NCBI GenBank assembly: GCA_016858145.1
Contig: JAEHOE010000048.1
Span: 372,001 to 436,000 of the forward strand
Origin: Edaphochlamys debaryana
Lineage: Eukaryota; Chlorophyta; Chlorophyceae; Chlamydomonadales
Length of the DNA stretch: 64,000 nt
Direction: 5' to 3'
Positions 1-64,000 of this stretch are shown piece by piece. The notes beneath the pieces are model-generated. The model saw nothing but the letters and a program-made list of their open reading frames with translations. It was not told where the DNA came from and did not search any database. A program made the position numbers and the translations under genes. How positions within the stretch are numbered: position 1 is the first letter of the stretch; every line of letters starts with the position of its first letter.

Positions 1-71
1 TCCCGCGTGCTTTGCCTTCCTCGACCGCCCCCACCTCCAACCCCGCCCCCACCCGCGCCGCCTGCCCGCAG

Positions 72-606
72 GTGGCCCGCATCCGCATTCCGGTGCAGTA
101 CCACACGGGCATGCTGGACCCCATCACAGGCTTCAGCGACCCTGAGGCAAGCCCGGGAGCCGTTATCCTATCCCGCCCTATGCCTTGCCAGCCCCGCCTT
201 CTAGCGCGCCCCCGCCGGCGCTCCTGTCAGTCCTGCGCCGCGCCGCGCCCCCTGCGGCCCCCTTGCTTCCATGGCCCCCAGAGCGGCGAGGCCGTAGTGG
301 CGGCGATGCGGGCTGCGGGCTGCGAGGCCGAGCTGCACCTCTACCCCGACACACCCCACTCGTTCCTCAATGCGCTGGCACTGGGAGGCCGGGCCTTCCT
401 GGAGAGTAAGCCCCGGGTGACGGGCAGGAACTGGAAGGGGCTTACCGTAGCAGGAAGTGGCCGCCCCTCCCCCTGTTGGGACCGCAACTTGACAGTGCTC
501 TTCCTCGCCTGCCGCAGAGTGGGGCTACGGTCTGCCCCCGCCCGGGCAGGCGGAGCTGGCGTGGGAGCGCATGGCGGGGTTCCTGCGGCGCCACCTGCGG
601 GCCTAG
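72..606 (+). CDS. Dienelactone hydrolase family protein, C-terminal exons only
   Basis: Partial gene whose 5' part lies before the window. Three exons join in frame: 72-146, 282-405 and 518-606 (TAG stop 604-606), giving about 95 C-terminal residues. The first exon carries IPVQYHTGMLDP, the strand-turn bearing the acid residue in dienelactone hydrolases (compare IPVQFHFGELDP in the family). The second carries LYPDTPHSFLN with the catalytic His in the usual xxGHxF position (here PHSF). The end, WERMAGFLRRHL, is the usual terminal helix. Members are cytosolic alpha/beta hydrolases with a Cys-Asp-His triad; the nucleophile is outside the window. The first intron starts with GC (GAG/GCAAGC), required by frame. 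The family is fairly sure; substrate unknown. Confidence 0.75.
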
Positions 607-1735
607 TGTTGTGCGACGTCCGCACTGGTTCTGACATCCGAGGATACCAGTTTTCTGAAGCAGCACAACACCTAGGGGCATGCAGGGCACCTTGAGGCAT
701 GCCGTGCTTGCGCTCTGGGGGCTGCGGATGGCTGCTGGAGGGGAGGGGAGGTGTGGAGTCCACTCGTTGGGGGTCGTCGGTGCGGTCACGAAGCCAGCAC
801 TCCTACCTATAGGAGGGACCCGATCGCTGTTATGGCACGCACGAAGCGGACACCCGAGCGTGTAACAGGAGAGCGAGCGAGCCTGCATCTACGGAACCAA
901 CCCTGCCCGTCCCATTCCTGCCATGGTCACCGATCGAGAGTCTCCTGTCCAATGAGGGACGGCTTCGTCACACAACAGCACTACAGTCGACACGCTCTGC
1001 CCTCCATCCGCAATGGAGCCCCACACATGAGATGCGTCCCACACATCTCCACCATGTGCGCCCTTTATATACATGACCGCATGTCCTGCCCGCTGCGCGT
1101 CCTTTGGGCAGCCTCCGACGCACATCACGTGTGGTCTTCCACCGCGTTGTCCTACACCTCTGCCTTGCCCCCCCGAAAATGCACACTGCCTGTCCACGCA
1201 CAGTGCTACCTACCATGCCATTTACTACAGCGCTGCAGCACCGAGCGCAGCCAAGCATCAGTTCCGCGTCCCCCACCCCACAGCCATGGTCACTGTCAGT
1301 CGCTCACGTCCTCGGTTCAGGCCACCAACCGAAGCGATGAAGCCCACACACGTTTACCCTCTTCGAGTCCTGCTCCCCTGAAAACCACACACACGCAACC
1401 TCATCACTTGCTTCTCCCGGCCAGGCCATCCCACTGACTGACTGAGGCTCCGTCAAGAAGCATCTCTGGGGTCTTACCCCTCCGCACGGTTATTAGGCGC
1501 TGCTAGGAGGGCAGCTCATCCCCAGGCTTGTACGGCTGTATGGGGCCCAGCTCGTGCAGGTAACAGGACCTGGGGTCGGATACAGGATGACGGCGAAGGG
1601 TCAATGTCCAGCGGACTTGGGCAGAACCCGCACAAGAGAGCTACGAGCGCCCATGAACCCTTGTCGCTCGAGCACGTAACGCGGCTAACTTTGCCAGTAC
1701 CCCGTCCTTGCCGTGCCCCGCCACCCCCTGTTGGC
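607..1735. other. Convergent intergenic region
   Basis: It lies between the 3' ends of the hydrolase (+) and the arabinosyltransferase (-). Apart from the TGTAA signal at 861-865 I see no convincing coding exon, and the open frames here have no splice or family support. Confidence 0.5.
861..865 (+). terminator. Putative TGTAA polyadenylation signal of the hydrolase gene
   Basis: TGTAA, the usual polyadenylation signal of chlorophyte nuclear genes, lies about 255 nt after the TAG stop. The match is five bases, so it is suggestive only. Confidence 0.4.
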
Positions 1736-4700
1736 TCACCGTGGTTGCATCGGAAGCGGCGCCAGGTTCTTCATGCGGTCTTGCGGCAGGATGTTGAACT
1801 GAATGTTATCCGTCAGGTTCCGCGACTTCATGTCGGCGGGGCTGCGGCAGCACCACCGCGCGACGCGCTTCTGGATCTCGTCGTCGTACTGCCTGTGCGT
1901 CTCCGGCCGTACGAATCCCGACAGGATCTTGTGCGGCTTCGGCATGTGGATCACGCGCGCTTCTTTGAACGGCGACATCGCGAGCAGCGCACGCAACTCA
2001 ACGTCGTTGAGCGGCGCTGCGACGGTGACTCGGTGGCCGTAGCCCTTGGGCGAGGGCTCGGTCTTAAGCAGGAGCAGTTCGGGCGGCTGCGAGTTGCCTG
2101 GGGGGCGGGGCTGGTCTGAGGCCACGACCTCCACGTAGCTCTTCTGCGGGGGCCGAGGGGTTGAGGTTGAACAGAGGGGCACAGCACGACATGACACACA
2201 ACGAGCGGCACGACAACAGGTACCAACCGGCACAGGCCAGAACGCCCAGAAGGCCACCACGCATGCAAGCACACACACACACGCTCCTACGCGGCTCCAG
2301 CGGCGACACAAACGTAACGGGTTCGGGATGGGCGGGATGGGTCGGGCTTCGGTTTCCTCGGGCTTTCGGTTCCGTATCTAAGGCCGGCCGGCTAACTACC
2401 GCGCCTGAGACTCCCAGGCTCATGCGAGCAGCCCTTCACACACACGCTCCTCCACGCTCCTCCGCCGTGCGCTTCCACGGCCCAGGGACTGACGTCGGGT
2501 GATATGATGGTCTGGCAGGCACCCAGCGCCTAACGGGGATTAAGCCCTGCCCAGACTGATCCCCGCCGTCCCACGGAACCCTGTCCCCCGCACACCCTCC
2601 GCACCCGCACCCGCAAGCACACGCCAGCCCCGCCCACCCGCCGGGGTGGGGCCTTGGCTCCGCGGCATGTGGGGATCTCATTCGGAGACCCTTGCCGCGC
2701 GGCACCACCCTCACTCTGCACGCTCCACGGGGTCCCCCATGGGTTGCTGCCGTACCGTCCGCCCTGCCCCTCAAAACCCCGCCCCCGCGACTCCCCTCCC
2801 TCTCTGCCCGCCGGCGGCCACTCGTGTCTTAGGCTTCTCATACTCCCCTATGCTTCGCCCACCTCCACCGCTATTGACACCCTTCTTGGCCCGCTCCCCG
2901 TTTTCCGCATTGCCTCCGTCGTGGCGCTGCCTTCGACCCTGCTATTTTAGGTGAGAACCGGGATTGTTCCGTTCGGGTGGGCTTCGGTCTCGCGGGCTGC
3001 TCGGTCCGCATGTCTGCTCTGCTTCGCTGTGCCCCTCTGCGCCGCCGGCGGGCCGCACCAGCTCTAGTCTACCTCACTATTACCAGCTACAAACTACGGC
3101 TCCGACGCGGCTCCAGCGGCGACACACACGTAACGGGTTCGGGATGGGCGGGATGGGCCGGGCTTCGGTTTGCTCGGGCTTTCGGTTCCGTATCTAAGGC
3201 CGGCCGGTTAATCACCGCGCCCACGATTCCCAGGCTCATGCGAGCAGCCCTTCACACACGCTCCTCCGCTCCGCACCTTGATGGCGTCCGGGACCTTGGG
3301 GTTCTCCAGGAAGGAGTACTCCCGGATGTGCACCCGGTGGCCCGAGTAGTCGGTGGAGCCGGGCAGCGTGAGGCCCTGCGGCCGTGCGCGGGGGCAGGCG
3401 GGGCGGGGCAGAGCGGGGGTGTGGTTGGGGGCAGAGAGGGAAGACAAGGCGGCAGCCGGCGAGCCCGACAGGGCAGCCGGGCAGAGAGCGGGCGGCATGG
3501 GCGGGCGGCTGGGTGGACTGAGAGGCGAGCGGCGGGGCACATGCCAGCTGCAAGGCTGCACGCCAGTCGTCCCACAGCGCTTAGCAACGTCGCCGGCGGG
3601 ACCTCCTCCCAGCATGCGGGTGCCCGGGCCCCTTCGCACCATCTCGAGCCGCTTGACGCGCATCAGCTGGCTGAGCGCGCACACGAAGGGGAACTTGGTG
3701 GCCTTCTCGTGGTTGATGCGGCAGGCCTGCGTCTGGTACCAGTTCTTGGCGCAGTAGCACAGGAACTGCGGCGGGGAGGGCGGGGCACAGGGAGCGACAG
3801 CGGAGTGGTAAGGCGCTAAGGACACAAGACCTTCAAGGTAAGCGGCATTGGGGCACGGGCATTTCCCAACTCTGGGCCGAGCAAAGGGGCGAGTAGCATG
3901 GGAAACCACGGCACGGAGAGTACCGGTAGCCCACGGCGGCCCCGTGTGCCCCTGCGCCCTGCAACCACCACGCGGCAACCACCCACCCGGGGCATGACGA
4001 GCGTCCGGTTGGCGACCAGGGCCGCCGCAAAGGCGTAGTATGCCTGCTGCAGCTGCTGGTTGCCCGCGGCCACGTGGAACCGCACCATCTCCTCCGTCTT
4101 GAGCATGTCCCACGTGTTGAAGCCCTCTGGGGCCTGGCGAGGTTGGGTTTGGGGTTTGGGGTGTGGTGGGTGTGGGGTGGGGTGTGTGAGGGGGCGAGCA
4201 GAGGGAGGTCAGCGGGGCGGCGGGCGGCCGGAGGTAGGCCGAGCGAGGGCCTGGGTGGGTTGCAGAGCACGGAGCTGGCTGGGCTAGCGCGCCGTGACAT
4301 GATGTGCAGGGCGTGTGTGCTGTAGGTGTGGGAGCGTCGCTGTGCGCACGACGCACCGGCAGGGCGTCGGTGAGGTCGAAGGACAGGAAGGTGCCCTCCG
4401 TGTAGTACTCGGGCTCGTCGTGGAACTTCAGGGCGTCCCGCATGTTCTGGCGCTTGGACCTGCAGCGGTACGTATGGGTTAAAGGGCGAGGCGAGTAAGG
4501 AAGGGGCCGGGGAGAGAGGCAGGGAGGAGGCAGCCGCGGGCTGTTTCGCGGTCCCTGGTCTTTACAAGCTCTCCATGCTCTCGCTATCTCCAAGCACGAG
4601 TGTTGGGGTGCCTGACGGGACCAGGGACCGCGGGCGACCCCGAGGAATTGGGTGAGGGACTCGGGGGACTCGCGCAGGGACTCACTCCATGTTGCTGCCG

Positions 4701-7700
4701 CCCCACACCCAGTGCACCTCGTACAGGGGCTGCTTGAGTTGCTGCGAAGGTAAGGGGAGGCAGGGGCGGGGGCGGGGAAGGATGGGGTGCGGGAGAAAGG
4801 AGCCGAGCCAGGTAAGATGGGGGTTGGGAGGCGTGGGAGTGTGGCTGGATTGGGGTGAGAGGGCAAGAAAGAGCGGGGTGCCGGGATCGGAGCTGAGTGT
4901 TGGTGGCGGAAGGATCGCGGTGGAAGGTCCCGTGGTGGAATGGCCCCGCCCCGCCCTGCGGCTGTTGCACGCCTGGTCGCGCCGCCAGCCTCACCTCCGC
5001 CAGGCGCGCGTTCACATAGGTGTATGCGTTGGCGAAGGAGGACACGGGCAGGAAGGTGATGGCGGTGGTGTTGGCGAAGGCGGCCAGGAAGTAGTGGTTC
5101 TGGTGCATGTCGGGCGGGATGATGGCTGTGGGCATGCCCTGGTCGCCGCGGAACCACGCACCGCGCACCGCGAGGTTGAAGCCGTCCTGGGGAGCGGTGG
5201 CCATGTCGTGGGGTGGAATGGGGAGGGGACACGCATTGGGCAAGAGGAGCGAGGGCTCGGATGCATTGCCAGGGCATGTGAGGGGACGGACGGGGCGGGC
5301 CGTGGACGGGCCGTGGCCGCGGGCCGTGGGGCGTAGTATGGGTTGGCGGCGTGTCTTCCGGGCTGGGCGCCCCGGGGCAGGGGCAACTCCCGACCTAGCC
5401 CCCGCCTGCGGCCTTGCACCTCATCGTGGCAGGCGCCAGCCCCAGCCCCCAAACCCCCGCCTCCCGTCCCCACCTGGTCGTGCCCGATGTTCCGCGGCTG
5501 CCAGGACAGCCACATGTTGAAGAAGTCCAGGCCGCCCTCCCAGTTGCGGAAAAAGTAGATGCCTGCCGAGGAGGGGGCGGACAGCGGGCCCGTGTGGACG
5601 CTAGCCGAAGGAAAGGACCGCAAAGCGGGCCGTGCCGCCCGCCTGCGCTCCGCGCCCGTCTGGCCCGAGTTGTCCGTGCCCGTCCCCGGCACCCGCGCAC
5701 CGGTGTTGATGTTCCAGTGCGGGCTGGTCTGCACCTCGGGCCCCACGTAGCCCTCCTGCGCGCATCGTAAGCACAAGGGCACACGGAGCATTCGGTGCAC
5801 ATGGTCAGGGTCATAGGGTCGTGCCCCTGGCCCGGCGCTGCCGTCAGCGCCCCCCCATTAAACCAGCGCTCCGGGGCACATCCGCACCATCCCGCCCAAT
5901 CCCCGCCTAGGCCCCAAAGCCCTTGTCGCCCGCCCGACAGTAGCAGCAGTGCACTAAGGCATAGCCCGAGGCAACAAGGCGGAGGCGCGCACCGGGTTGC
6001 CCGTGGAGAGGGCGTCTGTGGCCATGGCTATGTGGATGGGGGCCATGCGCGGGCTGAAGAAGTACGGGATGGGGTCGTTGAACCACGTGACGTCCGAGTC
6101 CGAGTGGATGACGTGCACGCCGTACTCGTACACGTTCTTTATGATGTGCACCTGAGGGGCGGAGGGGTGGGAGGCGGGGTGATGAAGAAGGCGAGAGACG
6201 GGCGTAGGACCAGGGGGCCCATCCAGCCTGTGCTCAACACTCGCCAACAGTGGAACGCATGCCAAGCATTCCCACAAGCACGGTGCATGGGCCAGGGTGC
6301 TTCACGCACACGTGCCTGCTCTCCCGTTGCACTTGGAACAATCCTTTCCCTACGCATGGTCCCAGTGTGTGCCTGCCGCACCTTGTTCCACGTTGTCTGG
6401 GTCCAGTGGTTGCTCCCCCACGCATAGGTGCTGTCTGCACGTGGCACGGGCCGGGCGCGGCAGTCAGCACAGGGCCATGATGGGCACCTGCCACCCGGCT
6501 AGATACACGCCTCACGATGCGGCTGCCTAGCCTGCCATTCCCATCCTCAGCCCCACCTGTCCCCTTGTACTTCAGGCGCTCGGGCGGTGCGTTAAAGCAG
6601 TGCGCCGTGACCCCCATTGCCCCCAGCGCCATGGACGTCTGGGGCAGGCGGGGGCAGAGGTGCGGAGGCGGCGGCAGCGGGACGCCGTCAGAGTGTGTGA
6701 AGGGTTGTGGCGGAGACGGGGGGGGTGCTGCCCCATCACACGTGCAGCCATGACCACGCCGACGCCCGGTGAGGCCATGGGACAGGCCCGATCCCCTATG
6801 GCGACGGCTGGCTGAGCCCTGAGGCGGGCTCCAGGTCTGGTGGCCGTGCACCGGCAAAGACCCCGGCTCGCGCCAGTCCGACGCAGCCTCGACAGACCGA
6901 TGGCTGAGCCCGAGTCCCGCGTCCAGCTGCAGCAGCCCTTGTGGTGCTGCCCAGGTAGCCCCGGGTCCAGCACAGGCGCTGGGCAGTGCTAGTGCTATTG
7001 GCCACCCGGCCGCCTCTTCCCATGGGGATCATCCGCTCTGCTTCCTGCGTCTAGCGGACGAGGACTGCCACGGCAGCACTCCCGGCAGCGCCTACCTCTG
7101 GGTCCAACGCCCCCACGAGCCAGTATGTGATGTTGGCTGACTGCACATTCTCCACCTGCGTGCGGGGGCAGCGAGTTCAGCCCCAACTTCCGGCAGCGGC
7201 CCCCTACACGCTGAGCAAGAAGCTGGGGGCCAAGGCCAGGTAGTGCGCCGACCCACATCACCGGGCGCCAACTGGCGTCCCAACCCAGTGTCCGCGAGTG
7301 AACCCACCACACCGGTGGTATCAACACCACCATCTTTGCCCCTGTCCCCCCTCTCACCCAGCTGGGGCCAAAGCACTTCCACACAATATTGTCAACAACT
7401 GGAGGGGCAGAGACATGGGCAGGCAGGGAAAGGCGACGGACTGTCCAGGCAAGGCAAGGAGGCCCTGGCCTTCATACCCTCATCGTCCCAAGTCTGTTCA
7501 TGCTATTTGGCTTCCCCTCAAGCCGTGACGCTCATGTTCAGAGGCCTCCGCAGTGGCCCCGAAGGCCGCCACTTGACGAGGCCAGAGGCAAGGCGGGGGA
7601 GGGGATGTTGCGCTCACCGGTCACGAGCACCGTGTTGTTCTTCGCAACGCCCAGCACGAGCTCCTTCGTAAGTGGCCCACAGTGCGACGCTTTAAGTGCG

Positions 7701-7852
7701 CGACCTTCCTGCTCAAGGGGCTCCAGCGGCTCGTCGGCTGTGAACCAAGTGGGCAGGGGATCTCCCGCTTCCTCGCGAGAGCCGAAAGTGCGGGCCCCTT
7801 GAGCGCCACTGCTACTCAATAGAGCTAGTACAGCAAACAGAATCGCAGACAT
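1736..7852 (-). CDS. GT77 arabinosyltransferase, XEG113-like, complete
   Basis: Fifteen exons, phases all consistent, 634 aa: 7618-7852, 7358-7398, 7096-7155, 6557-6638, 6382-6434, 5993-6151, 5701-5755, 5474-5562, 4995-5186, 4686-4741, 4357-4459, 3987-4133, 3640-3765, 3277-3375, 1736-2143. The ATG at 7852 gives a hydrophobic signal peptide (MSAILFAVLALLSSSGAQG), fitting a Golgi-directed type II or luminal enzyme. The nucleotide-diphospho-sugar transferase fold shows at NTVLVT (about 70), YWLVGALD and HSDSDVTWFNDP, with the DxD metal/UDP-sugar motif at 175-177. The C-terminal half has the XEG113-type features PEYY, ANRTLVMP, a Cys-rich FLCYCAKNWYQTQAC, IREYSFLENP and a terminal RWCC. In plants XEG113 adds an arabinofuranose to hydroxyproline-linked chains of extensins; in green algae this family is expected to act on HRGP wall glycoproteins. 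The exact linkage is inferred. The last intron (2144-3276) holds two dispersed repeats. Confidence 0.85.
2283..2450 (+). repeat. Dispersed ~180-bp repeat, copy 1
   Basis: It closely matches 3082-3268 and the reverse complement of 10018-10197. Shared landmarks are CGGCTCCAGCGGCGACAC, GGGTTCGGGATGGGCGGGAT, CCGTATCTAAGGCCGGCCGG and the end CGAGCAGCCCTTCACACA. It lies in the last intron of the arabinosyltransferase, antisense to that transcript. I see no clear terminal inverted repeats or target duplication, so a short non-autonomous element is only a guess. Confidence 0.75.
3082..3268 (+). repeat. Dispersed ~180-bp repeat, copy 2
   Basis: Second copy in the same arabinosyltransferase intron as copy 1 and in the same orientation. 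It is the most complete left end (ACCAGCTACAAACTACGGCT, shared with copy 3). It ends only a few bases before the splice donor at 3276. Confidence 0.75.
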
Positions 7853-8618
7853 CGTTGGCAGGTGGCTGCCTTGAGTCAAGACATGTGCTGGGGGCAAAGC
7901 TTGCTTGTGCAGTTATAAGAAGTCATAGCTAGTTTATGCTTACACAAAGCATAACATTGTACAAGGTGTTGGCTTTTGGGCCCTCTGCGTCTGGCACGAA
8001 CCCTGGAAGCGCTCGCTTCCCACCGCCCCGCGATTCCGATTACAACCCCGCTAGCCGCAGTATAGCATGTATGCAGTGGGTATGACATCTCAGCCCGACA
8101 AGACGGGGTCGGATGAGGTCTGTGTATACATATAAACACACACATGCCACGGAACACGCATGCCGTGGACACGAGTCCGCCCCGCAGGTTACAGCGGGGA
8201 GATACGGTTACGTGCTTCTCGCGAGAGGTGTGCCTTGACGTGATGGGTGCAGGAGGGGCAGGGGGCAAGGAAATGCCCCCCGGGGGGGGCCCCCGGAACA
8301 AGGCGGGAAGGCCCGATCTCAAACCTGCATCAATACCCCCACAAGCGCACGAATACTCGTTCGACTTGCAGCGCTGGCTGTGTAGGTGTACATACAGTTA
8401 TATTGGTGCGCTCGGCTGTCTGAACGCGCTGTAAGCATGAGCCGCTGAGCCGTCTCTTCCAAGCGCAGCGAGGCAAAAAACATTGTGCGAAAAAGAGTCG
8501 AGGCCTAGAACTTACACAAACAGCGGCTTGATCAAGTTGGTGTCCGAGCGATCGACTCCTGTGGCAACTCTGCCCGGCTAGCGACAATGCCGCTCCGCCG
8601 CTGAGGAGCTTTGAAAAC
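7853..8618. other. Divergent promoter region between arabinosyltransferase and array gene 1
   Basis: The 766-bp spacer separates two start codons on opposite strands and must hold both promoters. An AT-rich TATACATATAAAC-like patch lies near 8107-8121, and a run of G and C blocks lies at about 8275-8298. I recognise no specific regulatory element. Confidence 0.4.
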
Positions 8619-11600
8619 ATGAGCGACGAAGCAAGCGCATGGCCATCGGGCGGCGCTCCAGTGCCGCCCTGGGCACGTCGGGTGGCATCCTCACGCCAGC
8701 CACCCGCTGCCCCTCCTGGTGGTCTTTCCCTCCTGGACGATGCGGACTCGGGACCTGCGCTCGGTGACAGCAAGGAAGAGCCCCTGACTCCCGCTCAGCG
8801 GCGCCTGCTGGTCGCGGCCGGTGCCGGAATCCCGGCATACCTGCTGACCAGCAGGCCCTCGCAGCAGGCCCAAGCCCTCGCGCAGCAGCCCCTGCGAGGC
8901 GCCTGGCGCGCCGGCGCCACGTACCGCCCCGCCCTGCGCGCTGCCGCCACGGCAGTGCTCACCGCAGCGACCTCCGCTATTACTGCCGGGCCCCCTCCCC
9001 CGGTACCTTTGGAGCCGCATGACGCCAAGCTGTCAGAACTCCTGGCCTTATCACAGCAGCGGCACGCGCACTGGCAGCGCGGCAAGGAGGTGCAAGAGGA
9101 GCGCCAAAGAGAAGCGCCGAGGTCTCGGGTGCAGCGCTCTAACCGGCCGCGGCCAGCAGAGGGCTCCAAGCAGGGGCGCCGAGAGCAGGAGGGGGGCGCT
9201 GCCGACGACCTTCAGTTTGACGAGAACGGGGACCTGGTGGATGTGTACTTGAAGCCACTGACGGCGCGAACACTCCAGCAGGATGTGTACGGCGCGGCCA
9301 TACAGCTGGAAACGGCGCCGCCGCCTGGGCCTTTGAGCGGTGGCGGCGGTGCGCGGGGAGAGGGCCCGTTCGCGGGTGGGCGGCTTGCGCCATCCATCTT
9401 CGAGTGCTTTGCCCGGGTGAGGCCGTGGGGTTTCCAGGCACGCCTTGCTCTTGCCTGAGCTTGCCGTCCTGCGTCAGCCTGACAGGGGCACTGACGGGTC
9501 TTCTTGCATAGCATAGGGGCGGTCTGAGCGCAACGTGCGTTGTGGGGTCCGAAGCCGCGTGGGGCAACTCGCACTTGCTTCCCTTTGCAACGCCCGTGCC
9601 CTCATGCTCTCTCCAACCGCCCCCGTCTTGTGCACAGGCCAGCCCAACGGCGCCCGTCCCCGACCAAAGCGCTCCGGGCCCCGCCCGTGCACTGCTTCTC
9701 CTCCGCTGCCTGGAGGAGGTCTACGGAGGCTCCCCTAGCGGCAACATGCGTGCCAAAATACACGAGCGTCAGGCAGCGATGAAGGGCGCGTGGGCGCTCT
9801 CCTCCGCCCTCCTGCGCTATTTTGGTAAATAACGTTGGTCCACCTGTTAGGCCTCTGCATTTGCGGACCTTACAAAGCACCGCTTTGACCCCCAGCAGCA
9901 GCTTTCTGGGTGTCAGGGTCCCGCCTGTCGTGCTTGCATATTCTGTGCTGGTCTGAGCAGTCGGCAGCGAAGGCTCAGGTCGGGCCCCGGTCCGCGGGCG
10001 GCTTGTGTTCAGGGCGGCTTGTGTGAAGGGCTGCTCGAGTGAGCCGACGGAAGCGTAGGCGCGGCGACTAGCCGGCCGGCCTTAGATACGGAACCGAAAG
10101 CCCGGGGAGTCCGAAGCCCGACCCATCCCGCCCATCCCGAACCCATTACGTTTGTGTTGCCGCTGCAGCCACGTCCGAGGCGTAGTGTGTAGCTGGTCAG
10201 GGCGGCTGGTGTGTGACGGCATGGGCCCCCTCTGCCCCTGTGCCCGTCCTTCGCAGGTGGGCCCACGCTGACGCTTCCGGAGCTCCGTCTGTTCGTGCAA
10301 GTAGTGGCGGAGCTTCATGTGAGTGCGCAATCGCAGCCGAATCAGGAATGGCGTGGGGTTTGGGTCAACCCAGCAGTGGCTGCTTACGGAGCCCTGTGTA
10401 ACTTCGGGAAGGCACGCAGGGCGCAACAGTTCTTGGGTGCTTGCTGGGCTGCCGCACCCTCGCTGCGCGTTTCCTCAATGCAGTCAGTCGCTCGCGCATG
10501 GCCCGCGTGCGGCCCGCGTTGCTCACCCGCCCGTCCGCCCCTCCGCCTCCACAGAGGCAATTCCACGCCAACCTCGACACGGGCTTGACGGAGCAGTGGC
10601 TGGGCCCCCTGGCGCCTCTCACCAGCATACACGCCGTCACGGCCATAGTCCGCGCCCTCGCGTCGGAGCTCCAGCCCCTGGGCATGTCCCTGGCACCGCC
10701 CTTCGGGCCCCCGCCGCCGCCAGCGCGCAATGCCAAGGCGGCGATCGAGGCGGCAGCAGCCGCAGTGCCGGCAGAGGCGGACGTGCAGGTGGGTGAAACG
10801 TTGTCCCGGTCGCTGCCCGCCTTGGCCTCGCAGCAAAAGTCTATTTAGGCGATCGCCGCTACTGGCGACCACGGGCAGCCGATTAACATGATGCTTTCTC
10901 GGAGCACGTGTTTAGAACGCGACTATCCCTGTCTGTCTGAGATCTCGCTCAAACCCAATCTGGCCGCCACCCCACAGGTGACCCTCGCCCAAATCGTGGC
11001 CAAGATCCATGTGGAGGCGCTGCACGATCCAAAGATCGTGGCAGCTGCCATGAGCATGCACGCCCAGGGCAAGATCGCGCGGCAGGTGCTTCCGGGGCCC
11101 GTGGCAGCCGCCTACACAGCGGCCGTGCGCCGGCTCGTCGCTTCAAAAAGATTCGCGCCGGCAGAGCTGAACAACGATACCTCGGTTGTGGTGGCAAACC
11201 TCGCCGGCGTCGCGGCGAACGGCCAGCCGCCTCCGGGCGTTCCGCCGCTCCCACGGTCCGCGTTTGGCCTCCTCGGGGGTCCGCAGATGGGCATGCCTTT
11301 CCTCACGGGCATGGGTGGGTTCCAAAAGGGCCTTGGGCACCTAGAGTTTGACCTGCTCAAAAAGTCGCGGTCGACTTTGGGGCACACGCTTCTGTCCAGA
11401 GTCATGCCCCGGCTCGGAGACACGTTGGCAACACAGGTGGGTCGTTACTCCAGGTTGACGTAAAGAGCGTTAGGAAGCCGAGCAGTACGGCGCCAGTCAC
11501 GCTTCCCTGACGCAGCCCCCCCAGAGCAGCCCCTAACTGACCAGTGTTGCCTTGGAACGCAGGTGCTGGGGGGTCTCGAGTCCCTGGCGGACCGCGAGGG

Positions 11601-13861
11601 TGCACCGCCGCGGCAGCCGCCGGCGGTGGCCGGGCCCGAGCTGCGCATCCCCGCTGGCAAGGCGGACGTACCAGAGGTTAGGGCCGACCTGGCCCGGGCG
11701 CTTCTAGCGGTCGACTTGGAGGCAGTGAGTCCGGAGGGAAGAATGGGCGGTGCTTAAGTGGAATTGTGGAGCTTTTTCCGGCTACGGCGTTGGCGTGTGC
11801 CCATCCCTCAATAAGCGAAATCACCCGCCGCGCCGCCCCTGCCCCTCGCAGCGGCCTGTGGAGGTGGCGGCGGCGCCCGCTGGCGGCGGCCTCCTGGCGG
11901 CAGTGCTGGGCACGGCGGCGCTGTCGGTGCTGCGGCTGTGCACCCTGACGGAGGTGCAGAAGGCGGCGGCGCAGGCGGGGCAGGGCGGTGGCGAAGTGGC
12001 GGCTCAAGAGGAGGTTGCGGACGCGGGGCTCGCCGCCCGCGCCCCGCCCTGCGGAGCGGCGGCGCTGCAGCCCGTGCTGCATTCCGCGGGAGGCGGAGAC
12101 GGGTGTGTGCTGATGCGGGTGCTGCCCCTGGGGTCCGAGGTGGCGGAGAGGCTGGCGAAGCACTACCTTGTGATGGCCAAGCGGGCGCCCTATGGCGCTG
12201 CCAAAGTGGATGCGGCCGACCTGAGGAGGTGCGTGCGGGAGGGCTGGGTGCAGCGGGGGAACTGGAGGACAGCCCCGTGGGCGGCTACGTTTGGTGGGAC
12301 ATGCCAGCGGGCTCGTTCGGGCCTAGGGTGTGAGGCGAGGGGTGCGCCTGCCGCTTCCGGGCTACGAGGCCGGCGGTGGCCAGAGGCTGGTCGCCTTTCT
12401 CGTCGTCGGTCCGTCTTGTCGCTCCCTGCCACCCACGTGCGCTTCTCCTGCATCGTTTCAACACGCCCGCAGGCCTGCTGAGCTGTTGCGGGTGGCGAAG
12501 GACATGGCGGTGGAGCTCGGGCTGGGGCAGCTGAGCTGCTTGGTGCCGCGCCAGCCGAAGGACCCCGACTGCATGGAAGCGGCGCTGCGGGTCCTGACGC
12601 TGGTGGGTCCTGGAGTCCTGGGGCCGTGTTGTAAGGTGGCGTGGGAGGCGGCTTGCCGCAACCCTGGGTTGTGGACGCGGGAGCCAGGCAGGGGCCGGCG
12701 GTGCTGGGTTACGGGGTGTGTGTGCTGGGGTGCTGGAGCCTGGCGTTCGAGACCTGGCGGTGGGGCGTTTCCGGGTGATCTGTGCATAGCGGGGCGCTGG
12801 TGTCGTACAGCGTTTCCCCTGCCGCAAATATGCGTCTCCCATTGCGAGCCTTTGGGTTGAGTCACGCTTCCCCCTTCGCTCCTTCGCCCACGATAACGCC
12901 CAGCTGCGTGAGGAGGTGCTGCTGCCGAAGGGCCGCGACTGTGTGGCAGTGCCGTACCTGCCGCACCTGAAGGACAACCCGTCCTTTAAGCTTCTTGCCG
13001 GCCGGCTGGGGGAGGAGATCCTGGTGCCGCTCGGCAAGGACTCTGCGGGTGAGCTCTGCGGCGCGGTGGGTTTAGTTTCCCATTGTGGGTCCCTTCTTGA
13101 GACACGCCACGCTCAGGCGCTGCCACTGGCTTATCATGCTCTTGGGCCCGGCACCCTGCAGGACGGGCGAACGGCGGCGGGGCAGGCAGCAGCGGGCGCG
13201 GCGGATTTGACAACGGTGGCGGGGACGGCTCCAGGCGGCTCCGCCAGGGCTGGAGGCAACGGCGCGCTGTGGCCTTGACACGTGGCTTGTGGTGAGAAAA
13301 GGACCACGCGGGGGGTGCTTGATTTGCCTTAAACCCGCTGCACGGACCTCACGTACCGGTAACCCAAGCGTGTTGGCACCGCCAGTGCCGGCCGGCCTGA
13401 CGCCCAATTGACGTACCCGTTTGCCCCTCCTCCTCTCCACACCCCCCAGCGAGCTCTTGGGCGCGTCGGGGCATCCCGCGGACGACGAGTTCTGGATCCT
13501 GCGAGAGCTATCTTCCAAGGCCTACACAGAGCAGGGGCGCGTCCTGGCTGACATGCACTCTGGAGGGCCGGCAGCCATGATGATGGGGATGGGGATAGCG
13601 GGAATGGCCATGGCCAGTTTCGGCGCTCCCTCTGACCGTGACCTGCGAGACGCAATTGAAGCCGAGGCAGCCTACCGACGGGGCGGGCTGTCTCCCGCTT
13701 GGGTGGACCTGCCGGGCGGGCAGTCGTTTCCGGGGGTCGGGTCGCCTTGCTCGCTGGGCTTCCTCGTGTTGGAGGTGGCCGTACCGGAGGGTGGGGCGAA
13801 GGAGGGCGGGTCGTGGCAGGGGTTGGTCCGGCCCAAGCAGCCGGCGTCCAGCTGCAGGTGA
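8619..13861 (+). CDS. Array gene 1: divergent member of unrecognised tandem family
   Basis: Eleven exons, 1,031 aa: 8619-9416, 9638-9824, 10257-10318, 10555-10788, 10978-11436, 11563-11724, 11852-12228, 12473-12602, 12904-13048, 13162-13291, 13450-13861. All phases fit. Recognisable family segments are PVPPWARR and LTPAQRRLLVAAGAGIP in exon 1, the 62-nt exon GGPTLTLPELRLFVQVV, LTEQWLGPLAPLTS (counterpart of GPRLGPVPAHLTS), AAAYTAAVRRL, CVAVPYLPHL (counterpart of VPVPYGGLG) and CELLGASG (counterpart of CGLLGVTPLP). It differs from copies 2-6: the E3/E4 intron is missing, an intron has appeared inside E3, E7 is not separate, and the acidic exon is replaced by a Gly-rich one. The C-terminal exon (13450-13861) contains Met/Gly-rich and Gly/Pro-rich segments not seen elsewhere. 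Function unknown. An inverted dispersed repeat sits in its second intron. Confidence 0.7.
10018..10197 (-). repeat. Dispersed ~180-bp repeat, copy 3 (inverted)
   Basis: Reverse complement of the repeats at 2283 and 3082, including both ends (TGTGAAGGGCTGCTCG at left, GTAGCTGGT at right). It lies in an intron of array gene 1 and, like the other two copies, is antisense to its host transcript. Confidence 0.75.
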
Positions 13862-14498
13862 ACGGGTGAGGAGTGTGGTACGCCCCGCGCTGCTATGCCT
13901 TGCAGGGGCTCAGGGGCATGTGACTTGAGAAGGGATGCGCATACAGTTAATTGTGTCGCTAGAGGGGGAACCGGGAACGGGGACTGGGAGTGCAATGCGG
14001 GCTGAGGCGAAGGTATGAGGGTGCCGCTTCGGCGGTGTAAACGCGTCTATCAAGACAGGTCTAAACCTGAAGGAACCCGTAGCGCTAGAGGGAGCCTGGC
14101 GAGGTTGGGGCCCGGAGGAGCTCCGGATCCCAGCGTGGCGGACCCTTGGGTCCCGACCAATCAAACACCCCCCGGCGCGCACGACCTCACTGAGAAGCCG
14201 TGCCCCGCGCACAAAGCTTCGTTACACTGCACAACCTCAAGCCCAACACTGCCCCACACCGCAAGCAGCGGGGCTGCGTGCGGGCATGCTGATGTGTCGC
14301 GGCTGCAGACAGCGACTGGTTTGAACCGCCACAACCATATCCCAGTTAAATATAGCAGGAGCTCCAAAAATACGGTCTGGCACCAGCCCGCGCGGCCGCG
14401 GGGCCGCACTGCCATGGCGGACCTAAACACAACATGTCATTTCCCCAAAAGTGATGAATCAGTAGACCATCAAGGCAGAATCATCGACGACTCGCTCA
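13862..14498. other. Intergenic, array genes 1-2
   Basis: 637 bp with the putative 3'-end signal of gene 1 (14036-14040) and the promoter of gene 2. An AT-rich GTTAAATATAGC lies at about 14344-14355. Nothing else recognised. Confidence 0.4.
14036..14040 (+). terminator. Putative TGTAA polyadenylation signal, array gene 1
   Basis: TGTAA about 175 nt after the stop of array gene 1; position is typical, motif is short. Confidence 0.4.
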
Positions 14499-17400
14499 AT
14501 GCTGCCGCCCTGGGCCAGGCGCAGCCGGCGATGGATGCCCCCGAGCGATGAACCACCTCAGGCCTCGCCAGCGGGCATGGCAACAGCGTTGTCAGGTGCC
14601 GCCGACAGCTCTGGGCCGGCCCTCACGCCCGCGCAGCGGCGCCTGCTGGTGGCGGCCGGTGCGGGCATCCCGGCACGCCTGCTGTCCAGCCGGCCCTCGC
14701 AGCAGGCCCAAGCCCTCGCGCAGCAGCCCCTGCGAGGCGCCTGGCGCGCCGGCGCCACGTACCGCCCCGCCCTGCGCGCTGCCGCCACGGCAGCGCTCAC
14801 GGCAGCGGCCCTGGAGCCTGCCGCGCCTGCTGCCAACCCCCTGGCCCCTGAGGCCCTTGCACACTGGGCGACGCCAACCCATCTCTCCACCCTCCAACAG
14901 ATGTACAGCCTCGTGGAGCGCGATAGGATCGCGTCTCAGCCCACCGCCGCCTCCACAAAGGCAAACCAGGGCGAGGGTGCTCGCAACGAGCGCAGTCCCA
15001 AGCCCTCCCCAGCCGCCCAGCGGAAACTTGGCCTCCGCGGCGCCAGCGGCGGTGACAATGCCGAGGGCGGAGGCGAAGCCGACGATAGTGTCATTCAGAT
15101 GGTGTTGGGGCTTGGCACAGACCAGCTGAAGTCCATGAGCAGGGAGGAACGGGAGAGGTTGCGGCAGCTGGCGAGCGGGCAACGGCTCTTCGATGAAGCC
15201 GTGCCCACCTTGGTCTATTTGGTTAGCGGCTCAGCGGCGGACACGCCCGAAGTCTGCTATTCAGCCGACTTTCTCTCATGCTGCACCTTCCACCGTCTGG
15301 CGTGGCGTCTGTCGGTCATGGAGGGTGCGCACGGCGAGCAGCTGCCGTCAGACGAGGCGGAGCGCGAGGGCCTCCGTGCGCACCTTTCCAGCCACAACGT
15401 CTACTACGTAAACTATCCCCATCGCGTGTTGGCGGGTCGCGCGCTGCTTCTCACGCGACTTGGAAACTTGCTGGTGACTGCGCCCGAGTACTTCCGGCTG
15501 ATGGCGCTGCACGACGTTCGCCTCAGCACGCAGTGCTGGCTGGACTCCCTGGTGTACGAGCTGTCGGGAATGTACGGCAAATCCGGTGCGTGAACAGCAC
15601 GTGTGCTGTCGTACGTGTACGGTTATTGCGTGTACTTCCTTGGCCTGCAATGCACAGGTGTCTGGGTGTGATGCGAGGGCTTCCTGATGGGTCCACGCCC
15701 TTGCAGAGGACCGCGGCATCTCGCTGACGGAGCTGCGGCTGCTCACCTTCCTCCTGGCATCCCTGCACGTGAGAGTTTTGCTAGCTGGCAACAGATTCTG
15801 GTAGAGGGTTGAAAGCGGCGAACCGGACTCGGCCGGCGCCTTAGCGTGCCGGCCCCTTGGGTGTTACCTTCGGGGAATCGCAGGCAGGCGGACGGGCGGG
15901 CGGGGCATGCCGAGGGAGCGACTCAAGCTCAGTTAGTTGCGCATCGCACTGTTCCGCATGTGCGCAGGAGAGGGCCTGCTCCTACCGGGTGGATGCAGAC
16001 CTTCGCGGCTCCGGCCCCCGGCTGGGCCCCGTGCCCGCCCACCTGACCAGCATGGGCGTCCTCATCCGCATCGTGCGGTACGCGGCGGAGCGGTTCCTGC
16101 ACGTGCCGCTGCCGCCGGAGTGGCAGGCCTCTGATGCGGGTTCACACCCAACGGGCGGCAAGCTCACGGCTGCCAAGGCAAGAGCGGCTCTGGCCGTAGC
16201 ACCGGCGCGGTGGGCCGGCGGCGAGGGCCTGCTGTCAGAGGACAATCAGCGCAAAATCATGAGGGCTGTCGCGTTGCTGCACTGGCCCGCCGCCATCGAC
16301 CCCAAGGTGGCGGAGGCGGTGCAGGAGGCGGTGGCCGCCGGCGGGGGCTCCCTGGACGATGTGGAGGCGCTGGCGGGGGCGCTCGAGTCCCCCAGGACCA
16401 AGGCCGGCAGGTGGTGATATATACCGCGCATGGGCTTAATGCTTAGTCCCCCATGGTTTCTCGCTCCGCGGCGCGGCGCTTTCGCCCGCGGGCTGCCCCG
16501 GTCGTGTTACGTCTACCCATTTGGCCATGTGCTCGTGTCCTCGCTATGTCTCCCGGCAACGAGATTGCCTGCCAGTGGGTTGACTCACGTCGTCCTCGCC
16601 CTCCATCCTCCGTCCTCCGCCCCGCAGAGTCTACGCCAGCGCCGTGCGGCGCGTGCGGAGCAACATGGTGTGGGATCATCGATCCTCCCACATTGGCAGC
16701 ATGGGCGCTGACGTGGCACGGAAGCTGTCCGACGGGCGGAGCAACGCGGAAGCCATCGCCGTCGCCAAGATGGAGTGGGACGAGCAGGAGTGGCTGCAGC
16801 TCGATCGCGCCCTGACTGAAATGGTGGAGTGGCTGCCGGAGGCAGTGCTACAGCCGCTGCGGGCAGCCCCGGCAGAGGACCAGGACGACGAGGAGGAGGA
16901 GCTGGCGGGGCAAGCGGGTGCGCCAGGGGGCGAAGCGGCGACGCAGGTTGGCGCAGCACCGGCAGCGGTGGAGCTGCGGAGCGAGGCGCTGGGGCGGCTC
17001 CTTCCGCGCATGGAGCTAACGAGACTGATCGGCGACAAGGTGGGTGGGTGAAGGGCTGCTCGTGTGGGCCGGGGAGTGCCTTTGCAGGGCGGGGCTGCGG
17101 GGCCGCCTGGACGTCAGGGCGTGGGCATGGCGGAAGCCGGTTCGGCAGCAGCTTGGAGCACAAGTCAAGCACCATGGAAGCCTCAAACCGCCACTGCTTC
17201 ACATGTGACACGCCGATGACACGTCTTCTGACCCCTTTAAACCCGGCAAAAACAGGGTACCGTCGCAGCCTGTGGTGTGCCCGCCACTGCCCTTGCGGTA
17301 GGGGCCGCCGCCGCCGCCAACGCCCTCCGCGACTGGCTGGGGACCGTGTTTGCGCCTCTGGTCATGAAGAACCCTAGCCGGAGAGGCGCCGTGCACCCCT

Positions 17401-19588
17401 ACAGCCGGCGGCCCGCCCTGCCGCCCTGGAAGCGCGCCCCTGCCAATGGCATCACCCGTGCTCGGTTCGCTGGCAGCGACGGCAACGGCAGTGCCGGCAG
17501 CGGTTGGAAGCCCTTCGCCTGGCTCCGTACGGAAGCAATGGTCCTGGGCGTAACGCTTGCCGTACGGGAGCCGGGGGGGCCAGTGGAGGTGACCCGCTTC
17601 AACTCCAAGCCAGACGGCGGGGTCCTCACTCGGACCGTGGCCATCGTCCTGGAGGCGGCGTGTAGGCTCGAGCCCGCCCCGCTCAACTTCGCAAGATGCG
17701 TTGCCGCGCAGGCGGAGGAGGAGAGCGGGCGGTGAGTGGGCGGGTGGGCGGCTGCGATGTCCACAGGGTTGTCGTGTCGGCCCTTCGCCGGCCGTTTCGG
17801 GCTGGACTGACTGCAACAGGATTGTGGTGTTGCAACCAGGGGTCCTCTCAGCTGTGCTTTGCTTTTTGCCTGCAGAGTGGCTTCCCTGGCGGCGGCGGTG
17901 GAGGCTGCGATTTTGCGGGATGGGGCGGCAGTGGTCGACGTGGGGGGCGGAGGCGGCACCGACTGTTACGGACCGACGAGGCCTGAGCAGACCCGGCGGC
18001 GGCGGCAGGCGGCTGAGGCGGAGCTGGCCGATGCGGTGGAGGCCCTGGCGCAGGTGGGTGGGTGGGTGGCAGTAAGGGGTTGTACAGTTCCCGCGTGTTC
18101 CACGGGTAACCCGGGCGTTGGATAGCCCCGCTGAAGCCCTCTCGCGTGGCTCTTCCTCTGGTCCCCCTCGCTTGATCGTCTATCTGTTGCCCTTGTGCGC
18201 GGCCTCCTCCCGCTGGTACCTGCAGGTGTGGTCACGGCTACCGAAGGTGCGTGGGGCGTGGCCGTGCCACCCGAAGTCCCACGCTCACGGGAGCCTTGCT
18301 TGGCTGTCGCCATCTGCGTTTGCATGCAGGGGCACGGCTGCATTCTCGTACCCGTGCCGTACGGCGGCCTTGGCTCAACAACGGCGGTACGCCACGCATG
18401 TGCCTCTCTTATGAATGAGCTGTTAACCCCCGTAGGTGAGGTAAACCAGCTAGTTTAGGACCCCAACAGCCCAGCGCCAATCCCTTTCCGACCTTGCGGC
18501 ACCGGCACCGGGGCTCCATTGGACGCACGCGGGACGTATTGCACATTCTGCTCCAGAACCCCAGGCCCGAGCAGCCCCATGCCTAGCTGCGCCATGCGGG
18601 TGCTTGCGAGGAGCGCTCACGCACGTGTCACCGCTCCCGGCCTTCCCATCCGCCCGCACCACAGTGCTACCCGACGGCGAGGGCGAGCGCCAGCCAGCCA
18701 TTCCGGACGAGTGGGCGTCGCTGCTCTTCTCAGACTCAGAATCGGATTCGGACTCGGACGACGATTCGGACGGACCGGACAGACTGGACAAGCTGTCGCT
18801 CCTGTCGCGCTGGCCCGCGTACGGCAGGGGCCTCGGCCGTGGCGTGTGGTCCTCGTGGCGGCGGCAGCGGGCAGCCGTGCGGGCGCAGCTTCGAGATGAG
18901 ATGCCCCGGCCATTCAGAGTGAGCGCACGCGAGCGGGCCATGCTCGAGTACGGCGCTGGCCTCATGCGGGCGTCATGCGGGTGAGCGGGGCTGCGGAGGG
19001 CGCCTGGCTGCTTGGGGGCTGGGGCGCGGGGCGGGTGTTGTCCGGCAAGGGAATCGTTAGGGTCAGCAGAGGAGCAGTATTGCGGGATTGCGAGGGCGGT
19101 GCGATGGCTGGGAGGGGCAGAGGTTGCGCAGGCCTCAGGCCGGGTGGGCAGCCGTGCAGGGCGGGCAGGGCCGGCGTACCAGGAGGGCCTGCCTGAGGGG
19201 TCAGGGTAGGCCAAGGCATTGAGTGGCTGTGCTGTGGACGTGCGCTTACGAATGGGTTGTGCATTGCGTGCCTTGGCGCAGGCTACTCGGGGTCACGCCC
19301 CTGCCCTCAGCCCACGACCCCCTGGTCGACGAGGCACACATGACGGTTGCGGCGAGGGAGATTGGGGAGTGGCGCCAAGCACATCACATGGACGAGGAAG
19401 TACGGCAGATGTCTCGGGACCGCGCACGCCGTGTGCTGGATGTTGGCGAGCTGGCTGAGGCGGGAATCGCCCTCGTCGTTGTTGGGAAAGCCAAACAGCG
19501 TAAAACCTGGGAGGAGATGTTGGCTGGAGCGAATGAGGAGGGAGCCCAGGCGGCGGCGAACGCGGATGCTACCCCTTGGGACCCCTGA
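14499..19588 (+). CDS. Array gene 2: unrecognised tandem family, reference copy
   Basis: Ten exons, 1,135 aa, the clearest model of the family: E1 14499-15585, E2 15707-15768, E3 15968-16410, E4 16628-17039, E5 17256-17731, E6 17876-18053, E7 18226-18246, E8 18330-18435, E9 18665-18980, E10 19282-19588. Exon-end phases 1,0,2,0,2,0,0,1,2 are shared with copies 3-6. Residues 1-362: PPWARR, the Arg/Ala-rich block, and a helical region with RLAWRLSV and YPHRVLAGRALLL. 363-383: LTELRLLTFLLASLH. About 383-530: GPRLGPVPAHLTSMG, then DPKVAEAVQEAVAAGGG. 531-668: WLPEAVLQPL. 668-827: ALAVGAAAAANALRDWLG. 827-886: DGAAVVDVGGGG. 887-893: microexon VWSRLPK. 894-929: VPVPYGGLG. 929-1034: acidic SDSESDSDSDDDSD tract and basic tail. 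1034-1135: LLGVTPLPS and LDVGELAEAG. No known domain recognised; the Arg/Ala-rich N-terminus could include an organelle-targeting peptide (inference). Confidence 0.8.
18226..18246 (+). other. 21-nt microexon E7 (array gene 2)
   Basis: Flanked by TGCAG/ and /GTGCGT, it encodes VWSRLPK. The same-length exon occurs at 24219-24239 (VSSKLPQ), 30214-30234 (VSSQLPQ), 38420-38440 (VQAQRPQ) and 44555-44575 (VPSQLPE). Both flanking introns are phase 0, so skipping would keep frame. Confidence 0.75.
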
Positions 19589-20454
19589 GGCGGGCCTGCA
19601 TCATGAGGCGCCATAGGGCAAGAAGCAGTCGTGTTCTTGTGTTTGGTGGCGGGTTGGCGGCATGGCAAATGGCCATTTGGGTGGCCTCTGGTCGTTCGCC
19701 GAGTGCGGCGGCGTTTAGGTGTGGTCCGCCTGGCTCCCTGCAGGTTCTACCTAAACACGTCAGGAGGACAGACACCCTTGATATTGGGGTCTGATGCCTC
19801 CCTTTTGGAGTTGTGGTCCGTTCAATTCGAATGGCTGTGCCGGTCTGGGGTCAGGCTTACAGGCAGGAGCACTGCGCAAGGTGACAACCCAGGGCAAGCG
19901 GTTGCAGAGCAGGGCCTGGATCCAAACGCAGGACAGACGTAAGTACAGCGCGGGGTTCCTCAGTCACTCGCTCTTGAGCAGGAGGCATCGCGACGCGGCA
20001 GGAATGTTTGCTACCCTGTGGTTGAGGAGTCTGGGCGATGTTGGTTTATTCATGAAGCCGCCGGCAGGGGTGATGGCCGTGGTGGTGTGCGTGGGGTACT
20101 TTGGTGGCGGGGGGGGGAACCGGAGTGGACGTCGTGCACATTATTTGCAGAGATGCAGCACACACATGGTCACATAACAGTCGCGTGAAGAGCTCAATCT
20201 AGCTCCACTATAGCCGGCCAGCTGTGAGGTCCGCGCAGTTAGTTGCGGTCGACGTCTGGTATGGTGTTGGCGATGCTTTTACAGCTGCCCGCTGCTTTAG
20301 ATTACCTCAGACGGATGGCCTGATGACCAGATACTTGTCTCTGGTCGACTCGCACACAAGGACGACTTTGCTTGCAGCAATTTCGGCCTGCTCGACCCTG
20401 TCCCGATGCCTCCCTTGCACAAAGGGTACTAAAGCAGTTGACTGGTAAAGAAGA
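19589..20454. other. Intergenic, array genes 2-3
   Basis: 866 bp holding the 3' UTR of gene 2 and promoter of gene 3. No repeat, RNA gene or clear TGTAA signal noted. Confidence 0.4.
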
Positions 20455-23400
20455 ATGCCGACCGGCGACCGGTCGGTGCCGCCCTGGGCCAGGCGCAGCC
20501 GGCGATGGATGCCCCGGAGCGATGCACCGCCTCAGGCCTCGCCATCGGGCACGACAGCAGCGTTTTCAGGTGCCGCCGACAGCACTGGGCCGCCCCTGAC
20601 GGCCGCCCAGCGGCGCCTGCTGGTGGCGGCCGGTGCGGGCATCCCGGCACGCCTGCTGTCCAGCCGGCCCTCGCAGCAGGCCGCAGCCCTCGCGCAGCAG
20701 TCCGTGCGAGGCGCCTGGCGCGCCGGCGCCACGTACCGCCCCGCCCTGCGCGCCGCCGCCACGGCAGCGCTCACGGCAGCGGCCCCCGAGCCTGCCGCCG
20801 ACCCGCTGGCCCCTGAGGCCCTCGCCAAGTGGGCGGCGCCAAGCGAGGTCGAACCCTCCCAACACATCTACAACTGGGTGGGGTTTAAGAACAGCGCGGC
20901 AAAGGCCAAAGCAGTCAAAGCCAGCGAGGCTGACGGAGCCAAGAAAGAGCGCAGTCCCAAGCCGTCGCCCGACGCCAAGCGGAAAGCTGGCGCACGCAGC
21001 GCCGGCGGTAATGTCCTGGACGGGGAGGCGGACGTTGATGTGGACGATGGGCTCACCATCGTGGAGCTCGGGATCAGCAAGCAAGAGCTCCAGTCGATGA
21101 GCAAGGATGCGCGGCAGAGCCTGTGGGAGCTGGCGTGCGGGCATCGCTTGTTCTTCGAGTCCGCGCCCTCTATGGCCCAATACATTAGCGGAAGGGCGGC
21201 GAGCGGGCGGGACGCGGATGAGTTCATAAGCGTGTACAAAGGGAACTGCAGCACGTACCGCCTGGCATGGTGCCTGTCGGTGCTTGAGGGCGCTTACGTC
21301 AGTCAGCTGCCGCCGAGCGGAGCGGCGCGGGAGGAGCTTGCTTCGTACCTGGCGTGGCCAAACATCTTGTACAGCGACTTCCCGTACCGCGTGTTAGCGG
21401 GGCGCACGCTGCTGACTTGCCGGCTGGGTCACATGCTCGCAACGTCGCCGGAGTTTGCGCAGATGAGGTCTCTCCGCCACCTGCACCACAGCACGCAGTG
21501 CCTGCTGGACGCCCTGGCGCACGAGCTGGTGGAGATGTACGGCGCACACGGTACGTCGGCAGTACGTGTACTGCGTTGATGAGGGCTGCGGGGCCCATTC
21601 ATTACTCACAGCAGCTTACGGTCTGACCGTAGTGTTATGAAGATCTTTACAAACTGTCGCTCTTGTGGCCCTCAGACAACCGCGGCCTCTCGCTGCTGGA
21701 GCTGCGGCTGCTCACCGTCCTGCTGGCGTCCCTGCACGTGAGACGTTGACCGCTGGGGGCCGGTGATAATTGTAGGGGTTGTTTGTACAGATTTCGGATG
21801 TCAACTGGTGTGCACGGGTGCCTCTTGCACTCAGAGCTCAAGTCCAACAATATCTTGGGAGGCGGCAGGGGGGCACACTGTCGGCGCAACACCGCTCTAA
21901 CGGCACAACGCATCGCACCGTTCCGCATACCCGCAGGACAGGGCCTGCTCTCGTCCTGACACGGACATGCACGGCTCCGGCCCCCGGCTGGGCCCCGTGC
22001 CCGCCCACCTGACCAGCATGGGCGTCCTCATCCGCATCGTGCGGTACGCGGCGGAGCGATTCCTGGCGGTGCCGCTGCCTGCAGCTTGGGAGGCTTCGGT
22101 TGCGGACTCGAAGGCAACGGGCGGCGAGCTCTCCGCGGCCCAAGCACTAGCGGCTGTGGCTGCCGCACCAGGACGGTGGCCCGGCGGCGAAGGACTGATG
22201 TCGGATCGAGACCAGCGCCGAATGATGAGGGCTGTCGCGTTGCTGCACTGGCCCGCCGCCACTGACCCCAAGGTGGCGGAGGCGGTGCAGGAGGCGGTGG
22301 CCGCCGGCGGGGGCTCCCTGGACGATGTGGAGGCGCTGGCGGGGGCGCTCGAGTCGCCCAGGACCAAGGCCGGCAGGTGAGACCAGTAGGGCGGCTTGGC
22401 ATCAAGCCTCCACGTCATGTCGTCTGCTGGCGGCAGCCCTGTCGTCCACGTCTCTGATGGCAGCAGCCCTTCCCCGGCGACCCAGTACCTTCGATTGCTA
22501 CCTGTCGCCATCTGGTCTTCCCACGGTTGCCTGGGCCCGCACACCCGCCTGTCTGCAAAGTGCATCGCCTGCCAGAGGGCGAACTCACGTCGTCCTCGCC
22601 CTCCATCCTCCGCCCTCCGCCCCGCAGGGCCTACGCCGGCGCTGTGCGCCGGTTTGGCGGCCAGGTGGCCTGGGACATGGCCCGCACAAACATTGGCACA
22701 ATAGCGGCGCAGCTGCAGTTTGGCGGCGAGGGCAGCGCGGGCAACGTCGCCATTGCGGCCGTGGAGTGGGACGAAGCGGAGGGTCACCAGCTGCAGCGCG
22801 CTCTTGATGGGATCGTGGACTGGCTGCCGGAGGCCGTCCTGCAGCCGCTGCCCGCGGCCCCTGCGGAGACGGCGGACGAAGAGGCGGAGGCGGAGGGGCT
22901 GGCGGCTGCAGCCAGCTGCTCTGGAGCCGGGGCGCAGGGGCAGCCGGCGGCACCGGGGTCTCCACGCGCCCCAGAAGCGACGGCCGCAGGGCAGGCGGCG
23001 GCGGCGACGGCGGGGGCGAACGCCGGGATGCCTGCGGTGGAGCTGCGGGGGGACGCTCTGGGGCGGCTCCTGCCTCGCCTGGAGCTGGCGCGATTGATGT
23101 CCAGGAAGGTGGGTGAGCGCAGTGGCAATTCCTGGACGGGCGGGTATAAGGAGCCGCCTGAACGTCAATGCGCGGGGTCGAGCTCCCGGGGCGGGGCAGC
23201 ACAGGCTCATAGCGGCAAGCAGGGGTCGTTGCGGCAGCACACCGTCACCATGGAACGCCCCCAAACCTGTTTTGGCTGTGTTCGCTTCCGCCCCTGCGAC
23301 CCGGCCAAACGGCAGGGCTCGGTGGCACCATCCGACGGGCCTGCCGCCGCATTAGCGGTGGGCGCCGTCGCAGCAGTCAACGCGCTGGGCGACTGGCTGG

Positions 23401-25628
23401 GCAACGTGTTTGCGCCGCTTCTCAGCAAGGACCCAACCGCCGAGGTCAAGATGAGCACCCTGTCCCCCTTCAGCCGGTGCCCGAGCCGGCCACCTTGGAA
23501 GTGCGACGGCGCCGATGGCGCGACTCACGACGGTGCAACTTCCGGCGCCGGCAATGGCGGTGCCGGCAGCGGCTCCAAGCCGTTTGCTTGGCTCCGGACA
23601 GAAGCCTCGGCCGCGGGCGTGAAGCTGGCGTTGCAGGAGCCGGGGGGAGCAGTGGTGGTGTCCGCACCGAGTCCAAGGCCCAACTCTTCCGGGCTGACTA
23701 CGGCCGCGGCTGAGGCTCTAGAGGCGGCGTGTAGGCGCGACCCCGCCCCGATTGAGGTCGCGTGCTGCACCTCCGAAGGAGCTGCGGGGCACGGCGGACG
23801 GTGGGTGGCTGGCTGCGGGGTCCGCGTTGCAATCTGCGCTATTGCCCCGTCTTCCGGTTGTCATGGGTGGGAAGAGGGCCGACTGTCGGCTCAGTGAGAC
23901 GCGCTCTGCTCGCGCTGTGCCCCCCGCCTGCAGCGTTGCTTCCCTGGCGGCGGCGGTGGAGGAGGCAATTCTGCGGACGGGCGCGGCGGTCGTCAACGTG
24001 GGCGGCGAGGGCGACGGCGGATGGTACCGCGTCAGTTGGGACGAGCGGCAGCGGCGGCGGCAGGCGGCGGAGGCGGAGCTAGCGGACGCGGTGGAAGCAT
24101 TGGCACGGGTGGGTGAAGGGAAGGGTTGTGCGAGCTCTCTTTGTGCGGGTAGACCGCAGGTGGAGTCGTGTCGGTGTTCCCCTAACGCCCTGTCGCGCTG
24201 GTCGTGATTGCCTTGCAGGTGTCTTCAAAGCTACCGCAGGTGGGCCAGGGGCGGTCTGGGCTCTGGGGACCCCAAGTGCAGCCTGGGCAAATGTCACCAA
24301 CCTCGCCACCCGTGTGCACGTGCAGGAGCGGCTGGTGATCGTACCGGTGCCGTACGGCGGCCTTGGCTCGACCAGTGCCGTACGACATGCCTGCGTGTCC
24401 CTGATGGAGGAGCTGCTGCACCCAGTCCCGGGTGAGACGGGTCTCTTGCTAGCTCTGCGCTAAACCTGTCGTGCCGCTGTGCAGACTAGGCCTCCCGCAC
24501 TCTATCCGCTAGCCCTCACCGCACCCGGCAGCACCGGAGCGATACTTGCAACACCAATCGCGTGTCTCGTTGTCTTCCATCTGCGCTACGCCTTTCCTCG
24601 CCAAGCGATGCGGTACCGCCCAGCATTAACGGTATATGAACCCGACCAGCTCCTTGCCCAACAGCTGAAGTCCAAACGTACACACGGCTCACACCTCACC
24701 GCGCCCCGCCTTTCCCACCCGCCCGCGCTTCAGTTCTGGTGGACGGAGAACCCGAGGCACCCATCCCGGACGATTGGGCGTCGCTGCTGTTCTCGGATTC
24801 GGATTCGGAATCGGACGACGACGATTCGGACGGACCGGACAGACTGGACGAGCTGTCCCTGCTGTCGCGCTGGACGCCGTACGGCGGGCTCCGCCAGAGC
24901 CAGCGGGCCGCGTGGCGGAGGCGGCGAGACTATAACCGAGCCCAGGCGATCTCAAACATGCCACGGCCGTTTCGCGTGTACGTCAATGACCGGGCAGTGC
25001 ACGAGTACATCCCTGGCCTGATGCGTGCCACGTCAGAGTGAGCGGGGCGGCGGCTGGTGCGCGAGGGACGGAGCATGGCAGGGCCCCGGCATGTGTGCGC
25101 CAGGACAGGGTCGGGATGCGCGCAGGGTGGGGGATGGGTTTGAACCTCGGGCTGCAAGCGGCGGAGCATGGGGGGTCCAGGGTAGTGGTGCACAAAGGGC
25201 TGGGCTGGCAGGAAACGCTTGCGGGAGGGGCTCACGGCGTGTCAACGCTCCGGGCTGCAAACTTGCGCACAGAGGCCCCTGACGGATTGCTGTGCCTGCT
25301 GTGCCTGCTGTGCCTGGTGTGCCCTGGGCGCAGGCTGCTCGGCTTCACGCCCCTGCCCTCAGCGGGCGACCGCCTACTAGACTTCGCCAAGCTGGCAGTC
25401 AGGACCAGGCGGAGTGGGGACTGGAGCCAAGCCCAGATGATGGACGAGCACGTACGGCAGATCTGTCGGGAACGCGTACGGCATGTGCTCCACGTCGGCG
25501 AGCTGGCCTCAGCGGGCATTGCCTTGGTGGTGGTTGGGGCCGCTAAGCTCCGGGAGGCCAGGGAGGAAGTCTTGGCGCGGGATCAGGAGGCAGCAAGCGC
25601 ACAGCCGTGCACAACGGGGCCCGAGTAG
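20455..25628 (+). CDS. Array gene 3: unrecognised tandem family
   Basis: Ten exons, 1,154 aa: 20455-21550, 21676-21737, 21937-22376, 22628-23108, 23316-23800, 23934-24108, 24219-24239, 24326-24431, 24734-25037, 25334-25628. Phases are the same as in gene 2. The start MPTGDRSVPPWARR is preceded by no longer in-frame option that I could support. Family segments in order: Arg/Ala-rich block, YPYRVLAGRTLL, LLELRLLTVLLASLH, GPRLGPVPAHLTSMG, DPKVAEAVQEAVAAGGG, WLPEAVLQPLPAAP, ALAVGAVAAVNALGDWLG, microexon VSSKLPQ, VPVPYGGLGSTSAVRHAC, acidic SDSDSESDDDDSD, MPRPFRV, and LLGFTPLPS with LHVGELASAGIALVVVG. It is close to gene 2 throughout and seems the nearest relative. The last codons lie in a short tandem duplication (25602-25667). 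Function unknown. Confidence 0.8.
24219..24239 (+). other. 21-nt microexon E7 (array gene 3)
   Basis: Encodes VSSKLPQ between a TTGCAG acceptor and a GTGGGC donor. Position and phase match the microexon at 18226. Confidence 0.75.
25288..25324 (+). repeat. 9-bp tandem repeat in intron of array gene 3
   Basis: About four copies of TGCTGTGCC-like units directly before the E10 acceptor; probably a slippage product. Confidence 0.6.
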
Positions 25629-25667
25629 CGTCACCACAGCCGTGCACAACGGGGCCCGGGTAGCGTC
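25602..25667 (+). repeat. 35-bp tandem duplication across the stop codon of array gene 3
   Basis: CAGCCGTGCACAACGGGGCC begins both copies (25602 and 25637) and each carries an in-phase-looking TAG. The duplication covers the last codons and stop at 25626-25628, so the C-terminus here is recent or unstable. Confidence 0.7.
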
Positions 25668-26249
25668 GTAGTCCGGGGCAGAGGACTTCCTCGCTTTCAA
25701 CAAGGGAGACGGGAGGTGGAGCATAGGCCTGCAGTTTCCCTTATGGCTGAGGGTACACATATGGCGTGCAGTTCCGAACACGGATATGCTCCATTTGCTG
25801 GAGGTTGATTATGTAGGAGGCAAGTGTCTGTTTGGATTGTCAGGGCGGGGTTAGAGGAGGATGAGTAACGTGGCAAGGAGCCGCACTGTGGGGACGGGGG
25901 GCCGAGGGGGAGGCCGCGTGTGTGTGCCCCGTGCCGTCGTGCCCTCGGGCATTTCTGTTCAAGGCCCGGGCTTGCTCGCGGATAATGAGTTGTGTAGGTT
26001 GCATATGATCAACTACCGCTCTCGCTCTGCCCGAGTTCGCTCGAGACAAATTGCTTGCGTCCTTGCAACCTCTGCGGCATATGGGTGTGCCTCTAGTCAT
26101 CTAAACACCAGGGCAGCGATCTAGTGCACATACGCTGGTGGCGACTGGGCACCGGCGGGCCTGCGGCTCGCAACCATCCTTGCCGGCGCCAGTCACAACA
26201 TGCCCACACACATGTGCGCCTCCTAGCCATCTTTATACAAAGGCAGTAC
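25629..26249. other. Intergenic, array genes 3-4
   Basis: 621 bp, beginning with the second half of the stop-codon duplication. Otherwise nothing recognised. Confidence 0.4.
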
Positions 26250-29200
26250 ATGTCGTCCAGCGGCTGGCCGGCGCCTCCCTGGGCCAGACGTCGTCCGCGA
26301 TGGATGCCAAGCGACGATGGACCTCAGGCCTTGCCTTCGGACTCTTCGATGGTATCTGCGGGTGCCGCCGACAGCACTGGGCCGGTCCTCACGGCCGCTC
26401 AGCGACGCCTGCTGGTGGCGGCCGGTGCGGGCATCCCGGCACGCCTGCTGTCCAGCCGGCCCTCGCAGCAGGCCGCAGCCCTCGCGCAGCAGCCCCTGCG
26501 AGGCGCCTGGCGCGCCGGCGCCACGTACCGCCCCGCCCTGCGTGCCGCCGCCACGGCAGCGCTCACGGCAGCGGCCCAGGAGCCTGAAGAGGTCGCGCCA
26601 ACGTTCATGAGCACACTTGACTCATGGGCTCCGCCCCACACGCTCCAAGGATACCAGTTTATATTCCAGTGGGTCGGGCTAGCCTGCAGCGAGGTTCAGC
26701 ACATGCGCCGAAGGCAGGCCAGCAAGAGCACCTCCGAGGGGCCACAGAAGGAGGGGCCAAAGGCGCGCAAGACAGGAGCGCTAACTCGCGCCGGCAAGCG
26801 TGGCGCCGGCGGGCCCCGTGCCGACGCGGCTACGGCAGAAGCCAGCATGGAGAATACAGCGCTTCTGCCCCAGCTGTTAGAGGACACGGGCTTAGGCATC
26901 GAGCACTTCCGTGAGCTTCCCAAGGAGCAGCAGGACGGGCTGTGGCAGCTGTGGAGCGGCTATAACCAGTACAAGTTGGCTATACCCGACGTGGTCGATC
27001 TCCTCAGTGCCTCCGGGTCACCTGACGCTTCGGAGTGGAAAGCTAGATGCAAAGAGCGGGTAAGTGTTGCACTAGCCTGGGGGCGCATAGGGGCTGAACG
27101 GGCCGCTGTTATTTAGGCCGGCATGTGTCCAGTGTACGGCGCACGGCGTACGGCGTACGGCGTACGGCGTGGGGCTCCAGCCCCTAGGGGCACGCGTGCT
27201 CTGACGAGCCGTACCCCATCCCTCGGTTTTGTGCATGACCTCGCAGCGCTTGGCGTGGAGCATGTCAGTCGTGGAGGGCGCGTACGGCAGCCTGCCGTAC
27301 GACGAGGCCGAGCGAAAGAAGCTGCAGGCCTACCTCAGCGTGCCAGAAGGCGTCTTCTACTCCAACTACCCCTATCGGGCTCTGGCGGGCCGTGCGCTGC
27401 TGCTCGCGCGGTTGGGCGTCATGTTGGTGACAGATCAAGGGGTCTACGGTGCCACTGAGCAGCTGACTGTGCAGCGGCACCAAACGCAGTGCGAGCTGGA
27501 CACGCTGGTGTTTGGATTGGTGGAACTGTACGGCAACGGTGAGTTCCGTACTCATCGTTGTGGGGCGTGTCGTACAAGTCCAGTGGGGTGTGATCGGTCG
27601 TACTCATGCGGAACGTGTTCTGACGGGTTTTCGGGACGCAACGCGTTGCCTCGCAGCTGAGACCCGTACGCTGACGCTGCTGGAGTTGCGGCTACTCAGC
27701 TTCCTACTGGCTGAACTGCACGTAAGACGTTAGAAGGCAACGCGGGTGGTGGGTGCAGCGAGTCAAGTAGATCTCGGGCGGTCATGGCATGCCCCGGTTG
27801 GCTTGTCAGCGGCCAGCTGGGAGCATCTAGCCCTGCCAACCGGCCATGCTATTAGGGTAGCTGAGTAGCAGAGTAGCAGAGTAGCATAGCAGAGTAGCGG
27901 AGTAGCAGAGTTGCAGAGTAGCAAGATGCAGCGCTGCCCCTGTGAGCACCCAAGTTGCGTCCTGCTCTGCAGGACAAGGCCTGCCTTCGTCCCGACACGG
28001 ACATGCTGGGCGCCGGCCCCCGGCTGGGCCCCGTGCCCGCCCACCTGACCAGCATGGGCGTCCTCATCCGCATCGTGCGGTACGCGGCGGAGCGATTCCT
28101 GGCGGTGCCGCTGCCTGCAGCTTGGGAGGCAACCACGAGGACGAAGGGCGGGTTCACGGTGGCCTCGGCGGGCAGGGCGCTGGCTGCCATGTCCCCGCAA
28201 TGGCCCAACGGCGAAGGCGTGATGTCCGAGCTGGACCAGCATCGCGTCCTGAAGGGCGTCGCCATCCTGGTGTGGGCCGCCGCCACTGACCCCAAAGTGG
28301 CTGAGGCGGTGCAGGAGGCGGTGGCCGCCGGCGGGGGCTCCCTGGACGATGTGGAGGCGCTGGCGGGGGCGCTCGAGTCGCCCAGGACCAAGGCCGGGAG
28401 GTGAGAGCCGTCTACGTTCGCTGCACGTGCACCGGCACTCAGCCCGCGAAGCAGGCTTGCCTTGTAAGCGTCCACACGCATCACACCGCGGCTGCTCTAC
28501 GGCAAGAGCTGTACAGGCGCATGACCGACCTGCTGTCTCTCCCTCTCGTGCGCTTAGGGCTTACGCGAGCGCCGTGCAACGGGCCCGAAAGACCTTCTCC
28601 ATCGACCTCTCCGAGGACGAGGTGTCCCCGTCCGAGCGGGCACGGAAGAAGGCCGGCGCCGTGAAAGGCGGCTGCGGTGCCGCCATCATTGCCCGCGGGG
28701 AGCTCCAGGAAGGGGAGGGCCGGCAGTGGCGAAGGGCTCTGCGGGAGGTCGAGGACTGGCTCCCTCAGGCCGTGCTCCAGCCCCTGCCCAAGCCGTATGA
28801 CCGGGCAGCGGACGAGGCGGCGGCGGGGGCTGGTGCGGGGGTGGCCACGTCAGCAGCGGAGCCGGCGGCCGTGAAGCCGGCGGCAGCGGAGGCGGCGGAG
28901 GCGGAGCCGGCGGTGGAGCTCCGGGATCGGTCGGCGAACGCAGGGGTTGCTGCGCCCCTGGCACGTGTGGGCGAGCTACGGGAAGAGGAGTTGGGGCGGC
29001 TGGCGTCTCGGCTGAGGCTTCTGGAGCTGATGCATACTGAGGTAAGCCGTGCCGGGCCAGGGTGCGGGCACGGAAGCCCATACATGCTAGGAAGGACAGT
29101 ACTTGAGTGCCTTGGCGACCGGGTGGCGGCACGAGTCGTGCATAAGGACCTGGACCAGCGACGGGAACTCCACAGAGCTAAGAAACGTCTAGACAAGTAC

Positions 29201-31775
29201 CGGTAGAGTGCCGTCACTCGTACTGACAAGCGTTGGCCCTCTGTGCCTGCATGGCTGCATCGCAGACCGCAAGCGGACCCCTGGCCACCATTGGCAGCCG
29301 CGCCACGGCCCTGGCAGTGGGCCTGGCCGCGGCTGGCAACGCCCTCCGCGACTGGCTGGGCTCGGTCTTCGCCCCTTTGGCAGTTGACAACCCCAGCGAG
29401 TTCGGCACGCTCCAACCTCTTACCCGGCGGCCTCGGCCCGCGCCCTGGGCTACCGCCCCCAACGGCGCAAGCAGCAGCGGCGACGCCAGTGGCGGTGCCT
29501 TCAGTTGGCTGCGGTCCCCCGCCAAGACGATGCTCTTGGGCCTGACGCTTGCTGCCAACGACAAGACTGGCGGCGTGGACGTTGCAGTGGCCGCGAAGCA
29601 CCCGGGGGCTGCGCGCGCCGCCAGGCAGGCGCTGGAAGCGGCGGCGAGGCGAGCTCCAGGGCCTCTGCAGGTGTCGGCGGTCGCACCGGTGTCAGGCGCG
29701 GCGGCAGCGGACCGGCCCGGCCGGTGGGTGGTGGGGTTCTTGGGGCGCTGATGGGCTGAGGGGCTTGTGGGCTCGCAGCATGGGGCCGTCGAGGGTTGTG
29801 CGGGGTGGCTGGAGACCGGATGCTAGTGAACTCTATGTCATTCATGTGCACCATGCTGATACGTGTACGTCACATCTCGTTGTTGCCAATCTTCATACCT
29901 TCATCTCTGGTGCCCCGGGGTCCAGGGCCGAGCTCCTCGCCGCTGCAGCGGAGGCGTTGCTGCTGCGGGAAGGGGCGGTGGTTCTGAGCGTCGGCGGTGG
30001 CGGCGACGGCAGCAGCGAGGGGGCGTCAGCGGAGGAGCGGCAGCGGCGGCGGCAGGCGGCGGAGGCGGAGCAGGCCGATGCGGTGAAGGCGCTTGCTCGG
30101 GTGGGTGAATGGCAGGGCTGTGCGAGCTCCGGTATGCGGCTTAAGCGCAGGCGGATGCTTGCGGGCGCCTGTCTGACGTCCTCTCGCGCGTTCCTTTGCC
30201 GCCTTCCTTGCAGGTATCGTCGCAGCTACCACAGGTGGGCAAGGGGCAGTCTGGGGGACCCAACTGCCGATCGTCTGGGCAGAAGTACCAAACGTCACCA
30301 CCTGTGTGCACGTGCAGGAGCGGGTGGCATTGGTCGTACCGGTGCCGTACGGCGGACTGGGATCCACCAGTGCCGTACGCCACGCCTGCGCGTCCCTAAT
30401 GGAGGAGCTGCTGCTTCCAGCCCCCGGTGAGACCTTGGTTTCTCGCTAGCTCTGCGGTCCACCCCCTTCGGTGGCTACGATCCCTGTCTAGGACTGTACC
30501 CCGGTCCCTGTCCAGGACCGGGGTACGCGACCGCACCGGGGCCTGGGGTCCGTGACTGCCGTGTGGCACGGCTGCACGTGCCTTGTCAGCGAGCGGCTAA
30601 CTGGAGTCGGGGGCAGCTCCCCGGAGGATTGAGCCACAGAGAGCCACAGATGTGCACGCATCTGTTGCCGTACCCATCACGCATGCACCGCTCGCCCACA
30701 TCCCCTTGACCTCCGCTCCCCTCCCCCCGTGTGGCCCCTGCTTACCCCCCGCGATCCCTCGGGACCCCTCTGGCGACGGTCCCAGACGAGGCGGCAGCAG
30801 CGGAGGAGCCACCGGGGGCAGGGACGACAGCGTCGCCCGCGTTTCCGCCAATGTGGGCTGACGCGCTGATCTCGGATTCGGACTCGGATTCGGACCTGGA
30901 TCTGGACGAGTTCGAGGACCTATACACGGCTTCACAGATATTTCCTGGGATTCTGAGTCTGGAAGATATGCTGCACATGCCCCGTGCACGGCGCGCCCGC
31001 ATGAGGCGGCAGCTGCGGGAATCCCTGCCCTCGCCGCTGCGCGTGGGCGTCAGCCCGATAGCGATGCAGGAGTACCAGCCAGCCCTCGTCAGGGCGACCA
31101 GCTGGTGAGTGTTGGTAGCGGCATGCCGGGGCCGAGGGGTGGGCTCTGAGGTTCGGTTGTGGCCTTGGGGGCGGGGCAGGGCGGGAGTCGGGTGCGGCCA
31201 CTGCTGGCGATGGCTCGGGTAGGATGGAGGATGATCTGGGAAGCAGCCAAGCACCAGTCGTGACGGCGGGCCTGGCTGGTGCCGGACTGCGCCTGGTGCT
31301 CTACACACACACCACCTCGCATTCCGCTACTTTGGGTTCACTTTTCTCGTTACTGATTTTAGGGTTGGCATGCCCAAACGCTCACCTTGATCCCCACGCC
31401 CCCACCGCGTGCTCCCTCCCCGCGCCCTCCTGCAGGCTTCTTGGCGCCGCGCCCATCCCTTCCCAAGACGACCAAGTCCTGGTCAGAGCGCAGAGCAGCC
31501 TGCACGCGCGATCGTTGGGAAACCTGGCTTCCGCAGCCGACAAGGATGGCAGAGTCTGGCAGGGCTTGCGGAAACGTGCGCAGCGACTGTTGGACGTGGG
31601 GGAGCTGGCGGCGTCGGGGCTGGCGCTGGTGGTGCTGGGGGCGGGGGTCCTGAAAGATGCAGCGCAAGCCGAGGCGGAGGAGGACGAGGCCAAAGCGGAG
31701 GCGGAGGCCAGGAGGTTGAGTGAGGAGGCCGCCAAGACCGTGGATCAGGCGCAGGGGGGCCTGCAGGCAGCATGA
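26250..31775 (+). CDS. Array gene 4: unrecognised tandem family, extra intron in E1
   Basis: Eleven exons, 1,166 aa: 26250-27059, 27247-27538, 27657-27721, 27973-28400, 28558-29041, 29266-29723, 29926-30100, 30214-30234, 30318-30426, 30786-31104, 31436-31775. Starts MSSSGWPAPPWARR. Relative to gene 2, E1 is split by a phase-0 intron (27060-27246) just before RLAWSMSVVEGAYGSLP. E2 is 65 nt instead of 62 (one extra codon). Family segments are all present: Arg/Ala block, YPYRALAGRALLLARL, LLELRLLSFLLAELH, GPRLGPVPAHLTSMG, DPKVAEAVQEAVAAGGG, WLPQAVLQPLPKP, ALAVGLAAAGNALRDWLG, microexon VSSQLPQ, VPVPYGGLGSTSAVRHAC, acidic SDSDSDSDLDLDEFED, and VGELAASGLALVVLG. The C-terminus ends in a Glu/Ala-rich helix (about 1,120-1,166), likely coiled coil. 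Function unknown. Confidence 0.8.
27133..27170 (+). repeat. Heptamer repeat (GTACGGC) in the extra intron of array gene 4
   Basis: About five GTACGGC-like units inside intron 27060-27246, an intron found only in this copy. Confidence 0.6.
27863..27923 (+). repeat. (GAGTAGCA)n short tandem repeat
   Basis: Roughly seven or eight degenerate 8-10-bp AGTAGCAG-like units in the intron before E3 of array gene 4, close to the acceptor. Confidence 0.65.
30214..30234 (+). other. 21-nt microexon E7 (array gene 4)
   Basis: Encodes VSSQLPQ; same flanking phases as in the other array genes. Confidence 0.75.
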
Positions 31776-32007
31776 GGCCTGAAGCGGCAAGCGGACCTGG
31801 TGTTTTGTACCTTGTGAGGACCGGGCATTCGAAGCTGTTGGGAGTGGTGAGGCGGGGATAGGTGGAGGCGTGGAGCACGAGTGGGCCTCGGCGCCCGTGT
31901 GATGCGAAGAAAGGGCTGAGGCACCAATGTTTGTTGTGTGAATGCGCGGGGCACCCAAGCACGAGTGGGCCTCAGGGCGTGAGTGACGTGCAAGGCTGAG
32001 GCAGCCA

Positions 32008-32012
32008 TGTAA
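32008..32012 (+). terminator. Putative TGTAA polyadenylation signal, array gene 4
   Basis: TGTAA about 235 nt after the stop of array gene 4. Confidence 0.4.
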
Positions 32013-32107
32013 CTAGTGGAGGAGTGCTTGATGCTTGGCAGCTAGCAGCATTCCATAGTGCATCGTGAGGCATCGTGCATGCGGCAGGCACGACGGTATG
32101 TTGGGCT

Positions 32108-32200
32108 ATTATAGACAACGGGGCGTAGTGCCGCGGTGTTGGCGTCGCATGATGTTGGCCGACGCAGGATGCCTGTGCCTGTGAACGGGGAACCCTTCCG
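32108..32200 (+). repeat. 93-bp dispersed repeat, copy A
   Basis: It matches the reverse complement of 46090-46184 with few differences (GACAACGGGGCGTAGTGCCG and GATGTTGGCCGACGCA are shared). Each copy lies downstream of an array gene (4 and 6). Confidence 0.75.
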
Positions 32201-32307
32201 CCGAAAGTGGCTGCCAGGTTGAAAGTCCCCCCCCCAGTATGTTGGGCGAGGGTCAGGCCGCAAACCTCCGCTGGCCCCGCTGGAGCCCTAGAGGCTGGAG
32301 CACAGGG

Positions 32308-32715
32308 GCCAATGGCAGTAGCAGTGGCGGTTGTGGGTTTTTGACGCAGAGGAGGAAGGGCGGATCAAAGGTCCCAGAAGTTCCTGGAGTGGCGGCCAGT
32401 GGGGCTAGAGGTTCTTCTCTCTCTAGAGTTGCTGTGCGTGGGAGAGCGCTGCTGGCTGACCATCCCCCCCCCCCACTATCAACCCCGGAGAAGATGAGGC
32501 ACACTCAGAGGGCCAATGGCAGTAGCAGTGGCGGTTGTGGGTTTTTGACGCAGAGGAGGAAGGACGGATCAAAGGTCCCAGAAGTTCCTGGAGTGGCGGC
32601 CAGTGGGGCTAGAGGTTTTTCTCTCTCTAGAGTTGCTGTGCGTGGGAGAGCGCTGCTGGCTGACCATCCCCCCCCCCCACTAACAACCCCGGAGAAGATG
32701 AGGCACACTCAGATC
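32308..32715 (+). repeat. 204-bp direct tandem duplication
   Basis: Two adjacent, almost identical 204-bp units (32308-32511 and 32512-32715). Each starts GCCAATGGCAGTAGCAGTGG and ends GAAGATGAGGCACACTCAGA. The unit is 68 codons long, so an open frame (32239-32733, 164 codons) passes through both copies. Both contain a poly-C run of about 10 bases. The encoded peptide is unrecognised, and I do not call it a gene. Confidence 0.85.
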
Positions 32716-34030
32716 CGCCAGAAGTACAGGTGACGAGCACTGAGACGCGTCAGCCTGAACTCGAGGGGTTTTTCGGGGGGGCATCGCATGCACCCTGCTC
32801 CCGCCTGGCTTCGAACTCAGGACAGAAGTATGTTCATACAAACATCTGAGCGGGAGCAAAGGTGATGCTGCAGATGTAGGAAGCCGCCAGGGCTGGCGGC
32901 TGAGGCTGGGGGACCGCTGCCGTGAGCTATCTGGAGGGCTGCGCCGGTGCGGCTGGGTCCGCTGCTGCTGCGCGGACGCCCTGGCGGCAGGATCGAACAG
33001 GGGGTGATGGTGGCACCGCCCTGTTGGCCAGCCCGCGTGTAGGCCCTGCGTCAGTGCGGGCACGATTACACGTTGGGTCGTGACAGACGCTGCGGCGCTT
33101 TGGCAAGGTCAGCAGGACGGCGCACTCCAAGGCGAAGGGCAAGCAAGGCTCGCTGCGGACCGTGGTGCACAACCGCAAGCAGCGACTTTAGTGGATGGGG
33201 GGTCGGAATGGCTGGGGGTGGGGGCGGGGGACATGCAGGGCTGCAATATGCCTTACCGAATCAGCGTGACACGGCGACGTGATGCATTGCTTCGAATGGT
33301 CAAGACATGGACAAGGCAGGCGCACCTATGATAAGTGCTGCTTGCCTGCAGAATGGACAGGCGGCCTTGTGCTAGCTGCCCTGTGGTGTGCTGTGCCTTT
33401 GGCACGGGGTAACTCGGCCATTTCTGGGCAGATCGGTGAGGTGAACATAGTTATAAGTTCGTAATGACAAGGGGAATCCAACGCGCTCTTGTTTGCTGCA
33501 TTTGGCCAAGTTCTGATTTTGCCGTACTGGTGCAGCACCCCTCGTACGGCAACGGGCTGTACGGCACAAGGATAAAGACGGTCAAGGGTGTGACCGATTT
33601 TATCCTGGTATGCTTAGGGGGCACGGAGTGTGGGGACCAGGGGTGGGCCGGGAGTGGAACCCGCCTGAGTGGGGCCGTGGCCCAAGTAGCGGTCCGTGGG
33701 TCAGCGGGAAAGTTGCTGATCTTGGCGCCTTCATGAATGGCAATGGCTCTCGTCAATGGGGAGATTGCTCAAACCGAATTCAGCATGCAGCGAAACAGCG
33801 TGCAGCGCGGCTCGGCGGTGCTGCAGCTTGCAGCGCGGCTTTCAAACGTGCGTAGCAGCCTTGATCGCTGAATCGATAGACAGAACCCGGCGAAGACTCA
33901 CACAGCTTGCTTTGTAGATACAACGTCACCTAGCACACTGCTTCTGTGACATTGCACCAGGTGCAAATTTGGCTTTAGTTTTGGCCGGTGGCCACCTGAC
34001 CGCTGGCACCCATAACGATGCTGTCTATGC

Positions 34031-37000
34031 ATGCATAGGGAGCCGATGGCGGAAGAGGAGGCCGTGACTGGGTGGGCGGTGCCCGCCTGGGCCAAGCGCC
34101 GTCCGCGATGCATGCGAGGTCTCCCAAACGCACCCTCGATCATGCAATCGGGCCCTCCGGCGGCAGCTTCAGGTGCCGCTGACAGCGCTGGGCCGGCTCT
34201 GACACCCGCCCAGCGGCGCCTGCTGGTGGCGGCCGGTGCGGGCATCCCGGCACGCCTGCTGTCCAGCCGGCCCTCGAGGCAGGCCGCAGCCCTCGCGCAG
34301 CAGCCCCTGCGAGGCGCCTGGCGCGCCGGCGCCACGTACCGCCCTGCCCTGCGCGCCGCCGCCACGGCAGCGCTCACGGCAGCGGAGCCTGACCCCAGTC
34401 CCCTGGACAACACCGACGCTTGGGCGGGCGCTGACGTGCGTGAGGGGTACAAGAACATGTACGGCTGGCTCGTGCACCAGGCCAGGGCTGCCCACGTCGC
34501 CGAGCGCAAGGGCGGCAAGGACGAGGGCTCTAAGAAGGAGCGGTCAAAGGGTCGCAAGCCCGCCAGGGGGCGCGGCCGCGAGCCGCAGGCCCTGCCTCGG
34601 GGCGCCGCCGACGACGGCGGCGACTCGGACGACAGCTTCAGAGGCACAGAAGAGATCAACAGTGACCACGAGGCCGAGTTCGGAGGCCTTCTGGGCGTAA
34701 GCATGCTGCACAGCTGGACGGATTGCGGCCGCAAGGAGCTGCGGATGCTCAAATGTGGACATGACATGTTTCGGATGCACGAGAACAATGCGCTGTTCCT
34801 GGCGTGGCTCCTGAGCTGTAGCGCCGCCCAAGATCCCAACGATGCGGCCACCGCGGAGTTGAAGGCCGAGTGGGCCAGGGACCGCATTGCGTGGCGCGTG
34901 TCTGTCGTGGAGGGCGCGTACGTCGCGCTGCCGGACCCCCGCGACACAGCCGCGCTCCACCAGCTGAGCGACTACCTCAGGCAGGTCGCAGGAGTGGGGG
35001 GCAGCAGTAGCATATGACCGTATCCTGGTGCCCGATTGGGAGGCATCCCCGGTTACATCTGAGCCCTTGTCGTACCAGTGCGGCGGGTTACGGGGGCGGG
35101 GAGCCGGGCCCCCACCTCATAGGGCCCTGCACACAAGCTGGGCTTGAGTTGCGGACACTTCCTTTCACCCGCTCCTTCCTCTCAGGTTCCCGAGGTCGCC
35201 GTACACCAACTACCCATATCGGGTCATGCTCGGCCGCGCACTGCTGCAGTTGCAGCTGGGCTGCCAGGTGCTGAGCCCCACCGGGGTCCACATCGCCACC
35301 CACACGCTGGCCGTGCGCCAGCGGCGGGTGCAGTACGATCTGGACGCCCTGGTGGACCACCTGGTGCAATTCCTCGACCATGGTCAGTGCCGTACTCAGT
35401 GTCGTACTCGTGTCGTACCGCTTGCAGCCAAGGCAGGGGCCTAGAGGGCTCGATACGGGTGGGCGCGCCCAGAGGCCCAGACCTGTTGTGTGCGCCCATG
35501 GACACAGGTGGGCTTCGGGTCACGCTACCGGAGCTGCGGCTGCTCACCTTCATGCTGGGCGAGCTGCACGTGAGTGTATTGGGCGGCGGGTTTGAGCTAG
35601 AGAGAAAGCAGCTAGAAAGCAGGGCATCGGTGAATGACTTCTCACATGGGCCGGCTGCATGCTCCAAGCCGGCAGAGGCCTCTTGGCCACTTGCCAACAG
35701 GACCGGCCCGCCCGGCTTCGCCCACGCAGGTATTGGCCGCAGGGTATGACAGCCATGACCTAATGGGCGCTGGGCCCCGGCTGGGCCCCGTGCCCGCCCA
35801 CCTGACCAGCATGGGCGTCCTCATCCGCATCGTGCGGTACGCGGCGGAGCGATTCATGGCGATCCCGCAACCGCCTGCGCTTGCGGCGGCCATAGCCGCG
35901 GATGCGGCGGGCACGGCGGCACCCCAGGCTGACAGCTTCGGTTTCGATGCGCACGACGAATACGCCGTCGTGAAGACAGGCGGGCACATGCCGCTGGGAG
36001 CCGCAGCCGCTGCGCTGGCGGCAGCCCCCGTTCGCTGGCCCGAGGCGGAGGCGGTTATGAGTGAGGTCGAGCTCGCGCAGCTCGCGAGGATGATCATCCG
36101 TGCCCATTGGTACTCGGCCATCGCCCCGGCGGTGGAGGCGGCGGTGCGGGAGGCGGTCGAGGCCGGGAGCGACGTGAGCAGGGCGCCCTTGGATGACGTC
36201 GCCGGTGCCCTGAGCTCGCCAGACTCCCGGGGCGGCAGGTGAGGCCTCGGGTACATAGGCAGGAGGCCGTCGTGGTGATAGTGGGCGGGGGTGTGAGGGT
36301 GTGACGCGCCTGCCATGCAGCTCGCAGCCCAGTCGATGCAGGCGTGGGTGGATGGGGACTCCAGCCTCCGTATGGATGCACTAACCGTGGAGTACAGCGC
36401 CTGAACTGGCTTGCGTCGTTGCGTGCGCCCCGTTCCTGCAGGGCCTACGCCACTGCCGTGCAGCGGGCGTGCAGCAAGATGGGCCTCGACTCCTCCATGA
36501 TCAGGTGAGGACATGCGTCTTGTGTATGTTCGGGATGCCGATTTGAGCGCGGCCGCAGGCTGAGCTTGGTTTTCGGGAGCAGTCTTGGAGAGTCCAGATG
36601 GCTGTTGAGACTTGCCGCGAGGCCGAAGCGCCGGTTGGCCTTGAAGTTTCGAGGGTTTGGCGCGGGCGCGTGAGCTCAGCAACCGACCTCGCCGGTCCGC
36701 TCCCGCGTGCCTCCCTCCTGCCCTCCAGGCCTTTGGAGGCCGAGCGGGTGCGCAAGGCGTACGAAGACACGGCCGGCGACGCGGTGACCTGCCTCGTGGC
36801 CGGGGCCGAGTGGGACGATGCGGAGCGAGAGCAGGCCAAGGTGTTGTTGCGGGAGCTCGAGCGGTGGCTGCCGGAGGCGGTTCTGCAGCCGCTGCCCGCG
36901 GCCCCGGCGAAGGAAGCGGACGAGGAGGCCGAGGCCGCCGTGGGTGATCCGCCAGTGCTGGCGGAGGCGCCTGCGGGGGTGGTGGAGGCGGGCGCGGAGG

Positions 37001-39982
37001 GGCTGGCGGCTGCAGCCAGCTGCTCTGGAGCGGCGGCGCAGGGGGAGCTAGGGTCTCCACGGGTCTCAGGAGCGGCGGCGGCGGCGGGGCAGGCAGCGGC
37101 AGCGGTGGGGGCGGCGGGGGCGAGGCGGTCGCCGCCAGCGCCGGTGCTGCGCAGCGGGGAGCTGGGGAGGCTGGGCCCGCGGATGCACCTGGCACGCATG
37201 CTCGTCTCAGCGGTGAGACGGGGCTGTGGTGGGTTAGTGAGACCGACCGGATGTTCCACCCCACACCCCCTTGACTGGCTCGAGGGACGACAGCCCTAGC
37301 GGAGGCTTGGGGCTCTCGTCGGCCGCCGCGGTCGCGAGCTCACAGGCGGTGGCTCTCGCGGCGCTTAGGTCATTGCGCCTTTACACCACCTGACCCCGAG
37401 CCTTCCCCCTGCTTTTCGCCCACCCCCCAGTGGAGCGATGCTCCGCGGTCCGCCCCAACCAAGCTCACCGCCGTCGGCAGCGCCGCAGCGGCACTGGCGG
37501 TGGGCGCCGCCGCCGCCGCCAACGCCCTGCGCGACTGGCTGGGCACCGTGCTTGCGCCCGTCGCTGTGGACAACCCGACCAGGACGGGCGTCCTGCAACC
37601 CCTCAGCCGCCAGCCCGCGCCCGCGCCTTGGCTGACGCTAGCCAGCGGCCCTTCTGGCGCTAACGGCAGCGGCTCCGGTGGCGCCGGAAGGTCGCCCTTC
37701 GCCTGGCTGCGCTCTGACTCGAGCGACATGGCCATGGGTCTATCGCTCGGCTGCCAGGGTGGCTGGGCGGGGGCGGAGGATGCCGAGGTGGAGATCAAGC
37801 TCGTGTACGGCACCGAGGGCCTGGCCCGTGCGGCGCACAAGGCGCTGGATGCGGCGACGAGGCGCAGTCCGCAGCCGATATCGGCAGGCGCGTTCGCCCT
37901 CGTGGGGCTCACGACGGAGGGCGGCCGGTGAGGAGCGCGGGGATGGGGGGGTATTGATTGCCCCGGTTGCTGCCGTGTGCCTAGTCCCTGTCGTGCTGTT
38001 TGAGCCGTGCTGAAGTCTGCTGCCCGGTACCCATCCTACCCTGCAGCATGGCTAACCTGACAGCGGCGCTGGCGGCCGCTCTCGTCAGGGATGGGGCGGC
38101 GGTGCTTGCTGTCGGCGGGGGCGGCGTTGGCCGCAACTCCTTCTTGGGCGAGGCTCAGACGCGTGTCCTGCGCGATGCCGGAGCCAAACAGCTGGAAGAC
38201 GCTGTGGCCGCGATAATGGCGGTGGGTACCGGCAACTGATGCCCATGTGGCCAGGGTTGCTGTGGGAGGGCGGCACGCGCGCCGGTACAACTCTGTCTTG
38301 GGCGTTGGTACTGAGCGACGCGGGGTTACCGGTAGGTTGCCTAGCGCCGCTCGCCACCCGTCCTGCCGATCCTGTATCTGTCGCTGCCGCTTAGCCCCCC
38401 GCGCCCCCGCTTCCCCCAGGTCCAGGCCCAACGCCCGCAGGTGAGCTTCCGCCGTGCCCTGTCTGCACTGCACTGCACTGTGCAAGCAGCAGGGCCGTCG
38501 GCACATGAAGGACATGATGTTGCCCACGCATCAGCACCAAGAACGTTTTCGGCCATCGTGCTGGTCTCGTTTCGAAGCTGCTATGATCCTAATAGGCCCT
38601 GCTGTTTCTTCTTGCGCGTGCAGGAGCGTTTAGCCCTTCTGGCCGTGCCGTATGGCGGCCTCGGGGCCGTGTCGTCCGTACGGCACGCATGTAAACTGAT
38701 GGCCGACGAGATGATGGTCCCGGTGCCAGAGGAAGGTGCGGCCCCTGCTGTCCGGTCCTGCACACGGCCTCCGCCTTCGGGCCGGCGTGCGCAGCCCCAC
38801 TAGGCTCGCCGCTGCCGCCTGCACCTTTCGCGCTCGAACTCCCTATGGCCTTGCAAACACAGTCTGCACCCACTGCCCGCATTCGCAGGGCTCGATAGCT
38901 GCCACGAGTACATCATCTCGGCACCTATGACCCTCCTTCGGTATTCCCGCCTTCCCCAGACACCAAGCCCGCTCCCGACAAGAAGACCCCGCGCGCCAAA
39001 GCCCGGAAGCCCAAGCCAGCCAGCGCCCTCGACCTCTTGGCGGGCGTGGCGGCGGGGCCCTCAACGGACGCGCAGGACCGCACGGGCGCGGACGCGCAGG
39101 GCGAGCCGAGCGCCCCCGAAGTCACCTTCTGCGATGGGGCCTCTATGCTGACCTCAGACTCTGACGGCGACGGCAGCGGGCCGCGGCGCATGCTCAAGAA
39201 TGTCCACATCATGGGCAACGACTTTGACATGAACGGATTCATGCGCAATCTGAAGAGGACGGGCGACTCTAACAAGAAGGGGCCGCGGCTCGTGTGGCTG
39301 CGGAAGCACTGGGGTCAGCAGTACCAGGTGGCGCTGTTGCGTGCCACGTGCGCGTGAGTGGGCGGGAGGGCAGGGGAGGGCAGGGGAGGGCAGGGGAGGG
39401 CAGGGGAGGGCAGGGGAGGGCAGGGCGGCGAAGGGCGGGGGGAGGCGGGGCCAGCTGAGGGCTGGAGAACGGCAGTCCATGCGTGGCGGTCGGAGCGCAC
39501 GGTAGGGCTGCCCAACACTACTCGGCGCGTGCTGCCCAAGAGGGCCCATGGACTGAGGACGATCGGCGTAAATGTGTCTGATCCGTAAATGTGTCTCTAA
39601 TCCTATCCCCCATTCACTCCTGCGCAGAATGCTCGGAGTCACGCCGCTGCCCTCCCGCACACACGACGCGCTGCCTTGGCAGGTCCAAAGAGCCGCCGCG
39701 GCTCGGAAGCAGGACAAGGGCTGGGCAGCGGCTTCTGAGGAGGAGAAGGTGCGGAGCATGCTGCGTCGGCGTGTGGAGGCGGTGTTGGACGTGGGGGAGC
39801 TGGCGGCGGCGGGGCTGGCGCTGGTGGTTGTGGGGGCGGAGAGGCTGAAAGAGGCCAAGGCGGAAGATGAGGCGGAGAAGGAGGCCAAGGCCGCCGAGGC
39901 AGAGAAGCAGGCAGAGGCGGAGGAGGAGAAGGAGGCCAAAGAGGAGGCCAACAGCACGGCGAGAGCAGGCGGGAGGGTGTAG
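34031..39982 (+). CDS. Array gene 5: unrecognised tandem family, two extra introns
   Basis: Twelve exons, 1,272 aa: 34031-34980, 35186-35382, 35508-35569, 35730-36238, 36442-36504, 36729-37212, 37431-37927, 38047-38221, 38420-38440, 38624-38735, 38960-39353, 39628-39982. ATG 34031 is the first in frame; 34046 (MAEEEAV) is an alternative closer to the other copies. Two introns are unique: one in E1, with a GC donor (34981-35185, needed to keep phase 2), and one in E4 (36505-36728). Family segments include VPAWAKR, the Arg/Ala block, YPYRVMLGRALLQ, TLPELRLLTFMLGELH, GPRLGPVPAHLTSMG, WLPEAVLQPLPAAP, ALAVGAAAAANALRDWLG, microexon VQAQRPQ and VPYGGLG. E9 is unlike its paralogues: Lys/Pro-rich start, then SDSDGDGSG. 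The right half of E3 is diverged. The protein ends in a long Glu/Lys/Ala coiled-coil-like helix (about 1,210-1,270). Function unknown. Confidence 0.78.
38420..38440 (+). other. 21-nt microexon E7 (array gene 5)
   Basis: Encodes VQAQRPQ; same length and phase as in the other copies although the sequence has diverged. Confidence 0.7.
39360..39428 (+). repeat. G-rich 10-bp minisatellite in intron of array gene 5
   Basis: Six near-perfect GGGCAGGGGA units immediately after the E9 donor (39354). The G runs on the coding strand could form quadruplexes in DNA or pre-mRNA. Confidence 0.85.
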
Positions 39983-40681
39983 CGACCAGCGCGGAGCTGA
40001 GTGGGGGGTACGTACTGTGGCTTGCAAAGTGGACGGGACTTAGGAGGACGTACATGTCTGCAAATCGAACACAGACGCCTGCTACTTAGAAGGGTGTTAC
40101 TGTGTTGAAAAGGCAAAGTTTAGCTTAGGTGAGCGAGGTGAGTGTCCACATCATGACCATGAGTGAAGCCGTGCAGTTGAGGTTGCTCACTGAAGTTGGT
40201 GCGCAAGTCTAAGGGGTCAGGGGGGTTCTTCAAGCCTGAGGGGCACGGGGGTTTCTCAAGTCTAGCCTTTGAGTCTGGTTCAGAGAGTACTGTACTTGCA
40301 GGGGCTCAGGGAAGGGAGCGCAACGCGGCCATCGTGGATGAGGGGCCCCGTGGACCGTGGTCGCCGACATGGCCGCTGGGTCGCCAAGCGTGTCGCTGCT
40401 GTTAACTCCTACAAGCAAATCATCCATACGTTTAACCAGACCACGTATTTTGTGGAGGAGCCGCCGCAAGCTGAGCAAATGCAAGTGCGACAGCTCGCTC
40501 TGACAAACTGCAGGCGATGTAGTTGACCACGCAACATAGCTGCTTTGCTATCTATGCGCTTGATCTGCTGTGGGATTAGCCTCGTGTTGACCAACGGCAA
40601 CCTGTGCCGCTCGCAGCGGGCGACAAGCTGCCCGAAGCACATACTGATGTAGGATACATACACTAAGGATACATTACACTG
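39983..40681. other. Intergenic, array genes 5-6
   Basis: 699 bp; 3' UTR of gene 5 and promoter of gene 6. Nothing recognised. Confidence 0.4.
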
Positions 40682-43600
40682 ATGATAATTCAAGAGTCAC
40701 AGACTGGCGGCCTGTGGATGCCGCCCTGGGCGCGCAAGCTGCGAAGTCCGGGCAGCAGCGATAGACCATCTCAGGCCGCGCAAGCGAGTTCGAGTGCCGC
40801 CGACAGCACTGGGCCGGCCCTTACCCCAGTTCAGCGGCGCCTGCTGGTGGCGGCCGGTGCGGGCATCCCGGCACGCCTGCTGTCCAGCCGGCCCTCGCAG
40901 CAGGCCCAAGCCCTCGCGCAGCAGCCCCTGCGAGGCGCCTGGCGCGCCGGCGCCACGTACCGGCCCGCCCTGCGCGCCGCCGCCACGGCAGCGCTCACGG
41001 CAGCGGCCTCCGCTGGCACCGCCACTGCCGCCGCTGCACCTGCGCGCGCGAAGCCCAGCCCCCTCGAAGCGGCCATATCAGACGAAACGTGGCCGGAGAC
41101 AGCCTGGCTTTACGACAGCGCTTTTCGTTGGATAAACCAAACCCGCTCCGAGTTGGAGCAGCTGCGCTCCAAGTCGGAAAGCGGCAAGGCCAGGTCAAAG
41201 GGCCGCAAGCCCAAGCGGACTGCGGCAGAGGCACAGCCCCAGCCTCGGCGAGCCTCACTCCCAACGCCCGGGCAAAACGGCAGCGTCGGGGACAGCGACA
41301 GCGGTGATCTCGACCCAAACTCCATACACGTTGACAGCGCTGAAGCAGCTGCGTTGGGGTTCGCCGGCAAGGGCGACTTGCCGCGGCACGCCGACGTACG
41401 GCACGAGATCCAGCTCCTGATTGCAGCCCTCCTCGTGATCGACATCGAGCATGACGTACACGGGCTGAGCACAAGCCTGGGAGGGGTCCACGCGGCTCAC
41501 GTGGTGGGCTCTTCAATGACGTCCGATGCAATCGCCCGGTGCAGCACGGCGGAACGGCAACGGTTGGCGTGGCGTGCGTCGGTTGTTGAGGGCGCCTACG
41601 CCTCCCTTCCGGACCCAAGCAGCAATCCGCGCGAGTACGGCGAGCTGGATTCGTATCTGAGCTTCCCAGAATACGGGTGGACCGATTATCCGTTCCGCAT
41701 GTTGCTCGGCCACGCTATCTGCTGTGTGCGTATGCTCTCCATGATGCTGGATCTGGGCGGCTCGAGGCCGTACACGCTGCCGGACAAGCTCGTACTGCTG
41801 CGCCGCCACCTGCAGTACGAGCTGGACACGCTGGTGGATAACCTGGTGTCCGCATCTGGCCATGGTGCGTCCAAAACTAGGGTGGGGTCCCTGTAGGGCT
41901 CCGTACAGGCGGTTACGGTAGTGCAGTGACACACGCCGATTGTGTTCGTGTCCACAGGTGGCCCCCGGCTCACGCTGCCGGAGCTGCGGCTGCTCACCTT
42001 CCTGCTCGAAGACTTGCACGTACGTGGAGCTGGCAGGATTGCGGGCTGGGCACTGGCAGTCAGCACATTGGGGAGCCCTGGCTGCACACCGTGTCCGGCA
42101 CACTGGCGTTAGGACCGGCACATAGCCCTTGCCGCCACGCACACACACCTCAGTTTACCACAGGTTCTGGCCCTGGAGCAACTCGCCACTTCTGGCCTCG
42201 GCCAGGCAATGCAAGATCGAATGCACCTGCTGCATGACCGCCCCTCAGGCCGAGGCATGCTCGCGCGAGGACACGGACATGCTGGGCTCCGGCCCCCGAC
42301 TGGGCCCCGTGCCCGCCCACCTGACCAGCATGGGCGTCCTCATCCGCATCGTGCGGTACGCGGCGGAGCGGTTCCTGCACGTGCCGCTGCCTGCAGCGAA
42401 AGCGGACGCTGTGGATCTGCAGGGGGCCGAAGGTGGCGGCAGCGCCTCTGCTGACGGCGCCGAGCTGACCCCTGCGGGAGCGGCCGCGGCTCTTGCGGGA
42501 GTGCCGGAGCAGTGGGGCGCCTCGCAAGCGGTGATGTCGGAGCAGCTTCAGCGCAGAGTTGTGCACGCGATTGCCAGCCTGCACTGGAACGCCGCCACTG
42601 ACCCCAAGGTGGCGGAGGCGGTGCAGGAGGCGGTGGCCGCCGGTGGGGGCTCCCTGGACGATGTGGAGGCGCTGGCGGGGGCGCTCGAGTCGCCCAGGAC
42701 CAAGGCCGGGAGGTGAGACCGGCATAGCGGCTTGACTGGGCTTGGCCTGAGCCAGAGGCCCGTTATGTTGAGGGGTGCGTTGTTGCACAAGGTCCGATCC
42801 CTCAAGGTGTGCACGGGCAGCTGCCACAAGCCATCCAGCCACGCCGCTCCCACTCCCTGCAGCCCTGCTTATGTCTCCGCCCTCCGCCCCTCCGTTCCCC
42901 AGGGCATACGCCAACGCTGTGCGGCGCGCACGGAGCCAGGCGACCTCTAGTCTGGGCCCAGACGACGTCACCCTGGCTGCGGCCCCAAGGGAAAGGATGT
43001 ATGGTGACAAGCGGGGGGACGCTGAGGCCGTGTGGCTGGCGCGCGCACGGCTGGCAGACCTGGAGTGCGATGCGCTCAAGGACGCTCTCGACGCCGTGGA
43101 GGAGTGGCTCCCTCGAGCGGTGCTGCAGACCCTGCCGCCCGCGCCGCCGCAGCCTGAGCGGGGCGCAAAGGCAGCTGAAGCAGGGCCGGGCGCGGGCGTT
43201 TGGGCGGGGTCAGGGGCACACGCGGAGGCAAAGCCAACGGCGCGGAGCAAGGACGGCGCGTCGGAGGGCTTGGGGCAGCTGGCCGCAGGGGGGCTGGTGT
43301 CGGGCAAGGCCGCAGCGGCAGCCGGCGCGGAGGCTCGGGCGGTGGCGGAGCTCCGGAGCGAGGCGCTGGGTCTGCTCGGGCCGCGCATGGAGTTGGTTGG
43401 AGCCCTGAGCCTGCCGGTGCGTTCTGGTAGCAGCTGGAGAGGGCGGTCGGCCGGGCTTGAGTTAGCGCCTGGCGGCTGCAACTAAGGCGATGGGCACATT
43501 TCCTCTTCCTGACCATGCCCTTCCCCTTGCCCCAGTGGTCTGACCACCCGCCGCTCCCCAAGCTCACCGCCGTCGGCGGCCCCGCAGCGGCACTGGCAGT

Positions 43601-45775
43601 CGGCGCCGCCGCTGTGGCCAACGCCCTGCGTGACTGGCTGGGCACCGTGTTCGGCCCTGTCGCCGTGGACAACCCCACAAGGACGGGCGTCGTGCACCCC
43701 CTGAGCCGGGAGCCCATACTCGCGCCCTGGGACCTGACGGCCAGAGATGCCGCCAACGGGGGCTCAGGCGGAGGGAGCCCGGGCAGTGCCGCCCAGGACC
43801 CGTTCGCGTGGCTGAGGCCTCCGTCGGCGTCCAGAGCCATGGTCCTTGGGCTGACGCTGGAGGCAACGCAAGCCGAAGGAGCAGTGCTTGTGACGCCCAG
43901 TCCGTACCTAGTGGGACTTCACGCTGCCGCGCGCAAAGCCCTGGAGGCGGCGGCGAAGCGCGACCCCGCGCCCCTGGCCGCCTCGTCCTTTGCACGAACC
44001 GGGCAGGGCGGAGAGAATGACCGGTGGGTGCGTGCCCGCTCCTGCTCGCTCCAACTGGGGCACTGTCGATTGTGGGGACGGCACCGGCTACCGTAAGCCA
44101 GAATCACATTCCCCACATTGTGATATGACGCTCAAGGGCTACCTGAGTTAAGCAAGCCAACGTCAGCCATGACTCCATGACCTCGTGTGGGGTCCTCCGT
44201 TGAGGCCCTTGGTGTTTAGTCTGACATCGGTCCATGTTCCTGGCTCTTCCTCGTTGCAGCGTCGCGTCATTGGCTGCTGCGGCTCAGCGGGTGCTGTGGA
44301 GGGACGGGGCGGTGGTGATCGATGTCGGAGGTCGCGGCGACGGCGGTTGGTACGGCGCCAGTTGGGACGAGCGGCAGCAGAGGCGGCAGGTGGCGGCGGC
44401 GGAGCTGGCGGATGCGGTGGAGGCGCTGGCACGGGTGGGTTTGCGAGGGCAGCTCGGTTGGGTGGTCGCAACCGCTGGCTCTGGAAGGCTAGTCACCTGA
44501 GGCTTCTCTCATAACTCGCTGACTTGGACCCCTGTCCATGCCCTCGCTTTGCAGGTGCCGTCCCAGCTGCCCGAGGTGAGTCGGCGAGGGAGACCGGGGT
44601 GTGCTGGCCTCCTAACTCTCGCGACGCAGGGTAACGGCTTCTACGCCGCCCTTTGGCCCCATACCGGTAACTCCGCAGGAGCAGCTCGTCGTCGTGCCGG
44701 TGTCGTACGGCGGCCTGGGAGCCACATCTGCCGTACGGGACGCCTGTGTAGCCATGATGGATCAGCTGCTGGCCCCGCCGCAACCGGAAGGTGCGATGCG
44801 CGATTGTAAATGCCGCATGAGCCCACGCACCTAGAACCGCGATTGACAAGCTGTAGTTTAGCGGCACGCCTTGTTGCGCTCTGCTTACTCTGCTGCCCTC
44901 AGGGAACGGCGCGGCAGGCGAGCCGCCCCTTGCCAGTTTGCTCCCCGAGCTCTGGGATTGGCTGGCGTTGGCTGAGGAGGGTTCTCCAGACTCAGACTCG
45001 TACCTGGATCTGGATCTGAATTCTGATGACGAGGTCGCCGAGGAGCTGCGGAGCCTGGTCCGAGCAATGCGCAGCAGCCGGGGCCGAGGCCTGCCCGCTG
45101 TGTGTGTGTCGGGCTTCTCGCACTGGGAACGGCAGTACTTCACGGCGCTCACTCGGGCCCTGTCTGGGTGAGTGCGGGACCGCATTACGGTACGGCACGT
45201 TACGGCAATCTGCACCAGCCCGTCCGTTGGCAAGGTTCTGCGTGCAGCACAGCTTCATGGGGCTAGCGGGTCGGCGGGGCAATCCATACCACTGCCGCAA
45301 GGCCCATCCCGGCCCGAACGGTTGCCGTACCGCAGCCCTGCACACGCACCGCATCGCTTCTCCCCACGGCGGTTGGACCGCCCCGCCTCGAGCCCTCCGC
45401 CACACTTACGCACCCCCTTCGCGATCCGCGCTTCCCTCCCTTCCCTTTCCGCGCGCCAGGGTCCTTGGCGTGACTCCGCTTCCCAAGTACTGTGGAGACC
45501 CAATCGTTGACACCGCAATGACGGTGTGCATGAGCGAAGACCAGGGACAGACGGGGAGGCGCGCCTACCTTGAGGCTGACATGCGCCAAAACCTCCGAGC
45601 GCGGCTGCGGTCCGTGCTGGACGTGGGAGAGCTGGCAGCGTCGGGGCTGGCGCTGGTGGTGCTGGGGGCGGAGCGGCTGCGGGAGGGCAAGGCGGCCAAG
45701 GAGGCCGAGGACGCGGCGGAGCGGGCGCTGCTGGCGGCCGAGGCGGCGCGTCCGGCCGCGGAGGAGGGTGTGTAA
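40682..45775 (+). CDS. Array gene 6: unrecognised tandem family
   Basis: Ten exons, 1,199 aa: 40682-41864, 41958-42019, 42249-42712, 42903-43416, 43536-44023, 44260-44434, 44555-44575, 44679-44790, 44903-45167, 45460-45775. Phases are as in gene 2. Start MIIQESQTGGLWMPPWARK; the internal Met directly before PPWAR is an alternative. Segments: Arg/Ala block, a longer linker with Lys-rich SKGRKPKR, RLAWRASVVEGAYASLP, YPFRMLLGHAI, TLPELRLLTFLLEDLH, GPRLGPVPAHLTSMG, DPKVAEAVQEAVAAGGG, WLPRAVLQTL, ALAVGAAAVANALRDWLG, microexon VPSQLPE, VPVSYGGLGATSAVRDAC, acidic SPDSDSYLDLDLNSDDEV, and VLDVGELAASGLALVVLG. It ends in an Ala/Glu-rich helix. It is complete, with clean splice sites. Function unknown. 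Confidence 0.8.
44555..44575 (+). other. 21-nt microexon E7 (array gene 6)
   Basis: Encodes VPSQLPE between TTTGCAG and GTGAGT. Confidence 0.75.
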
Positions 45776-46089
45776 GAGGCACGGGCGTAGTCCCTGCTGT
45801 GGGGTGGCTGCTGGTGAGCTTGATGGGTAAGGGAGCATTGGGCCTTGTCGGGGCCTTCAGGAGAGCTGTGAGGGGTGACGGCCGGATGCTTGCGACCGGA
45901 CAGGAGGGGCACTCGAGAGGCTTGGGTTGGCGCCAGGGGTCCGGGAAAGCTAGTGGGAACCATTTGATCTTGTGAGGTGACGAGGAACGAGCTTGGGCGC
46001 CGTTGTCTTTGCCAGCATAGTGATCGAGCTCTGCAGAGCGGGCCTGCAGCGTTCAGGCTGCCTGCTGGGTGAGTGCTCCCCACACGCTA

Positions 46090-46184
46090 CGGAAGGGTAC
46101 CCCGTTCACAGGCACAGGCAATTCTGCGTCGGCCAACATAATGCGACGCCAGTCACCGCGGCACTACGCCCCGTTGTCTATAAT
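46090..46184 (-). repeat. 93-bp dispersed repeat, copy B (inverted)
   Basis: Reverse complement of 32108-32200, differing at a handful of positions and by small indels. Confidence 0.75.
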
Positions 46185-46298
46185 ATCCCCACACGCTCCC
46201 TGGGGGGTGACGTCGAGTGAACTTGTAAGGAATGGCGTCTGTATGCTTGCTCGAGTGGAGGAGTGAGAGTCGGGGGTGGAGGTAGGGGCCAGTAGCCA

Positions 46299-46303
46299 TG
46301 TAA
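46299..46303 (+). terminator. Putative TGTAA polyadenylation signal, array gene 6
   Basis: TGTAA about 525 nt after the stop of array gene 6. Confidence 0.3.
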
Positions 46304-46573
46304 ACGCAAGATGAGACAAGCGGGGCGCCCCAACGGGGGTCGGACGGCATAGCCTCCATGCAGTGCACTAGCGGGTATGGGGGCGAGGTATGGGCGGGAA
46401 CCCGGTCGGTGTGGGTGCGTGCATGGTCTGCCGGAGCACTATTGCTTGAATTTACACTTAACATGAGTGCATACATAGCGCGCATAAGAGAAAGGCAGAG
46501 GTCAAACAACACAGACGGTGCCCTTACCTCGCGACGACTCCCATGAAGACGCGCGCTCAATAATTTGCTACTG

Positions 46574-49500
46574 CGCCTTTGAAGGAGGCAGGTAGCGGAC
46601 GGCTGCCGCCCTGGGCATTTCACAGTCCGCGATGAACGCCAAGCGGCGATGCCGCGCCTCCGGCCAACCCGACGGGGTCGGGCGAGGCAGCTGCGACTTC
46701 CGGCGCTGCTGACTGCCCTGCAACGGCTTTCACGGCCGCCCAGCGGCGCCTGCTGGTGGCGGCCGGTGCGGGCATCCCGGCACGCATGCTGTCCAGCCGG
46801 CCCTCGCAGCAAGCCGCAGCCCTCGCGCAGCAGCCCCTGCGAGGCGCCTGGCGCGCCGGCGCCACGTACCGCACCGCCCTGCGCGCCGCCGCCACGGCAG
46901 CGCTCACGGCAGCGGCCTCCGTCCCCGTCCTCATGGATGCTCAGCCGAGCACCTCGTCGTCCCGGGCTCCGCGCGCTCCCGACGCTACTCCGAGTCCCGG
47001 CGCGGACAGGGACGCTGACTTGTACCGGTCCCTATACGCCTGGGTAATCGCGGATGAAAAGGCTCGCCGGGACGACTCCCGCCAGGGCGCGCCTAAGTCC
47101 CAGCGGCCGCGCGCTGAGGCTGGGGCGCGCGCAGCGGCAGCTCGGCGGCGAACGCCGAACGCATGGCCGGCGCCAAGCTGCTAAACCACCTGCTAGTCCG
47201 ATAGCAACGTCGACAACTACAGTGACAGCGAGGAGAGTGACAGCGAGGATGCGAAGAGTTTTAAGAAGCGGGCGGCAGCGGCGTTCAGGCTGCTCAGCAA
47301 AGCGCGGCTCAATAAGCAAGCCCTGGCCCTGGAGACGTCGGCGGCCCCAGAGCGTTGCGCTTCCGGGATCTTTGAGTACGGCACTCGCGGAGGGCCGGTA
47401 CGACAAGGCCACCCGGCTGCCGGGGCGTGCGCTGTTGCTCGTCCGAGCTGCGTCAGCGCTGCTCCAGATCCCGACCGTGCACTGGCCCGGCTTGCGGCAC
47501 CGGCGGGAGCGGCTGGAAATGGATCTGGACGCCCTGGTGCAGGGCCTTGTGGTGTACTACGGTACGTACAAAGATGCCGTATTCGTACGGGCGTGGAGGT
47601 CGGTTTCGGCCTCAAGGGCCGCTAGTAGGGTGGGGATGTTGTGCAGAGAGGGCTATACCGCCAAGCCTCCTGGATTTGTCTTATTTGTATTGAGGCTTGC
47701 CACTGCAATCCCATGCCGCCCTTGACCGCAGGTGGTCCTCCGCTGACGCTGCCAGAGCTGCGGCTGCTCATCTTCCTTCTGGCCGAGCTGCACGCACGTG
47801 GGTACGGTAGTGGGCCAGGCTGTGACTTGTTGGCCCCATTTACTCTCCTACTGCTGGCAGCAGCTAGCCGGCTTGGTGCCCTTGCCGGGCCACCGGCCTC
47901 CATGCTCCTTCCATGGCCTGCAGCTGCCCTATACAGGCTCGTGTCCTCGTTCGCCTCTGAAGGGCCCAGGAGAAAGCCCGTGCGTGCCCCGTCCTGTTGC
48001 GGGATGTCGGCACCGGAGCCGGCGCCTTCCTGCAGGCGTGGGAACTGTGGGACGTGGCCAGCGTCGAGCAGGTGAGATGGGGATCGCCCATGCCGTACCG
48101 TATCTTGGCATTGTTGCGGGGCTGACAAGCTTCGCCAAAGCTTAAGGGGAATCGTCCATACCGCATCTTGGCATTGTTGCGGGGCTGACAAGCTTCGCCA
48201 AAGCTTGAGGGGGATCGTCCATACCGCATCTTGGCATTGTTGCGGGGCTGACCATCGCCAAAGCAGGCCGATGCTACCTGGCCTGGGTTTGGATTTGTAG
48301 CCAACGGCAGCGGCCGTGGCGTCAAGCGCTCCCTCGCCGGTGGCGCCTCCTCGCAAATACCGCCTGCAGGTCGAGCGCGCCGTGGACGTTGTGCGTCGGG
48401 ACTGGCTTCCCGAAGTCGACTGCGGCCGTACGGCATCGACAACGACGATGCACCGCCGTACGGCGACGCCGGGGACTGTGCGGCGGAGCTTTGGAGCGAG
48501 GCGCTGGGGCGGCTGGGGCCGAGGCTAGAGCTGGCCAGGGCCTTAGCGTCTCAGGTGGGCCCCTAGCGCTAGGGGGCAGTAGCGCCACGGACTTGGGGTA
48601 CTGCCTCATGGCACAGTCGAGTGGGCTCGGCCAAGGGTCAAGTGGAGAAGCCAGCCGCCGGGAGCACGGTTGCTTGGCTCTTTACGGAGTGGGGCAGCGT
48701 CTTGGGGCAGCTTCGTAGGGAACAGGGACTTGCCGTCCTCACCAGCAACCAATGACGCTCACCTCCCGCGTTCCGCGTTCCGACAGGAGGGCCAAGCCGT
48801 ACGTCCCGTACGCCTGGCGGCCAGTGGCGGCGCCGCAGCGGCACTGGCGGTGGGCGCCGCCAACGCCGCCAACGCCCTGCGTGACTGGCTGGGCACCGCG
48901 TTTGCGCCGATCGCTGTCGACTCGGCGTTCAGGACTGGCCTAGTGCGTCCCCTCAGCCCCGCCGCCCTGGGCCAGTGGCGGCGGCGAAGGCGCTGGCAGC
49001 GACGCTGGGGGCCGTAGCGACGCCACGTCAGCCGGCCGCGGCTGGGCCCGTTTCTCGTGGTTGCGGAGGAGCGTGCTGAGCTCGGTGGTCACGCTATCGG
49101 CGTCAACGAGCGGGCAGGCGGGGGCTGCGGTGGAGCTGACCCTGGCAGCAGATGCGCTAGAGGCTGACGTAGCCGCTGCAGCGGTCCTGGAGGTGACGGA
49201 GACGGGAAAATTGGAGCCGCTTGTGGTGGCGGCCTTTCCCCCGGCGCAGGCGATGGGCGGGAGTGACCGGTGGGTGGCAGACGGGGCGCACCGGGGCTGG
49301 TTGTGCCTCAACTGTCTGTCCCGTCCCGCGAGTCGCGATTGAACAACAAGTACCGCTCTGAGTCGTGCTGAGTCATGCTGAGATGTCGTGCTTGGTGCTT
49401 ACCCTACCCCGCAGAGTGGCCTCCCTGGCGGCGGCGCTGGTGGCGGCGCTGGCCAAGGACGGGGCGGCCGTGATGGCGGTCGGCGGGGGCGGCGACGGCA

Positions 49501-50812
49501 GCAGCGAGGGGGCGCCTGCGGAGGAGCGGCAGCGGCGGCGGCAGGCGGCGGAGGCGGAGCTGGCGGAGGCGGTGGAGGCGCTGGAGCGGGTGAGATCGGT
49601 GCGAGTGACCGGCTTACGTCTGTACCCCATCTATTAGTCACCTGCGTCTCGTCCCGGTTTGGCGCCGCTACTGCAGGTGCGCTGCCGTGATGGCGGCAAG
49701 GCGGTGTTTGTGCCCCTGCCGTACAACGGGGCTTCGTCTTCCTTGGCCGTGTCCCGTGCGTGCGTCGAGCTTCTGGAGGCCGCCGCCGCCACGGTACGTT
49801 ACCTGTACAGCTGTGGTCTCTTCCGGAGAAGTGCACAGGCATGGGCAGGAGAAGCACTTGCGTAGGCGCAGCGACGGCTAAACAGCGGATGGAGTCTAGT
49901 CCGTCAGCACTCTAGCACCCAAACCCCCGCTGCTCGCCCACACTTCGCTCGCGTTACCCTTCGCCCACTCTTGCGCCTCCCCAGACCCACGCGTGCCATC
50001 ACACAGGCCTCCTTGCGGCCAACAGGCTCCTCCGCCGCTGCAAGATCGCCGAGTCTGTGCTGCGGCTGCTGAGGAGCCCCGACCACTCCCGCTGGTGCGA
50101 GGCCCTCGACTGGGACGAACCAACTGCACATCCCCGGAAGGAGCAGGAGGAGCAGGAGGAGGAGCACGAAGCAGAGGACGGGGCGGAGGAGGAGGAGCAG
50201 GAGGAAGAGGACGGGGAGAACGCGGCCGAGGCCGGCGCACACAGCGAGGACGGCGAGCGGTCGGTTCTCTTGCAGGATGACCCCGCCTTCAGGCGTGGCG
50301 TCTACCGGGCGAGCGCGGGCCTGCCGAGGCGCCCCCCTATGCAGCTGGTGGCGGACGCGGGGGGGCTTGCCCGCCTGAACACCGCCCTCAGGCGCGCGCA
50401 CTGCCGGTGGGTGCGCGGGGGCGGGGGTGTCTTGTTGCGTGGAACAGCGGGGAGACCTGGGCGGGCCGGGGTCAAGCTGCGAGGGGCATGCCTTGGAGAC
50501 TGCGCGTCTAAGGCTATGGAATGACACAAACTGAATTACTTCCCTCCCGTGTCCCGTGTCTGCTGCCCCCGCCCACACAGCATACTGGGGCTGGAGCCGT
50601 TTCTATTGGACTCCGATGAGCTGGTCCGGCTTGCCAAGGCGGCGGCCTCGCAGGAGGAGGCCAACTGCCAGGCTGGCTACGACGCGCTCTTGGTCCGACG
50701 CCTGACCCGGCATGCGCAAGCGGTGTTGGACGTGGGGGAGCTGGCGGCGTCGGGGCTGGTGCCGGTGGTCGTGGGGGCGAGGCTTCTACGCCAGGCCAGG
50801 GCGTTGGGTTGA
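46574..50812 (+). pseudogene. Array copy 7: 5'-degraded pseudogene of the tandem family
   Basis: The E1 homologue (about 46600-47561) keeps LPPWA and the Arg/Ala block, but no in-frame ATG precedes it. The Trp codon conserved in PRWMP is TGA (46633-46635), and in-frame TAA (47182-47184) and TAG (47194-47196) stops follow. The central RLAWxxSVVEGAY region is deleted. E2 (47732-47793) is intact but has a GC donor where its paralogues have GT. E3 is absent, with tandem repeats nearby. E4 (48370-48555) and E5 (48791-49265) each show a frameshift. E6 (49415-49589), a fused E7/E8 (49677-49793), E9 (49985-50406; Glu-rich) and E10 (50581-50812; VLDVGELAASGLVPVVVG) remain open with compatible phases (0,0,2). 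The 3' half could still be expressed from an internal start, but there is no evidence for that. Confidence 0.75.
48081..48267 (+). repeat. Three-copy tandem repeat (63-68 bp) in array copy 7
   Basis: Units contain ATCTTGGCATTGTTGCGGGG followed by CTGACAAGCTTCGCCAAAGC; the third is shortened. They occupy the place where E3 is missing. Confidence 0.85.
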
Positions 50813-52155
50813 AGGCCAAGAAAGGGATGCAGGGCGGGGCGCTTTCAAGTGCAGCGTGGTAGGGGCTGGCACGGTCGGGGAGCAGGGCGGGGCATTGGCC
50901 AGGGGGCCGGGGCGCAATGGACTGGCCTTCAGATATGCAGGACCCTTGTCAACACGGCTTCTTATCACATCTGCTTCGCTTGCGCCGTGCCTCTTGTGGG
51001 TCGGGTTTGGGCGTCACATGCCTCTCAGCCGCGGACGGCATGGCCCTGCTCCCGGCAGGCCCTCCATTTGGGTGGGCTCTATCTGGGCTGACGTATCTGC
51101 TGACTGCCCTGCCAGCCCCCTGCTTTCCGCTGCCAGCGGCCCGGGCACGGGTCGTCCCCGCCCATGTGGGTCGGCACCACTGCCCCCTCCCCGAGCAGCT
51201 GCCATGCCGCCCTTGGCAGGTGAGCGCTAGGCCACGGTGAAGTGTGGGTCAGGAGAGGGAGGTGTCGGGCTCCGGTGGGTCTGGCGGGTCGAGGCTAGGC
51301 TCGGGGGAGACAGCTGCTAGCACGCCCTGCAAGGGCAGAGGGAGCGGCAGCAGCTGCGGGGCACCGCGAGGAGCCATTGCGGCCGCCGCGACCCAGCAAG
51401 CAGGCGCGGAGCAGCCCAACATGCCCCTGCGTCCAGCCGCCCCAGGCGCCTGCAACTCATCGCCTGCTCCTCCTTGCCCGCTGAACCCGCAGGCCAAGCC
51501 AATGCCCGCCGTTTGAGGCTTGAGGCAGGGAGCCCGCGCGCAGACGCAGCAGGACTGGCTCTGCGGGCGCCGCGAACCGTGCGCAGGTGGGCGCAGGGCG
51601 TCCCGCGTAATCGCCAACGCTGCAGCAGGCGAGCTGGGCGCCGGGAGGGCGCGTGTTGGGCTCTTCCCACAGCACTGGGGCAGGCGGGCGCCAGCTATGC
51701 CGCCAGAAAGGCGCTCGCGCAAGCCGAGGCCTAGAAGGGCTTCCCCGCCATGGCGCCAGCCTGCGCTCTGCGGCCGAGAGGCCAGTAGCTTGGAATTTTG
51801 GCCTGCGCACCCCCAGGGCTCGCTGTCACGGAAGAGAGAGGCCAAAGGCGAGCGGGTCCAGGGTGCGTTCGGGCAGAGCTGCAGGCAGGGCTTGAGCAAC
51901 TCCAGCTCTGCGGGAGGTTACGCTGAGGCCTGAAGCGCCAGTAGCGCAGCCAATCCCAGTGGAAAGACCATTCCGGAGCCTTATTGCGGACTTGCTGCCC
52001 CCTCACCCATACAGTTCTTCACACACAATTCTCTGCTCTGCTCTGCTGCACAGCGCATACACGGCTCACAGCCATTTCCTCTGATTTTGCGTGCCAAACA
52101 CACAGCCCCAAAAGGATGGAACGGGACCGTTCAACGCTTCGGCCCTAACGAGTCG
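50813..52155. other. Intergenic, array end to kinase-like gene
   Basis: 1.34 kb. Open frames on both strands occur around 51244-51900, but none shows splice support or resemblance to a family I know. It should contain the kinase-like gene promoter. Confidence 0.4.
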
Positions 52156-55086
52156 ATGAGACTGTACAATTACGCAGCGGCATGGGCGAGGTGAGGCCGG
52201 CGGGTGCTGGCTGAGAATTTTGACCCGAGCTGTCGGTTACGGCGCCCACAGAGTTACTCGGCTTTGCTGCGGCGACTCAAGGCCAACAGGCTGCACATGT
52301 GCTAGATTGATACGTAGCCTCAGCAGGCTATGGGGTCGGGGGCGGCAAGCCCGTTGTTCGAAGGACCGTCGGAGCGGTTCCTCACCTGTGCGCTCTTCCT
52401 CTTGTCTGCAGGGGAAGCGGTTACGCGGGCCCTATCCCTGCATGGGATGGACATATCTACACGAAAGCTGTGGACAACGTGGTGGAGGTGCGTCGGCTGA
52501 TGAAGGGACAACCTTCGCGCGCGCAACCCCCGGACGGCCGCCGGACACCTGCCTTGCGCACGCATGCTGGGGGTCCTGGCCACAGCTTTGCCCCCCAAGG
52601 CAATGCTCTCGACCTGCCTGCCTGGCTAACGAGAGACCTCGGGAGACACCACCCTTACTTGTTGCCCTTCCTGACCCCACCCACAGCACTACATCACACA
52701 GCTCATGCCACGGCCGCAGTCGCCGACGACATTTGCTGCGCAGTGTCTGGCCAAGCCGACGGCCAACGAGCGGCCCAACACGCCCACACGCTCGGTGAGT
52801 TGCTGGGCCAGGTTGTTTCGGCTGCAAAGGCCTCATCGGCTCTGTCAAGGCTGCTCAGCAAGGTTCGGCGCCGCTATGCTGAAGTGCCTAGGTCGCCTAG
52901 ATCTGCTCCTACAGCGTCCCAGCGCTGCTCCTTCAGCCCGGACCTTCCACAACTCCCCTCTCCTGCTTGCCTGCTCCCTTCTGCTACAGGCACCCATCCC
53001 GCGCCTGCCGTCTGAAGATGGCTCGGGCCTGCAGCCGCCGCCGCAACCGCAGCAGGTGGGCCTGGGCGCGTTGCCAACGAACTGCGCTCTGAGCACACTC
53101 TTCGCCAAAAGGGCAGGCCTGGGACTGGGATTGCCGCTGACGTTGCCGCATGCGCTGACGTTGCCGCATGCGAGCCATGCCCCACTCGTGCCCAGCTTGC
53201 ACCATCGCACCTTCCGTTCTGCAACGCTCCCCTGACTCCCTGTGCTCCCGTGTCCCTGCTTGGCTCCTCAGGGCGCTGCGCTGCTTGAGTGGGGGTCAGA
53301 CGACTCGCCGTCCCTAGGCCCCGGCCCGTGCCTGGACACGACCTCCCCCACCGCCTCGGGGCCCCGCCGCATCGGCAGCCCTGCCGACTGGCCCTCCTCC
53401 TCCTGCGTCCGCCCACACCTGCCACCCTGCCAGCCCCAAGCCTCCTCCCCGGCTCCCGCCGCCGCCAGCCCGCCCTCTCGCGCCGCACCCTCCTGCACCC
53501 CGGCCACCCCGCCCCTCGGCGACCCCTCCAACGCGAATGGGTCCCCCTTGGCCAAGGCCCTGCTACGCGCCAAGAAGAGCATGCGGCTCAAGAGCAAGCC
53601 GCTGTCTCTGCTGCCCAACGTCGAGATCGTCCGCACCGGCACCGTCGAGCAGGTGCACGCCTCAGCCGCCCGCGCCCCCGGCACCCAGGCCCCCGCGCGC
53701 AAGCTCGAGCGCTACCGCGCCACCATCGCCACCCAGCAGCCGGACGGCACGCTGGAGCGCCAGCATGTGGACCTCGCCAGGAAGGTGCTGCAGACGCCGG
53801 TCCGCGAGAGCGACGGCGCGCAGGCCATCTACCACGCCATCCTGCGAGTCTCCGGCGAGCTGCGCGGCTACCTGGCCGTCCTGGACCGCGCAGCCGAGGC
53901 CGGGTGCGGACCCGCCAGCGTGCTGCAGCCCATCCTGTTCTGGGACGTGGAGCCGGGCGAGGGCGGCCGCCTGGCGCTGGTGCTCTACACGCGCTGGGCC
54001 GTGGGCGGCAGCCTGAGCCAGTTTCTGTGCGACGCCGCCGCCGGCCGCGCCTCGGTCTTCGGCGCCGCCATCCGCGGCGCCTCGCCCGACCCCGGCTTCT
54101 TGCTCCCCTGCGGCGTGGACGGCGTCCCCCCCATGGACTGGCGCCGTGCCGTCCAGGCCCTGGTCGCCTACGTGCACCTGCTGCAGCGCCTCGAGGCCCT
54201 CGGCATCATCGTCGGTGACGGCAAGTTCGCCAACGTCGTGATTGACGGGCCGGGCCTGACGGCCCGCCTGATCGACTCGGACGGCACAGGGGTGCTGCCC
54301 GAGGCGCCCTGCGCCGGCGGCAAGACCGGCGCGGCGCTGGCGGCGGCGGTGCGCGGCGCGCGGCTGGCGCCGCTGCCCTGCACCGTCAGCACGGACCCCG
54401 TGGCGCCGGTGGAGGCGCGCGTGGGCTGGGTGGCCCCCACCAACCAGGACTGGGCCGGTTGGCACGCCGCGACGGAGGCCAGCAAGGCTAAGCTGGCGGC
54501 CGCCGAGCAGCGCCTGGCGGCGGCGCAGGGCTTCCACGCGGCGGCACGCGTCCGGCTCCAGGTCTTCCACCGCCTGGGCAACCCGCTGGCGGCGCGCCTG
54601 GCGCAGGACCTGCCAGCCATGGAGGCCGCGGTGGCGGAGGCCGAGGCGGCGGTGGAGGTGGTGAAAGCAGAGGCGGTGGAGCTGGCGCTGGCGGCGGAGC
54701 CGGCGATGAAGCGGATGCGGGAGCGGTGCGCCGCCTGCCCCGCGGCGGAGACGCTGCTGCTGAGCCCCACCGACCTGGACGAGGCCACGTGGGCCGAGCT
54801 CATGTCGTTCTGCCCTGGCGGCGTGGTGGAGTCGTGGGTGTGCCTGGCCTCGCACGTGTGGCAGCTGGGCGTGTGCCTGGAGGCGGCGCTGGTGGACATT
54901 CGGGCAATCCTGCTGGTGCGGATCAAGCGCAGCGGCCGCACGGGCACGGGCACGGGCCTGGGCGAGGAGAATGAGCGCATGCTAAAGGCGCTGGCGGAGG
55001 TGGCGGAGGCGTGCAAGGTGCAGCGGCCCTCGGCGCGACCCAGCCTGGAGGAGGTGCTGGCGAAGCTGGCGCCGCTGTGCAAGTGA
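52156..55086 (+). CDS. Protein-kinase-like protein with atypical DFG and helical insertion
   Basis: Five exons, 699 aa: 52156-52190, 52412-52487, 52687-52794, 52990-53055, 53272-55086. The short 5' exons join only in the phases 2,0,0,0, which supports the ATG at 52156. Residues 1-180 are Pro/Ser-rich and probably disordered. A kinase fold follows: IIVGDGKFANVVID (about 407-420) stands where HRDLKPxNVLLD is expected and keeps Asp411, Lys413 and Asn416. LIDSDG (428-433) replaces DFG. VAPT (482-485) stands for the APE segment. HVWQLGVCLEAAL (about 623) matches the DVWxLG helix, and RPSARPSLEEVL (680-691) matches the terminal subdomain. Between APT and HVW lies an extra stretch of about 135 residues, much of it Ala/Glu coiled coil. 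The glycine loop is not evident. It could be a pseudokinase or an atypical kinase; substrate unknown. Confidence 0.7.
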
Positions 55087-55534
55087 GCAGCGGCAGCCGA
55101 GTGCGCAGCTTGGGAGAGGAGGACGGGCGAGAGCCGGTGAAGCGGCCGTGACGGCCGGATGGGGCCGCAGTTGGGCCCAGATGGGTCCACGGCAGATGGG
55201 AACGTGTGGGGCTGGGACTTGGAGCTTGGTGTGAGAGTGACTCAATTGACTGTGACTACGGCATGAGCATGGACGCTTGGACTGATTGACTCGGTTGGGG
55301 GGTGGCCTTGTGGCAAAGCATCGAGCTGGACTCTTATTTCTGCGGCCGAGACTCACCAGCCAGCAAACCGCTGAGGGTGCGGTGTTGGGGCTGTAGTGTT
55401 GGGCTGTTGAGGTTGGGGTTAACCTACGCACTTGAAGGCGTGGGAGGCTTACTGTTTGGAATCCGTTGAGGGGTATTGGCATTGGGGCTGCACAGGGCAC
55501 ATCTGACCTTGATCGACGGTGTGCAGCGCCAAGT

Positions 55535-55539
55535 TTACA
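55535..55539 (-). terminator. Putative TGTAA polyadenylation signal, MPS1
   Basis: TGTAA on the - strand about 580 nt beyond the MPS1 stop. Confidence 0.35.
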
Positions 55540-55707
55540 GGTTGTGATGAACGGTCGATTGGCTGGTTGTGCTGCGAGGAGCATGTTGTGAGGCTGGTGG
55601 GTACCGTACTGCTGGTTGGTGTCTCAAGGCCCGGTGTGACCGTGGACACTTGTCCACCAAGGGCTCGTGGTGGTGGTGGTGTCCGTGCCGGCTGTGTGTG
55701 CTGGCTA

Positions 55708-55712
55708 TGTAA
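55708..55712 (+). terminator. Putative TGTAA polyadenylation signal, kinase-like gene
   Basis: TGTAA about 620 nt after the kinase-like stop codon. Confidence 0.35.
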
Positions 55713-56119
55713 CCTGTTGGATGATGGCATCCTGTGTGCGCCCTGGCCCTTCACGCTTCTCGGATCCAGCTCTGGCCGTTCTTCAAGCTGACGCGTGGTT
55801 GCAAGAGCTACCTCAAAGACGGTTGGCTCAAATTGATCAGCCTGCTGACAGCCCTACAAGCGAATATCCTACGGGGCATCGCCCTTGCAGTCCGTGCTGC
55901 TCGTGCCCTGCTCCTGCCCCTGTACCATGCACTCTGAGCACCTCCTTGCCCGGTGCCCCTGCTGCCCCACGCTCGTGCCAAGCCGCCAAGCACCACCAGT
56001 CCTGCCACACTCCTCTTGGGCTGGCCGCGCCCAGTCGCCTCGCCCTTATCTTACGCCCGGCCCTTGCCGCAACTCTCTCGCCTGCGCCCCCACCACCCAG
56101 CCCCGCGCCTTCACGCCCT

Positions 56120-59100
56120 TCACCCCTCCCTCCGCGCCGCCGTCATTGCCGCCTCAATGAAGTCCGTGTTGCCGTGCGTGTCGGCGCCGCTGTCCCCAAA
56201 GTTGAACCGCTCCAGGCCGCGCCGCAGCGCCGCCTCCAGCCCGTTCTCGCCCGCGGACTCGGAGCCGGACTTGGCGCTGTCGGGCTGCTGGGGTGCGCTG
56301 GGGTCCTGCACGGGCCGCAGCTGCGAGCGCTGCTGCAGGATGGCGGCGTGCAGCTCGGCGCCCATGAGGGGCAGGCCGCCGCCGCCGCCGGCGGGGCGCA
56401 CGGGCGCGGGCGCGGCGGCGGCGGCCCTGGATGCGTCCATAGGGTCCGACGGCGGCCGGGCGGCGCTGTGGTGGTGAGGAGGGAGAGGCCGGAGGGCAAG
56501 GCGGGGTCTCAGGGTTGCGAGGCGAGCGGAGGCGGGTAGGGGCGGGTTGAGCACGAGGCCAGGGGCAAGCCGCAACGACAGAGGCTTCAGTGCTTACCGC
56601 TTCGCTGCTGCAGCGGCTGCGGCTGCCGCAATGTCTCCCATTCCACCACCTCCACCCATTGGCTTGGGGGCCTGCGGCTGAGGCGCCGGCATGGCCGGCC
56701 TTGCAGCTGCTGCTGCCGCCGCTGCGGCGGCAGCTGCCCCGAGGCCCGCCGGCATTGGCGGCGGTGGCGGCGCACGGGGCGCCCCCGCTGGTGCTGGCCC
56801 CGACGACGCGTTGAACATCGGCGGCGGTGGCGGGAGCGGCGGCGGTGGCGGCGCGCTGCGAGGTGGCGGCGCGGCGGCGGGCTTGGCTGCCCCTGCCGCC
56901 GCTGCCAGGCCTGCGTCCCCGCTGCTGAGCTGCTGCATGACGCGCCGTGCGATGGAGTCCAAGTCCCCGGCCGCACCGCCCGCCACGCCCAGCTGCGACG
57001 CGACGACACGTGAGCAAGAGGGGGTAGGTTCAGCGACAAACGGCACGGTACAGTTGTATGCATCACTGTATGCTAAGGACTGACAACAAGGCATGCTCTG
57101 CGCACCTGCAGGATTGCTTTGATCTGCTCCTCCGTCAGCGAAGCTCCCGGCGTGGGGGCGGCCGGCTGGGGCGGCGGCGGGGGCTGGTGGTGCCGGCGGT
57201 TGGGGTGCAGGAAGGGGTGATCCAGCAGCTCCTGGAGGGAGATGCGGGTCTTGGGGTTGCGGTCTAGGCACCTGCGAGGAGGGCGAGGAAGGACAACTGT
57301 GGGGCTTAAAGGCGTCACGGGACAGAGGGCAAAGGGCAGAGGGCAGAGAACGAGCTGAGGAGGACCGACCTGCGGATGCAGTCCACGGCGTCGGGCTCTC
57401 CGCACTCGGGCATGGGCACCTACGAGCAGGGAAGGGGAGCAACAGCAGGTCGGCGTTGAGTAGTGTGGCAAAGTGACGGGCAGGTCAGTATCGATAAGCA
57501 GAGAGTCCTTACAAGTGTTTATGTAGAGCTGTTGCCCCTTAGTGCACCCCGTCTTCCTTTGTGGCGCCCTCCCCACAGGGCAGCCTGCTGAGCCCCTATC
57601 CCAGAAGAGATCTCGACAGTCCCAGCTTACCAGGTATGCCGGGTTGCAGATGGCGTTCATCTTGGGGATGAAGGACAGCTCGGCGAAGGGCGTGCGGCCG
57701 TAGATCCTGCAGGAAGGATGTACAGCGCCTAATGTGAAACCTTAAGATTGGAAACCGCAACAGGTGCAGAGGCTGGGGCCAGCCGTGGGGCGCACGCCGG
57801 GGAGGGGCACACGCCTCTCAAGAGCGCACTCACATCTGGTAGAGGATGCATCCCAGGCTCCACACGTCCGAGGGGCGCCCGACCTTGAGCGGCGGCCCCC
57901 CCAGCGGGTTCTGGCTGCCGCCCTGGATGGCCTCCGGCGACATGTAGTTTAGCGTGCCAACCTGGGGGCATCGCAGGGTGGAGTTGCGGGATCAGGGTTG
58001 AGCGTGGCCTTAGGCGTGTCGGGTACTGCCGGCGCTGCGGATTGCATGCTTTCCCCCTCCTCCCGGCTCCCGGCTTGCCTGCGACTCCCGGTTGATGGAG
58101 GTGGTGTCGCCCTGCAGGCGAGCGGGCAAGAAGCAGCGGAGGCCGCGGCATCAGGTGTCCGGCCCCAACAGCTGGACCCACTCACCCCGTCCACCCTCAA
58201 CACACGCTGACCCACGCATTCTGTCTGCCACATCCCCTGCCTCCGCCTTGCCATCCCTCTCACAGCACCCTTGCTCCTGCGCCCCACACCCCCTGCCTAA
58301 CGCCATTAAACCACCCCCCACGCCCCCACCTGGATGGCCTTGGCGATGCCGAAGTCGATGAGCTTGAGCTGCCCCTGTACCAGCATGAAGTTGGCCGGCT
58401 TGAGGTCGGCGTGCACGATGCGCGACTCGTGGATGCACTTGACCGCCTGCAGCATCTGCTGCCAGTACAGCCGGATGAAGTTGGCGTCGATCTCCTGCGA
58501 CACAGGACACCAGCAAAAGGATCACAGCGGCGGCTCTGTCAGCATGATTTGGCGCAGGTGACTGGCGGCAGGTGAGACGCTTGGCTTGTGCGGGCGCTGA
58601 GGGGTTGCAGGCCGGGGAGCTGTGTTGTTGAGGCCGGGTAGCGTACCTGGCAGGGCGCCGTCGAGGCGGCGGCGTCGCTGGCCGCCGCTGCGTTGCCCGC
58701 GGCGCGCTGGCGCCTGGCCTCCTCGTGCGAGTGCAGCAGCTTGGCGAGGTCGATGTCACCGTACTCGAGCACCATGTACACCAGCCCGTCCTCGCGGAAC
58801 ACCTGCGGAGCGGGCGGTGGGCGGTCAGGTGTAGGCCAGAGGCGGTCAGCATAGCTTCAGGACACTGCTGAGTGGACAGGTGCGACAAATGGGCAGGGCT
58901 TGAGGAGGGAAAGGAGGTAGGCGGGCGATGACAGAAGCCACAGGACAAGGCAAGGCGGACTCGCCGCTCACCTGCGCGTCTATGAGCTGGATGATGTTGG
59001 ACTTTCCGCGAAGCGTGCGCAGCAGGCTGATCTCGTCGATGAAGCCCTTGACGGCCTGCAGACAATGCGCACGGCCAGTCCGGCTTTGAGGTGACGTGTG

Positions 59101-62100
59101 CGTCGGCCTTGCAGCCCTAGCTACGGGTGGTGACAGGCTGAGTTCCCCGCGAGTGAGCACCACCAGGCGCCCTGGTGCATGAGCGCCACGCGCGCACGCG
59201 CTCACCTCCTGGTCCTTGTTTTGGAAGCGCACCCGCTTGAGCGCGTAGATGCCCCGGTTGAGGCCCAGCACCTGCGGCGGCACAGGCCCTGGGGCTGACA
59301 CGAGAGAGACGACCAGGTGGCACCCTGGCCTAGCGTACCCAGGCCCGCTTCCGCTCCACTTGCAACAGAATCTTAGGCACAGGATTACCATATGCTGGAG
59401 CCTAGGCAACCCATGGTTGGTTCCCGGTCCCAGCCAGCCTCTAGCTTCCAGCCTTACGCCCCGACTTGCCTTGTACACCTTGCTGCTGCCTCCCTTGCCC
59501 GCCAGGTCCAGCTTCTGGTAGCGGATGCCGTGCACGTACACGTACATCTCGCTCTCGATGGGCCGAGCCTGCGGCTGCTCCAGGCGCTCGGGCCAGCTGA
59601 AGCCGCCCGGGCGGGGCTGCGCGGGCTGTGCCTGTGGCGCCACCGGCTGGGGCTGCGCGTGCGGCTGAGGCTGGGGCGGCAGGGGCGCCGGGGCTTGTGG
59701 CGCCGGCGGCGCAGAGGGAGGCGGCATTGCCTGCTGCTGCAGGGCGGCCGCGGAGGCGACGGGCGCTGGCGACGGCCGCACGGCGGGCGGCCCAACCGGC
59801 CTGCAGACGCAGAAGTTGGATAATCGTAAAAACTTTAGCACAGGCCGTTAGGACTTGGCACTTGTAACGAAGCCCAGTGGCCGCACCCTCGCTAACAGGC
59901 ACCCTCGCACCTGAGTGGCTCCCTGCCGTCCTGCGAGACCATGGGCGTCCCCGCCACGGGCCCCGGCTTGAAGGACTTGAGGGCGCTCGCGGCGCCCACG
60001 GCGGCTGCGGGCGGCACCTGGTTCTCGTCCACGACCATGGGCGCGGGCCCGGCCGCAGCGCCGCCGTAGGCAGGCCCCCCCGGGACCGCATTCTCGTCTG
60101 CCGGCACCGAGGGCGCGCGCAGCAGCGGGGCCGGCGTGGGGCCAGGCCCAGGGGTGGCCATGGCAGCCGCGAGGGAGCCGGGCCCTGCCTGCGCTGCATC
60201 AGCGCCCGGGTTGCGCAGCGCTCCATGCGGAGCAGCCCCGGCCATGGCGGCGGCGGGGGTGGCAGGGAGGAAGGGCTGCCGACCGGCGGTGCCCAGAGAA
60301 GCGCCGTAGCCCTGTGGTGCTGCCGCATGCATCGGCGTCGAGGCCACGGCGGCGAAGGCCACCCTGGAGCCATCGCCGCTGGTGCGCTGCTGCAACGGCG
60401 GCTCGGCGCCGCGTGGCGGTAGCCCCATGTGCGCGGCCTCCGCCGGGCCCGCGCCATTGACGCCGCCGCGGGCTCCTGCTGACTGCGCGGCGGCGAGGTC
60501 AGGCGACTGCCGGCGCTTCATGCCCTCCTCCTGTAGCACCACGGACGCCACGAGTCGGGCGGGTGACTGTGCAGCCTCCATCGCCGCCCGCCGCTTCCTG
60601 CTTAGCGCCTCGTCCACATCCTCGCCTGGCCCGCCGGCCAGCGGCGCGACCTGGGCTGCCGGGTGGGACAGCCCGGTCTGTGGCGGTGCACCGGCAGCGC
60701 CTGGCATGCCGCGGCCATGTGGGTCGGCCCCCGGATGGATGTCCTGTGCGCCAGCTCGCGAGTGGGATGGCGGCGGGGCCAGGGCGGAGGCAGAGGCCCG
60801 CTCTGCCGCCGCGCTGGCGGTTGGGCTAGCCCCCTCAGGCTGAGCTGCGCCTGGCTTGTTGCCGCTGGTTATCCGTACCGCCTTGCTCTTGAGCCCGAAC
60901 CGGCGGAGGCCCATGCTCATGTTCCCCGTGTTGTTGCCCCCGCCAGAGCTGCCCCCGCCACCAACCGACCCGGCCATGCCCCCAGGCCCACCCAACGCGG
61001 CCACGGCGGCCGCCCCCGCTGCAAGGTTGAGGGTGGAGGCAATACCCCCGGCCATGGTCACGGTGGCCGTGTGGCCGCCGTTACCGCCGCTGACGGCCCC
61101 CATGGAGGCTTGCGTGCGGCTGTCCTCGCCTCGGCAGTTGATGGTGTCGTCCTCAGAGCTGTTGTGGCTGAGCGAAGAGGCCTGGCTCTTGCTGGGAACC
61201 AAGCCAGTGAGGTTCGCATTGTGGTGCATAGACAGGCCCAGGCTGAGATCGCCTGGGAGCATTGTGGTGCTGGACTTGCTGGCGGTGCTGATGCCGGAGT
61301 GCTGCGTGTAGCTAGTCGCACAGCTGGCGTCGGGGGCCTTGAGCTGGGCACCAGGGGTGGCGGGCGGGGCCGTGCGTCGGCCAGCAGCGTCTGCGGGCCA
61401 CAGCAAGGAGACCGGTGTACCGTCAGGGCAGCGCATCTTTGAGGGGATCCCGCCTTGCATGTGTGCTGAGGTCACAGTTGGGCTGTAGCAAGCAAGAGCC
61501 CACCAGCGATGGACGACGTGAGCAGGCCCTCCTGGAAGTGGACCTTGCGCTCCGGTGCTGGCGCCACAGGCTCGCCGCCAGTCATATCCACGACTGGGCA
61601 TACGCCCGGCACCGACTGCAGCTGACCCATCAGGTCTTCCAGCATGCTGCATGGGGGGAAGCCGGCGCTTAAGAAGGTCAGAGGCAGATCGGGGCAAGGA
61701 TTGTCAACCGGGTTAAGAGGAAAGGACAGGAAGTACCAGGCGCCTCACCTGCGGGGCTCTGCGCGCTCCTTGAAGCCCTTCTGCAGGATGGATGCTGCCT
61801 TGCTGGAGTTGCCCGACTGGTGCTCCAGCAGAGCCCACTCGTAGTACATGAGGGCGCACGTGTCCCCCAGGTGCTGGTTCTTCAGCGCCTTGAAGAGGTC
61901 CCGCCCCTCGTCCTCGTTGCGATACCTGCCAGAAGGATGTGGCGTGGGTGGTTAATGGTGTTGTAGAAAGCCGGCCTCAAGCGAGCAGAGGGACATAGCT
62001 GCAGGGACGAGCCCCCCCTTCGGCGAGAGTGCTGTCAGTTCTCTGCTCCACCTCCCGCACGCCACCTCACCATTGGTGCCGAGCGTGACCGATCCAGAGG

Positions 62101-62405
62101 GCCATGTAGGCCTCCAGGGACTGGCCGCGGGCTCTGGGCACCAGCTCGATGGCCCGCTGGTAAAGCTGAGCCAGGGCAGGCTGTGGTCGCGTGCACCGCC
62201 CACCAGCGACCGATGCAACGACGGCCTCTTCATTCTTGAGGAACTGCAGCCACGCCTGGCCCGAAGATGGGTTTGCTTGAAGAGCATCGACCAGAGTTCG
62301 ACGCTGTGCGAGCAGGTTCGTGTCTCCCTGGCTGTTCGCCGTAACATATCGTTGCAGCTGCAGAGCCCAAGACAGGCTTCCAGTCGTCCGGTCGTCCTCG
62401 GCCAT
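56120..62405 (-). CDS. MPS1: MPS1/TTK dual-specificity spindle-checkpoint kinase, complete
   Basis: Sixteen exons, 1,401 aa: 62071-62405, 61749-61925, 61504-61646, 59911-61465, 59470-59800, 59206-59271, 58972-59055, 58647-58802, 58330-58494, 58079-58111, 57834-57961, 57631-57706, 57370-57419, 57106-57271, 56598-56992, 56120-56465. Residues 1-170 resemble the Mps1 N-terminal TPR module ([35 protein letters not shown]). About 219-736 is low-complexity, encoded mostly by one 1.55-kb exon. The kinase domain spans about 828-1125: YALK (Lys859), [11 protein letters not shown] (Asp979), LIDFG (996), then DTTSI...[14 protein letters not shown], the Mps1 signature. MPS1 phosphorylates kinetochore KNL1 and checkpoint proteins. 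A tail with long Pro runs and a WH2-like [16 protein letters not shown] (about 1324-1339) is unusual. Two introns use GC donors (59469 and 58078), both required by phase. Confidence 0.92.
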
Positions 62406-63310
62406 GCTTTCGGGTCCAAACAGGCTTGAACGCGGCAGCGCGCCAGCGCCCTCCTGGCCCAACACGCCCTAACACAGCCTTATGTCCATGAGGTGGTTCT
62501 ATAGGCCTGGAGGCAGCGGCGTGGCTTCCAGGTGGGCAGCTGTCGACAACTAAACAGACGCGTGCTTAGGGTTGGCTTTCAACGCCTTAGGATAGTGCTA
62601 TAAATCTCGAGGCGTGAGCAGCAGAGTTTGGGGCGAGCAGAGCAGTCTGCCGCGAGGTGGGTCCCGCGTGGATCCTGGGTCATGCAAGGCGAAAGACTGA
62701 AGTGCTTTCCCGGTTTACAAGCAATGTCACTTTGTCGTGTTACAAGCTTTGAGTTCATACAGCGCTGAGGCGCTAGGCTGCGGGACCTCGCTCCCATCTC
62801 TGCATCGGCTTTGGCTCACTGCACTGCTCCGAGAAGCTCTTCGTAGCTCTGCTAGCCTATGAAGCACCTGCTGTAGCTCACCAGCCAAGCACTTGCGGAC
62901 TTCATCGCTGAGCAGGGGCGGTCCCTACGTTGCGGGGCCAGGGCCCTTGACGAGAAGGTCCGTATCAGCGCAAGAAGCTCTCGGGGGAAAGCTGCGGCGC
63001 GCAGGCGCACGGGGCTTCGTCGGTCGCCCTTGCCCACTTCAGGCCCGAGGCCCACGCTCAGCCTCGTGCCCAAGCATCGCCTGTTCCCCCTCTTCCCTCG
63101 CCTTCCCACCCCGCAGGGGACGTTAAGCCTCGGCACTCGCCGCTTGGGGCTTACGCCAACACCGGAGCAGCTCCCGCCTTCCGAGCCGTCCCCAGCGGCG
63201 GCAGGCAGGCGTGCGCGCCACCGCGCCGCCCCGCCCCTACACGCCTCCACCCACTCCGCCTCCGCTCACCTTACCCCCTCTCCGCCACCACTTCCCTCCT
63301 CTCCGCCACC
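62406..63310. other. Divergent promoter region between MPS1 and SNU23
   Basis: 905 bp separate the two start codons and must contain both 5' UTRs and promoters. No TATA box or specific motif stands out. Confidence 0.45.
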
Positions 63311-64000
63311 ATGAGCAAACTCCTGGGGCCCAAGAAGACTGCGGCCGTGGATAACACGGCCCGCCGAACCTGGGACAAGGAGGAGTTCCGGCAGAAGGCC
63401 GAGGACAAGGAGAAGGCGGCCAAGGACGCCAAGGCCAAGCTCGGCGGCAAGTTCGGCAAGGACGACGATGACGAGGACCGCGAGGAGACGCCCGCGGAGA
63501 TCCGCCGCCGCAAGCGCCTCGAGCGCGACCCGCTGCACCAGGGCCTGATCGTGGAGCGTACGCTGCTCAAGCAGCGAGACTACAGCATCGACCTCACCTC
63601 GCGCCTGGGCAAGACGCAGGTCGTGGGCTTCAACACGCCCCTCAACCAGCAGGCCGGCTGGTTCTGCAACGTGTGCAACTGCGTGCTGCGCGACTCGCAG
63701 TCGTACCTGGACCACATCAACGGCAAGTGGCACAACCGCGCGCTGGGCATGAACATGAAGGTGGAGAAGAGCTCGCTGGAGCAGGTCAAGAACAAGCTGG
63801 ACGAGCTCAAGGCCCGCAAGAGCCCGCCGCCGGAGGAGTACGTCCCGGACGGCTTTGACGCTGCGGCCTCGGCGGAGGCCAAGGAGCGGGAGGAGAAGCG
63901 GGAGCGCAAGCGGCGGAAGGCCGCCGAGGCGGCAGCGCCGGGCGGCGGCGCTGGGGGCGAGCCGGCGGAGATGGACCCGGATATGATGGCGCTCATGGGC
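63311..64000 (+). CDS. SNU23: SNU23/ZMAT2, U4/U6.U5 tri-snRNP zinc-finger protein (3' end outside window)
   Basis: Open from an ATG in good context (GCCACCATGAGC) to the window edge, 230 codons without intron. It matches the ZMAT2/SNU23 family throughout: an N-terminal TARRTWDKEEF, then RRRKRLERDPLHQGLIVERT, and a matrin-type C2H2 finger WFCNVCNCVLRDSQSYLDHI (Cys119, Cys122, His135, His141; C-x2-C-x12-H-x5-H). A charged EKREEKRERKRR-like helix and DPDMMALMG, close to the usual family end, follow. The protein is a component of the spliceosomal B complex and is expected in the nucleus. It is slightly longer than the roughly 200-aa human and yeast proteins because of an Ala/Gly-rich insert near the C-terminus. 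Only a few residues should be missing. Confidence 0.93.
   Translation, partial: MSKLLGPKKTAAVDNTARRTWDKEEFRQKAEDKEKAAKDAKAKLGGKFGKDDDDEDREETPAEIRRRKRLERDPLHQGLIVERTLLKQRDYSIDLTSRLGKTQVVGFNTPLNQQAGWFCNVCNCVLRDSQSYLDHINGKWHNRALGMNMKVEKSSLEQVKNKLDELKARKSPPPEEYVPDGFDAAASAEAKEREEKRERKRRKAAEAAAPGGGAGGEPAEMDPDMMALMG

Follow-up and report, generated by a model that had tools for sequence, protein, structure and literature searches.

In fish, the clustered protocadherins have been reported to undergo regional gene conversion, and the homogenized block is the 3′ region of the variable exons (PMC1852091). Among volvocine algae, the NCL (OPR-RAP) cluster of Chlamydomonas reinhardtii contains at least 32 rapidly diversifying genes that are largely confined to that one alga (PMC8226300, PMC8635915), and chromosome 10 of the same species carries seven tandem paralogs encoding ankyrin-like solenoids, with an average identity of 68% over most of their length (PMC13126933). 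At the level of protein fold, the SpoVS/Alba-like superfamily (PF04232) is the nearest reference; the Alba fold has the order beta-alpha-beta-alpha-beta-beta and about 90 residues (PMC11621453).

The Edaphochlamys debaryana locus analyzed here resembles the fish protocadherins in being a tandem array in which one block per gene is homogenized at silent sites and raised in GC3, the rest being diverse. It differs in that the proteins are unrelated, with no sequence relation found, and in that the block is a 189-nt segment of exon 1, the genes themselves being complete and multi-exon. With the NCL cluster it shares the tandem setting, diversification, and near restriction to one volvocine alga, but no RAP domain was found by Pfam and no sequence relation was detected. 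Like the chromosome 10 paralogs, the genes are tandem, species restricted, free of Pfam domains, and helical; unlike them, their near-identity is confined to islands. The predicted strand-helix order of the C-terminal alpha/beta region may correspond to that of SpoVS/Alba, with no family-level sequence match and with an insert of about 110 residues; the family is a candidate member. What is new at this locus is a homogenized exon 1 cassette amid far-diverged paralogs; any function of the family is a candidate one.

The window, that is, the whole 64,000-nt stretch that was analyzed, corresponds to positions 372,001 to 436,000 of contig C48 in an assembly of 142 Mb and 502 contigs. A 300-nt direct repeat occurs in it seven times between 8665 and 46909, always on the plus strand and at a spacing of about 6 to 8 kb. 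Gene models were derived from coding composition and splice signals and then refined by hand against the other copies. The models of copies 2 to 6 were open from ATG to stop (1,135 to 1,246 amino acids), and their 47 introns were GT-AG in 46 cases and GC-AG in one. The genes were located as follows (window coordinates).

8619..13858, plus strand: copy 1 (HYH03_009710, 1,031 aa), divergent, between subfamilies A and B; the deposited protein P0008 maps here
14499..19588, plus strand: copy 2, 10 exons (HYH03_009711); own model and deposited protein
20455..25628, plus strand: copy 3, 10 exons, 1,154 aa (HYH03_009712, identical); own model and deposited protein
26250..31775, plus strand: copy 4, 11 exons (HYH03_009713); own model and deposited protein
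34046..39982, plus strand: copy 5, 11 exons modeled and 12 implied by the deposited protein (HYH03_009714)
40718..45775, plus strand: copy 6, 10 exons (first part of HYH03_009715); own model and deposited protein
46645..50803, plus strand: copy 7, broken and annotated as fused to copy 6; stop before the cassette, exon 3 module not found

Nine introns were common to copies 2 to 6, with phases 1,0,2,0,2,0,0,1,2 in all five, and they fell in the same protein-alignment columns (at most two columns apart) except for one gap-affected column in copy 6. Exon 7 was a 21-nt microexon in each of the five copies. Exon number was 10 in copies 2, 3, and 6, and copies 4 and 5 added introns of their own: each model contained one extra intron within exon 1, at different positions, and the deposited protein of copy 5 implies a further intron inside exon 4.

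18226..18246, plus strand: microexon 7 (21 nt) of copy 2
24219..24239, plus strand: microexon 7 (21 nt) of copy 3
30214..30234, plus strand: microexon 7 (21 nt) of copy 4
38420..38440, plus strand: microexon 7 (21 nt) of copy 5
44555..44575, plus strand: microexon 7 (21 nt) of copy 6
27060..27246, plus strand: extra intron of copy 4, absent from copies 2, 3, 5, and 6
34981..35185, plus strand: extra GC-AG intron of copy 5, absent from copies 2, 3, 4, and 6

An earlier sequence-only reading had proposed a head-to-tail array of an unrecognized multi-exon family, and this was borne out by the independently rederived models, with which the deposited models agree. Its identical intron phases hold for the nine shared introns and not for the extra ones of copies 4 and 5; its ten ordered exon modules describe copies 2, 3, and 6, whereas copies 4 and 5 have additional introns and copy 1 follows another plan. 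Of the seven peptide signatures that it quoted, six are found letter for letter on the array's plus strand; the remaining one, LPELRLLTFLLAELH, does not, being present with from one change (copy 7) to five (copy 1).

Our model of copy 3 was identical to the deposited protein, and those of copies 2 and 4 matched except for the start codon. The deposited protein of copy 5 differed from our model by a 21-residue insertion; compared with our model, this stretch agrees more closely with the homologous beginning of exon 4, and it implies the further intron. The NCBI model P0001 joins copies 6 and 7 into a 1,948-residue fusion that holds the whole copy 6 protein. In copy 7, an in-frame stop lies within the conserved N terminus, ahead of the cassette, and a repeat search of the window found no member of the exon 3 repeat family there. 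Copy 1, for which our rough model gave a different exon pattern, is annotated as an intact gene among the deposited models (P0008). We take the deposited models to be those of the annotation described in PMC8226300, which was made with BRAKER plus stranded RNA-seq, and expression of the genes rests on that assumption.

When the 63-residue cassette peptide was searched against the entire assembly, at least 20 copies were recovered (a lower bound; 24 candidates were scored), and all 20 lay on contig C48 within 163 kb. Fifteen cassettes were on the plus strand at 330 to 419 kb and four on the minus strand at 313 to 329 kb; the remaining one was at 256 kb. The cluster spans 256 to 423 kb of the contig, with 13 copies upstream of the window and the last 7 inside it. 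Deposited proteins were placed on the retrieved loci to map subfamilies: the copy at 256 kb and the four minus-strand copies are of an A-like type; subfamily B comprises eight copies at 330 to 370 kb, six annotated singly (822 to 969 aa) and two as a 1,865-residue fusion; and subfamily A consists of copies 2 to 7, with copy 1 set apart as divergent. Proteins of subfamilies A and B are about 25% identical and share a common plan. The count of seven copies is right for the window, copies 2 to 6 being open, copy 1 intact as deposited, and copy 7 broken, but the array itself is larger: it continues about 115 kb upstream and includes a second subfamily and the homogenized cassette, none of which the sequence-only reading had described. 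Searching 5.8 billion proteins with a profile gave 14 matches, all of them hypothetical proteins of E. debaryana within HYH03_009691 to HYH03_009715, and neither this search nor further ones found relatives outside the species. The family is thus already deposited, but no published description was found, as far as a title-level literature search reaches.

The seven window copies form the downstream end of an E. debaryana gene cluster with at least 20 members; copies 2 to 6 are intact and copy 7 is broken. By the statistics given below, the 189-nt cassette is near-identical in 20 copies and two short blocks are near-identical in copies 2 to 6 and in copies 2, 3, 4, and 6, respectively, the rest having diverged at both silent and amino acid sites. 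Our explanation is that of a clustered family with islands homogenized by conversion and with bipartite, candidate nucleic-acid-binding proteins, to which as a whole we give a probability of roughly 0.55. Recurrent regional gene conversion between paralogs of the cluster would homogenize the islands, ordinary purifying selection would act on the cassette peptide, and the other modules would diversify. Tentatively, the proteins would combine an invariant N-terminal adaptor for a common partner or for targeting, a variable helical domain, and a C-terminal alpha/beta part, SpoVS/Alba-like in topology, with possible nucleic-acid binding. With a common N-terminal handle and variable domains, the array might then offer many recognition variants.

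The modules had been called unrecognized. Pfam, run on 15 distinct family proteins (5 modeled in the window and 10 deposited), gave nothing stronger than E 0.0085, and within any scanned set a given Pfam model matched a single member at most. PF04232 and PF01918 (SpoVS/Alba) were not among the matches listed for the 15 proteins, and none of the genome-wide matches to PF04232 (10) and PF01918 (2) lay at the C48 locus. The E. debaryana genome encodes ordinary tandem SpoVS proteins at other places.

The SpoVS/Alba-like candidate draws on predicted structure and on profile comparisons. Model residues 709 to 924 have the predicted order beta1-alpha1-beta2-alpha2-beta3-(insert)-beta4, in which the insert before the last strand is about 110 residues long and mostly helical. 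SpoVS entries held ranks 2 to 4 of the structural list and were its best alpha/beta rows, with Z below the caution line of 8; an unrelated transporter stood above them (Z 7.7), aligned to the helical part. Foldseek gave no match at E 0.001. The subfamily A structure model was poor (pLDDT 51), and no SpoVS entry was among the best 50 rows of its list. When windows were compared by hhalign with 28 SpoVS sequences, the expected region was first of 37 windows for P0012, first of 39 for P0006, and the first two of 44 for P0002, at probabilities of about 1% or less. With five SpoVS sequences, it came out on top for alignments A1, A2, and A4 (probability of at most 1.82%) but not for A3, the six-sequence alignment of subfamily B alone, in which it fell outside the best windows. 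Column shuffles reached the hhalign score in 2, 1, 1, and 5 of 200 cases, for windows chosen after the scan. The counterpart of this tentative domain in copy 3 would be the following.

23934..24431, plus strand: exons 6 to 8 of copy 3, weakly suggested counterpart of the SpoVS/Alba-like alpha/beta domain

The best-surviving alternative, possible though unlikely, is that these proteins are helical organelle RNA regulators in the manner of the NCL OPR-RAP proteins or other alpha-solenoids, with recognition by the helical domain and with the alpha/beta part being something else. The helical part (residues 116 to 535) is mostly well predicted, and PMC13126933, which describes species-specific expansions of alpha-solenoid candidates, lists for E. 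debaryana two families without annotation, one with 10 members and one with 5, that may be these genes. However, the models listed in the Pfam scans of the 15 proteins did not include PPR, TPR, ankyrin, or RAP, the structural neighbors of the helical part were scattered, and on inspection the N termini of subfamily B were not obviously transit peptides. No MYND zinc finger, the domain of the volvocine MYND-finger expansions, was listed in the same scans.

The conversion part of our explanation rests on the cassette (LTPAQRRLLVAAGAGIPARLLSSRPSQQAQALAQQPLRGAWRAGATYRPALRAAATAALTAAA), whose 189 nt of exon 1 were near-identical in all 20 copies found, with a mean DNA identity of 0.943 (94.3%) and a minimum of 0.889 over 190 pairs. 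It lies at the following positions in the window.

8784..8969, plus strand: cassette of copy 1
14622..14810, plus strand: cassette of copy 2
20596..20784, plus strand: cassette of copy 3
26388..26576, plus strand: cassette of copy 4
34199..34384, plus strand: cassette of copy 5
40820..41008, plus strand: cassette of copy 6
46732..46917, plus strand: cassette of copy 7

Cassette identity was nearly equal within and between subfamilies. In gapped comparisons of A with B (n = 48 pairs), it was 0.942, against 0.48 (5′) and 0.44 (3′) for the 150-nt flanks and 0.45 for shuffled sequence. Flank identity (5′ and 3′, gapped) was 0.65 and 0.48 within A, 0.59 and 0.51 within B, and 0.54 and 0.57 within the A-like type, and the flanks of single close pairs within B were up to 0.97 identical. 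In an ungapped count, which overstates the sharpness of the edges, identity fell to background over roughly 10 nt beyond the 3′ edge and roughly 35 nt beyond the 5′ edge; the gapped control showed sharp edges between A and B and flanks partly alike within subfamilies. Substitutions in the cassette were silent in 63 cases and replacement in 48, against 179:376 possible, so that silent sites are the freer and the cassette peptide is, judging from these counts, under purifying selection.

Two further islands were found in exon 3. The second corresponds to codons about 398 to 428 of copy 3 and is present in all of copies 2 to 6, starting at 16013 (copy 2), 28015 (copy 4), 35772 (copy 5), and 42291 (copy 6); the third corresponds to codons about 486 to 533 of copy 3 and is common to copies 2, 3, 4, and 6, not 5.

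21979..22062, plus strand: second island (GPRLGPVPAHLTSMG...AAERF), exon 3 of copy 3
22264..22376, plus strand: third island (DPKVAEAVQ...TKAG), end of exon 3 of copy 3

For pairs of copies 2 to 6, dS was 0.05 to 0.14 in the cassette versus 0.54 to 0.94 over the whole gene, and dN was 0.02 to 0.06 versus 0.30 to 0.58; whole-gene dN/dS was about 0.55 to 0.70 (10 pairs). Silent-polymorphic codons numbered 7 of 57 in island 1, 3 of 28 in island 2, 15 of 22 in island 3, and 118 of 157 elsewhere, the high value of island 3 arising because copy 5 lies outside it. GC3 was raised in every island in each of copies 2 to 6 carrying it (5 of the 20 copies were examined). Judged in the manner of the protocadherin work, silent-site similarity in copies 2 to 6 was confined to the block and GC3 was raised within it, and low silent divergence together with raised GC3 points to regional gene conversion. 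Nearest neighbors also conflicted, being copies 2 and 3 overall and copies 3 and 4 in island 2 and exon 8.

Silent-site permutation supported a shared tract between copies 3 and 4 in island 3 (3 of 10,000 permutations). Support was weaker for three further pairs; counts were 24 of 10,000 for copies 4 and 5 (exon 10, outside the islands), 32 for copies 4 and 6, 33 for copies 2 and 4, and 126 to 4,575 for the other six pairs. After correction for 10 pairs, the pair of copies 3 and 4 was clear (about 0.003), three pairs were near 0.02 to 0.03, and six were not significant. No signal came from a compatibility test on the 13 informative sites within the cassette, where 4 of the 12 adjacent site pairs were incompatible and 7,670 of 10,000 permutations were as low or lower. 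Copies 2 and 3 diverged little over the first 126 or so codons. We favor conversion because of the blockwise low dS, the raised GC3, the near-equal identity within and between subfamilies, and the conflicting neighbors. Against conversion alone is the fact that between subfamilies the blocks end at the same places, which it does not predict, and that the similarity of close relatives runs on; the edges that the subfamilies have in common suggest that conversion remains possible only inside bounds set by peptide selection.

Selection acting directly on DNA or RNA (a regulatory element, an RNA structure, a small-RNA target, or an overlapping frame), not conversion, might also keep the cassette identical and would account for A and B flanks falling to the shuffled level at the same edges. 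Every one of the 20 copies had one other plus frame open, and 19 had an open minus frame, as is unsurprising in GC-rich DNA. We regard this explanation as improbable: silent changes exceed replacement changes relative to the possible sites, the cassette RNA of copy 2, the only one folded, folds no better than shuffles (z of −0.54), which makes RNA structure an unlikely cause, and islands 2 and 3 behave like the cassette, island 3 leaving out copy 5 as a unit. Very unlikely is a recent origin of the copies by duplication, with rapid change of their variable parts under diversifying selection and with the cassette showing the unselected background rate; the high whole-gene dN and dN/dS would fit, but whole-gene dS is high as well in the very genes whose cassette dS is low, and protein selection does not raise silent divergence several-fold. 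Least probable of all is a transposon or endogenous viral family, the outcome that would have overturned the sequence-only reading: despite the many copies in one genome only, all 20 of the copies found (a lower bound) sit at one locus on one contig, tblastn at E 0.01 placed no family protein on the sole off-locus DNA match, the Pfam matches listed for the 15 proteins included none to a transposase, a polymerase, or another mobile-element domain, no relative was confirmed among 11 pattern matches in viral contigs, and nine introns are conserved.

Conversion under peptide selection, as preferred here, could be extended to a diversity-generating locus, which we consider rather doubtful. The cassettes would serve both as a protein handle and as recombination footholds for swapping variable modules among about 20 genes, which would equip this one alga with its own quickly changing set of nucleic-acid-binding (Alba/SpoVS-like) proteins, perhaps aimed at the RNA or DNA of organelles, transposons, or viruses. 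The cassette provides a clean natural case of homogenization limited to 189 nt within far-diverged paralogs, and with it one could test whether selection or recombination maintains short islands of conversion. If the SpoVS/Alba-like assignment is true, the family would be a eukaryotic expansion of a nucleic-acid-binding fold. As a large family so far confined to one species and one locus, it bears on the origin and diversification of new gene families.

Exon-1 introns peculiar to single copies were found in two members of the array, as follows:

27060-27246, exon-1 intron peculiar to copy 4
34981-35185, exon-1 intron peculiar to copy 5

One of these two introns has a GC donor, and either gain in copies 4 and 5 or loss from the other copies could account for their distribution. 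Repeats were located both within the array and upstream of it:

2283-2443 and 3099-3259, direct repeat of 161 nt, 93% identical, upstream of the array
32306-32713, head-to-tail duplication of 204 nt, 99% identical, between copies 4 and 5
48093-48281, triplicated 63-nt unit inside the broken copy 7, units 2 and 3 being 94% and 65% identical to the first

The triplicated unit sits roughly at the position expected for the exon-3 module. At about 329.0-330.4 kb on C48, the contig carrying the array, lies the head-to-head switch point (L030), where the four copies on the minus strand give way to the run on the plus strand.

Two features were recorded downstream of the array in the window:

58849-59847, minus strand, open reading frame whose beginning is rich in glycine and kinase-like
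62951-64000, + strand, neighbour gene with a C2H2 zf-met finger above the Pfam cut-off

The latter recalls the splicing factor ZMAT2/SNU23, and the kinase-like start of the former resembles MPS1/TTK; a Pfam scan of this minus-strand piece gave no match at E 0.01.

SpoVS-domain genes of the ordinary type were present elsewhere in this eukaryotic nuclear genome:

L040-L044, L046, L047 and L049, contigs C9, C16 and C43, SpoVS pieces

Three loci on these contigs each contained at least two such pieces, with at least one piece above the Pfam cut-off.
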